Origin: Advenella incenata
GTDB lineage: Bacteria > Pseudomonadota > Gammaproteobacteria > Burkholderiales > Burkholderiaceae_B
Reading direction: 5' to 3'
Assembly: GCF_004217095.1 (NCBI RefSeq)
Contig: NZ_SHKO01000001.1
Span: 806,001-870,000 of the forward strand
DNA: 64,000 bases
The translations under genes were made by a program, and so were the position numbers. Positions 1-64,000 of this stretch are shown here, piece by piece (the stretch's first letter is position 1; each line of letters starts with the position of its first letter). The notes beneath the pieces were generated by a model. The model made no database searches and had not been told where the DNA came from. It saw only the letters and a list, made by a program, of their open reading frames with translations.

Positions 1-183
1 CAGCGCGGTGTGTTGTGCGATATCGGTCGCACGCATATGCCGTGCCTGATTGACGGCAACCAGCACGCGCCAGTCGTCGCGCGATATGCCCAACCGGCTT
101 TCATAAACCGTGGCTACCGAATGGCTGACCACGTCGGCCAACTGCGAAAATTGGTAGGGCAAAAAAGCATTCAAATCAATCAT
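1..183 (-). CDS. MarR-family transcriptional regulator, N-terminal part (gene runs off the left edge)
   Basis: Reading the minus strand from an ATG at 183 gives an open frame to the window edge. It begins MIDLNAFLPYQFSQLADVVS and continues with a segment containing the motif GISRDDWRVL and then RATDIAQHTAL. This is the usual start of MarR proteins: a dimerisation helix followed by the first helices of the winged helix-turn-helix. Only about 61 residues are visible, so the recognition helix and wing lie outside the window. The gene is divergent from the VOC enzyme at 555, the common arrangement in which a MarR repressor controls a neighbouring catabolic or detoxification gene. The ligand is unknown. 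The family call is fairly secure, the target is inferred. Confidence 0.8.
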   Translation of the reverse strand, partial: MIDLNAFLPYQFSQLADVVSHSVATVYESRLGISRDDWRVLVAVNQARHMRATDIAQHTAL

Positions 184-554
184 GGAAAGCTCGTTTAATA
201 TTCATTTGGTAACGTATGATACTTTATTTTTATAGCCTTACTTGGCTGGATAAAAAATAGAATAAGGTTAAACCACATAAAAAATAAAGGGTTGATGAAT
301 TTATTAGTTGACGCGGAAAAGCAAATACTATTTAATAGTAACGTTGGTTACCATTATCGATGACCTGCGAAACACAAACTTTGCATCATAAACGTTGCAC
401 CAGAACTTGCGCACCGTGGCCTGTGCATAGGGCGCATGACCCATGGTCGGTTCGCACTGCAAAGCGTCGCGCAGGCGCTTGGGGCGACTGTGTTTTTGCG
501 ATCCGCTGCTCAAGCGCAATATTTCATTCAGCATATCAGACAAAAAGGGTAGAC
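184..554. other. Divergent intergenic region between marR and VOC gene
   Basis: The left half (184-360) is AT-rich and promoter-like. The right half (360-554) is GC-rich but carries no convincing gene. The first ATG with sensible family alignment for the downstream gene is at 555, preceded by an AAGGG ribosome binding site at 545-549. A palindrome at 326-340 is listed separately. Confidence 0.5.
326..340. promoter_or_regulatory. Candidate MarR operator palindrome
   Basis: TACTAT-TTA-ATAGTA is a perfect inverted repeat with 6-bp arms and a 3-bp centre, in the AT-rich half of the divergent region. MarR dimers typically bind palindromes of 15-20 bp of this kind. The assignment to the adjacent regulator is by position only. 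Confidence 0.4.
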
Positions 555-1091
555 ATGGACATTCAAAAAATTCATCACGTAGCCTATCGCTGCAAAGACG
601 CGAAGGAAACTGTTCTCTGGTACAAGGAAAATCTGGGGATGGATTTCGTGCTTGCCATTGCCGAGGACCGCGTGCCTTCGACCAAGGCCAATGATCCCTA
701 CATGCATGTTTTCATTGACGCCGGCCAGGGCAATATATTGGCGTTCTTTGAACTGCCTAATTCACCAGAAATGGGCTTTGATGCAAATACGCCAGACTGG
801 GTTCAGCATATCGCGTTCGAAGTGCCCAGTGTGCAGGTGCTGGAGCGCACCAAAGAAAAGTTGCAGGCCAAAGGCATTGAAGTTGTGGGCATTACCAATC
901 ATGTTCTGTTCAAGTCCATTTATTTCCGGGACCCCAACGGACATCGTGTCGAACTGGCCGCGCCCACGGCCACGCCGGAAATGAACCGCAAGCTGGATGA
1001 GGTCAAGTGGGATATGCTGGAAGAATGGAGCAAGACCCGGCGTGCGCCCAAACACGCAGCATGGCTGCATGAAGAAGAGTTCCAGGCGTAA
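555..1091 (+). CDS. VOC-superfamily (glyoxalase/extradiol dioxygenase-fold) enzyme
   Basis: A 178-residue protein with the vicinal-oxygen-chelate fold. The N-terminal IHHVAYRCKD strand supplies His8. A second module supplies His85 (VQHIAFEV), and the C-terminal RDPNGHRVELAAP supplies Glu133, together a plausible His-His-Glu metal site. Length and motif order resemble small glyoxalase-like or extradiol-dioxygenase-like proteins of aromatic catabolism. The substrate cannot be read from sequence. The start at 555 is chosen over an upstream in-frame ATG at 360 because the fold begins there and AAGGG lies 5 bp upstream. The gene is divergent from a MarR gene, which probably controls it. Confidence 0.8.
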   Translation: MDIQKIHHVAYRCKDAKETVLWYKENLGMDFVLAIAEDRVPSTKANDPYMHVFIDAGQGNILAFFELPNSPEMGFDANTPDWVQHIAFEVPSVQVLERTKEKLQAKGIEVVGITNHVLFKSIYFRDPNGHRVELAAPTATPEMNRKLDEVKWDMLEEWSKTRRAPKHAAWLHEEEFQA

Positions 1092-1142
1092 CAATGGTTG
1101 CGTGCCCTGCAGAATGGGGCGAATTAATCAGGCCGGTCCAAC

Positions 1143-1183
1143 AGATGCAGATCGCCCACGGTGGCGGTCTGCATCTTTGTTAT
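1143..1183 (+). terminator. Rho-independent terminator after VOC gene
   Basis: Arms AGATGCAGATCGCC (1143-1156) and GGCGGTCTGCATCT (1163-1176) pair over 14 bp with one G-T, closing a 6-base loop. A T-rich tail TTGTTATT follows. It lies 52 bp after the VOC stop and before the convergent NlpC/P60 gene. Confidence 0.75.
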
Positions 1184-1255
1184 TGTGTGTATGCGCTGTC
1201 AAACGGTCCCGTGTGATGGGGACGCATGCCGAAGCCTGCGGCATTGCCCTGCAGA

Positions 1256-1753
1256 TCATTGAAATGCCGTTCGTGCGTCCAGGAAACGTTCGGCGAAATA
1301 GCGGCTGTCCAGTGAATCGACGCGGACCTTGCCATTGTTGCGGCTGGATGGAGCGTGGACAAATTCGTTGTTGCCGATATAAATGCCCATATGCGAATAG
1401 GGCTTGTAGGTATTGAAAAAGACGAAGTCGCCTTTTTTGAGTTCTGATCGGGAAATCGGCTTGGTCAATTTGGCGATCATTGCGGTGTTATGCGGAAAGC
1501 GGAAATCCGCGGACTCCTGAAATACGTAGCGCACAAACCCGCTGCAGTCCATTCCGTCGGGGGTCATGCCACCGTAGCGGTAGGGTGTGCCGGTCAGGGT
1601 CAGCGCCCGTTCGAGCACCGGATCGCGGTAGGCAGCGTCAAGCGCAGGCGTTGAAAAGGAGGCGGGTACCTCGGCCACCGGGCCACGGCTTGCGCAGCCT
1701 GCCAGCAGACAGCCTGTCAACACCGCTGCAATGGAAATATGGAAACGTAGCAT
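1256..1753 (-). CDS. NlpC/P60 (C40) cell-wall peptidase lipoprotein
   Basis: A 165-residue protein with a lipoprotein signal peptide: a hydrophobic segment ends in the lipobox LAGC with Cys20. The rest is an NlpC/P60 domain. The nucleophile is Cys70 in PDGMDCSGFVRYVF, the catalytic His is His121 in SHMGIYIG, and the third polar residue is probably His133 in EFVHAPSS. Family members cleave D-Glu-meso-DAP bonds in peptidoglycan stem peptides, here from the periplasmic face of a membrane. It resembles the short Spr/MepS-type enzymes. It stands alone between a terminator and the Old Yellow Enzyme gene, with about 120 bp upstream for its own promoter. Confidence 0.88.
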   Translation of the reverse strand: MLRFHISIAAVLTGCLLAGCASRGPVAEVPASFSTPALDAAYRDPVLERALTLTGTPYRYGGMTPDGMDCSGFVRYVFQESADFRFPHNTAMIAKLTKPISRSELKKGDFVFFNTYKPYSHMGIYIGNNEFVHAPSSRNNGKVRVDSLDSRYFAERFLDARTAFQ

Positions 1754-1878
1754 AGCTTACCCGACGCGAAAAAACTCTGGGTACCAGTATCGCAATTTCG
1801 TCGCGGCGGGAAAAGCATTTTGCCTGTTTTTTAAGAAAAATATAAAAAATTAATCATAAAAACAACAGGTTAATAAGA

Positions 1879-2988
1879 TTAGCTGATGTTGTTTGTGAAG
1901 AGTGTTTTTAATCTTGAGGGCTGGCTGCGCCAGAACTGGGGCGAGGCATCAATCTGTGCACCCAGTTCGGCCGCGGCATGCCAGGGCCAGCGCGCGTCAT
2001 AAAGCATGCCGCGGGCAACGCCGACCAGATCTGCCTGGCCCGAAGCGACCACTGACTCGGCCATTTTGGGGTCGGTAATCAGGCCGACGCCAATGACCGG
2101 CACATCGACGGCATTTTTGATTGCCTGCGCAAATGGCAACTGATAGCCCGGTTCGTTTTTGATCTGTTGCGCCTGCGACAGGCCGCCTGAGGAGACATGA
2201 ATGAATGCCGCGCCACGCTCTTTGAGCGCCTGGCTCAGACGGATACTTTGCTGCACGTCCCATCCGCCATCGACCCAGTCACTGGCTGAAATCCGCACAC
2301 CCACCGGCACCTTGCCGGACACTTCTGCATAGACGGCCTGGAACACTTCCAGCACAAAGCGCATGCGGTTCTCCAGGGAGCCACCATAATTGTCCTGGCG
2401 CTGATTTGACAGGGGCGACAGAAACTCATGCAGCAGATAGCCATGCGCGCCATGCAGCTCGATGGCGTCAATACCCAGGTCTATGCTGCGACGGGCCGCC
2501 TGCACGAAGGCATTGATAATACGCGTGCGCCCGGCCTGGTCCAGCTCCTGAGGGGCCCGATCCTTGGGATCAAAAGGCACGGGCGACGGGGCATAGGTTT
2601 GCCAGCCGCCTTCTTCCAGGGACAGCTGGCCACCGCCAAACCAGGGCTGGCGGCATGAGGCCTTGCGTCCGGCGTGCGCCAGTTGAATGGCAACGGGCGT
2701 ATCGGAAAAGCTGCGGATATCGCGCAGGGTGCGCGCGATTGCTTCCTGGGTGACATCGTCCCACAGTCCCACATCTGTCGGCGAGATGCGGCCCGCCGGT
2801 TCGACGCCTGTAGCCTCGATGAACACCAGCGCTGCGCCGGACACAGCCAGCGAGCCCAGGTGCATCAGATGCCAGGGTTGCATACAGCCGTCTATGGCGG
2901 AATATTGACACATGGGGGGAACAATAATGCGGTTTTTAAGCTGCAGGCTGCCCAGGTTGAAGGGACTGAACAGGATCGAATCGGTCAT
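1879..2988 (-). CDS. NADH:flavin oxidoreductase, Old Yellow Enzyme family (YqjM/XenA-like)
   Basis: A 369-residue FMN-dependent TIM-barrel ene-reductase. Cys27 in VPPMCQYSA is the residue typical of the YqjM/XenA (thermophilic-like) class, where it tunes the flavin. The substrate-binding pair is seen in IELHGAHGYLLHEFLSP (His179 and His182), followed by SNQRQDNYGGSLENR, a family signature. Such enzymes reduce activated C=C bonds of enones, maleimides or nitro-compounds with NAD(P)H. The gene is transcribed alone, divergent from the RpiR regulator. The physiological substrate is unknown. Confidence 0.9.
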   Translation of the reverse strand: MTDSILFSPFNLGSLQLKNRIIVPPMCQYSAIDGCMQPWHLMHLGSLAVSGAALVFIEATGVEPAGRISPTDVGLWDDVTQEAIARTLRDIRSFSDTPVAIQLAHAGRKASCRQPWFGGGQLSLEEGGWQTYAPSPVPFDPKDRAPQELDQAGRTRIINAFVQAARRSIDLGIDAIELHGAHGYLLHEFLSPLSNQRQDNYGGSLENRMRFVLEVFQAVYAEVSGKVPVGVRISASDWVDGGWDVQQSIRLSQALKERGAAFIHVSSGGLSQAQQIKNEPGYQLPFAQAIKNAVDVPVIGVGLITDPKMAESVVASGQADLVGVARGMLYDARWPWHAAAELGAQIDASPQFWRSQPSRLKTLFTNNIS

Positions 2989-3331
2989 GGCGTCTTCACA
3001 CTTTAGAAATTATCGGGAGAGGAGTATGGGCGCCGGCAAGCCTTTGTCAGCGCTATGTTCTGTTTTTACCATACCGGCCAACGGTGACCGGTATATGACC
3101 ATGATGATGAAATGATGGCGCATATTTGCCCGCCGAAAAATGGGTTCATGAACAAGGCCGGCAGGGCCACACTGCGGTTCATATTGCTTGGCACAGCAAA
3201 ACTGCCGAAAAAAATGGTATAAAGCAGCATAAAATGTAATTATATTTTCATAAAAGATGAAAATAGTAAGTTTACTTACATCGTTATAGGTGCTGTTTTC
3301 TCCATCCGGACTCTCCTTACCTTCTGTCATC
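2989..3331. promoter_or_regulatory. Divergent control region between OYE gene and rpiR, with two inverted repeats
   Basis: The AT-rich part upstream of rpiR carries ATTTTCAT-AAAAG-ATGAAAAT (3244-3264), perfect 8-bp arms. Immediately after comes GTAAG-TTTA-CTTAC (3266-3279). RpiR-type regulators of the MurR/HexR group bind palindromes in their own promoter region, so both are candidate operators. No gene is apparent in this stretch. Confidence 0.45.
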
Positions 3332-4201
3332 ATGATTGAAACCGATTTTACACGGGCGCTGGCCAAACGGCTGCCAGAGCTGACCAAACCCCAGCGGCTG
3401 CTTGGCGCCTATGTGCTTGAACATCCGTTTAAGGTCGCCATCATGTCGATCGACGAGTTTGCCCAGGCTGCAGGTGTGTCCAGCGCCAGCGCCAACCGTT
3501 TTGCGCGGGCGCTGGGCTACCCGGGGTATGCCCAGTTTCGGCAAAACATTATCAAGGGCTTCGAAGGCGTACTGGAATCGGTCAATCGCCTGAAAAAAGA
3601 ACAGTCGTACCCGGCCACCAATCAGGAAATCATGGCCAATGTTCTGGTGGAGGGGCAGCGCAACCTGGAGAAGACCCGCCTGAATTTAAGCGCAGAGACC
3701 TGTGACAAGGCGGTCGACATGATTCTGGCCGCCCGCCGAATTTTCATACTGGGCCTGGGCTCCAGCGGCTATTTGTCGGGGCTGCTGGAGCGGCGCCTGT
3801 TTTCGCACAACGATATGGTGGTCAGCCTGGCCGGCCCTGGTGGGGTGACCTATGCGGCTCGCAGGCTGGCGCTGGTCGATAAGAACGACCTGGTCATCGC
3901 CCTCACTTTCCCCCGGTATCTGGCCGACACGGTCAGGATCGTGCAAAAAGCGCATGGCCGCGGCGCCAAGGTACTTGGGCTGACCGACAAGGCCACTTCG
4001 CCAATCGTGCCAGCCTGTGACTGCATTCTGTATACCTCCAGCGACAGCGTCTATGGTACCAATAGCGACCCGGTGGCACTGTCCCTGATCGACGCGCTGA
4101 TGGCCGCCCTGGACTATCGCTCACCCTTTTCAGTTGCAATTGCCACCGAAGTGGCAGAAACCATCACCCCCTGGCTTATTCACGGAGAAACCTCGGCATG
4201 A
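3332..4201 (+). CDS. RpiR/MurR-family transcriptional regulator (HTH plus SIS domain)
   Basis: A protein of 289 residues from the ATG at 3332; an in-frame start at 3290 is possible. The N-terminal 75 residues form the RpiR helix-turn-helix (SIDEFAQAAGVSSASANRFARALGYPGYAQFR). The C-terminal half is a SIS sugar-phosphate-isomerase-like sensor domain (FILGLGSSGYLSGLLERRL, then VIALTFPRYLADTVRIV). The gene overlaps iaaA by 4 bp (ATGA), so it is the first gene of the peptide-salvage operon and presumably controls it. RpiR regulators usually sense phosphosugars, so control of a glutathione/peptide locus is noteworthy. The effector is unknown. Confidence 0.88.
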   Translation: MIETDFTRALAKRLPELTKPQRLLGAYVLEHPFKVAIMSIDEFAQAAGVSSASANRFARALGYPGYAQFRQNIIKGFEGVLESVNRLKKEQSYPATNQEIMANVLVEGQRNLEKTRLNLSAETCDKAVDMILAARRIFILGLGSSGYLSGLLERRLFSHNDMVVSLAGPGGVTYAARRLALVDKNDLVIALTFPRYLADTVRIVQKAHGRGAKVLGLTDKATSPIVPACDCILYTSSDSVYGTNSDPVALSLIDALMAALDYRSPFSVAIATEVAETITPWLIHGETSA

Positions 4202-5172
4202 CAACTGCCATTATCGCCATTCATGGCGGGGCCGGCGCCCTGTCTCGCGAAACCATTACACCGCAACAGCAAGCGGCTTACGAGACGGCATTGAACGACA
4301 TTCTGGCGCAAAGCGGCGCCTTGCTGGACAAGGGCGGCTCGGCACTGGATGCCGTGACGCTGGCCGTGCGCCTGCTGGAGGATTGCCCATTATTCAATGC
4401 CGGCCATGGCTCTGTATTTACCAGTGCCGCGACCCATGAAATGGATGCCGCCATCATGGACGGCGCCACGCTTGGCTGCGGTTCGGTTGCATCGATCTCA
4501 ACCGTGCGCAATCCAGTACTGGCAGCAAGAGCCGTAATGGAAACCAGCGAGCACGTTTTCTTTTGCGGCAAACCGGCCGAAGCGCTGGCGGCGGCCGCCG
4601 GGCTCGATATGGTCGAGCCCGATTATTTCAGCACTGCCTTGCGCCGCGAGCAACTTGATCGGGTCCGCGCAACCGGCGCTGCCAGCTTTGTACTGGATCA
4701 CGATGCCGTGGCGCAGGTGCAACCCGGTCATGCGGCCGCGCCGCTGGATGAGGACAGCAAACTGGGTACCGTCGGCGCGGTGGCGCTGGACCAGGCCGGC
4801 AATCTGGCTGCAGCCACTTCAACCGGCGGCATGACTAACAAGCAGCCCGGCAGGGTTGGCGACTCGCCCATTATTGGCGCCGGGTGCTATGCCAGCAACC
4901 AAAGTTGTGCGGTTTCCAGCACCGGGACCGGTGAAATGTTTATTCGCAGTGTCGCCGCGTATGACGTGGCTGCACAAATGCAATACGCAGGCCGCACGCT
5001 GGCGCAGGCGGCCGATAACGTGGTGTTCGACAAGCTGCCGGCTATCGGTGGCGTGGGCGGACTGATTGCCATCGACGCGCAGGGCAATGTGGCGCTGCCG
5101 TTCAATTCCGAAGGCATGTATCGGGGTTACCGGCGCATCGGACAGGATCCGGTTGTCGGTATTTATCGTTAG
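4198..5172 (+). CDS. iaaA: Isoaspartyl peptidase / L-asparaginase (Ntn-hydrolase, plant type)
   Basis: A 324-residue N-terminal-nucleophile hydrolase. The precursor autocleaves before the nucleophilic Thr191 in SKLGTVGAVALD, giving alpha and beta subunits. Other family marks are AIHGGAGAL near the N terminus, NAGHGSVFT around residue 70 and STGGMTNKQPGRVGDSPIIG after the nucleophile. It hydrolyses beta-aspartyl dipeptides and L-asparagine in the cytoplasm. It sits directly before gsiABCD, the same order as iaaA-gsiABCD in Escherichia coli, which supports a role in using imported isopeptides. It is translationally coupled to the RpiR gene. Confidence 0.93.
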   Translation: MTTAIIAIHGGAGALSRETITPQQQAAYETALNDILAQSGALLDKGGSALDAVTLAVRLLEDCPLFNAGHGSVFTSAATHEMDAAIMDGATLGCGSVASISTVRNPVLAARAVMETSEHVFFCGKPAEALAAAAGLDMVEPDYFSTALRREQLDRVRATGAASFVLDHDAVAQVQPGHAAAPLDEDSKLGTVGAVALDQAGNLAAATSTGGMTNKQPGRVGDSPIIGAGCYASNQSCAVSSTGTGEMFIRSVAAYDVAAQMQYAGRTLAQAADNVVFDKLPAIGGVGGLIAIDAQGNVALPFNSEGMYRGYRRIGQDPVVGIYR

Positions 5173-5217
5173 CCCGATGCCTGCGCGGCACCGTGAGCGG
5201 TATGGAGAAAACAGTAA

Positions 5218-7134
5218 GTGAATACAAATGTGATTAATGCAAACGCCGACAAGGCGCCAATGAATGGCACCGGAGAACTCGCACCGGGCAACGTCCTGGA
5301 CGTGCGCAATCTGAGTGTCAGTTTTGTCGGATCAGAAAGAACCGTGCAGGCGGTTCAGGATTTGTCCTTTACGGTGGGTCAGGGTGAAACACTGGCCATC
5401 GTGGGCGAATCGGGCTCGGGAAAATCGGTAACCTCGCTCTCGCTCATGCGCCTGGTCGAACACGGTGGCGGTCGCATCGTCAACGGGCAAATGTTCTTTC
5501 GCCGGCGCCAGGGACAGGTGGTGGATCTGGCCCGGTTGCCCGGCGCACAACTGCGCGCCATTCGCGGAGCCGATATGGCCATGATTTTTCAGGAGCCCAT
5601 GACCTCGCTGAACCCGGTGTTTTCGGTGGGCGAGCAGATTGCAGAATCCATCCGCCTGCATCAGGGGCATAGCCAGCAGCAAGCCATGGCAGAAGCCTTG
5701 CGCATGCTCGATCAGGTGCGTATTCCTGAAGCGCGTGCCGTACTGGCGCGGTTTCCGCATCAGTTATCCGGCGGTATGCGCCAGCGTGTCATGATTGCGA
5801 TGGCACTGGCCTGTAAACCGGCTTTGCTGATTGCCGATGAGCCCACGACGGCGCTGGATGTGACCATCCAGGCGCAGATTCTGCAACTGATCCGCGAACT
5901 GCAGAAAGAAATGAACATGGGCGTGATCTTCATTACGCACGATATGGGCGTGGTGGCCGAAGTGGCCGATCGCGTGCTTGTCATGTTCAAGGGCAACAAG
6001 GTCGAACAAAACAGCGCCCAGGCAATATTCCACAATCCACAACATCCCTATACCAAAGCGTTGCTGTCGGCCGTGCCGCGGCTGGGCTCCATGAACGGTA
6101 CGTCGTTGCCTGCTCATTTTGACTTGCTGTCGCTGCAACAGGCAGGTGCCGATGAAGCTGTCACCCCGCACGAGCCGGTGGTGCTGACGCCGGATCGCCA
6201 GGCTGGCCCGATCCTGCAGGTCAAGGATCTGGTAACGCGGTTCGATGTGACCAGCGGCATTTTCAATCGCGTTGTCAGGCGTGTGCATGCGGTCGAAAAA
6301 GTCAGTTTCGATCTGTATCCGGCAGAAACACTGGCCCTTGTTGGGGAATCTGGTTGCGGCAAGTCCACGACCGGTCGCTCCCTGCTGCGCTTGATCGAAG
6401 CGCACTCGGGACAGATCCTGTTCCAGGGGCGCGACATCAGCAAGCTCAATACACAGGATATGCAGGCAGTCCGCCGCGATATCCAGTTTATCTTTCAGGA
6501 TCCGTACGCTTCGCTGGATCCGCGCCAGACCGTGGGTTATTCCATTATGGAGCCGCTGCTGATCCATCGCGTGGCCAGCGGACGCGAGGCATTGGCCCGT
6601 GTCGAATGGCTGCTTGAAAAAGTCGGCCTGCCGCCGGCGATGGCGCAGCGCTACCCGCACGAATTTTCCGGAGGCCAGCGCCAGCGCATCTGTATTGCAC
6701 GAGCATTGGCGCTCAATCCCAAAGTGGTGATTGCAGACGAATCGGTATCGGCGCTGGATGTCTCGATCCAGGCGCAGATTGTCAACTTGCTGATGGATCT
6801 GCAAAAAGAATTTGGTATTTCATATTTGTTTATTTCACATGACATGGCGGTGGTGGAACGCATCAGTCATCGCGTGGCGGTGATGTACCTCGGGCAGGTG
6901 GTTGAGCTGGGGTCGCGTCGTGAAATATTCGAAAACCCCCAGCATCCGTATACGCAAAAACTCATGGCTGCTGTTCCCATCGCTGATCCGGCGCGGCGCC
7001 ACAAACTGGCCACCCTGATGGCCGGAGAGATTCCCAGCCCGGTGCGCGCTGTCGGCGATGAGCCGGTGGTAATGCCATTGGAGCAGGTGGGGGCGGATCA
7101 TTTTGTTGCCCGTCATCAGATAGGTATTTACTGA
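5218..7134 (+). CDS. gsiA: Glutathione/peptide ABC transporter, double ATP-binding protein GsiA
   Basis: A 638-residue cytoplasmic ATPase containing two fused OppD/OppF-type nucleotide-binding domains. The first has Walker A GESGSGKS and signature LSGGMRQR; the second has GESGCGKST and FSGGQRQR. Each is followed by the C-terminal oligopeptide-transporter extension with the QHPYT motif. Fusion of both ATPases in one chain is characteristic of GsiA. The start is GTG at 5218 behind GGAGAAAA. It energises import of glutathione or similar gamma-glutamyl peptides through GsiC and GsiD. Gene order iaaA-gsiA-gsiB-gsiC-gsiD matches the known locus. Confidence 0.93.
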
Positions 7135-7192
7135 TTTTTATTTCGTTTAGTCAAACGGCGTTTAACCATTTATCCTTCGCAGGGAGATTTTC

Positions 7193-8743
7193 ATGAAGCC
7201 TATTTATCTTCGCAGAGCACTGCTGGCCCCGGCCATGATGGCGTGCCTGGCCTTTTCGCACACCGCACTGGCGGCCAAAGATGTCACGGTCGCGGTTCCT
7301 TACGGTTTTGATTCACTCGATCCCTATAACACCAATTCGACACAGTCGCAGGCCGTTGGCAAGGGCTGGTACGAAGGGCTGTTCATGTTCGATCTGGATT
7401 TCAAAATTCATCCGCTGCTGGCTACCGGTTACGAGGTCAGTGAAGACGGGCTCACGTATACATTCAAGCTGCGCCAGGGCGTCAAGTTCCATGATGGCAC
7501 CGACTTCAATGCAGAAGCGGTCAAGGTCAATTTTGAGCGCGTATTGAACCGCGACAATGCTCTGGGTCGCTACAACCAGTTCAAGGGTATTGCAAAAATC
7601 GACGTGATTGATCCGGCTACCGTGAAGATCACGCTCAAAGAACCGTTCTCTGCGTTCATCAACAATCTGACGCACCCCTCGGCCATGATGATCTCTCCGA
7701 CCGCCCTGAAAAAATACGGCAAGGATATCAACCTGCATCCTACCGGCACCGGACAGTACATGTTCGCTGAATGGAATCCTGGCCAGAATGTGAAAATGAA
7801 AAAATTCGACGGTTATTGGGACAAGGAACATCTGGCCAAAGTCGATTCCATCAATTTCCGTGTGGTGACCGACAACAATACGCGCGCCGCGGTCATGCAG
7901 ACCGGCGAGGCTCAGTTTACCTACCCGATTCCCTATGAGCAGGCGGCCATCCTGAAAAAAAATGACAAGCTTGATTTGCTTGCAGAGCCGTCCATTATTG
8001 CGCGTTATATCGCCATGAATAATCTGGTCAAGCCTTTCGATAATCCGAAAGTGCGCGAAGCCATGAACTATGCGATCAATAAAGAAGCCCTGAACAAGGT
8101 TGTATTTAACGGTTACGCGCGCGTTGCCGAGGGTGTGGTCCCGGGCAAGGTCGAGTTTTCGCAAAAAATGAAACCCTGGCCCTATGACCCGAAAAAAGCC
8201 CGCGAACTGCTGGCTGAAGCCGGTTACCCGCAGGGATTTGAAACCACGCTGTGGAGCGCCTATAACGATGGTACGTCGGTGAAGGCCATCCAGTTCATTC
8301 AGCAGCAACTGCGCCAGGTTGGTGTCAAGGTGTCCGTAGAAGCGCTGGAAGCGGGACAGCGCGTTCAGCGGGTTGAATCGGTACAGAAACCTGAAGACGC
8401 CAAGGTGCGCATGTATTACATCGGCTGGTCCGCCTCTACGGGCGAGGCCAACTGGGCGCTGAGCCCCTTGCTGGCGGGCGATTCATGGCCGCCCACCTTC
8501 GGCAACTTCTCTTATTATAAGAATGCCCAGGTCGACAAGGATCTGGCCGATGCCTTGAAAACCACCGATAAAACTGCGAAAACCAAGTTCTACAAAGATG
8601 CACAGGAACAGATCTATAAGGATGCGCCCTGGATCTTCCTGAATACGGCCGATACCGTAGCGGCCCGCAGCAAAAAGCTTGATGGTTTTCATGTGATGCC
8701 TGACGCTTCCTACTACTTCAGGGATGTCAGCCTGAAGGACTGA
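7193..8743 (+). CDS. gsiB: Periplasmic glutathione/peptide-binding protein GsiB (SBP family 5)
   Basis: A 516-residue extracellular solute-binding protein of family 5 (DppA/OppA type). A signal peptide ends near residue 27 (AFSHTALAAKDVTV). The mature protein shows typical motifs: YEVSEDGLTYTFKLRQGVKFHDG, the VKVNFERVL region, and KPFDNPKVREAMNYAIN. It captures the peptide in the periplasm and delivers it to GsiC/GsiD. GGGAGATTT precedes the ATG. It is followed by a strong hairpin before gsiC, which would favour higher expression of the binding protein than of the permeases. Exact specificity (glutathione or dipeptide) is inferred from synteny. Confidence 0.92.
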   Translation: MKPIYLRRALLAPAMMACLAFSHTALAAKDVTVAVPYGFDSLDPYNTNSTQSQAVGKGWYEGLFMFDLDFKIHPLLATGYEVSEDGLTYTFKLRQGVKFHDGTDFNAEAVKVNFERVLNRDNALGRYNQFKGIAKIDVIDPATVKITLKEPFSAFINNLTHPSAMMISPTALKKYGKDINLHPTGTGQYMFAEWNPGQNVKMKKFDGYWDKEHLAKVDSINFRVVTDNNTRAAVMQTGEAQFTYPIPYEQAAILKKNDKLDLLAEPSIIARYIAMNNLVKPFDNPKVREAMNYAINKEALNKVVFNGYARVAEGVVPGKVEFSQKMKPWPYDPKKARELLAEAGYPQGFETTLWSAYNDGTSVKAIQFIQQQLRQVGVKVSVEALEAGQRVQRVESVQKPEDAKVRMYYIGWSASTGEANWALSPLLAGDSWPPTFGNFSYYKNAQVDKDLADALKTTDKTAKTKFYKDAQEQIYKDAPWIFLNTADTVAARSKKLDGFHVMPDASYYFRDVSLKD

Positions 8744-8761
8744 TTCGGTCCTGCTTCGCTG

Positions 8762-8777
8762 TTCAATTGCAATTGAA
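8762..8777. repeat. 16-bp perfect palindrome in gsiB-gsiC spacer
   Basis: TTCAATTG followed at once by its reverse complement CAATTGAA. It lies 19 bp after the gsiB stop, just before a larger hairpin. It could be a protein-binding site or part of an RNA processing/stability element. Confidence 0.5.
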
Positions 8778-8781
8778 ATAT

Positions 8782-8805
8782 CCGCGACACCCTGGGGTGT
8801 CGCGG
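8782..8805 (+). terminator. Strong intra-operon hairpin between gsiB and gsiC
   Basis: CCGCGACACCC (8782-8792) and GGGTGTCGCGG (8795-8805) are perfectly complementary with a 2-base centre, so the real stem is about 10 bp with a 4-base loop. There is no T-run, so it is more likely an mRNA-stabilising or attenuating stem-loop than a full terminator. It ends directly before the gsiC start and could also mask translation. Confidence 0.6.
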
Positions 8806-8821
8806 CCCAATGGATTCAAAA

Positions 8822-9742
8822 ATGCTTTCCTATCTGGTTAAACGGATTTTCGGAATGATACCGACGCTGATCCTGGTCTGCGTGGTGGTGTTCCTGTTTG
8901 TACATATGCTGCCCGGGGATCCGGCCAGGCTTGCCGCAGGGCCCGAGGCAGATGCCGAAACGGTTCAGAACATACGCAAGCAACTGGGCCTGGATTTGCC
9001 GTTGCCGCAGCAGTTCGGCCATTACCTGCTCAATCTGAGCCAGGGCGATCTGGGCACCTCGTTGCGCACCAAGCGCCCGGTGCTGACTGAAATTGCTGCC
9101 CGCTTTACACCAACCATGCTGTTGACCATTACCAGCATGATCTGGTCTGTTATTTTCGGTCTGGTGATCGGCGTGGTCTCGGCCGTATGGCGCAACCGCT
9201 GGCCGGATCGCCTGTTCATGACGCTGGCCGTTTCCGGTATCTCCTTTCCGCCCTTTGCACTGGGCATGGTCCTGATCCAGATTTTTGCGGTCAACCTGGG
9301 TTGGCTGCCTTCTGTGGGCGCGACCAGCTGGCAGCACTATATTTTGCCGTCCATTACTTTGGGCGCTGCGGTCGCGGCCATTATGGCGCGCTTTACGCGT
9401 GCCTCGTTCGTAGAGGTGATTCAGGAAGATTTCGTGCGCACAGCCCGCGCCAAAGGTTTGTCTGAAAAAGTAGTGATCGTCAAACATACCTTGCGCAACG
9501 CCTTGATTCCCGTGATTACGATGATGGGCCTGCAGTTTGGCTTTTTGCTGGGCGGCTCGATCGTGGTGGAGACCGTCTTTGGCTGGCCCGGGATGGGCAC
9601 ACTGCTGGTGGACTCCGTTTCTGCGCGGGACTATCCGATTATTCAGGGGCTGGTCCTGCTGTTCTCCTTTGAATTCATTTTGATCAATCTGATTGTTGAC
9701 GTGCTGTACGGCGTGATCAATCCGACTATCCGTTACAAATAA
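8822..9742 (+). CDS. gsiC: Glutathione/peptide ABC transporter permease GsiC
   Basis: A polytopic membrane permease of the DppB/OppB class. It begins [19 protein letters not shown] with the conserved [22 protein letters not shown] segment that follows the first membrane helix. The EAA loop is in [24 protein letters not shown], which contacts the ATPase GsiA. Six membrane helices are expected. The start at 8822 is chosen because family members align from MLxYxxKR; an in-frame ATG at 8810 would add four residues and would lie right against the hairpin. It works with GsiD as the translocation channel. Confidence 0.9.
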
Positions 9743-9752
9743 CGGGACAGAC

Positions 9753-10655
9753 ATGACGCAAGTAACTTCTTCTCCGATAGAATCGCTGCCGCCACAACGG
9801 GAACGCATCCGCACCCCGATGACGGAGTTTATCCGCAAGTTTCGCAAGCAGCATCTGGCTGTCGTCGCGGCGCTCTTTATTATTGCACTTGTATTTATTG
9901 CCATTCTGGCGCCCTGGATCGTCCCTTTCGATCCGGAGAATTATTTCGATTACGACCGCATCAACCAGGCGCCGTCAGTGCTGCACTGGCTGGGTGTGGA
10001 TTCGCTGGGTCGGGATATTTTCAGCCGCATCGTGATGGGTACACGCATTTCCCTGGCTGCCGGTTTTATTTCGGTTGCGCTGGGCGCTGTTGTAGGCACG
10101 GTGCTGGGCCTGCTTGCCGGTTATTACGAAGGCTGGTGGGAACGCATTGTGATGCGTATTTCAGATGTGTTGCTGGCGTTTCCCGGTATTTTACTGGCCA
10201 TCGGCGTGATCGCGGTATTGGGCCCCAGTATGGTGAACGTGGTGATCGCTGTGGCGGTATTCAGCATTCCGGCATTTGCACGGCTGGTGCGTGGCAATAC
10301 CCTGTCCCTGAAAAACATGACCTACATTGAAGCCGTGCGCAGTATCGGCGCTTCGGATTTCACCATTATTTTCAAACACATTCTTCCCGGCACGATTTCA
10401 CCCATTCTCGTCTATGGCACCATGCGTATCGGTACGTCGATTATTACGGCGGCTTCGCTGTCGTTTATCGGCCTGGGCGCGCAGCCGCCTACGCCCGAAT
10501 GGGGCGCGATGCTCAACGAGGCGCGCTCCGATATGGTGCTGGCCCCGCATGTGGCGATTTTCCCGTCGCTGGCCATCTTCCTGACCGTGTTGGCGTTCAA
10601 TCTGCTGGGCGATGGACTGCGGGATGCACTGGATCCGAAGATTGACCGGCAATAA
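9753..10655 (+). CDS. gsiD: Glutathione/peptide ABC transporter permease GsiD
   Basis: A 300-residue permease of the DppC/OppC class, with an N-terminal cytoplasmic tail, a first hydrophobic helix at about residues 34-55 and the conserved [21 protein letters not shown] segment after it. The EAA loop is [23 protein letters not shown], and the C-terminal part carries [19 protein letters not shown], typical of this class. It pairs with GsiC. It starts 10 bp after gsiC and is followed 43 bp later by the P1-family peptidase gene in the same direction. Confidence 0.91.
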
Positions 10656-10698
10656 TCCCGTTGTGTTATCGATAGGTGGCACTGACCGATGAGCGTAT

Positions 10699-11802
10699 AT
10701 GACTGATTCTTCAACTGTGGCGGCGGCGCGCTCTGCGCCGCCAGTGGGCATCTTGCCTGCCGGACCGCACAATTGTATTACCGATGTATCCGGCGTCAAG
10801 GTGGGTCATGCCACCCTGGCGCGTGGTGCGATTCAGACCGGTGTCACGGTTGTCTATCCGCATACGGACGACTTGTTCGTGAACAAGGTGGCGGCCGGTG
10901 TGTCTGTGCTCAACGGTTTCGGCAAAAGCATGGGACTGGTGCAGTTGCAGGAGCTGGGGGCAATAGAAACACCCCTGGCGCTGACCAATACTTTTTCCGT
11001 GCCGATGGTGGCGCAAGCGCAAATCAGGCAGGCGATTGCGGCCAATGCGCAAATCGGTCGTGATTGGCCTACCGTTAACCCGCTGGTGCTCGAGTGCAAT
11101 GACGGGTATCTGAACGATATTCAGGCCATGGCCGTGACCGAAGCGGACTACTTTTCCGCCTGCGCCAATGCGGCTGCGCAACCGGAGCAGGGCGCGGTAG
11201 GTGCCGGACGCGGGATGAGCTGCTTTGGCTTGAAAGGCGGGATTGGCTCGGCATCACGCATTGCCCGACAGGAAAGGGAACTGGCAGGCAGTGCGCCCGA
11301 CTATGTGGTGGGCGCGTTGGTGCTGTCCAATTTTGGCAAACTGCGTCAGTTTCGGGTCAATGGCAGCCTGTTGGGTCAGGACATAAAAAGGCGTATGGCC
11401 CGTCGGCGCACGGCATCGCAAGTGCCCTTGGATATCGCGGAAAATGCCCCCGACAAGGGTTCCATCATCATGGTGCTGGCAACCGATGCGCCGCTGGACG
11501 CCCGGCAACTGCGCCGGTTGAGCATGCGTGCGGCTGCCGGGCTGGCGCGCACCGGTTCGAACTTTGGCCACGGCAGCGGAGATATTGCCGTTGCATTTTC
11601 AACGGGTATGCGCATCGGCCAGCAGGTGCAGGCTGCACAGATACCGGTGGCGCCCTTGCATGAGCTGCAGCTGGAATCGTTGTTTGATGCGGCCGCCGAG
11701 GCTACAGAACAGGCCATTGTCAATTCGCTGTGGCGCGCCACTGCAGTGACCGGGCGTGATGGCAATACGCGTCTGCCAGTCACTGACTGGCTGCACGACT
11801 AG
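10699..11802 (+). CDS. P1-family aminopeptidase (DmpA / L-aminopeptidase-D-esterase type)
   Basis: A 367-residue protein of peptidase family P1 (DmpA, BapA). Visible marks are NCITDVSGVKVGHATL near the N terminus and the segment GAVGAGRGMSCFGLKGGIGSASR. In this family the chain autocleaves before a nucleophilic Ser or Thr, and the likely site here lies in the segment DKGSIIMVLATDAPL (Gly-Ser). Members release N-terminal L-, D- or beta-amino acids from short peptides. Its place after gsiD and before an M55 D-aminopeptidase fits degradation of imported unusual peptides. A terminator-like hairpin follows. Confidence 0.85.
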   Translation: MTDSSTVAAARSAPPVGILPAGPHNCITDVSGVKVGHATLARGAIQTGVTVVYPHTDDLFVNKVAAGVSVLNGFGKSMGLVQLQELGAIETPLALTNTFSVPMVAQAQIRQAIAANAQIGRDWPTVNPLVLECNDGYLNDIQAMAVTEADYFSACANAAAQPEQGAVGAGRGMSCFGLKGGIGSASRIARQERELAGSAPDYVVGALVLSNFGKLRQFRVNGSLLGQDIKRRMARRRTASQVPLDIAENAPDKGSIIMVLATDAPLDARQLRRLSMRAAAGLARTGSNFGHGSGDIAVAFSTGMRIGQQVQAAQIPVAPLHELQLESLFDAAAEATEQAIVNSLWRATAVTGRDGNTRLPVTDWLHD

Positions 11803-11814
11803 GCGGCTTTATTA

Positions 11815-11835
11815 CTGCCGTGCAAAGGCAGTTTT
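11815..11835 (+). terminator. Weak rho-independent terminator after P1 peptidase gene
   Basis: CTGCC (11815-11819) and GGCAG (11827-11831) form a 5-bp stem with a 7-base loop followed by TTTT. The stem is short, so read-through into the next gene is likely. Confidence 0.5.
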
Positions 11836-11847
11836 GAATATTATGAA

Positions 11848-11863
11848 TATTGCATGTGCAATA
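11848..11863. promoter_or_regulatory. Inverted repeat TATTGCA-TG-TGCAATA upstream of M55 peptidase
   Basis: Perfect 7-bp arms with a 2-bp centre, 31 bp before the dppA-like start. The core ATTGCA-NN-TGCAAT occurs again at 24756-24769, so this is a candidate operator rather than a chance hairpin. The regulator is unknown. Confidence 0.45.
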
Positions 11864-11894
11864 ACAGTAGGCAAAGAATAACAAGGTGTGATCA

Positions 11895-12719
11895 ATGAAA
11901 GTACTAATATCAACAGACATTGAAGGCGTCGCCGGTGTGGTGGATGCGCAGCAGGTGCGTGCGGGCAACGTGGAGTATGAACGGGCACGGCAGTGGATGA
12001 CCGCCGAAGCCAACGCAGCTATTGCCGGCGCGTTCGATGGCGGCGCCACCGCCGTTTATGTGAACGATTCGCATGGTGGCTTTCGCAATATGATTGCGTC
12101 TGACATTGATGCGCGCGCTACTTTGATCAGCGGCAAGCCACGGGTCTACAGCATGATGACCGGTCTGGAATTCGGTGTCAGTGCTGTCGCCCTGGTCGGG
12201 CATCACTCAAGGGCTCAGGGCCGCGGCGTACTGGCCCACACCATCAACAGTTTTGCCTTTGCCCGAGTGATAGTCAACGACATGGAACTGGGCGAACCGG
12301 GATTGTATGGCGCGCTGGCTGGTCAGGCCGGTGTGCCGGTGATCTTCGGCAGCGGCGACCAGTATTTCATCGAAGAAAACGAAGGTTTTTTCGATGGCGC
12401 CGTATGGGTGGAAACCAAACAGGCCATGGGCCATGGCAGCGCCGCTACGCTGACGCCGCAGGCCGCCTGCGCGCGCATACGCGAGGGCATGTGCAGGGCG
12501 GTTCAGACTGGCATGAGGCAAGCGCTGACACCGTTTGTAATCGGTGCGCCATATGAATGTCGGCTACAAACCAATTCTCCTGCATTGGCCGATACGTTTT
12601 GTGTGCTGCCCGGCACAGATCGAGTGGATGGGGTCACCCTGACATTTAAGGCAGACAGTATCGAGCATGTGATCCGCACATTGAATGTGTTTTCCACCAT
12701 GTCGGCTGCGTTGCGCTAG
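11895..12719 (+). CDS. M55-family D-aminopeptidase (DppA-like)
   Basis: A 274-residue zinc peptidase of family M55. The N-terminal STDIEGVAGVVD carries the metal-binding Asp and Glu, and YVNDSHGGFRNM gives the conserved Asp-Ser-His. GHHSRAQGRGVLAHT and the later VIFGSGDQ segment also match the family. DppA of Bacillus subtilis is a decameric D-specific aminopeptidase linked to a dipeptide transporter. Here it follows gsiABCD and the P1 peptidase, suggesting use of D-amino-acid-containing peptides such as cell-wall fragments. It may have its own promoter, since a weak terminator and an inverted repeat precede it. Confidence 0.88.
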   Translation: MKVLISTDIEGVAGVVDAQQVRAGNVEYERARQWMTAEANAAIAGAFDGGATAVYVNDSHGGFRNMIASDIDARATLISGKPRVYSMMTGLEFGVSAVALVGHHSRAQGRGVLAHTINSFAFARVIVNDMELGEPGLYGALAGQAGVPVIFGSGDQYFIEENEGFFDGAVWVETKQAMGHGSAATLTPQAACARIREGMCRAVQTGMRQALTPFVIGAPYECRLQTNSPALADTFCVLPGTDRVDGVTLTFKADSIEHVIRTLNVFSTMSAALR

Positions 12720-12748
12720 GATTCGGGGCGTCCTGGTGCCAGGGCTGC

Positions 12749-13393
12749 TCAGCCCAGGGCGCGAATACCCGCAGGTGTACGGATGATCGCCCGCAAGGCC
12801 GGTTTGCTGTCCGGTGCCGCCGGAAATACCGAGACCGGGGCATCCAGTTGCAGACTTGCGAGCAGTGCCTGCATCGCCTTCGGTTCCGGATGATAGACAT
12901 GCAGTGCTTCCAGCGACAAACCCATATCCGGCATGGATAATACCGGTAGCTCGGCGGTCTGCCATTCGATCAGGGCCGGGGCCATTCCGTCCAGGGGCGA
13001 CACACCGCTTTCGGGAATGGTAATCAGCCAGTTCAGGTCTGCGCGTTGCATGGCAGTGACCGGCCCCAAAGGCTGGGTGCTGGCCGCCGCATGGGTATCA
13101 ATACTTGTTGTACGCACGACCCACGCCGACAGCGATGCGGCGCTCTGCGCCTCTAAAGCATCCAACCCGAACCAGCGTGGCTGCGCGGGCGCCGGCGCGG
13201 CTGGATTGACGGCAATTACTTCCAGATAGCAGTTCCTGCCACAGCGCAACAGCCGATTGTGGGTGCCCATTTTTGCATGTTCTCCGCCCGGCAGCGGGGC
13301 AACGCCCAGACAGTCGCGTACATAGGCGGCACCTGCATCCAGATCGCTTGCGGTCACGACAAGATGATCAATGACAGTGGTTGGTACAGGCAT
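12749..13393 (-). CDS. Glyoxalase-like (VOC) domain protein
   Basis: A 214-residue protein starting MPVPTTVIDHLVVTASDLDAGAAYV, the pattern of the large glyoxalase-like domain family in which the first His (His10) and a later Glu (NCYLEVIAVNP) sit in a VOC fold. The C-terminal half is more diverged. Function is unknown; such proteins are often single-domain dimers without a proven enzyme activity. It is transcribed leftward right after the racemase-family gene (gap of 2 bp), so both form one transcription unit. Confidence 0.7.
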   Translation of the reverse strand: MPVPTTVIDHLVVTASDLDAGAAYVRDCLGVAPLPGGEHAKMGTHNRLLRCGRNCYLEVIAVNPAAPAPAQPRWFGLDALEAQSAASLSAWVVRTTSIDTHAAASTQPLGPVTAMQRADLNWLITIPESGVSPLDGMAPALIEWQTAELPVLSMPDMGLSLEALHVYHPEPKAMQALLASLQLDAPVSVFPAAPDSKPALRAIIRTPAGIRALG

Positions 13394-13395
13394 GA

Positions 13396-14223
13396 CTACT
13401 CCGGTTTTGCAGCCGCTGCTGCAGTACGTTCTGCTTGGTCGCTGGCGTGCTCATGATGCGAAAAGGTCTTATGTGAAAAGGACTCTAGCACGGCACGCGC
13501 CAATGCATCAATCGAGTCCGATATCACGACGGGAAACGCGTCCCGACGCGAGGGTGGGATGGCCAGCGGCAATTCCGTACAACCCAGAATGACGGCCCGT
13601 GCCCCCATTTGGGCAAGTCGATTGACGGCGGCGGCCGCAGGGGCAAAGGCTTGCTCGTTCTGGTTGGATTTGACGGCGGCGATGGCCAGTACGGACCAAT
13701 CACGAATGCTATTGTCGTCGCCGGTAAACGGCTCATACCCGGCCGCGCGCAGGGCGTCCTGGTACAGCCCCAATTGCATTGTCGCCGGGGTGCCCATGAT
13801 GCCCACCGGACCATCACAGATGCCATTGCGGCGCAGGTCCTGAATCACTGACTCGACAATGTGCAGAACCGGCACCTGTACACTATCGCGCAACTGCTCA
13901 AACCACAAATGCGCCGTATTGCACGGGATGGCAATGCATTGCGCGCCCCAGCGCTGCAAGTCCTGCATTCCCTGGCGCATGGCCGGCAGCGGGCTTGGCC
14001 CGCCTGCCAACTGGGCCGCGCTGCGGTCAGGAATTCGCGGGTCATTGCGCAGCAGCACCGGGATGTGCGCCTGGTCTGCCGTCACCGGGGTAAGTTGCAC
14101 AAGCCTGGCAGCAAACGTGGCGCCGGCTAGCGGCCCCATGCCACCCAGCACACCCAGCACGGGCCACACCGGTGGCGCGGCAGTCAGGGAAGACGAAAAC
14201 GTGGTTGTTTGAAGCAGTGACAT
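13396..14223 (-). CDS. Aspartate/glutamate racemase family protein
   Basis: About 275 residues. LGVLGGMGPLAGATFAARL begins the domain, AIPCNTAHLWFEQL contains the first catalytic Cys, and VILGCTELPLAI contains the second Cys. This CNTAH / GCTEL pair defines the cofactor-independent Asp/Glu racemase fold (RacD/YgeA type). The start at 14223 follows GGAGAG at good spacing; an upstream in-frame ATG lacks one. The protein could interconvert L- and D-aspartate or glutamate, or act as a broad-specificity amino-acid racemase, which fits the D-peptide theme of the neighbouring M55 gene. The downstream VOC gene is co-transcribed. Confidence 0.85.
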   Translation of the reverse strand: MSLLQTTTFSSSLTAAPPVWPVLGVLGGMGPLAGATFAARLVQLTPVTADQAHIPVLLRNDPRIPDRSAAQLAGGPSPLPAMRQGMQDLQRWGAQCIAIPCNTAHLWFEQLRDSVQVPVLHIVESVIQDLRRNGICDGPVGIMGTPATMQLGLYQDALRAAGYEPFTGDDNSIRDWSVLAIAAVKSNQNEQAFAPAAAAVNRLAQMGARAVILGCTELPLAIPPSRRDAFPVVISDSIDALARAVLESFSHKTFSHHEHASDQAERTAAAAAKPE

Positions 14224-14468
14224 GACTATAACTCTCCGTAAGTCATGATTATACGACCAGGGCTGGCCGGCAACGCACTCGCGGGCAGGGTTTTGCGTCA
14301 GTTGCCGTGGCGGTGAGGTTACAATCAGGCGGGGCCAGAACGATGCGGCTGCCTGTGGCATCCTCGCAAGGCAGCCGCAGTGCCGCCGCATGCAGGAGTA
14401 TTATTCAGTTTTCTTAGCGGTTGGCATGGCGGTCCGACAATATTGCGCATTTTGAACTTGGAGTCAGC

Positions 14469-15815
14469 ATGGAAAGTTTCGACTATGATTTTTTTGTAAT
14501 CGGCGGCGGCAGCGGCGGGGTACGCGCCTCGCGCATGGCAGCACAGGCCGGCGCCCGGGTGGCGGTGGCAGAAGGATCCGATCTGGGCGGAACATGTGTC
14601 AACGTTGGTTGCATTCCCAAGAAACTCTACAGTTATGCTGCGCATTACCATGACGCTTTTGAAGAGGCACGCGGCTTTGGCTGGAGTGTCGGCGAGGCAA
14701 CGCTGGACTGGTCGCTTCTGAAAACCAACCGGGCAAAGGAAATTTCCCGTCTGAACGGCATTTATCACTCGCTGATCACCAACGCTGGCGCAACGCTGCT
14801 GACCGGCTGGGCCGAACTGGCAGGACCCAATACCGTTCGCATGGACGACGGCAAGACCTACACAGCAAAGCATATTTTGATCGCGACCGGCGGCTGGCCC
14901 GTTGTGCCCGATTTCCCCGGGCGCGAACATGTGATTACCTCAAATGAAATTTTCGATGTCCCGCAGTTTCCCAAACGACTGGTCGTGGTCGGCGCCGGTT
15001 ATATTGCATGTGAATTTGCGTCGATCTTCAACGGCCTGGGCGCCCAAGTACATATCGTGATTCGTCGCGATCGCATCCTGCGTGGCTTTGATGAAGAAAT
15101 CTGCACGTTCACTGCCAAGGAAATGGAAAAAGCCGGCGTGCATTTTCACTTTGAAACCAAAGTGGACGGCATTGACAAAGCGGGTGATGTTCTTTCAGTT
15201 AAATTGAATGACGGAACGACGCTGCAGGCCGATCAGGTGCTGTATGCGACAGGACGTGCGCCCAATGTGCAAAAACTCAATCTTGAGTCTGCCGGCGTGC
15301 AGGTCAATCACAATGGCGCCATTCAGATTGACGAAAACTACAAGACATCGGCCCCTTCCATCCATGCTTTGGGCGATGTGACCGACCGGATTCAACTTAC
15401 GCCGGTTGCACTGGGCGAAGCCATGGTGCTGGTGGATCATCTGTTTGGCAAGGGTGTGCGCCGCATGAGTTATGAATTTATTCCGACTGCCATTTTCACC
15501 CATCCAAACGTGGGAACGGTGGGCTATAGTGAGCACGAAGCGCGCGAGAAGTATGGCGAGGTCACCATCTATCGTTCGGATTTCCGCCCTCTCAAGCATA
15601 CGCTTAGTGGCAGCACTGCCAGAATGATGATGAAACTGATTGTCGATAAGAAATCAGACCGGGTAGTGGGCTTGCATATGGCGGGCGATGACGCAGGAGA
15701 GATCGTGCAGGGGTTTGCCGTGGCTGTGCGCATGGGCGCGACCAAGGCGGACTTTGACGCCACGATCGGCATCCATCCTACGGCTGCAGAAGAGTTTGTG
15801 ACGATGCGCGGATAA
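14469..15815 (+). CDS. gor: Glutathione-disulfide reductase
   Basis: A 448-residue FAD/NADPH pyridine-nucleotide-disulfide oxidoreductase. The FAD-binding GGGSGG lies at residues 12-17, and the redox-active pair is Cys43/Cys48 in GGTCVNVGCIPKKL. The NADPH site is VVVGAGYIACEFASIF, and the C-terminal HPTAAEEFVTMRG carries the catalytic His of the partner subunit. IRRDRILRGFDEE after the NADP motif has the Arg residues that prefer NADPH, typical of glutathione reductase. It regenerates reduced glutathione in the cytoplasm. The start at 14469 follows GGAGTCAG. It is monocistronic and lies near the glutathione importer. Confidence 0.92.
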   Translation: MESFDYDFFVIGGGSGGVRASRMAAQAGARVAVAEGSDLGGTCVNVGCIPKKLYSYAAHYHDAFEEARGFGWSVGEATLDWSLLKTNRAKEISRLNGIYHSLITNAGATLLTGWAELAGPNTVRMDDGKTYTAKHILIATGGWPVVPDFPGREHVITSNEIFDVPQFPKRLVVVGAGYIACEFASIFNGLGAQVHIVIRRDRILRGFDEEICTFTAKEMEKAGVHFHFETKVDGIDKAGDVLSVKLNDGTTLQADQVLYATGRAPNVQKLNLESAGVQVNHNGAIQIDENYKTSAPSIHALGDVTDRIQLTPVALGEAMVLVDHLFGKGVRRMSYEFIPTAIFTHPNVGTVGYSEHEAREKYGEVTIYRSDFRPLKHTLSGSTARMMMKLIVDKKSDRVVGLHMAGDDAGEIVQGFAVAVRMGATKADFDATIGIHPTAAEEFVTMRG

Positions 15816-16307
15816 GGCGCCCAAGAAGCGCTTTCGCTTTATTGCTTTTGTGATATCGGCTGCCACCGTTTGTTACCGGGGGGCAGACCGGCGATCACAA
15901 CTGCCGGGAATAGGGAGCAGCAGGGCAGCGCAAATGGCCCGACAATCTGCGCTGGCGAGGAAGGCATGAGCGCGCGGTGATGACATCTGTCATTGCGTCC
16001 CGCTCATGAGGCGTCGCTCAGGACACCACGTTCATTTCAACTTTGGCACGGAATCTGTCGATCCATGGCAATGCGAAACGTCGCGTTAAGGCATGCCAGG
16101 GAAAGTTGGGTAAAGGAATATTCAGGGTATTCATTCATGCCAAGCGTTAATGGCTTAATGCAACCATTCTATGCACCCAAGCTATCAACGACCTGAAAAT
16201 GCTTCTATTCGACAAGCGTAATATGTCTGGATCAGGTGTGAGTGTGCATTGATGACGCTTATGTACCACGTTGCGTGGTATTTCATGTGTGATTGGTGGA
16301 GCTGGTC
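15816..16307. other. Intergenic region between gor and LysR gene, no gene seen
   Basis: A weak hairpin AAGCG-CTTT-CGCTT (15826-15839) with a T-rich tail could end gor transcription. A perfect 7-bp stem TACCACG-TTG-CGTGGTA lies at 16264-16280, between the convergent ends of gor and the LysR gene. No convincing ORF or RNA was recognised in between. Confidence 0.45.
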
Positions 16308-17213
16308 TCAGCTCATCTTGCCGGGCATATCAATGCCACGAATGATGTCGGCAACGGCAAGCACCAGCCGTGATTCTGCAGCCATGGTGGCAATGGCAAG
16401 GGTGAGATTATTGAGAATAGCAGGCTCGACAATAGGCGCGCAGCTCAGATTGGCCTGCCCGGGAATGTCGCCCAGGGCAGAACGAGGAATGATCGTAAAC
16501 ACAGGTTCGTGCGAATAACTCAGGGTTTCGACGATTGTCTGTACGACATCTACTTCGGCTACCACATTCAATTGCACGTTGCGATCCCGGCAGGTCTGTT
16601 CAACAAGGGTACGGATCGTGTTGGGCGCACTGGGCAGCACCAGGGGATATTGTCCAAGATCAGCCACCTGTACTTGGCCCGGCAGCCGCATTCCACTGGC
16701 GTGCGCATGGGCAAGCACCAGATTTTCACGATAAAGCGACTCGACCTGCATGAGAGACGAAGGTGCCGGTTCGTACAGCAGCGCCAGATCAACCTTGTCT
16801 TTGAGCAACCAGTCCCGCAATTGGGCACTTAGTCCTTCGGCCAGCGTAATAGACGAATCAGGAAACAGCGCCCGGAACTGTTGCATGATACTTGGCGCCA
16901 GACGCCGGGCGATGCGCGGCGGAATACCCAGCCGCACCCGGCCCGGCGCAGCGGACCGGAAATTCATCAGGTCCTGCTTCGCCTGCGTGGCCATCCGGTG
17001 CAGCGTCCTGGCATGACCCAGCAGTCGGGCACCGGCTTCAGTCAGTTCTACCCCACGGCCCGTGCGAACCAGCAAATGCTGTCCAAGCTCGGCCTCCAGC
17101 AACTGGATCTGCCGACTCAGTGACGGCTGCGACAGATCGAGCATATCCGCAGCGCGGGAAAAGCTGTGCTGTTCTGCAATCACGATGAAATACTGAAGTT
17201 GTTTGAGATCCAT
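16308..17213 (-). CDS. LysR-family transcriptional regulator
   Basis: A 301-residue LysR protein. The winged HTH occupies the first 60 residues (MDLKQLQYFIVIAEQHSFSR, then AADMLDLSQPSLSRQIQLLE). The effector-binding domain follows from about residue 92, including VRLGIPPRIARRL. It is divergent from the SDR-lactonase-TctC genes with 112 bp between starts, the usual LysR arrangement, so it probably activates that operon in response to a pathway metabolite. The effector is unknown. It resembles CbbR/NocR-length members and shows no truncation. Confidence 0.9.
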   Translation of the reverse strand: MDLKQLQYFIVIAEQHSFSRAADMLDLSQPSLSRQIQLLEAELGQHLLVRTGRGVELTEAGARLLGHARTLHRMATQAKQDLMNFRSAAPGRVRLGIPPRIARRLAPSIMQQFRALFPDSSITLAEGLSAQLRDWLLKDKVDLALLYEPAPSSLMQVESLYRENLVLAHAHASGMRLPGQVQVADLGQYPLVLPSAPNTIRTLVEQTCRDRNVQLNVVAEVDVVQTIVETLSYSHEPVFTIIPRSALGDIPGQANLSCAPIVEPAILNNLTLAIATMAAESRLVLAVADIIRGIDMPGKMS

Positions 17214-17325
17214 GTAGCAATGATATACGTTTTTTCAATATCAGAAGTCGCAAGGCGGGTCTTGATGATTCGCAGGCCCTCGCGCATCATGGCTGTGATT
17301 AGATAATGACAGGGGACAGCGAACA

Positions 17326-18123
17326 ATGAGACGATTGGAAAACAAAGTAGCGATTGTGACAGGTGCCGGTAGCGTCGGGCCCGGTTGGGGTAATGGTCGG
17401 GCGATTGCCTGGCGGTTTGCCAGCGAGGGTGCGCAGGTTTTTGCCGTGGACATGAACCCCGATGCGTTAAATGAAACCGTAGCCAAGGTCAATGAAGTAA
17501 ACGGCACAATCCGCACATGGACTGCAGATGTTACTTCGGCGGATGCTGTAGAACAGATGGTGCATGCCTGCCAGGAGGCCTTCGGGCGAGTCGATATTCT
17601 TGTCAACAATGTCGGTGGCTCGAAAAAGGGTGGCCCGGTTGCCCTGGATGAGCAAACATGGGATAGCCAGCTTGATTTCAACCTGAAGAGTGTATTTCTG
17701 GGCTGCAAGTATGTATTGCCTATTATGGAACAACAGGGTGCCGGGGCTATTGTCAATATTTCGTCCACATCCGGCATCCGTTGGACCGGTTCGGCGCAGG
17801 TTGGATATGCCAGCGCGAAGGCCGGTATTATTCAATTGTCCCGCGTCGTGGCGGTGGAATATGCCAAGCGCAATATACGGTGCAATACCGTGGTTCCGGG
17901 TCAGATGCACACGCCCATGGTAGAAACGCGTCTGGCCGGACAACGCGCCGGCGGAGATGTAAGCACGCTGCTGGCACAGCGCCAGGCTCGTATTCCGCTG
18001 CCATTCATGGGCGATGGCATTGATACGGCCAATGCCGCGCTTTTTCTGGCGTCCGATGAAGCGCGCTTTATCACAGGCACTGAAATTATCGTGGACGGAG
18101 GCATGAGTGCACGCTGCGACTGA
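17326..18123 (+). CDS. Short-chain dehydrogenase/reductase
   Basis: A 265-residue classical SDR. The cofactor loop is TGAGSVGPGWGNGRA at residues 12-26, a slightly extended TGxxxGxG, and NNVGG near residue 94 replaces the usual NNAG. The catalytic Ser is in NISSTSG (147-149), with Tyr161 and Lys165 in YASAK. It ends with the usual TGTEIIVDGGMSA. The acidic residue after the second strand (VDMNP) suggests NAD rather than NADP. With the following SMP-30-type lactonase it likely oxidises a sugar or hydroxyacid to a lactone. It overlaps the next gene by 17 bp. Confidence 0.88.
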   Translation: MRRLENKVAIVTGAGSVGPGWGNGRAIAWRFASEGAQVFAVDMNPDALNETVAKVNEVNGTIRTWTADVTSADAVEQMVHACQEAFGRVDILVNNVGGSKKGGPVALDEQTWDSQLDFNLKSVFLGCKYVLPIMEQQGAGAIVNISSTSGIRWTGSAQVGYASAKAGIIQLSRVVAVEYAKRNIRCNTVVPGQMHTPMVETRLAGQRAGGDVSTLLAQRQARIPLPFMGDGIDTANAALFLASDEARFITGTEIIVDGGMSARCD

Positions 18124-19060
18124 GAACCCCATTCGCTATCCGGATCCTGCTGTCATTGCCCTGGATCCCCGCTTTCATGCGCTGACGCTGCCGCTGGCTG
18201 CGCTCGAGCGGCTCGCTGGCGGCAGCCGTTGGGCCGAGGGGCCAGTGTGGTTTGGCGACTGGAACTGTTTGCTATGGAGTGACGTACCGAACAACCGCAT
18301 CATGCGGTGGGATGCCGCCACAGGTCAGAGCCAGGTGTTTCGCAGTCCGTCAAATTATGCCAATGGCAATACACGCGACAGGCAGGGACGCCTGATCACC
18401 TGCGAGCATCTGTCGCGCCGGGTAACGCGCACGGAGCCGGATGGCCGCATTACCGTGCTGGCGGACAGCTATCAGGGTAAGCGCCTGAATTCTCCCAATG
18501 ACGTGGTGGTCAAGTCAGACGGTTCAGTCTGGTTTACCGATCCGCCGTTTGGCATCGTTGGCTACTATCAGGGGGAACAGGCAGAGCAGCAACTGCCTGC
18601 GGCCATCTATCGCATTGACCCCGTTAATGGGCAAGTGGCATTGGTGACCGATGCGGTTAACGGCCCCAACGGTCTGGCATTCTCCCCCGACGAATCACAA
18701 TTGTACGTGGTCGAATCACGCGCCCAACCCCGTAACCTGCTGGCCTTTGATCTGAATGCCGACGGCACCGGTTTGCTTGGGCAACGGGTGCTTTTCGATG
18801 CAGGCGAAGGCACGCCCGATGGCTTTCGGGTGGATATCCATGGCAATTTGTGGTGTGGCTGGGGAATGGGGACTGCCGACCTTGATGGGGTCAGGGTGTT
18901 TAGCCCGCAAGGCGAGCTGCTGGGGCGCATTGCTTTGCCCGAGCGGTGTGCCAATCTTTGTTTTGGCGGTTTGCATCGGAACCGCCTGTTCATGGCGTCG
19001 TGTACGTCCATTTATTCACTGTTCGTCAATACGCAAGGGTGCGGGTACCTGACGGCATAA
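18107..19060 (+). CDS. SMP-30/gluconolactonase-family lactonase
   Basis: A 317-residue six-bladed beta-propeller lactonase of the SMP-30/LRE family. RWAEGPVWF carries the metal-binding Glu, LNSPNDVVVKSDGSVWFTDPPFG carries the conserved Asn-Asp, and GPNGLAFSPDESQLYVVES holds the second Asn and a family repeat. DGFRVDIHGNLWCGWG gives the catalytic Asp. Members hydrolyse sugar lactones using a divalent metal. The start is GTG at 18107 inside the SDR gene, indicating translational coupling. The SDR-lactonase pair suggests an oxidative sugar-acid pathway; the substrate is not determined. Confidence 0.87.
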   Translation: MHAATENPIRYPDPAVIALDPRFHALTLPLAALERLAGGSRWAEGPVWFGDWNCLLWSDVPNNRIMRWDAATGQSQVFRSPSNYANGNTRDRQGRLITCEHLSRRVTRTEPDGRITVLADSYQGKRLNSPNDVVVKSDGSVWFTDPPFGIVGYYQGEQAEQQLPAAIYRIDPVNGQVALVTDAVNGPNGLAFSPDESQLYVVESRAQPRNLLAFDLNADGTGLLGQRVLFDAGEGTPDGFRVDIHGNLWCGWGMGTADLDGVRVFSPQGELLGRIALPERCANLCFGGLHRNRLFMASCTSIYSLFVNTQGCGYLTA

Positions 19061-19070
19061 GGAGCAAGAC

Positions 19071-20054
19071 ATGTCCGGATTCGGAAAAAAATATATTAAA
19101 TACGTGATGCCATTTGCCGCTGCTGTTCTGGGCCTTGCAGTCAGCCAGCATGCTGTGGCCGCATCTCCCGTGAGTGTCGTGGTGGCCTTTCCAGCCGGAG
19201 GCCCCGGCGATACGCTGGCCCGGGTGACCGGAAAAGAGTTGGAGAGCCAGCTTAAGCGAACGGTGGTGGTGGAAAATAAACCTGGCGGTAATGGTGCCAT
19301 TGCCGCCAGTACGGTCACTCGCGCGAAACCGGATGGCAATACACTGTTTTTAAGCTCTACCGGTGCGATTGCCATCAATCCGGCGCTTTATAAAAAGCTG
19401 ATCTACGACCCGGCAAAGGATCTGCAACCGGTAGCGCTGCTTGTTTCCACACCCGAAGTGCTGGTTGTGTCCAAGAAAAGCGGTATTACAAGTGTGAAGG
19501 AATTGCTTGAAAAGGCCAAAAGTAATCCCGACGGCATCTCGCTGTCTACGTCCGGGGTGGGCAGCATGCCTCATATGGCGATTGCCCAGTTTCGCATTGC
19601 CACCAAAGCCAATACGCTGATTGTGCCTTTTGGCGGGGCAGCCCCGGCGATTACCGCAACCATAGGCGGACAGGTTGATGGCTTCTTTGGCGATGTGTCC
19701 GGCCTGGTGCAGCACATCAAGCAGGGCAGCCTGGTGCCTATCGGCGTGGCATCGGCCAAGCGATCAGCCGCGCTGCCGCAGGTGCCCACATTTGACGAAC
19801 TGGGCATCAAAAATGTTCACGCGACCAACTGGTACGGTGTTTTTGCACCGGCCGGAACGCCTGACGAGAAAATCAAGGAACTGAACCTGGCTTATCGTGC
19901 GGTCATGAAAACACCGGCGGTCACGCAATACGTGCAAACCTCAGGCCTGGACACCGATGATTTGGAACCGGCACAATTTGCATCACTGATCGATCAGGAC
20001 ACCAAAAAATGGGCTGATCTGATCAAGGCGGAAAATATCAAGATGAATCAATAG
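19071..20054 (+). CDS. Tripartite tricarboxylate transporter-type binding protein (Bug/TctC family)
   Basis: A 327-residue periplasmic binding protein. The signal peptide ends near residue 26 (SQHAVAASPVSVVV). It then shows the Bug signature VVAFPAGGPGDTLARV and later VENKPGGNGAIAA and PVALLVSTPEVLVV. Bug proteins are strongly expanded in Bordetella and relatives and bind carboxylates, amino acids or related acids. No TctA/TctB membrane genes lie beside it, as is common for orphan Bug proteins. AAGGAG precedes the ATG, 11 bp after the lactonase stop, so it belongs to the same operon and probably binds the pathway substrate. Confidence 0.92.
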   Translation: MSGFGKKYIKYVMPFAAAVLGLAVSQHAVAASPVSVVVAFPAGGPGDTLARVTGKELESQLKRTVVVENKPGGNGAIAASTVTRAKPDGNTLFLSSTGAIAINPALYKKLIYDPAKDLQPVALLVSTPEVLVVSKKSGITSVKELLEKAKSNPDGISLSTSGVGSMPHMAIAQFRIATKANTLIVPFGGAAPAITATIGGQVDGFFGDVSGLVQHIKQGSLVPIGVASAKRSAALPQVPTFDELGIKNVHATNWYGVFAPAGTPDEKIKELNLAYRAVMKTPAVTQYVQTSGLDTDDLEPAQFASLIDQDTKKWADLIKAENIKMNQ

Positions 20055-20264
20055 AGAGATCACCAAAACAGGTGACGTCCAATCACGTTGACTGCCAGTG
20101 CAGATGACTGTCGCATTGAGGGTTTCGATGATCAATGTGCGCGACAGTGATCGACGGGGAGCCATCTCGAACCATCATGGGTGGGGCTATAATGGCCGAC
20201 CCATGCGCCAGTACGGAAGCAGGGTTGTACTGGCGCAGCAAACATGCATGTACGAGATGGCAAA

Positions 20265-20783
20265 ATGGCGAGAAATATCGAAATTAAGGCGCGTATTGCG
20301 AGTGTCAGTGATCTGGCGCAGCAGGCGGCCACGTTGGCAACTGAAGCACCTTGCGACATATTCCAGGACGACACGTTTTTCAAGTGTGATGAAGGTCGGC
20401 TCAAGCTCAGGCAATTCGCAGACGGAACAGGACAGCTTATTTTTTATCGGCGAGCGGATGAGGCAGGGCCGAAAGAATCATTCTATGTGTTGTCAGAAAC
20501 TGCGACGCCTGAATCGCTCAGAGAAGTGTTATCACTGGCCTATGGTGTGATCGGTCGGGTAATCAAGCGACGTACGCTGTACATGGTAGGCAGAACGCGC
20601 GTTCACCTTGATCACGTAGAAGGGCTGGGCCAGTTCATGGAGCTTGAGGTTGTGCTTGAAGACAGCGAGTCCACCGCCATTGGCATGCAGCAAGCCGAAT
20701 TATTGATGCAGCAATTGGGGATCAGCAGTTCACAGCTGATCGAGGGCTCCTACTTCGATTTGTTGGCCCGTATGCGTCTGTAA
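20265..20783 (+). CDS. CYTH-domain protein (class IV adenylate cyclase-like / triphosphate tunnel family)
   Basis: A 172-residue protein starting MARNIEIKARI, the EIK-type motif at the N terminus of CYTH triphosphate-tunnel proteins. Further signature residues are KLRQFADG, LIFYRRAD, VIKRRTLYMVGRTRVHLDHV and MELEVVLED, which line the tunnel with alternating charged residues. Members include CyaB adenylate cyclases, thiamine triphosphatases and inorganic triphosphatases; the CyaB-like small form is the closest by length. Actual activity cannot be decided from sequence. An upstream ATG at 20244 is possible. The gene stands alone. Confidence 0.8.
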   Translation: MARNIEIKARIASVSDLAQQAATLATEAPCDIFQDDTFFKCDEGRLKLRQFADGTGQLIFYRRADEAGPKESFYVLSETATPESLREVLSLAYGVIGRVIKRRTLYMVGRTRVHLDHVEGLGQFMELEVVLEDSESTAIGMQQAELLMQQLGISSSQLIEGSYFDLLARMRL

Positions 20784-20844
20784 TCGGTTCTGTCAGCCAC
20801 ATGATGTGCAGTGGCATGACGGTTAAGCGCTTAATGAAAACGGC

Positions 20845-22092
20845 TCAGGAGAAACGGCTCAGCGAAAACGGCGCCAGTTCATTGGCGCTTGCCTGGCCAG
20901 CCATGGCGCGCGCTAGCAGTCTGCCGGTGTTGACAGAGCCGGTCAGTCCAAGATGGCCATGTCCGAATCCGGTCCACAGGCCTGGCAAATCTGCGACAGG
21001 GCCGATGACCGGCAAAGAGTCGGGCAGGCAGGGTCGATGGCCCAGCCAGGTGGTAAAGCCGCTGGTATTTAAATTGTCCAGACCGGCCAGCGCGTGGTCC
21101 TTGAGCAGCAGCGCGCGCTGCTCGTTCATCGGCTTGTTTATGCCGCCGAATTCAACCGTACCGGCGATGCGCAATTGGCCTTGCATCGGGTTCATGAAGA
21201 TCTTGCGATCGGCCAGCACCACAATGCGCGATAGCGTGACACCCGGATGCGGCGCCTGCAGGTGGTAGCCGCGCTGGCTTTCCAGAGGAACCGACAGGTT
21301 CAGTGTCGCCAGCAGCGCGCGCGAGCCCATTCCTGCGCACACGACAACATGATCGGCCTGCCATGATTGTTCGCCACTGACTAAATGCCATTTGTCATTG
21401 CCGCGACGCAAGTGACTGATACCGGCGTTGACAAATGCAACGCCCTGGTCAGTGTTCGCCCTGGCCAGCGCCTGCGAATACTGGAACGGGTCGCTGACCC
21501 AGCCTTCGTCCGGTAAAAACCAGCCGCTGCGATAGGCGTCGCTGACGGCCGGTTCCAGTTCGGCAATGGTGGTACGGTCCACCGGCTGCATGGCCAGTCC
21601 AAAGTCGGACTTGAGTTGCCAGGACGCCTTGTCCTTGTCGCGACTGCCGGCGTCCGGGTACAGGTGTAATTGGCCTGTAGTTTTTATCAAATGGGCGCAG
21701 CCGATGTCGCTGGCCAGTTCCGTGTGATGACGCACTGATCCGGCCAGCAGATCATGAAGGGCAGTGGCAATTTGCCGCACGCGTTCCGGGCGTGAGGCCG
21801 CGATAAAGCGAGCAAACCAGGGCATGGCCGGTAACAGGTAGCCCAGCGGGACATGCAGCGCACTGGTGCTGTCCAGCAGCATGGAAGCAGCCTGTTTGAT
21901 GACACCGGGCATGGCCAATGGCGCGACCGACCCTTCGGACAAGGCACCGGCATTGCCGAAAGAGCATTGCGATCCCGGTTCCTGCGGGTCAAATACAGTG
22001 ACCTGCCAGCCCGCCTTTCTGAGGGCGTGCGCGGTGCACAAGCCGACAATGCCGGCGCCGATAATGGCAACTGAGTGGTTTTGCATGGACAT
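20845..22092 (-). CDS. FAD-dependent D-amino-acid dehydrogenase (DadA-like)
   Basis: About 415 residues. A Rossmann FAD-binding motif VAIIGAGIVGLCTAHALRKAG opens the protein, and QRGYHLQAP and GHRPCLPDSLPVIGP near the C terminus match the DAO/DadA family; the final FGHGHLGLTGSVNTGRLLA contacts the flavin. DadA enzymes deaminate D-amino acids to keto acids and pass electrons to the respiratory chain at the membrane. The start at 22092 has GAGAAG just upstream; 36 bp of upstream in-frame codons are probably not translated. It is divergent from the PLP-dependent deaminase gene at 22226. Confidence 0.85.
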   Translation of the reverse strand: MSMQNHSVAIIGAGIVGLCTAHALRKAGWQVTVFDPQEPGSQCSFGNAGALSEGSVAPLAMPGVIKQAASMLLDSTSALHVPLGYLLPAMPWFARFIAASRPERVRQIATALHDLLAGSVRHHTELASDIGCAHLIKTTGQLHLYPDAGSRDKDKASWQLKSDFGLAMQPVDRTTIAELEPAVSDAYRSGWFLPDEGWVSDPFQYSQALARANTDQGVAFVNAGISHLRRGNDKWHLVSGEQSWQADHVVVCAGMGSRALLATLNLSVPLESQRGYHLQAPHPGVTLSRIVVLADRKIFMNPMQGQLRIAGTVEFGGINKPMNEQRALLLKDHALAGLDNLNTSGFTTWLGHRPCLPDSLPVIGPVADLPGLWTGFGHGHLGLTGSVNTGRLLARAMAGQASANELAPFSLSRFS

Positions 22093-22225
22093 GGATGCTT
22101 CTCGATCTGGCCTGATGATGGCGTCCATTGTAACGGCTCAAACGCGGGTAGAATATGCTGATTGAGATAAACCGGCAAGGTCATGACGTTTTGTGCGGCA
22201 GGGCCATTTCTGAAACAGGAGCATT

Positions 22226-23197
22226 ATGCAGACATTGCCCACTTATACTGATGTAGTCGCCGCAGCCGAACGCATCAAAGGTTACGCGCACCGCACGCCC
22301 GTACTGCGTTCCAGGACCATTGACGCGCAACTGGGCGCCAGCTTGTATTTCAAATGTGAAAACCTGCAGCGCATCGGCGCATTCAAGTTCCGTGGCGCAT
22401 TCAATGCGATCGCGGCATTGAGCCAAGCGCAACAGCGCGCAGGGGTAATTGCCTTTTCTTCAGGCAATCACGCCCAGGGTGTGGCGTTGGCGGCATCCGT
22501 GCTCAATGTCAAAGCCACCATCGTGATGCCGCTGGATGCGCCGGCTGCCAAGCTGGCAGCCACACGCGGCTATGGCGCGCAGGTGGTGCAATATGACCGT
22601 TACACTGAAGACCGGGCGGCCATTGCTACGAGTTTGGCGCAGCAACACGGCTACACACTCATCCCGCCCTATGATCACCCTGATGTCATCGCCGGCCAGG
22701 GGACGGCTGCCATGGAACTGATGCAGGAGACCGGGCCGCTGGATCTGCTTTTTGTCTGCCTGGGCGGCGGCGGGTTGTTGTCGGGCTCGGCCCTGGCGGC
22801 GCGGGCCCTTGCCCCGGAATGCCAAATCTATGGTGTGGAACCGCAAGCAGGCAATGATGGGCAGCTGTCCCTGCGCGCCGGCCATATCGTGCGCATCGAC
22901 ATGCCAAAAACCATTGCCGATGGCGCGCAGACGCAGTTTCTGGGTGATTACACCTTTCCCATCATTCAACGCGAAGTCACTGATATTCTGACCGTTACCG
23001 ATCAGGAGCTGATTCGCACGATGCGCTTTTATGCCGAGCGCATGAAAATGCTGGTCGAACCCACGGGGTGTCTGTCGCTTGCCGGCGCCTGCAGTGCAAA
23101 AGAGTTGGTGCGTGACAAGCGCGTGGGCATTATTATCAGCGGCGGCAATGTCGACCTGGCCAATTTCTGCGCATTGCTCGGCAGCGCATCGGAATGA
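22226..23197 (+). CDS. PLP-dependent threonine dehydratase / hydroxyaspartate ammonia-lyase / serine racemase-like enzyme
   Basis: A 323-residue fold-type II PLP enzyme. Lys54 in IGAFKFRGAFNA forms the internal aldimine, FSSGNHAQGVALAA is the substrate loop and CLGGGGLLSG is the phosphate-binding glycine loop. Length without a C-terminal regulatory domain fits catabolic threonine dehydratase, threo-3-hydroxyaspartate ammonia-lyase or serine racemase; these cannot be separated by eye. It deaminates hydroxy-amino acids in the cytoplasm. It is followed after 18 bp by an MFS transporter gene, likely its co-transcribed exporter or importer. Confidence 0.85.
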   Translation: MQTLPTYTDVVAAAERIKGYAHRTPVLRSRTIDAQLGASLYFKCENLQRIGAFKFRGAFNAIAALSQAQQRAGVIAFSSGNHAQGVALAASVLNVKATIVMPLDAPAAKLAATRGYGAQVVQYDRYTEDRAAIATSLAQQHGYTLIPPYDHPDVIAGQGTAAMELMQETGPLDLLFVCLGGGGLLSGSALAARALAPECQIYGVEPQAGNDGQLSLRAGHIVRIDMPKTIADGAQTQFLGDYTFPIIQREVTDILTVTDQELIRTMRFYAERMKMLVEPTGCLSLAGACSAKELVRDKRVGIIISGGNVDLANFCALLGSASE

Positions 23198-23215
23198 CGG
23201 AACGAAGCTTTGAAG

Positions 23216-24595
23216 ATGCGCACCGTACAGTCAATCGCTAATACCCCTGCGCAGTTGCCGGAATGGCGGATGTTGATGGCAGGGCTTTGTGCCAGCCTGG
23301 TGGGTATCGGGCTGGCGCGCTTTGCCTATACGCCATTGCTGCCGGCCATTATCAACGCACAATGGTTTTCTGCCTCCACCGCCGCCTATCTGGGGGCAGC
23401 CAATTTGGCAGGGTATCTGGCCGGTGCGCTGCTGGGCGTAGGCATCGCCCGGCAGACCGGGACACGTGCTGCCCTGCGGCTGATGATGGTCCTGGCGACG
23501 CTTGCTTTCTTTGCCTGTGCCCTGCCGGTATCGTTTATCTGGTTTTTTCTGTGGCGTTTTGTCTCGGGCGTCTCTGGCGGCGCCTTGATGGTGCTTGCCG
23601 CCACGTCTATCCTGCCTTTCGTGCTGCCCTCGCGGCGCGGGCTGGCCAGTGGGGTGATATTTACCGGGGTGGGATTGGGCGTGGCCGCATCGGGCACGCT
23701 GGTGCCAATGCTCCTGCAACTGGGCCTGACACAGACATGGCTGGGACTGGGAGGGCTGTCTTTATTATTGACGCTTCTGGCCTGGACCAGCTGGCCTCCG
23801 ACGCCGCCAGCAACAACAGTTCCACCAGCATCCACAACATCTACAGCATCCGCACCAGAAACACCGATATCGACAACATCAGCAGCGGCGTCTACATCGA
23901 CATCTACATCAGTCGTCGCACCGGTTCCCGCCGATGCTGCGCCGAACCCGAACCACCGCGCGGGCGGGCCTGACGACCCGATGGGTATGCAGGCGACGCT
24001 GTCGCACCCCATATCCGCTGAAACCGGCAGTCGTGGCCTGTATGTGCTGTATCTAGTCTACGGCCTGAACGCGGTCGGCTTGGTGGCGCACATGGTGTTT
24101 CTGGTCGATTATGTGGCGCGCGGGCTTGGCTGGGGTGTGAATACCGGGTCGTTTTTCTGGGTGATTTACGGTCTGGGAGCCGTGGCAGGACCCCTGTGCA
24201 CGGGTGCGGTAGCCGATCGCATTGGCTATGGATTGACCTTGCGTGGCGCGTTGCTGCTGCAACTGCTTATGGTCATTCTGCCGATCCTGAGCACTGCGCC
24301 CATTCTGCTTGGTATTTCCAGCTTTGCGGTGGGCGCATTCACGCCGGGCATCGTGCCGCTGGTTCTGGGACGTCTGCGCGAGATGCTGCCGCATTCCCCG
24401 ACGGCGCAAAAAACCGCCTGGAGCAGGGCGACAACCGCTTTTGCGCTTATGCAGGCAGCCGCTGCCTACGCTATGTCATTTGTGTTTGCGCATTCCAACG
24501 GCCAGTATCTGCTGCTTTTTATGCTGGCTGCGGCGGCTTTGGCCATTGCATTTGTCATGGTCATGCTGTTTCCCGGACCAAAGGCGCAACGCTAA
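23216..24595 (+). CDS. MFS transporter, YbfB/YjiJ type, with a low-complexity central loop
   Basis: A 459-residue 12-helix transporter. The N-terminal half shows LCASLVGIGLARFAYTPLLPAI, characteristic of the YbfB/YjiJ family of putative sugar or amino-acid exporters. Between helices 6 and 7 lies an unusual stretch of roughly 55 residues composed almost entirely of Thr, Ser, Ala and Pro (about 23800-23960), which is the cytoplasmic loop in this topology. The DNA there is a degenerate ACA/TCA/GCA-rich run. The second half (from YVLYLVYGLNAVGLVAHMVF) is normal. An in-frame TTG at 23210 could also start it. Substrate unknown. Confidence 0.85.
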   Translation: MRTVQSIANTPAQLPEWRMLMAGLCASLVGIGLARFAYTPLLPAIINAQWFSASTAAYLGAANLAGYLAGALLGVGIARQTGTRAALRLMMVLATLAFFACALPVSFIWFFLWRFVSGVSGGALMVLAATSILPFVLPSRRGLASGVIFTGVGLGVAASGTLVPMLLQLGLTQTWLGLGGLSLLLTLLAWTSWPPTPPATTVPPASTTSTASAPETPISTTSAAASTSTSTSVVAPVPADAAPNPNHRAGGPDDPMGMQATLSHPISAETGSRGLYVLYLVYGLNAVGLVAHMVFLVDYVARGLGWGVNTGSFFWVIYGLGAVAGPLCTGAVADRIGYGLTLRGALLLQLLMVILPILSTAPILLGISSFAVGAFTPGIVPLVLGRLREMLPHSPTAQKTAWSRATTAFALMQAAAAYAMSFVFAHSNGQYLLLFMLAAAALAIAFVMVMLFPGPKAQR

Positions 24596-24753
24596 GCGCT
24601 TTTTTTGTTCTTGGTCCGGGCTTAGCGCGATTGCGCGCCTGGTGCATGATCGGGCGATCTGGCTTTGCCTCTTCCCGCCCTGTCTTTTGCAGGGGCATGT
24701 CTGATAAAAGCGGATAAGGGCGGGCGAGCGCACTGCCGCTGCGCGACGGCCCT

Positions 24754-24771
24754 TGATTGCAAGTGCAATCA
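24754..24771. promoter_or_regulatory. Inverted repeat TGATTGCA-AG-TGCAATCA
   Basis: Perfect 8-bp arms around a 2-bp centre in the non-coding region after the MFS gene. Its 14-bp core has the same ATTGCA-NN-TGCAAT form as the repeat before the M55 peptidase gene at 11849-11862. Candidate operator; the regulator is not known. Confidence 0.45.
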
Positions 24772-25011
24772 TGCGCCACCGGCCCGACCATCGCGCCCCT
24801 CAAATAGCCCCCTCAATATCACTCCAACGCCCGCCGGCAGGACAGCCTCTGGCGGGCGCATCGCCTGGCAAGGATCCCTATGCCCGGTTCGGCGCCGCTG
24901 TTACATTTTTCAGGTGATTTTCACTTGTCTATGCTATGCAGGTGAAATAGTGTGGCACAAATGCCAAATCATTGATTAATTATAAGAATTATTTCTTCTG
25001 GCGTTGTCCGG

Positions 25012-25020
25012 CTTGTCTAG
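25012..25020. promoter_or_regulatory. Candidate PhnF half-operator upstream of phnC
   Basis: CTTGTCTAG matches the left nine bases of the perfect palindrome CTTGTCTAGACAAG found at the start of phnF (27995-28008). A shorter match, CTTGTCTA, lies at 24924-24931. They suggest that PhnF also acts on phnCDE, though the right half-sites are degenerate. Confidence 0.4.
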
Positions 25021-25044
25021 TAAATTGCCCCCAAAATGGCAAAA

Positions 25045-25084
25045 CTGTCACTGCCTTGTAAGACGGCATTAACCGGACTGTCAC
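25045..25084 (+). promoter_or_regulatory. Candidate Pho boxes upstream of phnC
   Basis: CTGTCAC at 25045-25051 is followed after 4 bp by TTGTAAG (25056-25062), the 7-4-7 spacing of a PhoB site, although the second half is imperfect. A second CTGTCAC lies at 25078-25084, 33 bp downstream, about three helical turns. Phosphonate genes commonly belong to the Pho regulon, so phosphate-starvation control is likely. Confidence 0.5.
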
Positions 25085-25218
25085 ACATATTCCTTAATAT
25101 GACGGCACTTGAACTGCAGTGGCCCGCTATGGCTAGCCGACTGCTGACATCTGCTGCTTGCGCTCGACCGTTTTCCGGTGTATCGGCCCGGCAGTTGCAA
25201 AATATATAGAGGAATACG

Positions 25219-26061
25219 ATGACTCAGGCAATCCGGGTTCAGAATTTGAACAAGACATTCGGCACCAGACAGGTCCTGCACGATCTGGAACTGGACGTGG
25301 CTCCTGGCGCGATGGTTGCGCTGATCGGCGCATCCGGTTCCGGCAAATCCACCTTATTGCGTCATCTGGCCGGCCTGGCCATTGGTGATCGCCAGGTGGG
25401 TGGCGATATACAGATGCTGGGCCAGCAAATGCAGAAAGACGGCATATTGAACCGCAATGTTCGTCGGTTGCGTTCGGACATCGGTTATATCTTTCAGCAG
25501 TTCAATCTGGTGGGGCGGTTGTCGGTCCTGAAGAACGTCCTGCTGGGTAGCCTGGGGCGCATGTCGCGGGTACGCGGCGCACTGGGTCTGTTCAACAAGG
25601 AAGAAGTGAATAACGCGTTGCGGGCACTGGAGCGGGTAGGTCTGCTTGAGTATGCCCATCGTCGCGCTTCGACCCTGTCGGGCGGTCAGCAGCAACGCGT
25701 GGCCATTGCCCGCGCCCTGTGCCAGAAGGCCGAAATTATCCTGGCAGACGAACCCATCGCGTCACTGGATCCGGAATCGGCTCGCCGTGTCATGGAGACA
25801 TTGGCGGACATCAATAAGCGCGACGGAAAAACAGTCATTGTCACGCTGCATCAGGTGGATTACGCAGTCAAATATTGCCGCCACGCGGTAGCGCTCAAAG
25901 GCGGCAAGAAGTATTTCGACGGCCCCATCACCGGGCTGAGCAACGAATTTCTGAGCGACCTGTACGGCTCGGAAATAGGTACGGCGCTTCTGTTCGGAGA
26001 GCAGGAGGCACAAAAAACACCCGCCAGAGACCCGGCACGCCTGGTTCTGGCAGCAGCTTAA
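25219..26061 (+). CDS. phnC: Phosphonate ABC transporter ATP-binding protein
   Basis: A 280-residue ABC ATPase. Walker A is [10 protein letters not shown], the signature is [15 protein letters not shown], Walker B is IILADEP and the H-loop is [11 protein letters not shown]. The Q-loop region [21 protein letters not shown] is typical of PhnC. It powers uptake of phosphonates with PhnD and PhnE. A good GAGGAA site precedes ATG. The stretch after Walker A is slightly longer than usual, a normal PhnC feature. First gene of phnCDE; phosphate-starvation control is inferred from Pho-box-like repeats upstream. Confidence 0.93.
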
Positions 26062-26084
26062 ACATTATTTCATTAGGAATTTTC

Positions 26085-27080
26085 ATGTTCAAATCGACCA
26101 TTCGCCGCCTTGGCATTTCCCTGTTCGCGCTGGGTATGAGTGCCGCTGCGGTTCAGGCCCAGGAATCCAAGGAACTCAATTTCGGCATTATCTCTACGGA
26201 ATCTTCCCAGAACCTGAAAACCGTGTGGGAACCGTTTCTGGCCGATCTGTCTAAACAAACCGGCTACAAGGTAAAGGCTTTTTTCGCGCCTGATTATGCC
26301 GGCATCATTCAGGGCATGCGCTTCGATAAAGTCGATATTGCCTGGTACGGCAACAAATCGGCCATGGAAGCCGTGGATCGCGCCAATGGCGAAGTGATCT
26401 ACCAGACGGTTGATAAAGATGGCAAACCTGGCTACTGGAGCCTGCTGATCGCCCATAAAGACAGCAAAATCAATTCAGTCAAGGACATGCTGGACAACGC
26501 CAAGACACTGAACTTCAGCAACGGCGATCCGAACTCCACCTCCGGTTACCTGGTGCCTGGCTATTATGTGTTTGCTGAAAACAATGTCGATGCCAACAAG
26601 ATTTTCAAACGCTCGGTCAATGGCAGCCATGAAGTGAATGCACTGTCTGTGGCAAACAAACAGGTTGATGTCGCCACCTTCAATACCGAAGGCATGGAGC
26701 GCTTGCAAAAAACCAATCCAGCCAAGGTTGCCGAGTTAAAAGTGATCTGGAAGTCTCCACTGATTCCGGCTGACCCAATCGTCTGGCGCAAGAATCTGCC
26801 TGAAGATGCCAAGACAAAACTTAAGACATTCTTTGACAATTATGGCGACAAGCCCGAAGAGCTCAAAGTACTCAATGCATTGGCGTGGGGCAAGTTCAAG
26901 CCTTCAAGCAATGATCAGTTGCTGCCTATCCGCCAACTGGAACTGTTCAAAAAACGTTCGCAAATTGCCGGCGACAGCAAACTGGACGAGCAGGATCGCA
27001 AGAAACAGATCGCCAGCCTGGACGAAGAGCTGAGCAAGATCTCTGTTCGCATGAAAGCAATCGAAGGTAAAAACTCGTAA
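26085..27080 (+). CDS. phnD: Phosphonate-binding periplasmic protein
   Basis: A 331-residue binding protein. The signal peptide ends around residue 25 (SAAAVQAQES). The mature part has the PhnD signature LNFGIISTESSQNLKTVWEPFL, then FFAPDYAGIIQGMRF and ANGEVIYQTV, and the conserved FSNGDPNSTSGYLVPGYY that binds the phosphonate group. It captures phosphonates such as 2-aminoethylphosphonate in the periplasm for PhnCE. It starts 23 bp after phnC behind AGGAAT; an earlier frame-open region overlapping phnC is not the start because the signal peptide begins at 26085. Confidence 0.93.
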   Translation: MFKSTIRRLGISLFALGMSAAAVQAQESKELNFGIISTESSQNLKTVWEPFLADLSKQTGYKVKAFFAPDYAGIIQGMRFDKVDIAWYGNKSAMEAVDRANGEVIYQTVDKDGKPGYWSLLIAHKDSKINSVKDMLDNAKTLNFSNGDPNSTSGYLVPGYYVFAENNVDANKIFKRSVNGSHEVNALSVANKQVDVATFNTEGMERLQKTNPAKVAELKVIWKSPLIPADPIVWRKNLPEDAKTKLKTFFDNYGDKPEELKVLNALAWGKFKPSSNDQLLPIRQLELFKKRSQIAGDSKLDEQDRKKQIASLDEELSKISVRMKAIEGKNS

Positions 27081-27143
27081 TTTGAGTTGATCATGATGGC
27101 GGCCTGCGCTGTGTTTGCAGGTTGCCATAAACTGGAAATGAAT

Positions 27144-27956
27144 ATGTCTGTATTGACGACAAGCCCCAGCCCGATGTCCGGCGCACTGCTTGCGCAGCCG
27201 CCGCGCATGACATGGGCAAAAATGCTGGGATGGGGGCTGTTCCTGCTGTTTTTGGCCTGGGCCTGGAAAGGCGCCGAAATGAATCCGGTTCTGCTGTGGA
27301 CCGATTCGGGCAACATGGCTACTTTTGCCGCGGACTTTTTTCCGCCCGATTTTTCTGAATGGCGCATGTATGCGCGGGAAATGCTGGTGACCATTCAGAT
27401 CGCCGTCTGGGGTACCGTTCTGGCGATCATTTTTGGTATTCCACTTGGCATATTGTCTTCATCCAATCTGGTGCCCTGGTGGGTTTGCCAGCCGGTGCGG
27501 CGCCTGATGGACGCCTTGCGCTCCATCAATGAAATGGTCTTTGCGATGTTGTTCGTGGTGGCCGTGGGCCTGGGCCCGTTTGCCGGCACCCTGGCGCTGT
27601 TTCTTGGCACCACAGGTGTATTGGCCAAGCTGTTCGCAGAAGCCGTGGAAGCGATTGATCCGGGTCCTGTTGAAGGGGTGCGCGCCACCGGCGCCAGCGC
27701 TTTGCAAGAGGTGATATTCGGTGTGATTCCCCAGGTTATGCCCTTGTGGGTGTCGTATGCACTGTACCGGTTTGAATCGAATGTGCGCTCGGCCACCGTG
27801 GTGGGGATGGTTGGAGCTGGCGGTATCGGTGTGTTACTGTGGGAAGCAATCCGCAGCTTCGCTTTCGGGCAGACCGCAGCCATTTTGCTCATCATTATTG
27901 TGTGTGTGAGCGTGATCGACGTGGTCTCGCAGCGACTCAGAAAATTCTTCGTGTGA
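27144..27956 (+). CDS. phnE: Phosphonate ABC transporter permease
   Basis: About 270 residues with six predicted membrane segments. [30 protein letters not shown] begins the BPD-transporter domain. The EAA-like loop is [34 protein letters not shown], which contacts PhnC. Length and motif match a single, intact PhnE. The start at 27144 (or 27138) follows GGAAA; the upstream in-frame codons from 27087 would add an unlikely cysteine-rich leader. A terminator follows directly, separating phnCDE from the lyase genes. Confidence 0.9.
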
Positions 27957-27962
27957 TGGAAC

Positions 27963-27983
27963 AAGGCAGGCAACTGCCTTTTT
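27963..27983 (+). terminator. Terminator/attenuator between phnE and phnF
   Basis: AAGGCAG (27963-27969), loop GCAA, CTGCCTT (27974-27980) followed by TTT. The perfect 7-bp stem with GNRA-like loop and T-tail ends 3 bp before the phnF start, so the transporter and lyase parts can be expressed unequally. Confidence 0.65.
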
Positions 27984-27986
27984 AAA

Positions 27987-28709
27987 ATGATGAACTTGTC
28001 TAGACAAGACGAACCCCTGTATCAGACATTGGCTTCCACTATCCGGGCTGAGTTGTCTATGTATAAACCGGGAGACCTGCTGCCTGGGGAGCTGCGACTG
28101 GCTGAGCGTTTTGATGTCAATCGTCATACCGTGCGGCGGGCGCTGGATCTGCTGGTGCAAGAGGGCAATGTTATCCGGATCAAGGGCAAGGGCACCAAGG
28201 TGCTGACCCGGCCGCTGCTGTATCCGGTGCAGGCCAAAACCGCCTACACCGACCAGTTTTCAGCCATGGGTCACACCGCCCGGGCGCAATTGCTCAAAGT
28301 GTATCGCCGCCCAGCCAACCACGATGAGCTGACGCAACTGGCCCTGGCGCCGGGCAGCGCCGTGCTTGAATATCGCACGCTGCGATTTATCGACAACGAG
28401 CCGATCAGCGTCATGACGCACTTTTTTTCTTCCGGCTACGAAGCCTTGCTGCAAGATTACAAACGTGATTCCATGCGCCAGTATCTGAAAGAACGCGGGT
28501 GTGAGCTGCAGCGCGCCTCCAGCGTGATCGGGGCCAGGCTGCCCACCATTGACGAAGCCTCGCGCCTGCTGATTCCACAATCGGCGCCGGTGCTTACCGT
28601 TACCACCCTATCCAAAAACCAGCACGGTCATCCCGTGGAGTTGACGTTTTCCGTCAGCCGCGCCGACCGTTTTCAATATCAGGTAGTTTTAAACGGAGAA
28701 CACATATGA
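27987..28709 (+). CDS. phnF: Phosphonate metabolism GntR-family regulator PhnF
   Basis: A 240-residue HutC-subfamily GntR regulator. The winged HTH lies in the first 75 residues (LYQTLASTIRAELSMYKPGD, then LLPGELRLAERFDVNRHTVR). The C-terminal UTRA ligand domain contains LEYRTLRFIDNEPISVMTHFF, a strong family motif. It likely represses the phn genes and responds to a phosphonate or phosphate-related ligand. Its own codons 3-8 form the perfect palindrome CTTGTCTAGACAAG, so it probably autoregulates. It overlaps phnG by 4 bp (ATGA). Confidence 0.92.
   Translation: MMNLSRQDEPLYQTLASTIRAELSMYKPGDLLPGELRLAERFDVNRHTVRRALDLLVQEGNVIRIKGKGTKVLTRPLLYPVQAKTAYTDQFSAMGHTARAQLLKVYRRPANHDELTQLALAPGSAVLEYRTLRFIDNEPISVMTHFFSSGYEALLQDYKRDSMRQYLKERGCELQRASSVIGARLPTIDEASRLLIPQSAPVLTVTTLSKNQHGHPVELTFSVSRADRFQYQVVLNGEHI
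27995..28008. promoter_or_regulatory. Candidate PhnF operator inside the phnF start
   Basis: CTTGTCTAGACAAG is a perfect 14-bp palindrome. Its core TGTCTAGACA fits the GT-N-TA-N-AC pattern bound by HutC/YvoA-type GntR proteins, the subfamily of PhnF. It overlaps codons 3-8 of phnF, so binding would block initiation or elongation at this gene. Confidence 0.6.
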
Positions 28710-29155
28710 AAGCGGACTTTGCTCCGACCGAGCGACAACACTGGATGCAGGTGCTCGCGCGCGCAGGTGATGCGCTGGCCGGGTATGAATCCGAGCTTGG
28801 CGGTGTACCTTATCAATGCATACGCAAGCCGGAAACTGGTATGGCCATGGTGCGGGGACGCACTGGCGGCACCGGACAGGCATTCAACCTGGGAGAGATG
28901 ACGGTCACGCGTTGCGTCGTGCAATTGCCGGACGGTCGTGCCGGGTACAGCTACATTGCCGGACGCAACAAGCGTCATGCAGAGCTGGCTGCCCTGGCCG
29001 ATGCCTTGCTGCTCGGGGACGAGAAAGCAAAACTCATGCAATCGGTGATCGAGCCGCTTGCACGCAGTCAGCAACAGGCGCGTCTGGCCAGACAAGCCCA
29101 GGTGGCCGCTTCCAAAGTTGACTTCTTTACCCTTCTCCGAGGAGAAAATGAATGA
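28706..29155 (+). CDS. phnG: C-P lyase complex subunit PhnG
   Basis: A 149-residue protein with PhnG marks: ERQHWMQVLARA at the N terminus, VMVRGRTGGTGQAFNLGEMTVTRCVV in the middle and GYSYIAGRNKRHAELAALADALL. PhnG is a subunit of the PhnGHIJ core complex, which with PhnI attaches the phosphonate to ATP in place of adenine, forming ribose 5-triphosphate 1-phosphonate. It overlaps phnF and phnH by 4 bp at each end, indicating translational coupling. Confidence 0.92.
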   Translation: MKADFAPTERQHWMQVLARAGDALAGYESELGGVPYQCIRKPETGMAMVRGRTGGTGQAFNLGEMTVTRCVVQLPDGRAGYSYIAGRNKRHAELAALADALLLGDEKAKLMQSVIEPLARSQQQARLARQAQVAASKVDFFTLLRGENE

Positions 29156-29736
29156 CTGCTCCTGTTCTGGTTCCTGCCTTTGAAGATCCTGTGCTGAATG
29201 CGCAAATGAGTTTTCGCGCTGCGCTCAAGGCCATGTCCGAACCCGGCATCATCGCCCAGGCCGATTTTGCCGATGCCCTGGATATTATGCATCCGGCTAC
29301 TTTTTCCCTGGCGCTGACGCTGTTTGATGACGATACGCAAGTATGGCTCAGTCCAGCGCTCGATACGCCCATGGTCCGGGCCAACCTGGCGTTTCATTGC
29401 GCCTGCCCTGTGACAAACAATCCGCAGCAGGCCGACCTGGCCATCATTACCGCCGCCGAGGTCGACTATCTTGAGCAATTTCGTTGCGGCACCGATCGCG
29501 ATCCGGAACTCTCATGTACGGTGATTGTCCAGCTCGACAGCCTGGAAGGCGGGCGCCAGGTCGTGCTTGAAGGGCCGGGCATCGAATCACAGCGCGCCGT
29601 AACACTGCCGCTGTGTGAACGTTTCTGGTCGGCACGCAGTCTGGTGACCGATTTTCCCAAGGGACTGGACTTTTTCATGACCAGCCAGCGCCAGTTGATG
29701 GCTTTGCCACGCAGTACCGTGGCCAGCGTCCTATAG
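29152..29736 (+). CDS. phnH: C-P lyase complex subunit PhnH
   Basis: A 194-residue PhnH. It shows VLNAQMSFRAALKAMSEPG near the N terminus, the segment VWLSPALDTPMVRANLAFHC, and the typical LEGPGIESQR followed by FPKGLDFFMTSQRQLMALPRS at the end. PhnH is a structural subunit of the core C-P lyase complex and resembles an inactive PLP-transferase fold. It is translated by overlap with phnG and is followed 9 bp later by phnI behind AGGAGA. Confidence 0.92.
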   Translation: MTAPVLVPAFEDPVLNAQMSFRAALKAMSEPGIIAQADFADALDIMHPATFSLALTLFDDDTQVWLSPALDTPMVRANLAFHCACPVTNNPQQADLAIITAAEVDYLEQFRCGTDRDPELSCTVIVQLDSLEGGRQVVLEGPGIESQRAVTLPLCERFWSARSLVTDFPKGLDFFMTSQRQLMALPRSTVASVL

Positions 29737-29745
29737 GAGAATACG

Positions 29746-30999
29746 ATGTATGTTGCTGTAAAAGGCGGTGAAACCGCTATCGAAAATGCGCACAGACTAC
29801 TTGATCAGAAACGTCGTGGCGCGACCGACGTACCACCTCTGTCGCTGGCCCAGATCGCGCAACAGATGCCGCTGGCCGTGGCCCGGGTGATGAGCGAAGG
29901 CTCGCTGTACGACAGAGAGCTGGCCGCGCTGGCCATCAAGCAGTCTGCGGGCGATCTACTGGAAGCGATTTTTCTGTTGCGAGCCTACCGCACCACACTC
30001 AGTCGCTACTGCGTCAGCCGCCCCCTGCATACCGAGAGCATGCAGCTGGAACGACGCATTTCCGCTACTTACAAGGATTTGCCGGGCGGGCAGTTGCTGG
30101 GGCCGACCTTCGACTACACACACCGTTTGCTGGACTTTACCCTGCAGGCCGAAGGTGAACAACCCCAGGCGCTGCAGCAGAGTGATGGGCAGCAGATTCA
30201 GGCCGCCGTTGATGGCGCTGATGGGGCCGCAGCCGCACAGCAGGCGACATTGCCGGGCGCGACGCTCCCGGATGAAAACGCGCAGGCAGATGTCGCCATC
30301 GAAGATGCAGGGCAGGACTTTCCGCGCGTCTTGGGCCTGCTGGCGCAGGAAGGACTGATGCGCGAAGAAATGGACAGTGCCCAGCCGGTTCCCGACATTA
30401 CCCGTGAGCCGCTTGATTTCCCAAGTAACCGGATGCAGCGCCTGCAGGCACTGGCGCGTGGCGATGAGGGGTTTCTGCTTGCGCTGGGCTATTCGACGCA
30501 GCGCGGCTATGGCCGTAACCACCCATTTGCCGGCGAGATCCGCATCGGTTTTACCGAGGTGTGGCTCGAGCCTGAGGAACTGGATTTTGCGGTACCGGCC
30601 GGGGATATCGAAGTCACTGAATGTGAAATGGTCAATCAGTTTGTTGGCTCCAAAGACCAGCCTGCGCAGTTTACACGCGGCTACGGCCTGGCTTTTGGCT
30701 ATAACGAGCGCAAGGTCATGGGCATGGCCCTGGTCGATCGCGCGCTGCGCGCAGCCGAGTATGACGAGGAGATTACCTCGCCGGCGCAACAGGAAGAGTT
30801 TGTGCTGATGCATTGCGATAACGTCGAAGCGGCCGGCTTCGTATCACATCTGAAATTGCCGCACTACGTGGACTTCCAGGCTGAGCTTGAGCTGATTCGC
30901 AAAATGAGAAAACGCGACGCACAGGCCGAATCCGCTCACGAACAGCAGCAGGACACAGAAGCGGGACAGGTCTCGCCGCAGAAGGAGAAACGGGCATGA
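29746..30999 (+). CDS. phnI: C-P lyase complex subunit PhnI
   Basis: A 417-residue PhnI. It opens MYVAVKGGETAIENAHRLL, the family signature, and contains SQGYGRNHPF-like GYGRNHPFAGEIR and FTRGYGLAFGYNERKVMGMALVDRAL. PhnI is the nucleosidase subunit that, with PhnG, H and L, produces the ribose-triphosphate phosphonate intermediate. It is somewhat longer than the E. coli protein because of an Ala/Gln-rich insert near residues 140-185 and a Gln/Glu-rich tail. It overlaps phnJ by 4 bp. Confidence 0.92.
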   Translation: MYVAVKGGETAIENAHRLLDQKRRGATDVPPLSLAQIAQQMPLAVARVMSEGSLYDRELAALAIKQSAGDLLEAIFLLRAYRTTLSRYCVSRPLHTESMQLERRISATYKDLPGGQLLGPTFDYTHRLLDFTLQAEGEQPQALQQSDGQQIQAAVDGADGAAAAQQATLPGATLPDENAQADVAIEDAGQDFPRVLGLLAQEGLMREEMDSAQPVPDITREPLDFPSNRMQRLQALARGDEGFLLALGYSTQRGYGRNHPFAGEIRIGFTEVWLEPEELDFAVPAGDIEVTECEMVNQFVGSKDQPAQFTRGYGLAFGYNERKVMGMALVDRALRAAEYDEEITSPAQQEEFVLMHCDNVEAAGFVSHLKLPHYVDFQAELELIRKMRKRDAQAESAHEQQQDTEAGQVSPQKEKRA

Positions 31000-31850
31000 A
31001 CGCCATAGCAGAACCCTATAACTTTGCCTATCTGGATGAGCAGACCAAGCGCATGATTCGCCGCGCACTGCTCAAGGCAGTAGCCATCCCCGGCTATCAG
31101 GTGCCTTTCGGGGGACGCGAGATGCCGCTACCTTACGGCTGGGGCACCGGCGGCATGCAACTGACCGCTGCCATCCTGGGACGCGATGACGTATTGAAGG
31201 TGATCGATCAGGGCGCGGACGATACCACCAATGCTGTGTCCATACGGCGCTTTTTCTCACGTACCGCGAGCGTTCGCACCACAGTGGATACGACCGAAGC
31301 GACCGTGATACAAACCCGTCACCGCATTCCCGAGACGGCATTGAGCAATGACCAGATCATGGTGTTCCAGGTGCCGATTCCCGAACCGCTGCGTTTTATC
31401 GAACCGTCGGAAACCGAGACCAAAACCATGCATGCGCTGAATGATTACGGCGTCATGCATGTGAAGCTGTACGAAGACATTGCCCGCTATGGTCATATCG
31501 CTACCGCCTACGCCTATCCGGTGCTGGTGGCCGGACGCTATGTGATGGACCCGTCTCCCATACCGAAGTTCGACAATCCCAAACTGCATCGCAGCGCCGC
31601 GCTCATGCTGTTTGGCGCCGGCCGTGAAAAACGCCTGTATGCCGTACCTCCCTATACCGATGTGGCGAGTCTGGACTTTGAAGACCATCCGTTCGAGGTA
31701 CAGAAATGGGAGCACAGTTGCGCCATTTGCGGATCCACGGAATCGTTCCTGGACGAGATTATTACAGACGACAAGGGCAGCCGGGAATTTGTCTGCTCCG
31801 ATACTGACTACTGCGCGCAGCGCGTGGCACAAGCAGAGGTAACACAATGA
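30996..31850 (+). CDS. phnJ: C-P lyase radical-SAM subunit PhnJ
   Basis: A 284-residue PhnJ, the enzyme that breaks the carbon-phosphorus bond. The [4Fe-4S]/SAM Cys residues are Cys242, Cys245 and Cys267, with the fourth Cys273 that forms the thiyl/thiophosphonate intermediate, all in the C-terminal CAICGSTESF to YCAQR segment. This matches the unusual CX2CX21C spacing known for PhnJ. FGGREMPLPYGWGTGGMQ near residue 35 is also diagnostic. It releases methane or another alkane and the cyclic ribose phosphate that PhnP opens. It overlaps phnK by 4 bp. Confidence 0.95.
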   Translation: MNAIAEPYNFAYLDEQTKRMIRRALLKAVAIPGYQVPFGGREMPLPYGWGTGGMQLTAAILGRDDVLKVIDQGADDTTNAVSIRRFFSRTASVRTTVDTTEATVIQTRHRIPETALSNDQIMVFQVPIPEPLRFIEPSETETKTMHALNDYGVMHVKLYEDIARYGHIATAYAYPVLVAGRYVMDPSPIPKFDNPKLHRSAALMLFGAGREKRLYAVPPYTDVASLDFEDHPFEVQKWEHSCAICGSTESFLDEIITDDKGSREFVCSDTDYCAQRVAQAEVTQ

Positions 31851-32677
31851 GTGCATTGCAGGCAAGCAACAATCAGGCGGATCGTCCGGTGCAGGACGAA
31901 CTGGCCGGCGAACCGCTTTTTCAGGTATCGGACATTGGCCTTTTGTTTGGCCCGGACAAGGGATGCCAGGCGGTCAGTTTCGATTTGTATCCCGGCGAAG
32001 TGCTGGGCATCGTCGGCGAGTCGGGGTCCGGCAAGTCTACGCTGCTCAATGTGCTTTCCGGCCGCAGTCAGCCCGATGCAGGGACAATTCATTATCGGCA
32101 GACCGATGGCGCGGTAACTGATCTGTATGCGTCCTCGGAGGCGCAACGGCGCACCTTGTTGCGCACCGAGTGGGGGTTTGTAGAACAGAACCCGCGCGAT
32201 GGTCTGCGCATGACCGTGTCGGCGGGCGCCAACATCGGCGAGCGCCTGATGGCGCAAGGAGTACGCAATTACGGCGTGCTGCGCAGCGAATCGGAGCGCT
32301 GGCTGCGTCAGGTGGAAATTGACGAGTCGCGCATTGACGATTTGCCGCGCACGTTTTCCGGCGGCATGCAGCAACGGCTGCAGATCGCCCGCAATCTGGT
32401 CTCCCATCCGCGGCTGGTGTTTATGGACGAGCCGACGGGCGGGTTGGATGTCTCGGTGCAGGCCCGCTTGCTGGATATGCTGCGTGCATTGGTGCGTGAC
32501 CTGGGTCTTGCCGTCGTTATTGTGACCCATGACCTGGCTGTGGCTCGGCTGCTTGCAGACCGACTGATGGTGATGCGGCGCTCGCGCGTGGTCGAAAGCG
32601 GGCTGACCGATCAGATCCTGGATGACCCACAACATCCGTACACGCAACTGCTGGTCTCATCCGTATTGCAACCGTGA
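31847..32677 (+). CDS. phnK: C-P lyase accessory ATP-binding protein PhnK
   Basis: A 276-residue ABC-type ATPase. Walker A is [11 protein letters not shown], signature [15 protein letters not shown], Walker [14 protein letters not shown]-loop [11 protein letters not shown]. The insertion [18 protein letters not shown] before the Q-loop and the [12 protein letters not shown] segment are PhnK-specific. PhnK docks on PhnJ in the core complex rather than acting as a transporter. It follows phnJ with a 4-bp overlap. Confidence 0.91.
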
Positions 32678-32711
32678 TAGTACAGTTGTAATCAACGCAT
32701 TCGGAGAAACA

Positions 32712-33416
32712 ATGAATACCGTTCTGGAAGTAAATAATCTGTCCAAAACCTTCACGCTGCATCAACAGCAGGGTGTGCAACTGCATGTGCTCGAAGACAT
32801 CAGCTTTTCGGTCAATGCCGGCGAGTGCGTGGTGCTGCACGGTCAGTCGGGCGCCGGCAAATCAACGCTGTTGCGTACGTTATATGGAAACTATCTGCCT
32901 GGTGGCGGCTCGATTCGCGTGCTGCACCGCGATAACATGACTGAACTGGTCGGCACGGCGCCGCGCCAGATCATGCAGGTACGCCGGGAGACAATGGGCT
33001 ACGTCAGCCAGTTCCTGCGTGTTATTCCGCGCGTCAACTGCCTGGATGTGGTCAGTGAGCCGGCGCTGCTGCGCGGCTGGGGCGCAGAGCAGGCCAGTGC
33101 ACGTGCCGCCGACCTGTTAACGCGTCTTAATATTCCGCAAAGGCTCTGGTCGCTGGCGCCCAATACCTTTTCTGGCGGCGAACAGCAGCGCGTGAATATC
33201 GCCCGGGGGTTCATGGTCAACTGGCCATTGATGCTGCTGGATGAGCCGACGGCATCGCTGGATGAAGCAAATCGTCAGGTGGTGCTGGAAATGATAGGCG
33301 AGGCCAGGGCAGCCGGCTCCGCCTTGATCGGCATATTTCATGACAAGGCGGCGCGTGAAGCAGTGGCAGACCGCAGCCTGGATATCGCGACTCGGGAGAT
33401 GAAACATGTTGCGTGA
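32712..33416 (+). CDS. phnL: C-P lyase ATP-binding subunit PhnL
   Basis: A 234-residue ABC ATPase. Walker A is [11 protein letters not shown], signature [15 protein letters not shown], Walker [35 protein letters not shown] with the later [24 protein letters not shown] is typical of PhnL, which is needed with PhnGHI to form the phosphonate-ribose intermediate. ATG at 32712 follows GGAGAA; longer in-frame upstream codons overlap phnK and lack homology. It overlaps phnM by 11 bp. Confidence 0.92.
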
Positions 33417-34551
33417 ACGAGTGATCACAAATGCAAAGATTGTCACCGCCAGCGAAGTCATCAGGGGCACCGTGTCGCTGCGTGACGGACTGATCCATGA
33501 TGTCAGTGAAGGCACAAGCAGCCTGCCTGCCGCTGAAGACTGGCAGGGCGATTTCGTTATTCCGGGACTGATCGAGCTGCATACCGACAACCTTGAGAAG
33601 TACATGAATCCGCGTCCCGGCGTAGACTGGCCCTCGGAGAACGCGGTATTGGCGCACGACGCGCAAATCGTTGCTGCGGCCATCACAACCGTATTCGATG
33701 CGCTTTCTATTGGCGATGTGAACCCCAAAGGGCAACGCCTTCTGCAGTTACCCAAAATGGTGGAAGCCATTTCCCATGCATCCGACCAGGGGCACACGCG
33801 CGCCGAGCACCGACTGCATCTGCGTTGCGAAGTCAGTCATGAAAAAACGCTGGGCATTTTCGAAGACCTGGTAGGCAATGAGCTGGTGCATCTGGTGTCG
33901 GTCATGGACCATACGCCGGGCCAGCGCCAGTTCGTCAAGTATGAAAAATACCGCGAATACTATCAGGGCAAGTATCATTTGAATGATGCCGATATGGATG
34001 CTTTTATCGTGCTGCAAAAACAGAATGCCGATCGTTACAGCGAAGGCTATCGCCGTCGTATCGTGGATATTTGCCATGAGCGTGGTCTGTCGCTTGCCAG
34101 CCATGATGATGCCACCAGCGAGCACGTGCACGAATCAGCCGGTTTTGGCATGACCATTGCTGAGTTTCCCACAACCCATGAGGCGGCTGCGCTCAGTCAC
34201 CAACTGGGCCTGAAAGTGCTGATGGGCGCACCCAACGTGGTGCGCGGCGGTTCCCATTCCGGTAACATCGCGGCAACCGACCTGGCGCGCAACGGAGTGC
34301 TGGATATTCTGTCCAGCGATTATTACCCGGCAAGCATGTTGCAATCGGTGCGTATCCTGAGCCAGTCCGACCTGGGAATCAGCCTGCCGCAGGCCGTCAA
34401 TATGGTCAGCCTGGCGCCGGCCAGGTCCGCCAATTTGCCGGACCGTGGCCAGATCAGCCCGGGACTGCGTGCCGATCTGGTGCAGGTCAAGGATACGGGC
34501 GGGCAATTTGTGGTGCGGCAGGTGCTGCGCGAAGGTCAACGGGTATTTTGA
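33406..34551 (+). CDS. phnM: Alpha-D-ribose 1-methylphosphonate 5-triphosphate diphosphatase PhnM
   Basis: A 381-residue metal-dependent amidohydrolase-superfamily protein. [24 protein letters not shown] carries the HxD metal motif, and [16 protein letters not shown] and [12 protein letters not shown] contain further ligands, the last the catalytic Asp. It removes pyrophosphate from the ribose 5-triphosphate 1-phosphonate before PhnJ acts. Its start overlaps phnL and its stop overlaps the phnN start (TGATG). Confidence 0.93.
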
Positions 34552-35132
34552 TGTCGGGTCAGCTGATTTACGTGATGGGGCCTTCCGGCTCGGGCAAAGA
34601 CAGTCTGCTGCAACTGGCTGCCAGCCGTGCAGGATCGCAGTTGCTACTGATGAAACGCTATATAACCCGGTCGGCCGAATCCGAGGGAGAAGATGCCTTC
34701 TCCCTGTCGCCTGAAGCCTTCGATGCGATGCAGGCGCGTGGCGAATTTGCCATGAGCTGGCGTGCCAACGGCCTGGCCTATGGCATCCCGATAGAACTCG
34801 ATAACCTGCTGGCGCAGGGACATACCGTATTGGTCAACGGTTCCCGCGCCTATTGCGAGTCTGCGGTACAACGCTACAAATCGGTGCTGGTGGTACTGGT
34901 GCAGGTCGATCCGCCATTGCTGTTGCAACGGCTGCTGCAGCGCGGTCGAGAAAGCCGCCAGGAAATTACTCAGCGGCTGGCGCGCAATACCGCACTTGAT
35001 ACCGCATTCATGGAAAGCCTGCGGGAGCAGGGCGCGCGGCTGGTGGTGCTTGATAACTCCGGCGACCTGGACAGCGCCGTGACGCAGTTATTGGATACAA
35101 TTGAACGGGCCACGACACTGGAGCGGCAATGA
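34551..35132 (+). CDS. phnN: Ribose 1,5-bisphosphokinase PhnN
   Basis: A 193-residue nucleoside-monophosphate-kinase-like P-loop protein. VMGPSGSGKDSLL is the P-loop and MKRYITRSAESEGEDAFSLSPEAFDA the substrate segment. PhnN phosphorylates ribose 1,5-bisphosphate to PRPP, linking phosphonate degradation to nucleotide synthesis. ATG at 34551 overlaps the phnM stop; an in-frame TTG directly before it is the less likely start. It overlaps phnP by 4 bp. Confidence 0.92.
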   Translation: MSGQLIYVMGPSGSGKDSLLQLAASRAGSQLLLMKRYITRSAESEGEDAFSLSPEAFDAMQARGEFAMSWRANGLAYGIPIELDNLLAQGHTVLVNGSRAYCESAVQRYKSVLVVLVQVDPPLLLQRLLQRGRESRQEITQRLARNTALDTAFMESLREQGARLVVLDNSGDLDSAVTQLLDTIERATTLERQ

Positions 35133-35887
35133 AATTGACTTTCCTGGGCACCGGCAATTCGGCGCAGATGCCTGTTTATAACTGCGACTGCGTGGCCTGT
35201 GCCCGGGCCCGCAGTGATACTCGCCATGTGCGCCTGCCATGTAGTGCGTTGCTGCACGGTGATGACGGGCAATGGCTGATCGACAGCGGGTTGACGGACC
35301 TGACGACCCGCTTTGCGCCCGGCACGCTGCAGGGCATCTTCCAGACGCACTATCATGCCGACCATGCCCAGGGCCTGTTGCACCTGCGCTGGGGCGTCAA
35401 TTTGCGTATTGCCGTGTACGGTCCTGCGGATGAGGTTGGTTTTGCAGACCTGTATAAGCATCCGGGCATTCTGGATTTTTCCCAACCGTTTGAAGCCTTT
35501 GAAGAGCGGCCGTTTGCCGGTTTCAGCATCACCGCCTTGCCGTTGCAACATTCCCGTTTGACCTACGGCTATCTGATCCGGCCCGATCAGGGTGACAGCC
35601 TCGCCTATCTGACCGATACGCAAGGCCTGCCAGAGCAGGTAGAGCATTTTTTGCGCGCTCAGCGTCCTGCCCATTGCGTGCTCGACTGCTCTTATCCGCC
35701 CCGTCCAGAACCCGGGCGCAATCACAACGACCTGAATCAGGCGCTGGCGATCCATGCCGCCATTGGGGCTGGGACCACCTGGCTGACCCATGCCGGGCAC
35801 GAACTGGACCGGTACCTGATGGCCCACCCGGAGGCGCTCCCAGGGGATGTGCGGCAGGCCTTTGACGGTGACCAGATTCAATTATAA
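35129..35887 (+). CDS. phnP: Phosphoribosyl 1,2-cyclic phosphate phosphodiesterase PhnP
   Basis: A 252-residue metallo-beta-lactamase-fold phosphodiesterase. The metal motif HxHxDH is THYHADHAQG (His74, His76, Asp78, His79). The N-terminal Cys cluster NCDCVACARA (Cys19, Cys21, Cys24) holds a structural zinc typical of PhnP. It opens the cyclic ribose phosphate left by PhnJ to ribose 1,5-bisphosphate, the substrate of PhnN. Last gene of the lyase operon; a stem-loop follows. Confidence 0.92.
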   Translation: MKLTFLGTGNSAQMPVYNCDCVACARARSDTRHVRLPCSALLHGDDGQWLIDSGLTDLTTRFAPGTLQGIFQTHYHADHAQGLLHLRWGVNLRIAVYGPADEVGFADLYKHPGILDFSQPFEAFEERPFAGFSITALPLQHSRLTYGYLIRPDQGDSLAYLTDTQGLPEQVEHFLRAQRPAHCVLDCSYPPRPEPGRNHNDLNQALAIHAAIGAGTTWLTHAGHELDRYLMAHPEALPGDVRQAFDGDQIQL

Positions 35888-35896
35888 ATTGACGCA

Positions 35897-35922
35897 GGGC
35901 ATGACGCCAATGGCGTCAGCCC
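35897..35922 (+). terminator. Stem-loop after phnP
   Basis: GGGC-A-TGACGCC (35897-35908), loop AAT, GGCGTCA-GCCC (35912-35922): an 11-bp stem with a single bulged A. There is no T-run, so it may act as a rho-dependent end or mRNA 3' stabiliser of the phn operon. Confidence 0.5.
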
Positions 35923-36015
35923 TCGCCCCGGCAGATTAAAGGGCAGCGCGATTGCCGGGCGTCATGGCTGGCGGCCTGATTCTGTTCTTGCTTGCTTGCG
36001 GCGATTGTCTCGATT

Positions 36016-36105
<90 letters not shown>

Positions 36106-36221
36106 TATTGGGCCCTGGGCTCTTTTTTTCCGACATCTACACCGGATACGCAAAAACGAGCCTATGTCTGCGTGCTTTTGATATTTATTAAGGCGACTGT
36201 CAGCCAACATATAATAATATA

Positions 36222-36240
36222 AACGAGAAATATTCTCATT
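36222..36240. promoter_or_regulatory. Candidate Fur box upstream of ftrA
   Basis: AACGAGAAATATTCTCATT is nearly palindromic (GAGAA-ATA-TTCTC core) and resembles the AATGAGAATNATTCTCATT form of Fur sites. It lies 33 bp upstream of ftrA, behind an AT-rich tract. Iron-dependent repression of ftrABCD is expected for this system. Confidence 0.55.
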
Positions 36241-36272
36241 TACCTATTCATCTTATTGGTGGACATTCAAGT

Positions 36273-36812
36273 ATGAACAAGAAAATCGCCCTGATCGGCG
36301 CCGGCATGGCGCTGGCTCTGTCACTGTCTGCGCAGGCTGCCGAGTATCCTATCGGCAAACCTCACATGAAAAACGGCATGGAAATCGCTGCCGTGTACCT
36401 GCAGCCCATCACCATGGAGCCGGCAGGCATGATGCGCGAGGCCAAGGATTCGGATATTCATCTTGAAGCTGATATTCATGCAACTGCCGACAACAAGAAC
36501 GGGTTCGAGGAAGGCGCATGGATGCCCTATCTGACCATTAAATACAAGCTGGAAAAAGAAGGCGGCAAGGTTCAGGAAGGCATGTTCATGCCCATGGTAG
36601 CCAACGACGGCCCGCACTATGGCGACAATGTGAAGCTGCAAGGGCCTGGCAAATACAAGCTCACCTACATTATTGATTCGCCCGAGGCCAATAAAATGAA
36701 TCATTTTGGTCACCATACCGACAAGGAAACCGGCGTAGAAGCGTTCTGGAAGCCATTTGAAGTCGAGTATGAATTCACGTATGCCGGTACAGGCAAAAAA
36801 GGCGGATATTGA
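36273..36812 (+). CDS. ftrA: Periplasmic iron-binding protein FtrA (P19/Tpd family)
   Basis: A 179-residue periplasmic protein with a cleaved signal peptide (ending LSLSAQAAEYPIG). It shows the P19 signature: MKNGMEIAAVYLQPITMEP, then DIHLEADIHATADNKNGF and PYLTIKYKLEKEG, with Met/His residues that bind Cu and Fe. MNHFGHHTDKETGVEAFWKPFEVEYEF closes the domain. In Bordetella FtrA works with FtrB, FtrC and FtrD to oxidise and import ferrous iron. It overlaps ftrB by stop/start proximity. AT-rich sequence with a possible Fur box lies upstream. Confidence 0.9.
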   Translation: MNKKIALIGAGMALALSLSAQAAEYPIGKPHMKNGMEIAAVYLQPITMEPAGMMREAKDSDIHLEADIHATADNKNGFEEGAWMPYLTIKYKLEKEGGKVQEGMFMPMVANDGPHYGDNVKLQGPGKYKLTYIIDSPEANKMNHFGHHTDKETGVEAFWKPFEVEYEFTYAGTGKKGGY

Positions 36813-36814
36813 TC

Positions 36815-37171
36815 ATGGTCAAACGCGCTCTGGCTATTGCTGGTCTGGCGCTTTCCCTGACTCTGACCCAGGCGTTGCTAGCGGAACACGCCTGGGCCGA
36901 GACGCCAACCTTTACCCTCACGTTCAAGGAAGACGGCACGTTCGAGCCGCAGCGGCTTGAAGTGCCCGCTGGTCGCTTCAAGATCAACCTCATCAATGAA
37001 AGCAAGGTGCCTGTTGAATTCGAGAGCCTGCCGCTGCGCAAGGAAAAAGTGCTGGGACCGGGCCTGTCTTCATTCCTGGTTTTCACTATTTCCAAACCCG
37101 GCGAATATCCGTTTTTCGACGATTTTCACCAGTCCGTAAAAGGAACGCTGGTGGTCAAGCCCGCGCAATAG
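36815..37171 (+). CDS. ftrB: Periplasmic cupredoxin FtrB
   Basis: A 118-residue secreted protein. The signal peptide runs to about residue 27 (LLAEHAWAETPT). The mature domain is a small cupredoxin-like fold (FTLTFKEDGTFEPQRLEVPAG), with KPGEYPFFDDFHQ near the C terminus in place of the usual copper loop. In FtrABCD systems this protein is thought to oxidise Fe(II) before transport. A TTG six bases upstream could also start it. It is 3 bp behind ftrA. Confidence 0.86.
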   Translation: MVKRALAIAGLALSLTLTQALLAEHAWAETPTFTLTFKEDGTFEPQRLEVPAGRFKINLINESKVPVEFESLPLRKEKVLGPGLSSFLVFTISKPGEYPFFDDFHQSVKGTLVVKPAQ

Positions 37172-37195
37172 CATATTCATTCACAAGGAATCCAA

Positions 37196-38041
37196 TTGGA
37201 TCAAGTGGCATTTATCGTCTGGCGTGAAAGCGTCGAAGCCCTGCTTGTTGTAGGTATTCTGTACACCTGGCTGCGAGCCTCTCCGGAAGGTCGGCGCGGT
37301 ATGCCGTGGCTCTGGGGCGGGGTGGCTGCCGGGCTGTTGCTGGCTGGCGCGCTGGCCCTGGTCTTCATGGGTGTGTCCACCTGGCTGTCTGATACCGGTC
37401 AGGAGTGGTTCCAGGCGATTATGGCGCTGGTGGCTTGCGGGCTGGTGGTGCAGATGGTCATGTGGATGAAAAAAAATGGCCGCAAGCTCAAAAGCGACTT
37501 GGTCAGTGGTGCTTCGGCCAATCTCCAGCGTAACAGCTGGTGGGGTCTGTTGGTTCTGGTCATGATCGCCGTGGCGCGCGAAGGCAGCGAGACAGTGGTT
37601 TTCCTGTGGGGAACGGTATTGGCCGGTGCGCAACAGAATCAGGCATGGATGCTTGCCGCTGCTGGTGTGGGTGGTTTTCTGCTGGCGTTGCTGACATTCT
37701 ATATTCTGCAATTGGGTGGCAAAATTATTACCTGGCGCCGCTTCTTTCAAATTACCGAAGTGTTATTGCTGCTGCTGGCGGGCTCGCTGCTCGTCAATGG
37801 TATAGATCATCTGATCTCGCTTGAAGCCATTCCGACGTTAATGGATCCTGTGTGGGATACCAGTGCAGTGCTTGATGACAGCAGTGGTATTGGCAAGGTG
37901 CTAGCCGATTTTGCCGGCTACAGGGCAATGCCTTCTCTCATGCATGTCATTATTTTCGTTCTGTACTGGCTGGGTGTTTTTCTGCTGTACCAGATGTTGC
38001 GCTCGGAGCCGGCGGGAGCCGCTATTGCTGCCCGTGGCTGA
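37196..38041 (+). CDS. ftrC: FTR1-family iron permease FtrC
   Basis: A 281-residue membrane protein with seven hydrophobic segments. The two REXXE iron motifs are RESVE in the first helix and REGSE in the fourth. They carry Fe(III) through the membrane after oxidation by the FtrA/FtrB pair. The start is TTG at 37196, preceded by AAGGAA; no ATG is available without losing the first RESVE helix. It lies 24 bp after ftrB. Confidence 0.9.
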   Translation: MDQVAFIVWRESVEALLVVGILYTWLRASPEGRRGMPWLWGGVAAGLLLAGALALVFMGVSTWLSDTGQEWFQAIMALVACGLVVQMVMWMKKNGRKLKSDLVSGASANLQRNSWWGLLVLVMIAVAREGSETVVFLWGTVLAGAQQNQAWMLAAAGVGGFLLALLTFYILQLGGKIITWRRFFQITEVLLLLLAGSLLVNGIDHLISLEAIPTLMDPVWDTSAVLDDSSGIGKVLADFAGYRAMPSLMHVIIFVLYWLGVFLLYQMLRSEPAGAAIAARG

Positions 38042-38159
38042 TGCGCGCAACAGAACGTGTTGTGACTGTTTTTAAAAAAGGCGCCTCTGTTGGCAGGACA
38101 TGGCGCCGTCACGCTTTTCCTGTCTGTAGCGGTATCTTTGTTCCTTTAGGGTGTGCTCC

Positions 38160-39527
38160 ATGAGCGCCATGCTCCAATCTTTCGCTTATCGGTTCTCGAC
38201 GTTTCTGCGGGACCATAAAAGGCTGCTGCGTAATCTGCAGTGGTGCGTGGTCGGCGTTTACTTTTTCCTTATTCTTGTTCCTGCTGCGTTACCGCTGCCG
38301 GGCAATTCCGCGCATATCTTTTCGAACCTGACCATTTTTGCCCAGTTTGCCTTCTGGGGCATCTGGTGGCCCTTCGTGCTCGTGTCCATGCCCCTGATGG
38401 GGCGGGCTTGGTGTGGGTGGTTCTGTCCTGAAGGCATGCTCACCGAGTGGGCCAGCGAACACGGTCGTGGTCGTGCCATTCCCAAATGGATGCGCTGGGG
38501 CGGCTGGCCATTTGTTGCCTTTGCCCTGACCACGATTTACGGCCAACTGGTCAGCGTATACCAATATCCCTGGGCGGTGCTTGCTGTTCTGGGTGGATCT
38601 ACTGTGGGGGCCATGGTGGTTGGTTACCTGTATGGGCGCAATAAACGCGTCTGGTGCAAGTATCTGTGCCCGGTCAATGGGGTGTTCCAGCTATTGGCCA
38701 AACTGGCGCCCTGGCATTACAAGGTCAGTGAAGACGCCTGGCGCCACCCGGTTCGCCGCATAGAGAGAATCAATTGCGCACCACTGGTGCCCCTGCGGCA
38801 TATGAAGGGGGCCAGCGATTGCCATATGTGCGGACGTTGTGCCGATTATCGTGGTGCCATTGCGCTCACTTCCCGCTCACCCGAGGAAGAAATCGTTGAT
38901 GTGGCGCAAACCGGTGGCTGGCAGACGGCCCTGATCATATGGGGGCTGATGGGCATTGCAGTGGGCGCCTTCCTGTGGAGCGCCAGCCCGTGGTTTGTCA
39001 GTCTCAAACAGGCCATGGCCGAGTGGCTGGTCAACCGTGATGTCTTCTGGCCTCTGGAACAGAACGCGCCCTGGTTCATTCTGACGAATTATCCGGAAGT
39101 CAATGATGCTTTCAGCTGGCTCGACGGCTTTACCATCGTGCTGTTCATTTTTGGCACTGCGCTGGTTACCGGGGGGGCGTTGTGGCTGAGCCTGCAATGC
39201 ATACAGAAAGTGGTGGGCGCAACATTTATCGGCGCTGTCGATACCGTCGCACAGGCACTGATTCCCGCGGCTGGCGTCGGCGTCTTTCTGGGATTGTCCG
39301 CCACCACGATTACCCTGTTGCGCAATGACGGTATTGCCACCGGCTGGGCGGGCCCGGCCCGCCTAACGTTGTTGTTTCTTTCCCTGCTGTGGTCTTTGCG
39401 CCTGGCCTGGAAAATTCTGCAACGACATCAGGTGATGCTGTGGCAGCGAGTCACCTGTATGCTGTTATTAACGGCAGGCCTGGCGCCATTCACTTATGCC
39501 TGGCTATTGTTCTTTGTGATCTGGTAA
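38160..39527 (+). CDS. ftrD: Membrane polyferredoxin FtrD (4Fe-4S)
   Basis: About 455 residues with several membrane helices and clustered Cys motifs: CGWFCPEG, CKYLCPVN and CHMCGRCADYRG, matching the NapH/RdxA-type ferredoxin. FtrD probably takes electrons released by Fe(II) oxidation and passes them to the quinone pool. The ATG at 38160 follows AGGG at 38147-38150; a GTG at 38151 is an alternative. It completes the ftrABCD operon. Confidence 0.88.
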   Translation: MSAMLQSFAYRFSTFLRDHKRLLRNLQWCVVGVYFFLILVPAALPLPGNSAHIFSNLTIFAQFAFWGIWWPFVLVSMPLMGRAWCGWFCPEGMLTEWASEHGRGRAIPKWMRWGGWPFVAFALTTIYGQLVSVYQYPWAVLAVLGGSTVGAMVVGYLYGRNKRVWCKYLCPVNGVFQLLAKLAPWHYKVSEDAWRHPVRRIERINCAPLVPLRHMKGASDCHMCGRCADYRGAIALTSRSPEEEIVDVAQTGGWQTALIIWGLMGIAVGAFLWSASPWFVSLKQAMAEWLVNRDVFWPLEQNAPWFILTNYPEVNDAFSWLDGFTIVLFIFGTALVTGGALWLSLQCIQKVVGATFIGAVDTVAQALIPAAGVGVFLGLSATTITLLRNDGIATGWAGPARLTLLFLSLLWSLRLAWKILQRHQVMLWQRVTCMLLLTAGLAPFTYAWLLFFVIW

Positions 39528-39916
39528 GCAGCGTGGTGCCCAGGCCTGGTAGTCTTAATCCATTACATTGCCGCCCGGCGCCGCCTGTCTAAGCGCATAG
39601 ATCGCGCGCAGATGTATTCGGCCAGCAGCATAGAATCCAAAGTATAAAATCAGAAATACGTAGCCGGATAGCAAAAGCCGTATAGACAGAGTCAAGATAT
39701 AAATGGTTAGATACGGGTAGTCAGCATTTATATGTTCAGGGCCAGTATGATGTGGTGTATACGTGCGACGCCACATCGTGCGTATTGTCGCGGTCCTGCC
39801 GTGACTTGGCGAGATCCTGGCCCAACTGCTTCGAGTCGTTCTGGTACTTTACACAGATGACGAGCGTGGGCCAGTTTGCTACTATGTGATGCTTCTAAGT
39901 ATTCTGATGGTAACTC
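39528..39916. other. Intergenic region ftrD-mscS
   Basis: No strong gene. One leftward frame, 39555-39776, is listed separately as a low-confidence small membrane protein. The rest has no recognised RNA or terminator with a T-run. Confidence 0.4.
39555..39776 (-). CDS. Possible small membrane protein (hypothetical)
   Basis: A 73-residue frame with two closely spaced hydrophobic segments (YLTIYILTLSIRLLLSGYVF and LILYFGFYAAG) followed by a basic/polar tail. No ribosome binding site was seen at the only ATG, so it may be spurious or start elsewhere. It lies between convergent-free neighbours, ftrD and the divergent mscS gene. No family was recognised. Confidence 0.3.
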   Translation of the reverse strand: MWRRTYTPHHTGPEHINADYPYLTIYILTLSIRLLLSGYVFLILYFGFYAAGRIHLRAIYALRQAAPGGNVMD

Positions 39917-41233
39917 ATGAAAGAAACCCCTTCTGACTGGTTGGCTCTGGCCGGTTTGCAGCTTTCTCCCTTTGCAACGTTAATCGTCACCCTCGGGGTC
40001 ATGCTGCTTTTGCTGGCGCTGTTGCATGGTGTCCTGCATTATGGCGTGTTGCGCATGTTGCGGGGCAGAATGCGCAATGATCGTTTTCTCTTTATCAAGC
40101 TCGTGGGTCACTCGTCCCTGTTTCGCTATGCCGCCATGCTGGTGCAGGGTTTGGCCCTTGGCTTGCTGACACGCCTGTGGGTGCCGCCCGGCTCGGTCCA
40201 TGAAGGTTTGCTGGGATTTTCGCGCATCTGGATGCTGGTCTACACCATTCTGGCGGTTTTTGCATTCCTGGACATCGTGCTTGACTGGTGCTTTCGCAAA
40301 CAGGTCGCTGTCCAGTTTCCGCTCAAGGGCATCGTCCAAAGCCTGAAAATCATCGCAGCCATTACCGGCGTGATTTTCATAGTCTCGGTCCTGATCGGCC
40401 AGTCTCCGGTTATTCTGATCAGCGGCCTGGGTGCCATGACTGCCGTGCTCATGCTCATATTTAAAGACCCGATTCTGGGTCTGGTGGCCGGCATCCAGTT
40501 GTCCGCCAATAATATGCTCAGTATCGGAGACTGGCTGGAGATGCCCAAATACAATGCCGATGGCGCGGTCATTGATATCGGCCTCACAACGGTCAAGGTG
40601 CGCAACTGGGACAATACGGTAACCACCATTCCCACCTATTCGCTCATTTCGGATTCCTTCAAGAACTGGCGGGCTATGTCCGAATCCGGCGGTCGTCGTA
40701 TCAAGCGCGCCATCCACGTCGATGTCAACAGCATCAAGTTCATTACCGAAAGTCAAATGCAGCGCCTGACCAAAAGCCGACTACTGTCTCAATATATTCT
40801 GGAAAAATCCCGGGAGGTAGAGGACTACAATCGGTCGCGCAGCGAAGACCTGTCGTCTGCGCTCAACGGCCGGCGGCTCACCAATATCGGCACCTTTCGG
40901 GCGTATCTGGAAGTCTATCTGCGCAACCATCCGCATATCCATCGGAATATGACCCTGATGGTGCGCCAGCTGGCACCTGAGACAACGGGCGTCCCCATAG
41001 AAATCTATGCATTTACGACAACGGTGGTCTGGGCCGAGTATGAACGTATCCAGTCCGATCTGTTCGATCATATCTTTGCCGTGGTCGGCGAATTCGATTT
41101 GCGCGTATTCCAGCAGCCCAGCGGGTATGATATGGCAGCACTCAAATCGGCCATCGCCGGCAATTTGAATACAAATATCGATAACAACGGCAACACAAGC
41201 GGCAGCGCTTCTGGTGCACAACCCAATTCGTAA
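39917..41233 (+). CDS. MscS-family mechanosensitive ion channel
   Basis: A 438-residue protein. Four or five N-terminal membrane helices are followed by the MscS core: IAAITGVIFIVSVLIGQSPV leads into GLGAMTAVLMLIFKDPILGLVAGIQ, the pore-lining helix, and GDWLEMPKYNADGAVIDIGLTTVKVRNWDNTVTTIP, the beta-domain. It belongs to the YbdG-like longer subgroup. Such channels open on osmotic downshift to release solutes. It sits 10 bp before the hydratase gene, in the same direction, though the functions appear unrelated. Confidence 0.9.
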   Translation: MKETPSDWLALAGLQLSPFATLIVTLGVMLLLLALLHGVLHYGVLRMLRGRMRNDRFLFIKLVGHSSLFRYAAMLVQGLALGLLTRLWVPPGSVHEGLLGFSRIWMLVYTILAVFAFLDIVLDWCFRKQVAVQFPLKGIVQSLKIIAAITGVIFIVSVLIGQSPVILISGLGAMTAVLMLIFKDPILGLVAGIQLSANNMLSIGDWLEMPKYNADGAVIDIGLTTVKVRNWDNTVTTIPTYSLISDSFKNWRAMSESGGRRIKRAIHVDVNSIKFITESQMQRLTKSRLLSQYILEKSREVEDYNRSRSEDLSSALNGRRLTNIGTFRAYLEVYLRNHPHIHRNMTLMVRQLAPETTGVPIEIYAFTTTVVWAEYERIQSDLFDHIFAVVGEFDLRVFQQPSGYDMAALKSAIAGNLNTNIDNNGNTSGSASGAQPNS

Positions 41234-41243
41234 AGGAGACGTC

Positions 41244-42023
41244 ATGGGCCCAACCCCTCGTGAGCTGGCACTGCAGTTGCAGCAGCAATTTGATACCCGC
41301 GTGCATTTTTCCCCATTGCTGGTCGAAGGCAGGCCATTGAGTCTGGAGCAGGCTTATGCGGTTCAGGAGCAACTGGTCCAGATTCGCATGGCGCGTCACA
41401 ATACCCGGCGGGCCGGGTTGAAAATCGCCCTGAATGCACCTGCCGCCTGGAGCAAGCATGACCTGACCGAGCCTGTCTATGGCGAGTTGCTGGATACGGC
41501 GTTGCTGCCTTCCGATGCAGTGCTGTCCATGAGTGACTACACGCACATGAAATTTGAGTTTGAAGTGGCCGTGCGCATAGGCAAGGAGCTCTCCGGTGAT
41601 GATTTGGACAGCGTGCAAGCGGCCGCTGACTGGATTGATGCGGTCGCGCCAGCGGTCGAGGTGCTGGACGACCGCTGCCCGGACAAGACCTCGCCCGATG
41701 CCCAGACACTGGTGGCATGCAATGTCAATAATACGTCCGTAATTCTGGGCCAGTGGCAGTCTGCTGTGTCCGATTTTGATCGGAATATCACTATTAGCGC
41801 GCATGGCGCAGTGATCGAACAGGGCAACGTGGCAGATATTGTCAACCCCCTGGAGTCAGTATACTGGTTGGCCAAGGTTATGGCCAGACAGCAGCGCAGC
41901 ATTCCTGCCGGCGCAGTGCTTATTACCGGTAACCTGATGACGGTGCGATTTCCCAGTGCAGGAGATCAGTTCACGTTTGAACTAGAAGGGTTGGGATCGG
42001 TATCATTTCGCTGTGAACCATAA
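41244..42023 (+). CDS. 2-keto-4-pentenoate hydratase / fumarylacetoacetate-hydrolase-family protein
   Basis: A 259-residue member of the HpaG/MhpD hydratase group. FEFEVAVRIGKELSGDD holds the metal-binding Glu pair, VEVLDDRCPDKTSPDAQTLVACNVNN is the central conserved block and GAVLITGNLMTVRFPSAGDQFTFELEGLGSVSF the C-terminal one. It likely hydrates a 2-oxo-pent-4-enoate from a meta-cleavage pathway, or is an oxalocrotonate decarboxylase. The start at 41244 follows AAAGGAGAC. No other aromatic-degradation genes are adjacent. Confidence 0.85.
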   Translation: MGPTPRELALQLQQQFDTRVHFSPLLVEGRPLSLEQAYAVQEQLVQIRMARHNTRRAGLKIALNAPAAWSKHDLTEPVYGELLDTALLPSDAVLSMSDYTHMKFEFEVAVRIGKELSGDDLDSVQAAADWIDAVAPAVEVLDDRCPDKTSPDAQTLVACNVNNTSVILGQWQSAVSDFDRNITISAHGAVIEQGNVADIVNPLESVYWLAKVMARQQRSIPAGAVLITGNLMTVRFPSAGDQFTFELEGLGSVSFRCEP

Positions 42024-42292
42024 CGGCATCCGCAGTACCGTGTGATTCAGAGACGATGGCGTGGCGCTACAGCCCCGGCGCTGACAGCCGTCAGTTACAC
42101 GAGGCCATGTGCCGTGGCTTGTCGAAACGGAGGTGGATAACACGTCAACACGGGACGTAGGCGTCGCGGTTGACATGGATAATTTGATTTAAGGCACGAA
42201 TATTATGCTTTTTTAGCGCGCATTGACTAGCCAGTTCGAATGATTTGTTTCAAAATGGTTGCGGGTTTTTGCTTTGTCGTACAGGCTTGTCG

Positions 42293-42952
42293 ATGCATTT
42301 CAAAGATTTTGTCAATGGGCTGTCGGAGCCATTCAGACTGAATTCGGCCATGGCGGGGGCAGATATCAGTCTGCCGCGCTTTAATCAAATCCTGCCGCAA
42401 GTTCTGCCCAATGCCCAGTTGCATCTCGCAGCACAACAGGCGCCTGCGTTCGGTGTCAATCTGTCTGCGTTTTCCTTGACTGCGAGGGCCAGCATAGTCA
42501 TGCTGCAGGCGCACCATGCCGATCTGGTATTGGCACCGCCGGCGCTGGTACCTGCCACCAGCAATAGCCAGCAATGGTTTCTGTTATGCGCATGGGAGTC
42601 AGCCGAGTTCACCGGCAATGCCAACAGCTGCACACTGCAGGCAGGCGATCTACTGCTTCTTCACAGTTCCAGTTCGGCCACCCTGCGTCCGCATCTCAAT
42701 CTGAACTGTACCATTATTGCCCTGCAGGAGCATTGTGTCGGATACAGTCAAACGCTGTTTCGGCAGGCATGTAATCAGCACTTTTGCGCAGACAGCGGTT
42801 GGGCGCGATTGCTGTCGGCACACTTGCACGAATTGAATGAACCGTTCATGGAGCGCATCGCCACAGTACCGTCAGATCAGGCCGTATGTCTGGACACGAT
42901 CCTCTCGCTGGCAGTCATGATGCTGGGGCAAAGCGTCCATCATTATATCTGA
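42293..42952 (+). pseudogene. AraC-type regulator, ligand-binding domain only (HTH missing)
   Basis: A 219-residue product resembling the AraC-binding-like N-terminal domain (MHFKDFVNGLSEPFRLNSAM, then the LHLAAQQAP region, the LLLLHSSSS cupin-like segment, and QACNQHFCADSGWARLLSAHL). Such proteins normally continue with about 100 more residues containing two helix-turn-helix motifs. Here the frame stops at 42950-42952, exactly where the sequence turns AT-rich, so the DNA-binding half is probably lost through the island insertion. It may therefore be non-functional. Alternatively it could be a stand-alone sensor domain. Confidence 0.6.
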
Positions 42953-43917
42953 ATGATAATAACAGTTAGTTAAGTATAAGTCATTGATGTAGATAGTATT
43001 TATATCACTAACATTTTTAGCTTTTTATGAGCTTGTTTTCAAAGTCCATCCTAGATCAAGCAGGTCTGAGGCCGCAAATACGAACTCCAATGTATTGGTG
43101 ATGAACGTAAATTCCCTCAAGTGCTTTTTGTAGTCGAATGCACCGTTGAGCGTTTTCAGCTCGACAGCGTCCATCTACTGGGCCATTACTTTCCGATCAT
43201 GAAAAGTTAGTATAGGATCTATTCAGGACTATTCTGTTCGAAGAACTGCTTCGACTCGAAATCGGTAACAAAATAAACCATGTATTGGATACTGCATACT
43301 TGGTTTTCCGAGTGTCCCTTTAGCCGTAGAATTAATGATTCAGATATAACCTAGAAAGTTGTAGTTCACTGACCCTTAATTCCCAATTTGTACTGCAAGC
43401 AAAAGGCCTATCCACTCAAACACGTAAATACATGTGCTCCCGACTATCGTTCAACTCAACTGAAAGATGAGACTCTCGACTCCAAAAAGCCGATACGAAG
43501 ATCGAAAATATTTTCTTAAACGGAGTTCGAGCCAGTGATAAAGTACACTACTAATTCGCCTGACAATTGAGCCATAACCGTTGAACCCCCTATGACCGAT
43601 CTCATTATAAGGGATCACGCGAAGTAAGAAAAATGTGTAATTTAAAATGGCTAATTCTACAATTACCCTTTAGGACTGTCTTAAATATACTTATAATTCT
43701 ATAAGAAAAGAAATATTTTTTCGACAATTAGAGCTGTACCGGCGAACCAGTTGCCACGCGAGGCTCGACCAAGATCGTATGGATGTATGCACGCGCAGCT
43801 GGCACATTAAACAATTGGTCTATAGCTTTTTTACCCATCTTGTGCATTGTATTGAAATACACAACCTTACTGTCCTTACGCTATGACATACAGGGACATA
43901 TGACTAAAAGGACTATG
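42953..43917. other. Island left edge, AT-rich non-coding stretch with decayed coding remnants
   Basis: The sequence is markedly richer in A and T than the left side of the window. No long ORF is supported. Several short, stop-interrupted frames exist on both strands, one of which (43025-43174, minus) is listed. No tRNA, integrase or flanking direct repeat was recognised, so the exact integration point and mechanism remain open. Confidence 0.6.
43025..43174 (-). pseudogene. Short ORF, possible remnant of a disrupted gene
   Basis: Reads MDAVELKTLNGAFDYKKH at the start and ends SDLLDLGWTLKTSS (49 residues). One stop codon separates it in frame from PILTFHDRKVMAQ upstream, and a further stop lies before that. 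The composition looks protein-like, which suggests a decayed gene, but no family was recognised. Confidence 0.3.
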
Positions 43918-44883
43918 ATGAATCCAACGCTATCAGCCATAAAAAATATCCAATTCGGATTCGGCGATATGGATGAACCAATCCCAGAGTTTTCTTATGC
44001 ACTGTGGAAGCATAGAGCTAAAAAAACACAAGTGCATGGTACTCGTATCGCTTTGGCAGAATCTTTCGGTCAAGACGTTGGCAATGCCGACGGTGTATTT
44101 ACTCGAACTCCTGGCCTTCTCTTAACCTTAGTGAATGCGGACTGCTTTCCGCTATTATTTGCAAAACACGATGGTTCTGCGATCGCCGCGCTGCACGTCG
44201 GCTGGCGTGGCGCATTAGGTGGCATTATTTTAAAATTTAAAGAATTACTTATTAATGAAAGGGAAGATCCTGCAGATTGGCAGGTTGCTATTGGCCCAGG
44301 CGCATGCGCGTGCTGTTACGAGGTAACTGATCAAATCATAAGCGATTTTTCAAGAGCCTGGAATTTATCAGCTGAAAAAATTTCACCTACGCATAGAAAA
44401 TTAGACCTACCAGTAATTATCCAGCATCAACTAGCAGTTTCAGGATTTCAACTAACTGGCAATGGCAGTGAGTGTACGATATGTTCAGGAAAAAGCGAGA
44501 ACCGAACACCTGCTTTTCATAGCTTCAGAAGGAGTGGCTCGCAAATGCCACAAGTATCAGCTATCGTAATTCATTCAAACTCTTCAAATAAAACTCAAAA
44601 TTTGGAGAAAATTAGCCGAAGCCGGGAACAAGCCATGATGGATATTTACCCGCGACTATATGATTTTTCCAAAGATAGAATTGGTGTTTCGATTCCAAAT
44701 ATCAATTACCACATCAAACCCAACCCCATCGTCTCAATAGTGACAGATAGAATTTTTTATCATAGGCATCCGGATTTAAAAAATCGGCGAATAACGAACA
44801 TATCGCAAGACTCAAAGTATTTATCGGAATGGGTCAATATTTTTATGGAACAAGGGGGTAATGTGATTTTATCGAAACAATAA
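43918..44883 (+). CDS. YfiH/PgeF-like (laccase-domain, DUF152) protein with C-terminal extension
   Basis: A 321-residue protein. The first ~220 residues are a YfiH/PgeF domain with the metal/catalytic residues His41 (QVHGT), Cys77 (NADCFP) and His94 (LHVGWRG), followed by IGPGACACCYEV. Known members act as purine nucleoside phosphorylases/deaminases or remove mis-incorporated amino acids from peptidoglycan precursors. About 95 extra C-terminal residues (from SNSSNKTQNL to ILSKQ) match no domain I know. It is a paralog of the protein at 61275, with identical spacing of the three residues. ATG at 43918 follows AAAAGGA. It faces the NRPS operon. Confidence 0.85.
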   Translation: MNPTLSAIKNIQFGFGDMDEPIPEFSYALWKHRAKKTQVHGTRIALAESFGQDVGNADGVFTRTPGLLLTLVNADCFPLLFAKHDGSAIAALHVGWRGALGGIILKFKELLINEREDPADWQVAIGPGACACCYEVTDQIISDFSRAWNLSAEKISPTHRKLDLPVIIQHQLAVSGFQLTGNGSECTICSGKSENRTPAFHSFRRSGSQMPQVSAIVIHSNSSNKTQNLEKISRSREQAMMDIYPRLYDFSKDRIGVSIPNINYHIKPNPIVSIVTDRIFYHRHPDLKNRRITNISQDSKYLSEWVNIFMEQGGNVILSKQ

Positions 44884-45008
44884 ACAAACCGCGTCAAATC
44901 AACGTCGAGAACAGTCGCTAGTCTCTGACAATTAGCCTCTATTTTGATTCAAGATTAAAGCATCAATATAGAGATAAAAATACAAATCTATCTTATAAGA
45001 CTAATTTT

Positions 45009-45713
45009 TTAAGAGATTTGCGTAAAGGTAATTACATAATTTTCTAACACATCAAATTTTATAACAAAAATCATACCGCTTTCATAGAATGTGTTGATAT
45101 CCCTATTTAGCTGTAAAAATAGCAAATTCTCTCCTGAAGAAACGGAGCATAATTCCACATCAACAAAATCAAAAAAAATATTAGCGACTGGGTAGATGGC
45201 CTTGAATAACGTTTCTTTTGCGGAAAAAAGAATAGTCGAGCACAACTCAAATGAAAAATTGGTTGACATCAATAACTCGTACTCTTTCCGGCTAGCTATA
45301 TATGAGCATACCTTACTGGCGTTTTCTATGCTCATAATATTTTCAATATCTACACCTATATTCTTTATCTCTGACGTTAATGACACAACAGATACTGCTC
45401 TATTACAAGTATGAGAAATCGAGCCAACTATCCCCTGTGGCCACAAAGGGACTCTATTTTTCCTAATCTCGATTGGAAAGTTCTCTATTCCTATATTTTT
45501 CAAAGCACAAAGCGCTGCAATTCTGCCCGCCAGAAATTCAGCCTTCCTTATCACTGATAATTTATAGAAAATAGCAGGTTTTACTACTCTAAAGTCATCG
45601 AACAATTTGTCACTATAGTAATCAATATTAAATTCACATAAGACTCCATAGACATTAACCGATAATATTGGGTTTCTATAAATGGAGATTTCAACGATAA
45701 ATTTATTTTCCAT
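45009..45713 (-). CDS. 4'-phosphopantetheinyl transferase (Sfp/EntD type)
   Basis: A 234-residue transferase. RKAEFLAGRIAALCAL, then VPLWPQGIVGSISHT, IGVDIE (metal-binding Asp and Glu) and FSAKETLFKAIYP (the KExxxKA motif) are the ordered EntD/PptT marks. It transfers phosphopantetheine from CoA to the carrier-protein serines of the NRPS, making them active. It is the last gene of the leftward operon. Base use is AT-rich like the rest of the island. It converges with the YfiH-like gene at 43918. Confidence 0.9.
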   Translation of the reverse strand: MENKFIVEISIYRNPILSVNVYGVLCEFNIDYYSDKLFDDFRVVKPAIFYKLSVIRKAEFLAGRIAALCALKNIGIENFPIEIRKNRVPLWPQGIVGSISHTCNRAVSVVSLTSEIKNIGVDIENIMSIENASKVCSYIASRKEYELLMSTNFSFELCSTILFSAKETLFKAIYPVANIFFDFVDVELCSVSSGENLLFLQLNRDINTFYESGMIFVIKFDVLENYVITFTQIS

Positions 45714-45834
45714 ATTCTCATTTTCGATGGATAAGTGACTACTTAGAATGGCTCAATAATCGAAATGCGATGGTTTCTTCCAAAAAATATATCAAATCAG
45801 TAACCCTGTAGGCACCTGTCCATCAATTAAAATC

Positions 45835-47082
45835 TTAATTACTCTGCAATCTCATTTTTCTGAACTGAAACAGATCGTGGATGCAAAAAAATACCATAAC
45901 GAAAAACGAGCTAATACAAAGAGTCAGCCAGAACGTCGAGTAATTAGCGCTTGATTCAACGCCCGACAACATATAGCCAAACAAACTATTTCCTAAAATA
46001 GCGCCGATCATTGCTGCAAAGGATGAGAGGCCGAAAATTTTGCCCAATTGTCTGCTTTCTGTATTTTTTGCCAACCAAATGTCAACAAACAACATCACAA
46101 CTACTTCAGCCAAACTGAAAATTATTATTGCAACGATAAAAAAAGCTATAGACAAATTCCCTACGGTTTGTGCCGATAAAGCACTGAAAAAGAAACTCAG
46201 AGTGACAAGAGCTAAACCGATCCCAGAAAGCGGTGTATTTTTCTTCATCAATCGAGCTGCCGGCAATTGAAAGACAACTGCAACAATAGCATTAATGACA
46301 AAAATAGCACCAACAACGGCAACGCTATAATTGTCTTTTGCATATATAGGAAAAGCCAATTCAAGTGATGTATAAAAGAAATGAAAGCAAATTTGAAGTA
46401 ATAGAATTACGAATACAGACGGCGTGAAAATCAACTTAAAGAAACTAGTTAAATCAAATGGAGCCGAGGGTCCTAAACTATCCTTTGCCTCTTTTGGAAT
46501 TTCAAGAAAAAGCAACGTTAGGATTAACGTAAAAATAATAGCAACACATATACAAATTACAGGAAATGACCAAGATAGTAATAAATATCCTACTGCAGGC
46601 CCGAGAATGATTCCCAAATTTAATGCAATGATTCTTGATGCCAGCAGTGCTGCAATATCCCCCTCTCTACTTATCAATAGCGTTTTCCCGGCTGTTTGAG
46701 CTAAAGCTACGCCAACACCACTGAGTAATGTAGCTATCATCAACGTTTCAAAAGACTGAGCAAACGCTAAAAAGACATAGGATACGATCCTTATAAAGAC
46801 ACCCCAAAGCATAAGCGGACGACTACCAAATTTATCTATCAAAAATCCTGCTAATAATGCCAGCCCGCGATGCGCGAAAACATTAACTGACAATAAGATA
46901 CCAATCTCAAAACTGGATATCCCCAGATTTTTAGTCATGTAAAAAATATAGAAAGGAATAATTGCGTAAGATCCGAGTGCCATAAAAAAAATTACGACAA
47001 TCAATAATGCATGTACTCGGTTCAGCAAAAATGCGTCTTTATATTCTGATATCTTATTGCGCAAATTATAGGTTGATTGCAT
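45835..47082 (-). CDS. MFS transporter, probable product exporter
   Basis: A 415-residue 12-helix major-facilitator protein. The N-terminal half has FIYIFYMTKNLGISSFEIGILLS-like FYIFYMTKNLGISSFEIGIL, LLAGFLIDKFGSRPLMLWGV (motif A) and a central loop near residue 200. It most resembles drug-efflux members of the family. Within an NRPS operon, between a ketosynthase gene and the phosphopantetheinyl transferase, export of the product or self-resistance is the likely role. Substrate is inferred from context only. Confidence 0.85.
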   Translation of the reverse strand: MQSTYNLRNKISEYKDAFLLNRVHALLIVVIFFMALGSYAIIPFYIFYMTKNLGISSFEIGILLSVNVFAHRGLALLAGFLIDKFGSRPLMLWGVFIRIVSYVFLAFAQSFETLMIATLLSGVGVALAQTAGKTLLISREGDIAALLASRIIALNLGIILGPAVGYLLLSWSFPVICICVAIIFTLILTLLFLEIPKEAKDSLGPSAPFDLTSFFKLIFTPSVFVILLLQICFHFFYTSLELAFPIYAKDNYSVAVVGAIFVINAIVAVVFQLPAARLMKKNTPLSGIGLALVTLSFFFSALSAQTVGNLSIAFFIVAIIIFSLAEVVVMLFVDIWLAKNTESRQLGKIFGLSSFAAMIGAILGNSLFGYMLSGVESSANYSTFWLTLCISSFFVMVFFCIHDLFQFRKMRLQSN

Positions 47083-47141
47083 CGTCTTCTTATCTTAGGA
47101 AATATACTCTATTGAAAAACCTTTAAAGCCACAGTACTTTA

Positions 47142-48500
47142 TCAAGGAGTAAACAATTTTGGGTTACGGTTGATTATTTGCTTGGTGCCCCCCCCGATCT
47201 CTAAAGGTTGATTTGACTCTTCCAGTAAGATATGAGCATTACTACCCCCAAGCCCGAACGAGCTAATTCCACCGATGCGCTTACCATCGGTGTCCCAAGG
47301 CTGTGCTTCCTTAGCTACTTGGAACTTTGGTGAATGAGCAGAACATTCTTCGGAAAACCGCTCAAATCCATAAAGAGGATAAATCGTCTTCCTCTCCAAA
47401 GCCATCACCATTTTAATTAAACCAATGACGCCAGCAGCAGCATCAAGATGTCCTAGATTGGCTTTGACACTGCCAAGCCATACTGATGAAGTGTGATTTT
47501 CAGCAAAAACGCCTGCAAGCGCAGAAAGCTCGATGCCATCTCCAACCAGGGTGCCTGTGCCATGTGCTTCAATACATGACACATCTTTCGGAGAGATACC
47601 TGAGTTTTTCAAAGCTTTGGTGATTACATTCAATTGCCCATGCGCAGCAGGCGTAGTGAACCCCATCCTACGAGATCCATCGTTATTGATGGCGGAACCG
47701 CGAATAATACCTTTCAAATTTCCTCGGATAACGCCACTGCGAAAATCAGCAAGCCGGCAAAGAACAACCGCTCCTCCTCCCTCACCACGAACTGTACCAC
47801 TTGCCGATTGGCTAAAAGGGCAGCATTTCCCGTCGGAAGACATAATACTGCCAGGAACATACAAATATCCTTTATGTTGAGGCCATCCGATAGACACACC
47901 GCCAGCCAAAGCTATATCACAATCACCGCTCAATAGAGCTTGGCGCGCTAAATGAACCGTTGCTAGTGAGCTCGAACATGCATTTTGAAGCGTTAAGGTT
48001 GGACCCTCACATCCCAAGCGATAGGCGACGTTTGCAGCAAGATGGGAGACACTATTAAAGATTTCGAGACTGAAGCGTTTTAATGAGTCTCCTGGTATAT
48101 CCGAAAAACTGGATGCGTAGTTATTACTACTTTTGGTAGCGAACACCCCGGTAGAGGGATACTCTCCAACGTCGATACCAGCACTTTCAAGCGCTAAATG
48201 ACAAATTTCAAGAAACTGGCGATGCTGTGGGTCTGTAAGCCGTGCCTCAGATGGCGGGATGCGGTAGAGCGCATTATCGAAATAAGCAGCATCTTCAAGT
48301 ATTGCCCTATACGGTCGATAATCTGGATGACTAAACGTAGATTCCTGAACACCAGCTTCTCTCAACTCGGTTTCAGAAACCTCTCGAATAGACGATTTAT
48401 TTGATACAAGTAAATGGTGAAATTCTTCTGGCGAAGATGCGCCGGCGACGCGGCACCAGTATCCAATTATAGCGATATCTTCCTCGGTATTATATGGCAT
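47142..48500 (-). CDS. Stand-alone beta-ketoacyl synthase (polyketide-type KS)
   Basis: A 452-residue single KS domain of modular type. The active-site Cys175 is in TLQNACSSSL (the usual DTACSSSL reads QNACSSSL). The catalytic His313 is in EAHGTGT, and Lys346/His351 in KANLGHLDAAAG. All catalytic residues are kept, so it should catalyse decarboxylative Claisen condensation or acyl transfer. No acyltransferase, ketoreductase or ACP is fused to it, so a malonyl donor would need a trans-acting enzyme such as housekeeping FabD. It follows the C-A-PCP gene after 58 bp. Confidence 0.9.
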   Translation of the reverse strand: MPYNTEEDIAIIGYWCRVAGASSPEEFHHLLVSNKSSIREVSETELREAGVQESTFSHPDYRPYRAILEDAAYFDNALYRIPPSEARLTDPQHRQFLEICHLALESAGIDVGEYPSTGVFATKSSNNYASSFSDIPGDSLKRFSLEIFNSVSHLAANVAYRLGCEGPTLTLQNACSSSLATVHLARQALLSGDCDIALAGGVSIGWPQHKGYLYVPGSIMSSDGKCCPFSQSASGTVRGEGGGAVVLCRLADFRSGVIRGNLKGIIRGSAINNDGSRRMGFTTPAAHGQLNVITKALKNSGISPKDVSCIEAHGTGTLVGDGIELSALAGVFAENHTSSVWLGSVKANLGHLDAAAGVIGLIKMVMALERKTIYPLYGFERFSEECSAHSPKFQVAKEAQPWDTDGKRIGGISSFGLGGSNAHILLEESNQPLEIGGGTKQIINRNPKLFTP

Positions 48501-48558
48501 TCGTATTCTCCGTTAGTATTGTGGCAAGCCATCAAGTGACCTCACCAGCACGTGGCAA

Positions 48559-51500
48559 TTAAATAGGTGTTGTCGCCACTAATTTTTCTTGATCAGCTAT
48601 AGTTGGATGATTGAATAAGTCCACGATGCTAACCTGAACGTGAAATTGACTATTTAGTTCCCTTTGTAGATCGAGCATCAATAACGAATGACCTCCTGCG
48701 TCAAAGAAGTTTAGATCGTGTTCAATTGGATCGGATAAACTTAACAATCGGCTCCAGATCGACTCTACAGAGCTGACCTCAAATGCATTTTTTTTGCTTT
48801 GCAGAGCCGACCATTGATTAAAAAAAAGTTCAGAAAGGGCTTTCTCATCAATTTTTCCTGAAGAATTGATAGGAAATTCTAATACGGCAATGAAGTGTTC
48901 CGGAATAAAGGCTTTTATCAAAGACCTCTTTAACATCTCTAGCAAAGAGCCGTTATCAAATGAGTCAGCTTCAAATGTTTTTACAAATGCCACTAACGTT
49001 TCTTTACCGTCCGGCAGCTGGAGTATCTGCAGATGACTTCCCGCAACCTGAGGGCACCGATCCAGTTCATACTCAATAGCACCCAGTTCAAGACGAACGC
49101 CTCTAAGTTTGACTTGTCGATCAAGACGCGTAATATATTCAAGCTGTCCGCTTTCATTCCAACGTACCATATCCCCGGTACGATAAGCTGCCCCATGAGA
49201 AAAGCCAGGGATGCGCACAGAAATAAATCCTCTCTGATCCTCGGTTCCAACATAGCCGATCCCAACACATTCGCCCATTAATAGCAATTCCCCTATGGAT
49301 CCTCTAGGCGCCAGGCCACCCAGTTTATCTAAAACAGCGACCTGTACATTGGGGATTGGGCTGCCAATTGGAACTTTATTGCCCTGGATATGTTGATCAA
49401 TCGGCTGAAAAACACAACCGATTGATGCCTCCGTCGGGCCGTACGAATTAATGATTTTAGCTTGAGGAAGAAGATTTCTAATGCGTATTGCTGTCGCAAG
49501 TGGTAGCCGTTCTGCGCCAATTATGATCCATCGAAGAACTTGTAATTTACGTTTTATCTCGGTAGAATTCTCCATTTCTGGCAGAAGACGGTTAAGCACT
49601 GAAGGGACAAAATCAATTACAGTGATTTTCTCTCTTTCAATCAGAGCAGCTAGTGCGAAAGGGTCAAAAATCTCAGTCTTAGCAGGCAACACGCACTTTC
49701 CGCCACGCGTCAACGGCCACAATATTTGCCAGACTGAGCTATCAAAAATATAGGGTGTTGTCTTTAGTGTGACTGGCGCCTCATCACCAAACATCGAAGT
49801 CATCCATGAAAAACGATTGCAAATTCCTTTGTATGGTATCGCGGCAATTTTCGGTTCGCCCGTAGTACCAGAGGTTGAAATAGCATAAATTGGCGAGTCT
49901 GGTAAAACGTCAACATAGTCAGTTTTTTCTAGATTAGTATTATAGATTTCCGAAATAGATTTAACGTTTGGTATGGATAAACTCAATCCTAGCGAAAATT
50001 TCGCATTTGTTTTTTGTGTTACTTGCTCTATCTGTTTTTTTGGCCAAGCATAATGTACCGGTACCCATGCCGCTCCAGCTAGCATAATTCCCAAGACCTC
50101 TGCAACGGGATGAGTTTTATCATCCATAACAACCAAAACAAAATCACCCGGCAAGACTTCATGCTGGAGAAGAGTTGCTGAAATGATCGCAGCTTGGTGA
50201 AAAAGCTGCTGGTATGTTAATTGTAATTGCCCCGAGAAGGCTAGTTTTTGAGGATGCTCGTTAAGGCGCGCCGCAATTGCAGGCATTATGGGGCATGTGT
50301 CTTGCTGACGCTCTTTTCCCGACAAAACATGAATCAATTCGTCTTCCTGCTTAGACGGCAGATAAGAGATTGTATTCAAACAACAAACTGGGTCAGAAAG
50401 GCAAAGTGACAATGCAACGTGCACTTGTTCTATTAGTCGATTCAGGAACGCTGGTGAAAATCGCTCCAAATCACCATCCAAGAATAGTGTTAAACCATTG
50501 GAACGATTTTCGCAAGTTAATGAGATATCGCAACTGATTGATGAAGACCACGTTTCAACCTCAGTGCACGCTGAGAGACTTCCGTGCCCCAATACGGACA
50601 AATCGTGATAGGAAACGGTCGCTTGGAATATTGGATGACGGTTAACTAATTTTTCATGGGGTAGTTTCTTTACTATTTCGTCAAAAGGAATCGCCGAAAA
50701 ATCCAATCCATGAATCAATCTAGATTTCACTGACTCACACAGCTCAATAAAACTCTTATCCTCGTTTACTTCACAAAGTAATGGGATAATATTCAGAAAT
50801 GGGCCAATGGCATCGAGCGTATCTATTTGATTTCGAGTAGATACGGGAACTCCAATAATTACTGTTTTGTCGTCGATGTAGCGCGACAGAACGGCTGAGA
50901 AAATTCCCGATAACACCATCGGCACAGTTAACTTATATTTATTACAAAATGCTTGTAAAGATTCTGTCTGCTCCGCCGAACATTGTATAGCTGATCTATG
51001 CAAGGAACAAGTCGACTCTGCGGAAAGATCAGGCTCGCACGGAAGATTGAGTACAGTGGGTACATTCTTTAACTCGTTCAACCAGAAGTCAATCCCGCCT
51101 TCTTTGATTTGTTGTGACTGCTCTTCCTCTACTGCTGCGGCACAACGTGAAAAGTCGTCAATTTGAAAAGAAGGACTCGTTTCATTAGCTAGACAAGATT
51201 GTTGGAAATATGCAGCATCTATTTCACGAGTGATAATACGTGCAGATGTTTCATCACAAATGATATGATGAAAAACGAAAAACAAATAATCACCATCAGA
51301 AGTCGAAATTCCAGCAATACGCCATGGCCGCTCATCAATCAAATTAAACGAGCCCCCGATCGTTGCAGGTAAATTTTCTAGCGTAATGGGATAAACAAAT
51401 TTATCTTGTTCGAACCAAGGGATATCAATTTTTCCAGAGAGCGTCTGTCGAAATTCAGGCTGATAAACGTCATTAAGATAGATGCGTGTCAACAGTATTT

Positions 51501-51693
51501 GATGACGATAGAAAGCCTCTTGCACTATTCTACTTAGCCGTTCTCTATCGACCGTTTCTTTAAATTGAACCCCCCAAAAAATAACATTATTGTCTTTTCC
51601 TTCCATACGCTGGTGCTCAAACCAAAATCTGCTTTGCTGTCTGGTAAACGCAAACGTTTTAATCCTATCTTGGCTATTCGTATCACACCGCAT
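48559..51693 (-). CDS. NRPS module C-A-PCP
   Basis: A 1044-residue NRPS. The condensation domain fills about residues 1-430, with HHIICDE in place of HHxxxDG. The adenylation domain runs from about 470 to 950: TSGTTGEP (A3), YIFDSSVWQ (A4), NSYGPTEAS (A5), YRTGD (A7), INSSGK (A10 Lys). Reading the substrate-pocket residues gives D-S-W-D-I-G-S-I-G-K. Asp at position 4 of the code is often seen with cationic residues such as Arg or Orn, but the full code is not one I recognise. The PCP Ser is near residue 1003 (DAGGHSL). It overlaps the upstream A-PCP gene by 11 bp. Confidence 0.92.
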   Translation of the reverse strand: MRCDTNSQDRIKTFAFTRQQSRFWFEHQRMEGKDNNVIFWGVQFKETVDRERLSRIVQEAFYRHQILLTRIYLNDVYQPEFRQTLSGKIDIPWFEQDKFVYPITLENLPATIGGSFNLIDERPWRIAGISTSDGDYLFFVFHHIICDETSARIITREIDAAYFQQSCLANETSPSFQIDDFSRCAAAVEEEQSQQIKEGGIDFWLNELKNVPTVLNLPCEPDLSAESTCSLHRSAIQCSAEQTESLQAFCNKYKLTVPMVLSGIFSAVLSRYIDDKTVIIGVPVSTRNQIDTLDAIGPFLNIIPLLCEVNEDKSFIELCESVKSRLIHGLDFSAIPFDEIVKKLPHEKLVNRHPIFQATVSYHDLSVLGHGSLSACTEVETWSSSISCDISLTCENRSNGLTLFLDGDLERFSPAFLNRLIEQVHVALSLCLSDPVCCLNTISYLPSKQEDELIHVLSGKERQQDTCPIMPAIAARLNEHPQKLAFSGQLQLTYQQLFHQAAIISATLLQHEVLPGDFVLVVMDDKTHPVAEVLGIMLAGAAWVPVHYAWPKKQIEQVTQKTNAKFSLGLSLSIPNVKSISEIYNTNLEKTDYVDVLPDSPIYAISTSGTTGEPKIAAIPYKGICNRFSWMTSMFGDEAPVTLKTTPYIFDSSVWQILWPLTRGGKCVLPAKTEIFDPFALAALIEREKITVIDFVPSVLNRLLPEMENSTEIKRKLQVLRWIIIGAERLPLATAIRIRNLLPQAKIINSYGPTEASIGCVFQPIDQHIQGNKVPIGSPIPNVQVAVLDKLGGLAPRGSIGELLLMGECVGIGYVGTEDQRGFISVRIPGFSHGAAYRTGDMVRWNESGQLEYITRLDRQVKLRGVRLELGAIEYELDRCPQVAGSHLQILQLPDGKETLVAFVKTFEADSFDNGSLLEMLKRSLIKAFIPEHFIAVLEFPINSSGKIDEKALSELFFNQWSALQSKKNAFEVSSVESIWSRLLSLSDPIEHDLNFFDAGGHSLLMLDLQRELNSQFHVQVSIVDLFNHPTIADQEKLVATTPI

Positions 51694-53413
51694 GTTCAGC
51701 TCCCTTTTTTACTAGAGCAACGAACTCTCGAAGAGTAGGGTTCTGTAACAAGGCTGAAGGTCGTACTCTAATACCAATACCTTTCTGAATGCGTGAAATG
51801 ACAGAAATTGCTTTTAGCGAACTACCACCAATATCAATAAACCTATCCTCTAAGTGTATCGGATGATCCAGGCCTAAATCGACCCGCCAGATATCCAATA
51901 TTGTTTGCGAAAATATATCAATATCTTGTTTTTGATCAATAATATGATTCAGCTTCGGAAGAGCTGAAAAATCAATTTTCCCGTTAGGCAGATATGTAAA
52001 ACTATCAACTGAAACTATACGCGACGGTATAGCTGCCTGTGGAAGTTTTTCCCCTAGAGATTCTCGAACATAGTCTTCTTGTAGCTCGCCATCCGGAAGC
52101 CGAACGTACGATACCAAGTGCTTACTGTCATTGTCTCTTTCTACAACGCACGTTACAACGTCATCAACACCGACGATATCGACCAGCAAAGAATTTATCT
52201 CTTCAAGTTCAATGCGTACACCAGAAATTTTAATTTGATTATCTTTACGACCTAAATATAGAAGATGACCATTGGATAAGCGTAAAGCAAGGTCTCCAGT
52301 ATGATGCTCTACTTTTCGTCGAGTTTGTTTCAGCTTCACTATATCTGATGGACTTTGTATATATCCCATAAAAACGTTCGGACCCAACAGTACTATTTCG
52401 CCCACTTCCCCTTCAGCCGTAGTCTCAATATTGACTAGATCTACTCGCACCTCGGGAACTGGAATGCCTATTGGTAAGCTATTATGAAAAGCCTGCACAC
52501 CATGAGAGAAATGAGCTTGCATGGCTAGCGTTGATTCCGATGGCCCATAACCGTTGATCAATATTGCCTCTGTACTGCAAAGGAGATTAAAGAGTTTGAG
52601 ATCTGCTCTGCGAGCAACCTCTCCACCGAGAACTACAACCCGCAAATTTTCATAAGTATTTTGCTCCGTTTCCTCTCCAAATATCAGCCGAAATACGGAC
52701 GGCGTTGAATGAAAAACCGTAATCAGTTCGCTACAGATAATCTGACGCAAATTTAAAGTACTATGGTCAAGAATTGTTAGCGGATATAAAGTCGCGCCGG
52801 TTAGCAATGAAGCAAAAACATCCATCAGCGCGGCATCATAACCAAAGCTAGCAACCATTATGATGCGATCGTGACTCTCTGCTTTGATACTCGCAATATA
52901 GTGCAACACATGTTGTCGTAACGCTGACTCACTCTGCGCCACACCTTTCGGAGTACCCGTCGTACCTGAGGTAAAGAGTATATAAGCTATGCCGTCGTTC
53001 GAAGGCAGCGTCTTAATCGATTTCCCTACCGATGTTGTTTCAAGTGATAGATGTTCTATGTTTATGGTAGATAGCGTCGTAGTTTGAAAACAGCTATCAA
53101 CAATGACTGAGTCCGAATTTGCATTTTTACAAATTGCCTGGATTCTACCTATGGGCCAATCAGGGCTAAGGGGAATAAAAATAATTTTATTAAGTAAACA
53201 CGCCATCATTGACGTAATCGCATTTATTGGATTCTGGCAGCGGATACCAATAGGTTTCTCATGTTTCCCCAGTATCGTGGATACGCTCAAAATTGCTAGG
53301 CGTAATTCGCGATAAGTAATTGAAACATTGCCATGGCGAATGGCGATATTATCTGGAAATTTTTGGCAAACATCTTCAAATAACGAAAAGATGGATTTGT
53401 TCGCGTTATTCAT
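51683..53413 (-). CDS. NRPS module A-PCP
   Basis: A 576-residue protein with an adenylation domain and one carrier domain. A3 is FTSGTTGTPKG, A4 is SFGYDAALMD, A5 is NGYGPSEST, A7 is HHTGDLALR and A10 is LPNGKID. The pocket residues read D-A-M-H-V-G-G-L-A-K, which I do not recognise; an unusual substrate is possible. The PCP Ser is in DIGGSSLKA near residue 532. The ATG at 53413 overlaps the previous gene by 8 bp and follows GGGAG; a longer TTG start at 53431 is less likely. No condensation domain is fused, so it partners with flanking proteins. Confidence 0.9.
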   Translation of the reverse strand: MNNANKSIFSLFEDVCQKFPDNIAIRHGNVSITYRELRLAILSVSTILGKHEKPIGIRCQNPINAITSMMACLLNKIIFIPLSPDWPIGRIQAICKNANSDSVIVDSCFQTTTLSTINIEHLSLETTSVGKSIKTLPSNDGIAYILFTSGTTGTPKGVAQSESALRQHVLHYIASIKAESHDRIIMVASFGYDAALMDVFASLLTGATLYPLTILDHSTLNLRQIICSELITVFHSTPSVFRLIFGEETEQNTYENLRVVVLGGEVARRADLKLFNLLCSTEAILINGYGPSESTLAMQAHFSHGVQAFHNSLPIGIPVPEVRVDLVNIETTAEGEVGEIVLLGPNVFMGYIQSPSDIVKLKQTRRKVEHHTGDLALRLSNGHLLYLGRKDNQIKISGVRIELEEINSLLVDIVGVDDVVTCVVERDNDSKHLVSYVRLPDGELQEDYVRESLGEKLPQAAIPSRIVSVDSFTYLPNGKIDFSALPKLNHIIDQKQDIDIFSQTILDIWRVDLGLDHPIHLEDRFIDIGGSSLKAISVISRIQKGIGIRVRPSALLQNPTLREFVALVKKGAEHAV

Positions 53414-56400
53414 AAATTTCGGCTCCCTCAAAGACCATAACTGTTTCCATCAGCTTCGATACCCAATTATTAAGTAAATCATCAAGGGTATTTTGATTAA
53501 AAGCATCTTCATTTCCATCAATGAACAAGACTATCTCCTTTTCGCTATAACGAACTTGAAAATTCAATAGTGAGTGAGAGTGTTGGACATTAACCTCTGT
53601 CACCTTTGCTATCGCATCACCTGCCATATCATCGAGAGCACGGATACATCCATACATAATTGGAAGAGTATTTTTTTGATTCATTCTTTTTTGCAATTCA
53701 AGCTGCAACCAGGTAGACGAAACAGAACTGTGTCTATTAGCGTCCTTTACCGTCCGAACAACTTCTAAGAGAAACTCTTCACGACTCATTGAAGACTGAT
53801 GTTGAATTAACAGAGGGACAAGATTTCCATAAAAGCCGACGCCAGTTGGCAGCTCTTCCTTATGTCTTACCGACATAATAGTGCCAATGGAAATCGCTTG
53901 CGCCCCTAACCAGTCACTCAATATTCTGGCGGCAAGAGAAAGCATAAATTCGTATAGGGTAACGTTATATTTTTGGCAAATGGATACGAGTGTTTCGTAA
54001 TTCTTTCCAATAATGTGAGAGGAAGACCTAAGCGACCGGGTATCGGTTACGTTATCGATCATTAACGGCTGCAGTTTTGTAAGGAAATGAGAGTCTAATT
54101 TATTCAAATTCTTGAGCCACCATTTGCGATTATCATGTTCGTCTTGAACAGAGCGTTTTGTTTTACCAAATTCCATGACCGGAAGACGAATCCGCTCGTT
54201 GTTGGTCAAGCTCTTCCGAACAATCTCAACTAACAGGTTTAAAGAAATTTCATCAATAAGTAGATGATGAAAATTAAATATTAGTAACGTAGGGGCGCAT
54301 TTATTCAGAACTACCGTTAACCGCCATAATGACGACTCTGTCGGATCAATATTTTTTTGTGAAGCACGAAGAGTGATAGCTTCTACTTCTGCACCACTAA
54401 AATCGCCGATATAATAATCTACAGCGGGCTTTTCTTCAATATAGACCCATTCGCCATCCAGCGTAGATCGACAGCGCATCAACGGCGACGAAAAAAATAA
54501 ACTATTTATTAGTTTTTCAGACTTATAACTACTGCTATATGTCTCATTTACATGGATAACAAAAGCGACATTATTAGCAGGGCTATTATCAGTCAATATA
54601 GAAAGAAACAACATCTGGCGTTGAGCATCAGTAATTTCAGGAACTGTGCTTTTAATTTCACTTTCTAAGACGCCCGACGAATCTATCGTATTCAAAAAAG
54701 CAGTCAGCGCATTAACTGTATTGAACTGATAGAGTATGGATGAGGGTAAGGTTTTTCCAATTGCTCCCCCGATCAAGGAAGCAATCTTAAGCGCAGAAAG
54801 GGAATTAACTCCAAGAGAAAAAAAGTCGACATCACTATCCAAATGACTTAATCCAGTAGACCTTAAAATTATCTCCGAAATTAATGTTTCTAAACGGGTT
54901 AAAGCGACATTTTCGTTTCCAACTAGTTGAGCAGGAATATTTTCTGACCACAACCGTAGTTGTTTTCGGTTTACTTTACCGTTTGGCAGCTTAGGCAAAC
55001 TTTCACGAATCTCCCAGCGCCCGGGGATCATATATAGCGGCATTTCTTCACCAATTGAGTGCCGCATAGTTTGTACATCCGTTTGACAATTAGATACCAA
55101 AACAATATATGCAACCAGTAGTGCATTTTCTTGATTCTGATGTGCAACTACGACAGCAGCCTCAAGAATATGAGGTTGATTTAACAACGTTTCCTCTATT
55201 TGCTGAAGTTCTATCCGGTGCCCTCTGATTTTGACTTGGTCATCAATGCGGCCTAAGTATTCCAAATTTCCATCAGGAAGTTGGCGTGCCATATCACCAG
55301 TTCTATAGGCTAGTATAGAGTTTTGATCGATTAAATCCAGAGTAACAAACTTCTCTTTGGTCAGGGCTGGCTGATTTATATAGCCGGCGGAAACTCCTTG
55401 TCCAGCGATATAAATCTCACCGATTTCCCCTGATGAAACCATTTTTTTTTGCTTATCAAGAATAAAAATTTGCGTTTCTCGAATTGGCTTCCCAATAGAT
55501 ACTTTATCCTCACCAACTTGAATTTCAGTGTATGTCGAATATGTTGTAGTTTCAGAAGGCCCATACAAGTTAACGACTCTGGCCACATTAGGAAAGCCAC
55601 GGAGCGAATTGACGAGGTCTATACCTAACGGTTCACCAGCTAAGTTAACCACAAGTTTTTCTCGTGGCAATGCATTAAGGCGCAATATTTCACGCATTAT
55701 AGAAGGTACTGTATTAATAAGCGTCGGCCGGGTGTCCTCAGACAACGACATTATTGAGAGTCCGTTCTCCACCAAGTAACAAGTTCCACCAGCAGCCAAT
55801 GTTCCAAAAATTTCAAATATAGAAAGATCAAAACATATTGACGTACTACAAATAACACGTGACATCTCTTGCCGACTAAACGCGGTAAGCGACCATTCAA
55901 TAAGATTGACGGCATTTTTGTGCTGAATCATGACTCCTTTAGGTACTCCGGTCGAGCCAGAAGTGTATATGACATAGCATATGTCAGTAGCTTTAACCGA
56001 AATTTCTGTAGGAATGGAATTATGGTTCAACTTGTCAATATCATCGATACTAAGCGACACATACCCCGGATTTTGATTTTCCGTGAGCTGATCATTATCT
56101 TGGATCAAAAATTTTAAACCCGAATCCTTAATAACAAAATCCAACCATTTGGAAGGGTATGCTGGATCCAATGGAACCCAACTACAACCAGCTCTCAGAA
56201 CTCCTAACAAGATACAAAGCAATTCGGTATTACGTTTCACAGCCACACCAATCCGATCTCCAGTTGATGCACCATTTTTTATTAATAATTGCATCCACAT
56301 AGTAGAGCGGGTATATAGTGCAGCATAGGTTAGCGTTATACCTTGCTCATCAACTACAGCAATCAAGTCCGGTATAGCGCTGACCTTCTTTAAAACAAAC

Positions 56401-56420
56401 TCGTGTAAACTGTGAGACAT
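53406..56420 (-). CDS. NRPS module A-PCP-C
   Basis: A 1004-residue NRPS that starts directly with an adenylation domain, as a loading module would. A3 is YTSGSTGVPKG, A4 is CFDLSIFE, A5 is NLYGPSETT, A7 is YRTGD and A10 is LPNGKVN. Pocket residues read D-L-F-N-N-A-L-T-Y-K, which to my memory is the code recorded for alanine-activating domains in microcystin-type systems. The PCP motif near residue 555 is LGVNSLSA, with Val replacing the usual second Gly. A C-terminal condensation domain follows, with HHLLIDE. GGAGATC precedes ATG. Confidence 0.92.
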   Translation of the reverse strand: MSHSLHEFVLKKVSAIPDLIAVVDEQGITLTYAALYTRSTMWMQLLIKNGASTGDRIGVAVKRNTELLCILLGVLRAGCSWVPLDPAYPSKWLDFVIKDSGLKFLIQDNDQLTENQNPGYVSLSIDDIDKLNHNSIPTEISVKATDICYVIYTSGSTGVPKGVMIQHKNAVNLIEWSLTAFSRQEMSRVICSTSICFDLSIFEIFGTLAAGGTCYLVENGLSIMSLSEDTRPTLINTVPSIMREILRLNALPREKLVVNLAGEPLGIDLVNSLRGFPNVARVVNLYGPSETTTYSTYTEIQVGEDKVSIGKPIRETQIFILDKQKKMVSSGEIGEIYIAGQGVSAGYINQPALTKEKFVTLDLIDQNSILAYRTGDMARQLPDGNLEYLGRIDDQVKIRGHRIELQQIEETLLNQPHILEAAVVVAHQNQENALLVAYIVLVSNCQTDVQTMRHSIGEEMPLYMIPGRWEIRESLPKLPNGKVNRKQLRLWSENIPAQLVGNENVALTRLETLISEIILRSTGLSHLDSDVDFFSLGVNSLSALKIASLIGGAIGKTLPSSILYQFNTVNALTAFLNTIDSSGVLESEIKSTVPEITDAQRQMLFLSILTDNSPANNVAFVIHVNETYSSSYKSEKLINSLFFSSPLMRCRSTLDGEWVYIEEKPAVDYYIGDFSGAEVEAITLRASQKNIDPTESSLWRLTVVLNKCAPTLLIFNFHHLLIDEISLNLLVEIVRKSLTNNERIRLPVMEFGKTKRSVQDEHDNRKWWLKNLNKLDSHFLTKLQPLMIDNVTDTRSLRSSSHIIGKNYETLVSICQKYNVTLYEFMLSLAARILSDWLGAQAISIGTIMSVRHKEELPTGVGFYGNLVPLLIQHQSSMSREEFLLEVVRTVKDANRHSSVSSTWLQLELQKRMNQKNTLPIMYGCIRALDDMAGDAIAKVTEVNVQHSHSLLNFQVRYSEKEIVLFIDGNEDAFNQNTLDDLLNNWVSKLMETVMVFEGAEIYE

Positions 56421-56449
56421 AACGATCTCCTACAATTTGAATTGAAAAT

Positions 56450-57202
56450 TTAGGGCAAAAAATGTTTATTTAAATATGCGTTAATAATCGAAAACATTTC
56501 ATCTTTATTATTGTTAATAAAGAAATGCCCGCCTGGAAATTCGTTGAACTCTACAGTAGCAATAGTCTCTGTTACCCACTCAAAAGCTTTCGAATAATCA
56601 TGAGCCTCATCATCTACTCCTGAAAGAACAAGAATAGGCACATTAATTTTCTCGCTACGTTGATAAGAAAAGCTGTCTACCAATGACAAATCTGCCTTGA
56701 TCGTGGGTATAAACAACTCCATCATATCGTTATCTTTTAGAACCTGTTCTGGCGTTCCGCCGTACTCTCGTAACATAGCAATCAATGCTGCATCGGTTAG
56801 TTCTTCCTTCGTATTGGAGCTGAATTTCTCTGGTGCTTTACAGCCGGAGATAATCAAACAATTTGGTACCTGGTGCCCTTCAATATAGAGTTGACGGCAA
56901 ACTAGGAACGAAAGTAGGCCTCCCAAACTATGTCCAAAAAAGGCAAACGGTTTGCTAGCACCGGCAAAAAGCGGCACCATCTCTCGTACTAAAATTTGGA
57001 TATCGTCGGAGAATGCGGCTGAATAATGTGACCCACGTCCAGGAAGTTGAACTCCTATCAGGTCGAATTGTTTAGCAATATCCTTTTGCCAGTTCATAAA
57101 CGATGCCACGTTTCCCCCAGCATAGGGGAACATATATAGTTGATATGGACGTTCATTGCCATTTCTACAAACAAACCATTTCTTGAAATCAATCGCATTC
57201 AT
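56450..57202 (-). CDS. Type II thioesterase (alpha/beta hydrolase)
   Basis: A 250-residue thioesterase of the GrsT/TEII kind. The fold begins LYMFPYAGGNVASFMNW. The nucleophile is Ser92 in FFGHSLGGLLSF, the acid is the Asp in LVLSGVDDEAHDY and the base is in EFPGGHFFINN. Type II enzymes clear misprimed carriers, and can also release products. No type I thioesterase is fused to any module here, so this protein may provide release as well as proofreading. A TTG at 57211 is an alternative start. It lies between the S66 peptidase and A-PCP-C genes. Confidence 0.9.
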   Translation of the reverse strand: MNAIDFKKWFVCRNGNERPYQLYMFPYAGGNVASFMNWQKDIAKQFDLIGVQLPGRGSHYSAAFSDDIQILVREMVPLFAGASKPFAFFGHSLGGLLSFLVCRQLYIEGHQVPNCLIISGCKAPEKFSSNTKEELTDAALIAMLREYGGTPEQVLKDNDMMELFIPTIKADLSLVDSFSYQRSEKINVPILVLSGVDDEAHDYSKAFEWVTETIATVEFNEFPGGHFFINNNKDEMFSIINAYLNKHFLP

Positions 57203-57296
57203 ACGGAGCAATACCTTACCTACTAAAAAACGAAATCAATCGTCAAATAATCATTCCAATTGGATCAATCCTTCAGATACTCACATGCAGTGATAT

Positions 57297-58181
57297 TTAT
57301 AGTTTCGTATTCATGTAAGTCAGATTCCCGTTTCTAAGAGTTGCTTTAGCACCGTACTTCCATGCTAGATTATGAGGACCATGACCAAATTCAGCGCCGA
57401 AAAATACAGGTATCGATAACGGCTCTAGTAACTTGGCCACAAGCAGCTCGACTTTCTGTTCCTCATCGCCAGAAAACGAACAATCCATAAATTCACCCAA
57501 AACAATCGCTTTAACACCCGACATAACATTCGAGAAATAGAGCTGATGAATTACTCTATCCAATCGATAAAGGGGTTCTTTGACGTCCTCAAGAAATAAT
57601 ATTTTATCCGTCCCATCAAATTGAAATTTCGTTCCACACAAACTCGCCATAACTGTCAAGTTTCCTCCTGCAACGGATCCCTCAATAACATGATCGCGTA
57701 TTGCCAACGCATTTGCTGGGACAAATTTTCGCACTGGAATCAGGAAATCTTTAGAAATAATATCCATTACATATTTTTGGCTTTGGATATCGTTGTAGGC
57801 GCTAAGCTTTTCCACCATTGGTCCGTGGATCAATTTACGAGACCCTGTACGATAAAGGGCCTCAAGAAGAATCGTTGAGTCAGAACTTCCTATAACAATT
57901 TTCTCTGTCATAGGTATGTCAGAAAGGTGGTCCAAGCACTGTAGAAGCCCATATCCACCACGAGCTATCCAAATAACGTCACAATCAGCTTCATTAATGG
58001 CCCAGAGTAAATCTTGTATTCTGTTTTCAACTGTTCCCGCACAGTACCAATTACGAAGATTAAACTTGGGACTTTGAATTACTCGATGACCATAGGACTC
58101 AATAAAACGGACACTCTGTTGCAACAGGTCTGTATCAGCCGGACTTGATGGCGAAATAAGAGCAATTTTCTTATCGTCCAT
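57297..58181 (-). CDS. S66-family peptidase (LD-carboxypeptidase LdcA / MccF-like)
   Basis: A 294-residue member of peptidase family S66. The nucleophile Ser100 lies in VIGSSDSTILLEAL, the conserved Glu in ILFLEDVKEPLYRLDR and the His in FGHGPHNLAWKYG, together the Ser-Glu-His triad. The N-terminal SPSSPADTDLLQQ and ARGGYG are also typical. Known members trim the terminal D-Ala of peptidoglycan tetrapeptides (LdcA) or cut processed microcin C to give immunity (MccF). In an NRPS operon a maturation or self-resistance role is more likely than cell-wall recycling. Its start overlaps the C-PCP gene by 11 bp. Confidence 0.87.
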   Translation of the reverse strand: MDDKKIALISPSSPADTDLLQQSVRFIESYGHRVIQSPKFNLRNWYCAGTVENRIQDLLWAINEADCDVIWIARGGYGLLQCLDHLSDIPMTEKIVIGSSDSTILLEALYRTGSRKLIHGPMVEKLSAYNDIQSQKYVMDIISKDFLIPVRKFVPANALAIRDHVIEGSVAGGNLTVMASLCGTKFQFDGTDKILFLEDVKEPLYRLDRVIHQLYFSNVMSGVKAIVLGEFMDCSFSGDEEQKVELLVAKLLEPLSIPVFFGAEFGHGPHNLAWKYGAKATLRNGNLTYMNTKL

Positions 58182-59850
58182 AGTTTTCAAAGCTCTCTGC
58201 CTTGTCAAAAATATTTTCTTCTACTAGTGCCGACATCAAGTCGAAACGAGTACATTGATAGATATCTTTGAGGGGTATTTGAAGTCCAAACTGTTGGTTT
58301 ATTTGCCACAGTAGCCGGATCAATAGAAACGAATTACCACCCTCTAGAAAAAAGTCGTCTTTTTCTTTTATTGACTCACTTCCTAGTAATTTAGCCCAGA
58401 GAATACTTAGTTCATATTGAACACCCTTTTTTTCAATTGCCTGTGTCTCAATCGCAATTGGAGGTTTTTCAAAAACAGGGGCTTGTCGAAGCGTATTCCA
58501 TTTATGTAACCCCTCCTCATTATGTATTTTATTGAAGAGTTCACCAATTCGAATATCTGGTTGACTTGTTACAAGCTTGGTGATTTGTAAAAAAATATTC
58601 TTAATTTTTTCTATTTTTTTATCAGTAAAAAGCTCTTTTTCATATTCTATAGTGCAATGAAGATATGAGTCCCAGTCAGATATATTCATCATTAGGGGGA
58701 ATTTCGCTCTTCCATTATGCACATTCAAATTGGGTGAGAAATTTTCACTAATTCGAGAGTCCTTCATCATTTTACGAGGCTGATACTGAATGTACGCATT
58801 CACTGGATCGCCGATATTTTTTCTTTGGACGTATCTAGCGCGCTCGATTAACTTTTCATACGTCATAGCACGATGCTCAAATGTTTCCATAATATTGGCT
58901 TCGTTATGACGTAGCACAGAGAATGCCATATCATCAAGGGAGAAACTATGATGGATTGCCAACGTATTAATAAAGCACCCCAGTGAGCGCTTAAACTTTA
59001 CTTTTTCTCGAAAGGCCGTAGCTGTGGCTATAAAAAAATTGCTTTTGTTCGAAATCAAGCCGAGCAAAAGTGCCCAGATCGTAAGTAAACCAGCGAACTC
59101 GGTGGACTGTTCGCGCCGACACCATGATCTGAATGTTGAAAGCTCATCTCCATCAATTAAAAAAGCTATTTCCCGACCAAGTCTGGAACGATCAGGATTG
59201 GGTTGTTTATCATAAGGTAACGCAATAGCTTCTAAACCTTTAGCCAGTTGTTTATCCCAGAACGCGAATAGCTTTTCTTTCTGCTGAAGAAACCTAGTGT
59301 TTTCAAATAAAACATAATCAATATAAGCAGGCGCATGCATCAAATCCCTATGCTCTCCTTGGTGCTCGATTTCGTATAGCATATCAAGCTCCGTCATCAT
59401 TACATTTATTGAGTTCTGATCAGTGGCGATATGATGCGTGAGGAGTACAAGCAGATTTTGCGCTGGTGAAACAGAAACAATAAAAGCACGAAAGACAGGC
59501 CCGTTCTCGACATCTATATGAAATTGCGCGATTGCATCGGCAATATTGGCCGATTTTTCTTCATCATCTATACCTTCATACTCGAAGCAATACTCTTCGA
59601 CCATCCAGTGACTTGCAGGAAAGACCTCCTGATGGACTACCCCGTTAACTATTGGGTAGCATGTGCGAAGTATGTCATGTCGCAATACCAATTTCTGCAA
59701 CGCCTTAGCCAAATAATCTAGATTAATATCGGAGCCCAACTTTATCGCGAGAGTAATGTTGTAATACGGGCTTTCTGGCTCTAATTGACTCATGTACCAC
59801 AAACGTTGTTGAGCAGCCGATAAATCAGCCGTTCTTTTAGGAACGACCAT
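58171..59850 (-). CDS. NRPS protein C-PCP (no adenylation domain)
   Basis: A 559-residue protein. The condensation domain opens LSAAQQRLWYMSQLEPESPYYNIT and carries HHIATDQ where HHxxxDG is usual. The carrier Ser is near residue 507 in FFLEGGNSFLL. No adenylation domain is present, so the carrier must be loaded in trans by another module's A domain, or the C domain may catalyse transfer or release. AGGAG precedes the ATG. It follows the monooxygenase gene by 3 bp, which suggests the two act on the same carrier-bound intermediate. Confidence 0.9.
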   Translation of the reverse strand: MVVPKRTADLSAAQQRLWYMSQLEPESPYYNITLAIKLGSDINLDYLAKALQKLVLRHDILRTCYPIVNGVVHQEVFPASHWMVEEYCFEYEGIDDEEKSANIADAIAQFHIDVENGPVFRAFIVSVSPAQNLLVLLTHHIATDQNSINVMMTELDMLYEIEHQGEHRDLMHAPAYIDYVLFENTRFLQQKEKLFAFWDKQLAKGLEAIALPYDKQPNPDRSRLGREIAFLIDGDELSTFRSWCRREQSTEFAGLLTIWALLLGLISNKSNFFIATATAFREKVKFKRSLGCFINTLAIHHSFSLDDMAFSVLRHNEANIMETFEHRAMTYEKLIERARYVQRKNIGDPVNAYIQYQPRKMMKDSRISENFSPNLNVHNGRAKFPLMMNISDWDSYLHCTIEYEKELFTDKKIEKIKNIFLQITKLVTSQPDIRIGELFNKIHNEEGLHKWNTLRQAPVFEKPPIAIETQAIEKKGVQYELSILWAKLLGSESIKEKDDFFLEGGNSFLLIRLLWQINQQFGLQIPLKDIYQCTRFDLMSALVEENIFDKAESFENYGR

Positions 59851-59853
59851 AAC

Positions 59854-60984
59854 TTATACTCCTATGTGAAGCTTATGTTCAGATTCAATTTCGGCTTTAA
59901 TCGCAGCCACTTCCTTAAGTGATTGCAATGCTTGTTCTGTTGGCACGCCGAAGTCAATCAAGCACGCAATTTCATCTACTCCGATTTTCATCAAATCATC
60001 TATTACCTTACGACAATGCTCCGGGGTACCAATTAATGAAGCATCACGGGTGTATCGGCGAGCAGCGTGTTCAACCAGCGCGTCCTTGTCACTATCACTA
60101 AGTTTGTTAATTTTGCTGTAATCTGCTCGGGGCGCTGCAAAATTAAGGTGTTCTTTTAGGTAGTTTTTTAATGGTTGCACACCATGCTGCTCAACATCTT
60201 TCTCATCTGAACTCACATAGGTATGCAGCATCAAAGTTACCGTACCACCTTCCTGATCAGTACAATTAGGTTGGAGACACTCCCTGTAACTCTGTATACG
60301 ACTAGCTAAAGTTTTTCTATCAAGTGCTAGTAAGCTGGTGAGGATATTAGCACCTTGCCCACCAGCGTATTTAAAGCTATCTTCGCTTTCAGATGCAGTA
60401 ATCCAGAGAGGCAAACTCTTCTGGTACGGGCGGGGTAGCGTTACCACTGATGTTTCTCTTTGCAACCCATCTTTACCCGTAAATGATTCGCCTCGCCAAA
60501 GCTTAAGTAGATCCGTAACATTGTTCCGAAAAATCTCACGCCTGTCCGAATAATTTTCAGGCTTTAATACAAAATCTGAGGGATGAAAACCTGGAGCAAC
60601 CGACATACCAACTCTTCCGGAGGAAATGTTATCAATAACACTCCACTCCTCAGCTACATTGATAGGGTTGTGCAGAGGTAAGACTACACTGCCCGCCCGA
60701 ATTCCTAAACGTTTGGTAGTAGCGGCAATTGCTGACGCGACGATAGCCGGTGACGGAAATAGTCCTCCAAAAGCATGAAAATGCCGTTCTGGTAGCCAGA
60801 TTGCTTCAAACTCTGCCTCTTCAGCCAGTTTTGCCGCATTCATTACAAGGTCATAAATGCCACTTGTAGAAACTGTAGGCGCCTCACCAGAGAAGAAAAA
60901 AACGCTAAATTTTGGAATTCTATGGTTTGCACTGTTATCACTTATTGCTTGAGAAATGCTCGTCTCGTTATTTGTTTTCAACAT
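59854..60984 (-). CDS. Luciferase-like flavin monooxygenase (NRPS/PKS-associated type)
   Basis: A 376-residue flavin-dependent monooxygenase with the bacterial-luciferase TIM barrel. FSVFFFSGEAP, EEAEFEAIWLPERHFHAFGGLFPSPAIVA, then GSVVLPLHNPINVAEEWSVIDN and GRVGMSVAPGFHPSDFVL match the natural-product luciferase-like monooxygenases (MupA type) found in PKS and NRPS clusters. Such enzymes perform hydroxylation, N-oxidation or Baeyer-Villiger insertion using FMNH2 and O2. It sits directly after the free carrier-protein gene and before C-PCP, so the substrate may be carrier-bound. The exact chemistry is unknown. Confidence 0.88.
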   Translation of the reverse strand: MLKTNNETSISQAISDNSANHRIPKFSVFFFSGEAPTVSTSGIYDLVMNAAKLAEEAEFEAIWLPERHFHAFGGLFPSPAIVASAIAATTKRLGIRAGSVVLPLHNPINVAEEWSVIDNISSGRVGMSVAPGFHPSDFVLKPENYSDRREIFRNNVTDLLKLWRGESFTGKDGLQRETSVVTLPRPYQKSLPLWITASESEDSFKYAGGQGANILTSLLALDRKTLASRIQSYRECLQPNCTDQEGGTVTLMLHTYVSSDEKDVEQHGVQPLKNYLKEHLNFAAPRADYSKINKLSDSDKDALVEHAARRYTRDASLIGTPEHCRKVIDDLMKIGVDEIACLIDFGVPTEQALQSLKEVAAIKAEIESEHKLHIGV

Positions 60985-60997
60985 TGCGCATAGTCCC

Positions 60998-61240
60998 TTA
61001 CTGTTTCATGTCACAAAGAATTTCTGCTAATGCATCAGGAGTGGGATCACTCAAAAACTCTCTCAACGGAATTTTCTTTCCTGTTTGTTCGTTAATTTTT
61101 TCGATCACGTCCAAAGCGGTAAGAGAGCATCCTCCCACATTAAAAAAATCGTCGTTATTGTTTATTTCCTCGATCTCAAGTACATCAATAATTGATTTTT
61201 TTACAATATCTCGCGCCTGATTAACAGTAGTTGTGTTCAT
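60998..61240 (-). CDS. Free-standing carrier protein (PCP/ACP)
   Basis: An 80-residue stand-alone carrier. The phosphopantetheine attachment site is Ser39 in DDFFNVGGCSLTALD. Charged helices on both sides fit the four-helix carrier fold. It is expected to hold an amino acid or acyl group for the flavin monooxygenase encoded 13 bp downstream, and is activated by the operon's phosphopantetheinyl transferase. AAGGAAA precedes the ATG. Confidence 0.9.
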   Translation of the reverse strand: MNTTTVNQARDIVKKSIIDVLEIEEINNNDDFFNVGGCSLTALDVIEKINEQTGKKIPLREFLSDPTPDALAEILCDMKQ

Positions 61241-61274
61241 ACCTTATTTCCTTAATGTGAGATAAACAGGATTT

Positions 61275-61946
61275 CTATTCCATAACGACAAAACTGACTT
61301 GTACTTCTTTCGTGTGGTCCCTTCTGTAACTATGATAGGTAGGTTGTATCGACGGGCTTATTGAATTAATTGAAGAGCAGACCGTACATTGATTTAAATC
61401 TTCAAAAGCGCCAATGCCGATCTCCTGCAGCTGAAAAGCAATTACAGCAGGTAGGTCCAACATTCGATATGACGGACTTAAAGTGGAGTTTGGAAGATTA
61501 AATTTTGATGAAAAATCTTTTAGCAATGTGTCCGACACTTGATAGCAACACGCCCGTGCTCCGGGACCTATAGCCGCTATCCATCCCGCCATATCATCTC
61601 CTTTAGAGCGGATTAGGTCGTTCAAACCATAAATTATCCCGTGATAGGCCCCTCTCCAGCCAACATGCAAAGCTGCTATTTCAGAACCGTCTTTTCGAGC
61701 AAAAAGAACCGGATAACAATCGGCGTTCACAAGTGTAAGTAAAATTCTTTTTTGTAATGTGTACCAACCATCGGCTTCTCCTACTGATTGATTAGTATGA
61801 AGGGCGACGGCGATTTTAGTCCCGTGAACCTGCTTTTTTGTTGGTCGTGACAACCAAAACTGGGCAGCAAAAGAAGGCAAAGGTTCGTCACGGCACCCAA
61901 AGCCATGCCGAACACCATTTATTGTATTTAACAAGGAACATTCCAT
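61275..61946 (-). CDS. YfiH/PgeF-like (laccase-domain, DUF152) protein
   Basis: A 223-residue YfiH/PgeF-family protein and first gene of the NRPS operon. His41 (KQVHGT), Cys77 (NADCYP) and His94 (LHVGWRG) form the expected metal/catalytic set at exactly the spacing of the longer paralog at 43918. IGPGARACCYQV and CTVCSS near the end are also shared. ATG at 61946 follows AGGTG; an in-frame ATG at 61967 lacks a ribosome binding site. Role in the cluster is unknown; it may hydrolyse an amide or nucleoside bond of the product or an intermediate. Confidence 0.88.
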   Translation of the reverse strand: MECSLLNTINGVRHGFGCRDEPLPSFAAQFWLSRPTKKQVHGTKIAVALHTNQSVGEADGWYTLQKRILLTLVNADCYPVLFARKDGSEIAALHVGWRGAYHGIIYGLNDLIRSKGDDMAGWIAAIGPGARACCYQVSDTLLKDFSSKFNLPNSTLSPSYRMLDLPAVIAFQLQEIGIGAFEDLNQCTVCSSINSISPSIQPTYHSYRRDHTKEVQVSFVVME

Positions 61947-63005
61947 TCGCGCACCTATATCGACCATCGTATTAATTACGCAATCCCATCTCAGGGACTT
62001 TGATTGAATGATCGTGACTAAAACATATCAAAAACAAAACACTGAGCTAAGGCTATCTCATCCGATACGTATACAAATTCCTACAGATACAGAGGCCATG
62101 AGCTGCTGCGATTGCGTGATATAAGTACACTTTTTAGATGAAAAGAAATTTCATCTATTACTTATTTGGAATAACCACGAGACATATAGAGAGACCAACC
62201 GACACTTTCACATTACGCTGTCATCTCGATTGATTCGGACCGGCGATTCCTAAATATTAAGAATATCGTAGCGAACAAAAATATAAAAGGCAATATATAA
62301 ATGCATTATGTTTGTTTTTTTACATTAATTTATAGCAAGTAAGAGAAACGTTGATGTGTAGCTAGATGCATTGGTAATATCGCTATTGTTATCTGTTAGT
62401 ATGACGACGCGATTTCATATTTAACATTCTGTTGAGTATTGAACCGTTCGAAATAAGAAAAGAATTGAGCGGCTTTCAGATAACCGTTTGCTTTTAAATT
62501 GGGATTAATATCGACAAGACAGACCAAACGGTGACCAGAGCGAAGCAGTTTCTATGCAGCACGAGCTGATGCTAATTAAGATCGATAAGAAGGTAAACAA
62601 ATTGGTTACTTTATTAGTCGGATTTCTACAACGCTTTTATATTGATTTCACTTTCCGCCTATTACTGATATTAATCAAACTCATTAGCTAAGGTAGCTGC
62701 GTACTTCAAAAAGAGTATTTGGCCGTCTTTAACAATCCTGGAGTGTGATTCCCTTCCCAGGCATATTCCGACGAATATGTATTTGCTTGGCCTATTTTCA
62801 GAGACATAACAAGGTTCCGGCAAATTCGGCTTGGCGCTTTTTCACTTAATCCCGATTTACAGTCAACTTGTAATGGTTTTATTTTCGGATGAAAAAATCT
62901 CTGCAGTGGTCTGAAATCAATAGTTATTAGTATTTAATATTTATTTATAAGCATTGATTTATTCAAAATAACTTTATTATTGGTCCGTCCATAAAGCTAC
63001 GAAGT
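61947..63005. other. AT-rich non-coding region upstream of the NRPS operon
   Basis: About 1 kb without a supported gene on either strand. It must contain the operon promoter, reading leftward. A perfect 9-bp inverted repeat at 62135-62157 is listed separately. No RNA gene or tRNA was recognised. Confidence 0.6.
62135..62157. promoter_or_regulatory. Perfect inverted repeat upstream of NRPS operon
   Basis: TAGATGAAA - AGAAA - TTTCATCTA, 9-bp arms and 5-bp spacer, about 190 bp upstream of the first operon gene. It has the shape of a dimeric repressor/activator site. It could also fold as a hairpin in RNA, but no T-run follows on either strand. Confidence 0.5.
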
Positions 63006-63365
63006 TTAGAGATCATTGTTGACATTTTTTTCAAACTTCATTTTAAGAATCCATTCTATCTCTCTATGGTCACGCTCATCTAACATGAGAAATTGTTGAT
63101 AGGTAATCAATTGAAAAGGCCATGGTCCGTCTTCGTGTTTTAAAGGCTTATCAAACCACCCGGTTGGTAATGACAGTTTTTTCTCGATCTGCTCGATTGT
63201 TCGCTCGGTAATCAATCTTTTACCTGGTATTCCAAGCTTATAAAGCATGTGACTGATAGAAGCAGGGTGCATTTGAACACGCTTGGCGAATTTTGATTTA
63301 AAGCCTTCACCATATTTGTCAACCAATCTCTGCAATTGAAGGCGGCGAAATTCATACTTATCCAT
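63006..63365 (-). CDS. Phage-type HTH DNA-binding regulator
   Basis: A 119-residue protein. FRRLQLQRLVDKYGEGFKSK, FAKRVQMHPASISHMLYKLG and then KRLITERTIEQIEKKLSLPTGWFDKP form the helix-turn-helix pattern of small phage-repressor-like regulators (Cro/CI class). The C-terminal half is short and lacks a LexA-type peptidase domain. It could control the NRPS operon or a mobile-element function. The start at 63365 has GGA eight bases upstream; a further in-frame ATG at 63401 would add 12 residues. An inverted repeat 170 bp upstream is a candidate operator. Confidence 0.75.
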   Translation of the reverse strand: MDKYEFRRLQLQRLVDKYGEGFKSKFAKRVQMHPASISHMLYKLGIPGKRLITERTIEQIEKKLSLPTGWFDKPLKHEDGPWPFQLITYQQFLMLDERDHREIEWILKMKFEKNVNNDL

Positions 63366-64000
63366 ACGGCAGATCCGAAAAGTGAGGGAAAAGCGCTTCA
63401 TACCGCATCAAGAGGCGGTATGACGACAACTGTCCAAAAGATTGAATTCGAAAACAATGCATAAAAATCCATAAAACAATATGTTACAAGAAGTAAATAT
63501 AAAAATGTACAAATATGTAAAAAATTCGATCGTTGTGTCGATATTGACACAAGGCACTTTACATGCAGGAAATAATGAAATTGGTCAATTGATAACAGAA
63601 TCCTAGATCTATAGGATAGCAAATCGCTTGCTTTTCCCATATTATGGAAAGTATGCTGCTAATCCTGGAATTTACTCATAACGACAACGACCATTCGATG
63701 GTGTTTTAGCATCAGCCTCTTTAGGTAAGACATCAGCCCTTTGAGTGGTTGGCATCATACTAAGAGAGGTTCGCGTGTTTTTTTTAGATTGGCCCAATAT
63801 TCGCATGCCTCTTCAGAAATCGGTTTAATGACGGCCAAGTCACAACAACATCATCATTTAGTGCCAGATATTCTAGAGTTTTCTATTTTAAAAATTCTTT
63901 TTTAACTAAGTATATAGCCAGAACACGGTAAAAATTTGGGGATTTTCACCAATATTGGAGAGAGGGTTATCAAAATTATTCGGAGAAAAGAAACCGTGGA
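63366..64000. other. AT-rich region at right edge
   Basis: No supported gene. A leftward 80-residue frame at 63398-63640 is hydrophobic but lacks a ribosome binding site and is not called. The segment contains the inverted repeat at 63533-63552 and then AT-rich sequence to the window end; neither a mobile-element end nor an RNA was recognised. Confidence 0.5.
63533..63552. promoter_or_regulatory. Inverted repeat upstream of HTH regulator
   Basis: TTGTGTC-GATATT-GACACAA, perfect 7-bp arms with a 6-bp spacer. It lies within wider matching arms, TGTAAA on the left near 63516 and TTTACA on the right near 63559. Phage-type repressors often bind such sites upstream of their own gene. Confidence 0.5.

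Follow-up and report, generated by a model that had tools for sequence, protein, structure and literature searches.

We read the locus, tentatively and at somewhat less than an even chance, as an orphan, Ala-initiated nonribosomal peptide synthetase (NRPS)-ketosynthase (KS) cluster on a genomic island, in which two YfiH-like proteins of a clade that we call YfiH-II and an S66 peptidase serve as cytoplasmic hydrolases for self-protection or processing. The evidence supports a product that is a small peptide or peptide-ketide, probably in oxidised form. The cluster was found in a 64,000-nucleotide stretch of Advenella incenata DNA (the window) and represents a pathway that has not been studied before, its gene set being compact and colinear. 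It also indicates that the PgeF/YfiH family is made up of two or more clades, and that members of one of these were recruited twice, with an altered substrate pocket, into a natural-product cluster.

Gene content and layout of the cluster

Twelve leftward ORFs were arranged in one row from 61967 to 45009 (Table 1). The intergenic gaps from the first gene to the last were 34, 13 and 3 bp, an overlap, 85 and 29 bp, two overlaps (among the A-PCP-C, A-PCP and C-A-PCP genes), and 58, 59 and 121 bp, matching the spacing of 3-121 bp or overlaps given in the original prediction. Its inventory of domains agreed with Pfam and NCBIfam as well: three AMP-binding (A), three Condensation (C) and five PP-binding (carrier) domains, along with one KS, one flavin monooxygenase, a type II thioesterase (TEII), an MFS exporter and an Sfp/EntD-type phosphopantetheinyl transferase (PPTase), and the operon also encodes the S66 peptidase. 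PF02578 was matched both by the gene that opens the operon and by the gene that faces its end, just where YfiH/PgeF-like genes had been predicted. Regarding gene starts, the S66 gene has a TTG start as listed, with an ATG 27 bases downstream, and the start of the YfiH2 gene at 43918 agrees with its paralogue, a further in-frame ATG lying at 43783. Promoter-like and terminator-like matches were rarer than in shuffled sequences, and hence no operon promoter can be named.

Table 1. Positions in the window of the cluster genes and of the genomic island
Feature	Position	Strand	Evidence
YfiH-II protein 1 (YfiH1), 230 aa, operon gene 1	61275..61967	-	PF02578, 119.5 bits
Free-standing carrier protein, 80 aa	60998..61240	-	PF00550
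Luciferase-like FMN monooxygenase (LLM), MupA/Atu3671 family	59854..60984	-	TIGR04020, 415.7 bits
C-PCP didomain NRPS	58171..59850	-	PF00668 + PF00550
S66 peptidase, LdcA-like	57297..58208	-	PF02016 + PF17676
Type II thioesterase	56450..57211	-	PF00975
A-PCP-C NRPS, A domain McyA-like, probably Ala	53406..56420	-	Pfam/NCBIfam domains
A-PCP NRPS	51683..53431	-	Pfam/NCBIfam domains
C-A-PCP NRPS	48559..51693	-	Pfam/NCBIfam domains
Free-standing KS, Cys-His-His motifs, without AT domain	47142..48500	-	PF00109/PF02801
MFS exporter	45835..47082	-	PF07690
Sfp/EntD-type PPTase	45009..45713	-	PF17837 + PF01648
YfiH-II protein 2 (YfiH2), 321 aa, convergent to operon	43918..44883	+	PF02578, 122.1 bits
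Genomic island, part within the window	42944..64000	.	Empty-site congeners

The cluster lies on an acquired low-GC island of 31.5 kb, which is absent from the original prediction and extends about 10.4 kb past the window end. Its joints (42931-42943 and window-equivalent 74415-74447) were obtained from four congeners, the site being empty in 4 of 9 congeners, and the GC fraction of the block was about 0.40 versus 0.51-0.60 leftward of it. The low GC of the cluster had suggested Legionella as the host, which was rejected: most of the host DNA has a GC fraction of 0.51-0.60, and the 16S sequence matched Burkholderia-type plasmid records at 90-92% identity across some 80% of its length. Besides the cluster, the island encodes a Lamassu system and three genes of recombinase type. 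No tRNA was found, Rfam gave no match, and the roughly 100 bases at each joint shared no word of at least 7 bases, either direct or inverted.

The assembly line and its proposed product

The A, C and carrier domains together with the KS and the PPTase characterise the locus as an NRPS/PKS hybrid. All three catalytic motifs of the KS (NACSSS, EAHGTG and NLGH) were present in its translation, the closest solved sequence being 7zma (395.5 bits), and the LLM scored above the TIGR04020 cut-off (244.45 bits), with PuwE as the nearest solved structure (6ket, 297 bits). The code region of the first A domain found its best solved match in McyA (8jbr, 150.7 bits), to which nine code positions were equal in the alignment; with the specificity-code positions and substrate of McyA as we presume them to be, the substrate of this domain is probably Ala. 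No AT domain was detected in the 13 cluster proteins scanned, and KR and terminal TE domains were likewise absent from the cluster proteins, so the KS step and the product release proposed below are guesses; trans-acting acyl loading for the KS is possible.

From the colinear order of the operon domains, A(Ala)-PCP-C, A-PCP and C-A-PCP, we infer assembly of an Ala-X-Y tripeptide, to which the free-standing KS would add a malonyl unit. An acyltransferase of the host's housekeeping set would load this unit, none being encoded in the cluster. Oxidation of the newly added alpha carbon, on a carrier, would fall to the LLM, the C-PCP protein may either add to the chain or release it, and the MFS protein would export the product. 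Self-protection or processing would be the task of the S66 peptidase and both YfiH-II hydrolases, whose cytoplasmic target would be either the product itself or a cell-wall precursor bearing it. The literature search gave no paper linking an LLM and hydroxyglycine to nonribosomal peptides.

The YfiH-II pair and the S66 peptidase

Both YfiH copies matched PF02578 well above its cut-off (22.9 bits) and fell below the cut-off of the PgeF equivalog TIGR00726 (125.5 and 128.8 versus 141.15 bits), while a separate PF02578 gene of the host is located elsewhere (G000:C3:430680-431351, 234 bits). Identity of YfiH1 to the one PgeF-type match in each of 38 relatives, and to that of the host, was 26-37%. 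In the tree, the two copies were sisters (support 100/96) within the clade YfiH-II, apart from canonical PgeF.

Both copies retain the Cys-His-Asp triad of E. coli YfiH and most of its contacts with UDP-MurNAc (equivalents of Asp89, Cys107, His124, His71, Gln69, Trp127, Arg128 and Arg228; residue roles from PMC8844914), and the Tyr227 equivalent is Phe in YfiH2. In the alignment, neither copy has an Arg in the Arg235 stretch that follows the SYRR motif. Arg235 of the E. coli enzyme binds the substrate carboxylate; with this Arg missing, 'PgeF' is unfit as a functional name for the pair. YfiH2 also has a C-terminal extension of about 95 residues belonging to no known family, in which no Pfam match exceeded the cut-off. 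The predicted model of YfiH2 (mean pLDDT 81.1) matched YfiH structures in Foldseek, including 7f3v (7f3v_A, TM 0.55 by query and 0.71 by target).

The S66 protein has both domains of its family and the Ser, Glu and His motifs, which we take to be the catalytic triad and which align with those of LdcA-type PA5198. It was closer to PA5198 (134 bits) than to MccF (66 bits) and remained below the NCBIfam equivalog cut-off (129.8 versus 378 bits). No signal peptide was apparent by eye in the S66 protein or in either YfiH-II protein. Our literature search found no LD-carboxypeptidase serving as self-resistance in nonribosomal peptide pathways.

Related clusters and the YfiH-II clade elsewhere

No homologous cluster was found in limited searches. 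At E 1e-55 the C-PCP protein matched nothing in 267 further genomes of the family to which the host belongs, and among 10 genomes of the genus it was found in its own only. Plasmid searches with YfiH1, C-PCP, LLM, S66 and KS gave no record of at least 60% identity, and in viral scans queries P0002, A2 and A3 gave no relative and query A5 gave one (27%). In line with the original prediction, which knew of no characterised NRPS pathway with this gene set, the literature and plasmid records searched held no characterised match. The literature search found no YfiH/PgeF/laccase-domain gene tied to a nonribosomal cluster, DUF152 and NRPS being mentioned once each in PMC10269595.

Queried with the YfiH pair itself, a scan across genomes gave no match; a trimmed three-row alignment as query found YfiH-II loci. 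Of the 42 matches of a further scan 38 were taken; G982 was already present as L045, and three were left out. Two of these 38 further loci are the same gene twice, and the 87 clade rows correspond to 84 distinct sequences. The alignment excludes L017 and, for a wrong reading frame, L043, and the tree excludes nine Serratia rows. L040, a long branch that the tree places among the canonical sequences and that has Lys at the Arg235 position, was excluded from the motif counts. The idea that the whole clade is devoid of an Arg235 equivalent was rejected, as other members carry an Arg in the loop: it is one residue off (GRNQ or GRHQ) in 38 of 49 rows and stands at the aligned Arg235 column in L093, and the remaining printed rows have it somewhere in the loop, leaving only the two cluster copies with none.

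At the 45 named and 38 further loci, YfiH-II genes were usually solitary, and tblastn with the cluster proteins (1e-6, which could miss remote homologues) detected no condensation-domain gene near them. A YfiH-S66-NRPS system conserved across unrelated genera is therefore not supported. Of the original interpretation, an NRPS-KS pathway is supported, with a product that is small, peptidic or peptide-ketidic and probably oxidised; a recurrent system of YfiH-like, S66 and C-PCP genes is not.

Alternative roles for the hydrolases

Since no NRPS was found beside YfiH-II genes elsewhere, the pair may instead be passengers: cell-wall or nucleoside housekeeping hydrolases brought in with the island and without a part in the pathway. 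Solitary genes of this clade are common among Enterobacterales genera and within the family of G982, and the second copy is convergent to the operon and outside it. On the other hand, YfiH1 heads the 12-gene row, 34 bp from the carrier gene, and two sister copies bracket the cluster; we consider this reading unlikely, though worth serious weight.

It is doubtful that the pair acts as a tailoring or release enzyme, in which the catalytic Cys would take the carrier-bound chain and, standing in for a terminal thioesterase, hydrolyse, cyclise or transfer it. The absence of a TE domain from every NRPS gene and the intact triad are consistent with this role. The bond cut by E. coli YfiH is an amide (excerpts of PMC8844914), which argues against it. 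Of 38 YfiH-II loci in the family of G982, 1 has genes for a PPTase and a type II thioesterase next to the YfiH-II gene, which favours the role, but no other cluster-type match was present across 78.7 kb of that locus.

Quite improbable, finally, is a cell-wall Trojan peptide with editing as immunity: Mur or recycling ligases, which may tolerate such peptides, would attach an Ala-initiated peptide to UDP-MurNAc, YfiH-II would remove it and the LdcA-like S66 protein would trim its other end. With the first residue in a peptide bond, an Arg for a free carboxylate would be unneeded, which suits cluster copies that keep most UDP-MurNAc contacts and whose Arg235 stretch is free of Arg; the affinity of the S66 protein to LdcA rather than MccF and the Ala-like first A domain point the same way. 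E. coli YfiH also cuts UDP-MurNAc dipeptides with lower activity, but its activity on the UDP-MurNAc tripeptide was undetectable (both in excerpts of PMC8844914), and YfiH-II is widespread without the cluster. In all four Yersinia loci the YfiH-II gene adjoins a divergent penicillin-binding-protein gene (Pfam on L071), a neighbour that favours such a role and weighs in the opposite direction to the Arg of other clade members. It is likewise a long shot that the product is a cell-wall-precursor mimic from which the producer protects itself by a modified branch of peptidoglycan editing, in which the YfiH-II copies, their carboxylate-binding Arg lost, and the LdcA-like S66 protein strip the compound off UDP-MurNAc precursors; if true, YfiH-II elsewhere would amount to a second editing enzyme, widespread yet unrecognised.

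Comparison with known systems

The YfiH-II pair resembles PgeF/YfiH of E. coli (7f3v, 7w1g) in fold, triad and the equivalents of His71, Gln69, Trp127, Arg128 and Arg228, whereas it differs in the Arg-free Arg235 stretch, a shorter N-terminus and the presence of two copies at an NRPS cluster. In the puwainaphycin pathway, monooxygenase and aminotransferase domains are reported to tailor the chain into a 3-amino-2-hydroxy acid (excerpts of PMC4219810). The Advenella cluster likewise combines an enzyme of the LLM family with a KS in one pathway, but its LLM is free-standing and it has no AT, aminotransferase or fatty-acyl ligase. MccF, the microcin C immunity peptidase, is encoded together with a natural-product pathway and thus shares both the S66 family and the setting with the Advenella protein, although the match is weaker and confined to two stretches. 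LdcA-type PA5198 has both S66 domains and the aligned Ser, Glu and His motifs in common with it, whereas the Advenella S66 protein, below the equivalog cut-off, is encoded inside an NRPS operon.

NRPS-ketosynthase cluster and its island

The twelve leftward genes and the domain counts of the original prediction proved correct in the ORF listing and by Pfam/NCBIfam: the operon encodes three adenylation (A), three condensation (C) and five carrier domains and one ketosynthase (KS), together with a MupA/Atu3671-family luciferase-like monooxygenase (LLM), a type II thioesterase (TEII), an S66 peptidase, an MFS protein and an Sfp/EntD-type PPTase. PF02578 was matched by both outer genes, YfiH1 opening the operon and YfiH2 facing it, and the PgeF equivalog cut-off was reached by neither; a third PF02578 gene elsewhere in the host genome scored far above them. 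We regard the gene set as a genuine orphan NRPS-ketosynthase cluster, located on a mobile island.

GC content of the cluster block was about 0.40, that of the leftward chromosome was mostly 0.51–0.60, and rightward of the block it climbed again across recombinase genes. By flank search, the left flank was present in 6 of 10 genus genomes and the right flank had a close match (81% identity or more) in 7 of 10, the window's own genome included in both; the right-flank tally reaches ten only when weak short matches are counted. Between the two flank matches there are 513 to 683 bases in four congeners (G005, G006, G007 and G009) and 32 kb in the window's genome, and alignment placed the island joints at window 42931–42943 and window-equivalent 74415–74447. 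Two of the recombinase-type genes (see table) encode a phage-integrase catalytic domain and the middle one gave a weak SAM-like match; the trio is probably the island's mobility module. The didomain C-PCP protein of the operon had no match in the nine other genus genomes at 1e-60, nor in 267 other genomes of the host's family at 1e-55.

Features of the island, of YfiH2 and of a comparison locus (L025, G000:C1:867001-886000, the stretch overlapping and to the right of the window; L148, a locus with a gene of the YfiH-II clade)
Feature	Location	Strand	Remarks
Lamassu-type LmuABC defence system	L025 3784-7188	minus	on the NRPS cluster's island; LmuB 575.7, LmuC 174.5, LmuA 429.5 bits
Three adjacent recombinase-type genes (614, 536, 391 aa)	L025 8670-13307	minus	island's right end
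YfiH2 C-terminal extension, about 95 residues	window 44602-44883	plus	model confidence low to middling
YfiH-II gene adjoining PPTase and TEII genes, then TonB receptor	L148 9523-14890		

Kinship of the YfiH pair and loss of an arginine

YfiH1 and YfiH2 are 48% identical and were sisters in the tree (support 100/96), followed by a Massilia protein (99/95); their group, the YfiH-II clade, was separate from canonical PgeF in this tree, in which the bootstrap had not settled and one locus, L040, sat on a long branch. Residue roles were assigned from PMC8844914, with E. coli-type YfiH as the reference. In the alignment, Asp89, Cys107, His124, His71, Gln69, Trp127, Arg128 and Arg228 are kept in both cluster copies, YfiH1 retains Tyr at position 227 where YfiH2 has Phe, and the Arg235 position is replaced in both. 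The YfiH2 model fits YfiH structures, a UDP-MurNAc complex among them, and its extension gave no family match over the cut-off.

The canonical motif, SxRR with GR 2 to 5 residues on, occurred in 26/26 canonical rows and in none of the clade rows (0/49 from the class, phylum and order samples and the pattern scan described below, 0/38 from the family of genome G982, where L138 and L145 duplicate genes of L079 and L088, and 0/2 cluster copies). The clade as a whole does not lack an Arg: 38 of the 49 rows carry GRNQ or GRHQ, shifted by one residue relative to the canonical spacing. At L093 the aligned Arg235 column holds an Arg, and the rest of the printed clade rows have a loop Arg. The cluster copies bear no Arg anywhere past SxRR in the stretch examined (YfiH2 minus its extension). 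A Gln-type tail was found in 49/49, 24/38 and 2/2 rows, respectively; by eye, the tail of the other 14 is His in six, Asn in one and Met or Leu in six, a count that leaves out L157. Judged from these alignments, the odd feature of the cluster is its pair of PgeF-like hydrolases, in which the carboxylate-binding Arg is lost.

Distribution, neighbourhoods and possible role of YfiH-II

At over 150 bits, the profile of the pair found one other genome in a 369-genome class sample, and a three-row profile found three others (over 230 bits) in a phylum sample of 398 and one other (248 bits) in an order sample of 399, the three samples sharing genomes. In G982's family, YfiH-II was detected in 42 of 373 genomes at 1e-28. 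A pattern scan, which reaches only genes fitting two short patterns, yielded 45 named loci, of which 18 are from Serratia, 8 from Rahnella, 4 each from Yersinia and Kushneria, 3 from Chimaeribacter and eight from elsewhere. YfiH-II is a second PgeF-family gene kept in many Enterobacterales genera (L050–L094).

Upstream on the opposite strand, 36 of the 45 named loci have an rlmA-like gene (Pfam on L065). At all four Yersinia loci (L069, L070, L071 and L076, around 7970–9694), a penicillin-binding-protein gene, divergent to YfiH-II and with transpeptidase and dimerisation domains (L071), lies between YfiH-II and the rlmA-like gene, which hints at a cell-wall role for YfiH-II. The co-occurrence of YfiH-like, S66 and C-PCP genes, to which the original prediction had looked for support, was not borne out, as tblastn with the cluster proteins as queries (1e-6; flanks of at most 10 kb, some contigs shorter) gave no C-PCP match at the 45 named or 38 further YfiH-II loci. 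Any cluster-protein match was confined to one named locus (L070, an AMP-binding-type stretch about 9 kb off) and five of the 38 (AMP-binding-type in three, KS-like about 8 kb off in one, TEII in one, L148). L148 had no further cluster-type match within 78.7 kb; since tblastn overlooked the PPTase there, remote homologues elsewhere may be overlooked too.

We infer that YfiH-II and S66 serve in self-protection or processing, which is our preferred reading, and their genes may instead be passengers of the island. The boldest reading, that enzymes no longer needing a free carboxylate would strip the compound off cell-wall precursors, seems improbable to us, and E. coli YfiH, for which PMC8844914 reports no activity on the UDP-MurNAc tripeptide, counts against it.

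Assembly line and its relation to known pathways

The genes run in the order A-PCP-C, A-PCP and C-A-PCP, overlapping, and then KS, which carries Cys-His-His motifs; no AT was found among the scanned cluster proteins. The code region of the first A domain best matches McyA, whose domain takes Ala or Gly, and the two agree at nine code positions in the printed alignment. Hand reading of the second and third A-domain codes against the same positions gave no assignment. The LLM is closest to PuwE. According to PMC4219810, monooxygenase and aminotransferase domains in the PuwE pathway modify the chain to give a 3-amino-2-hydroxy acid; in the present cluster, the chain would be extended with malonate and then oxidized at the alpha position.
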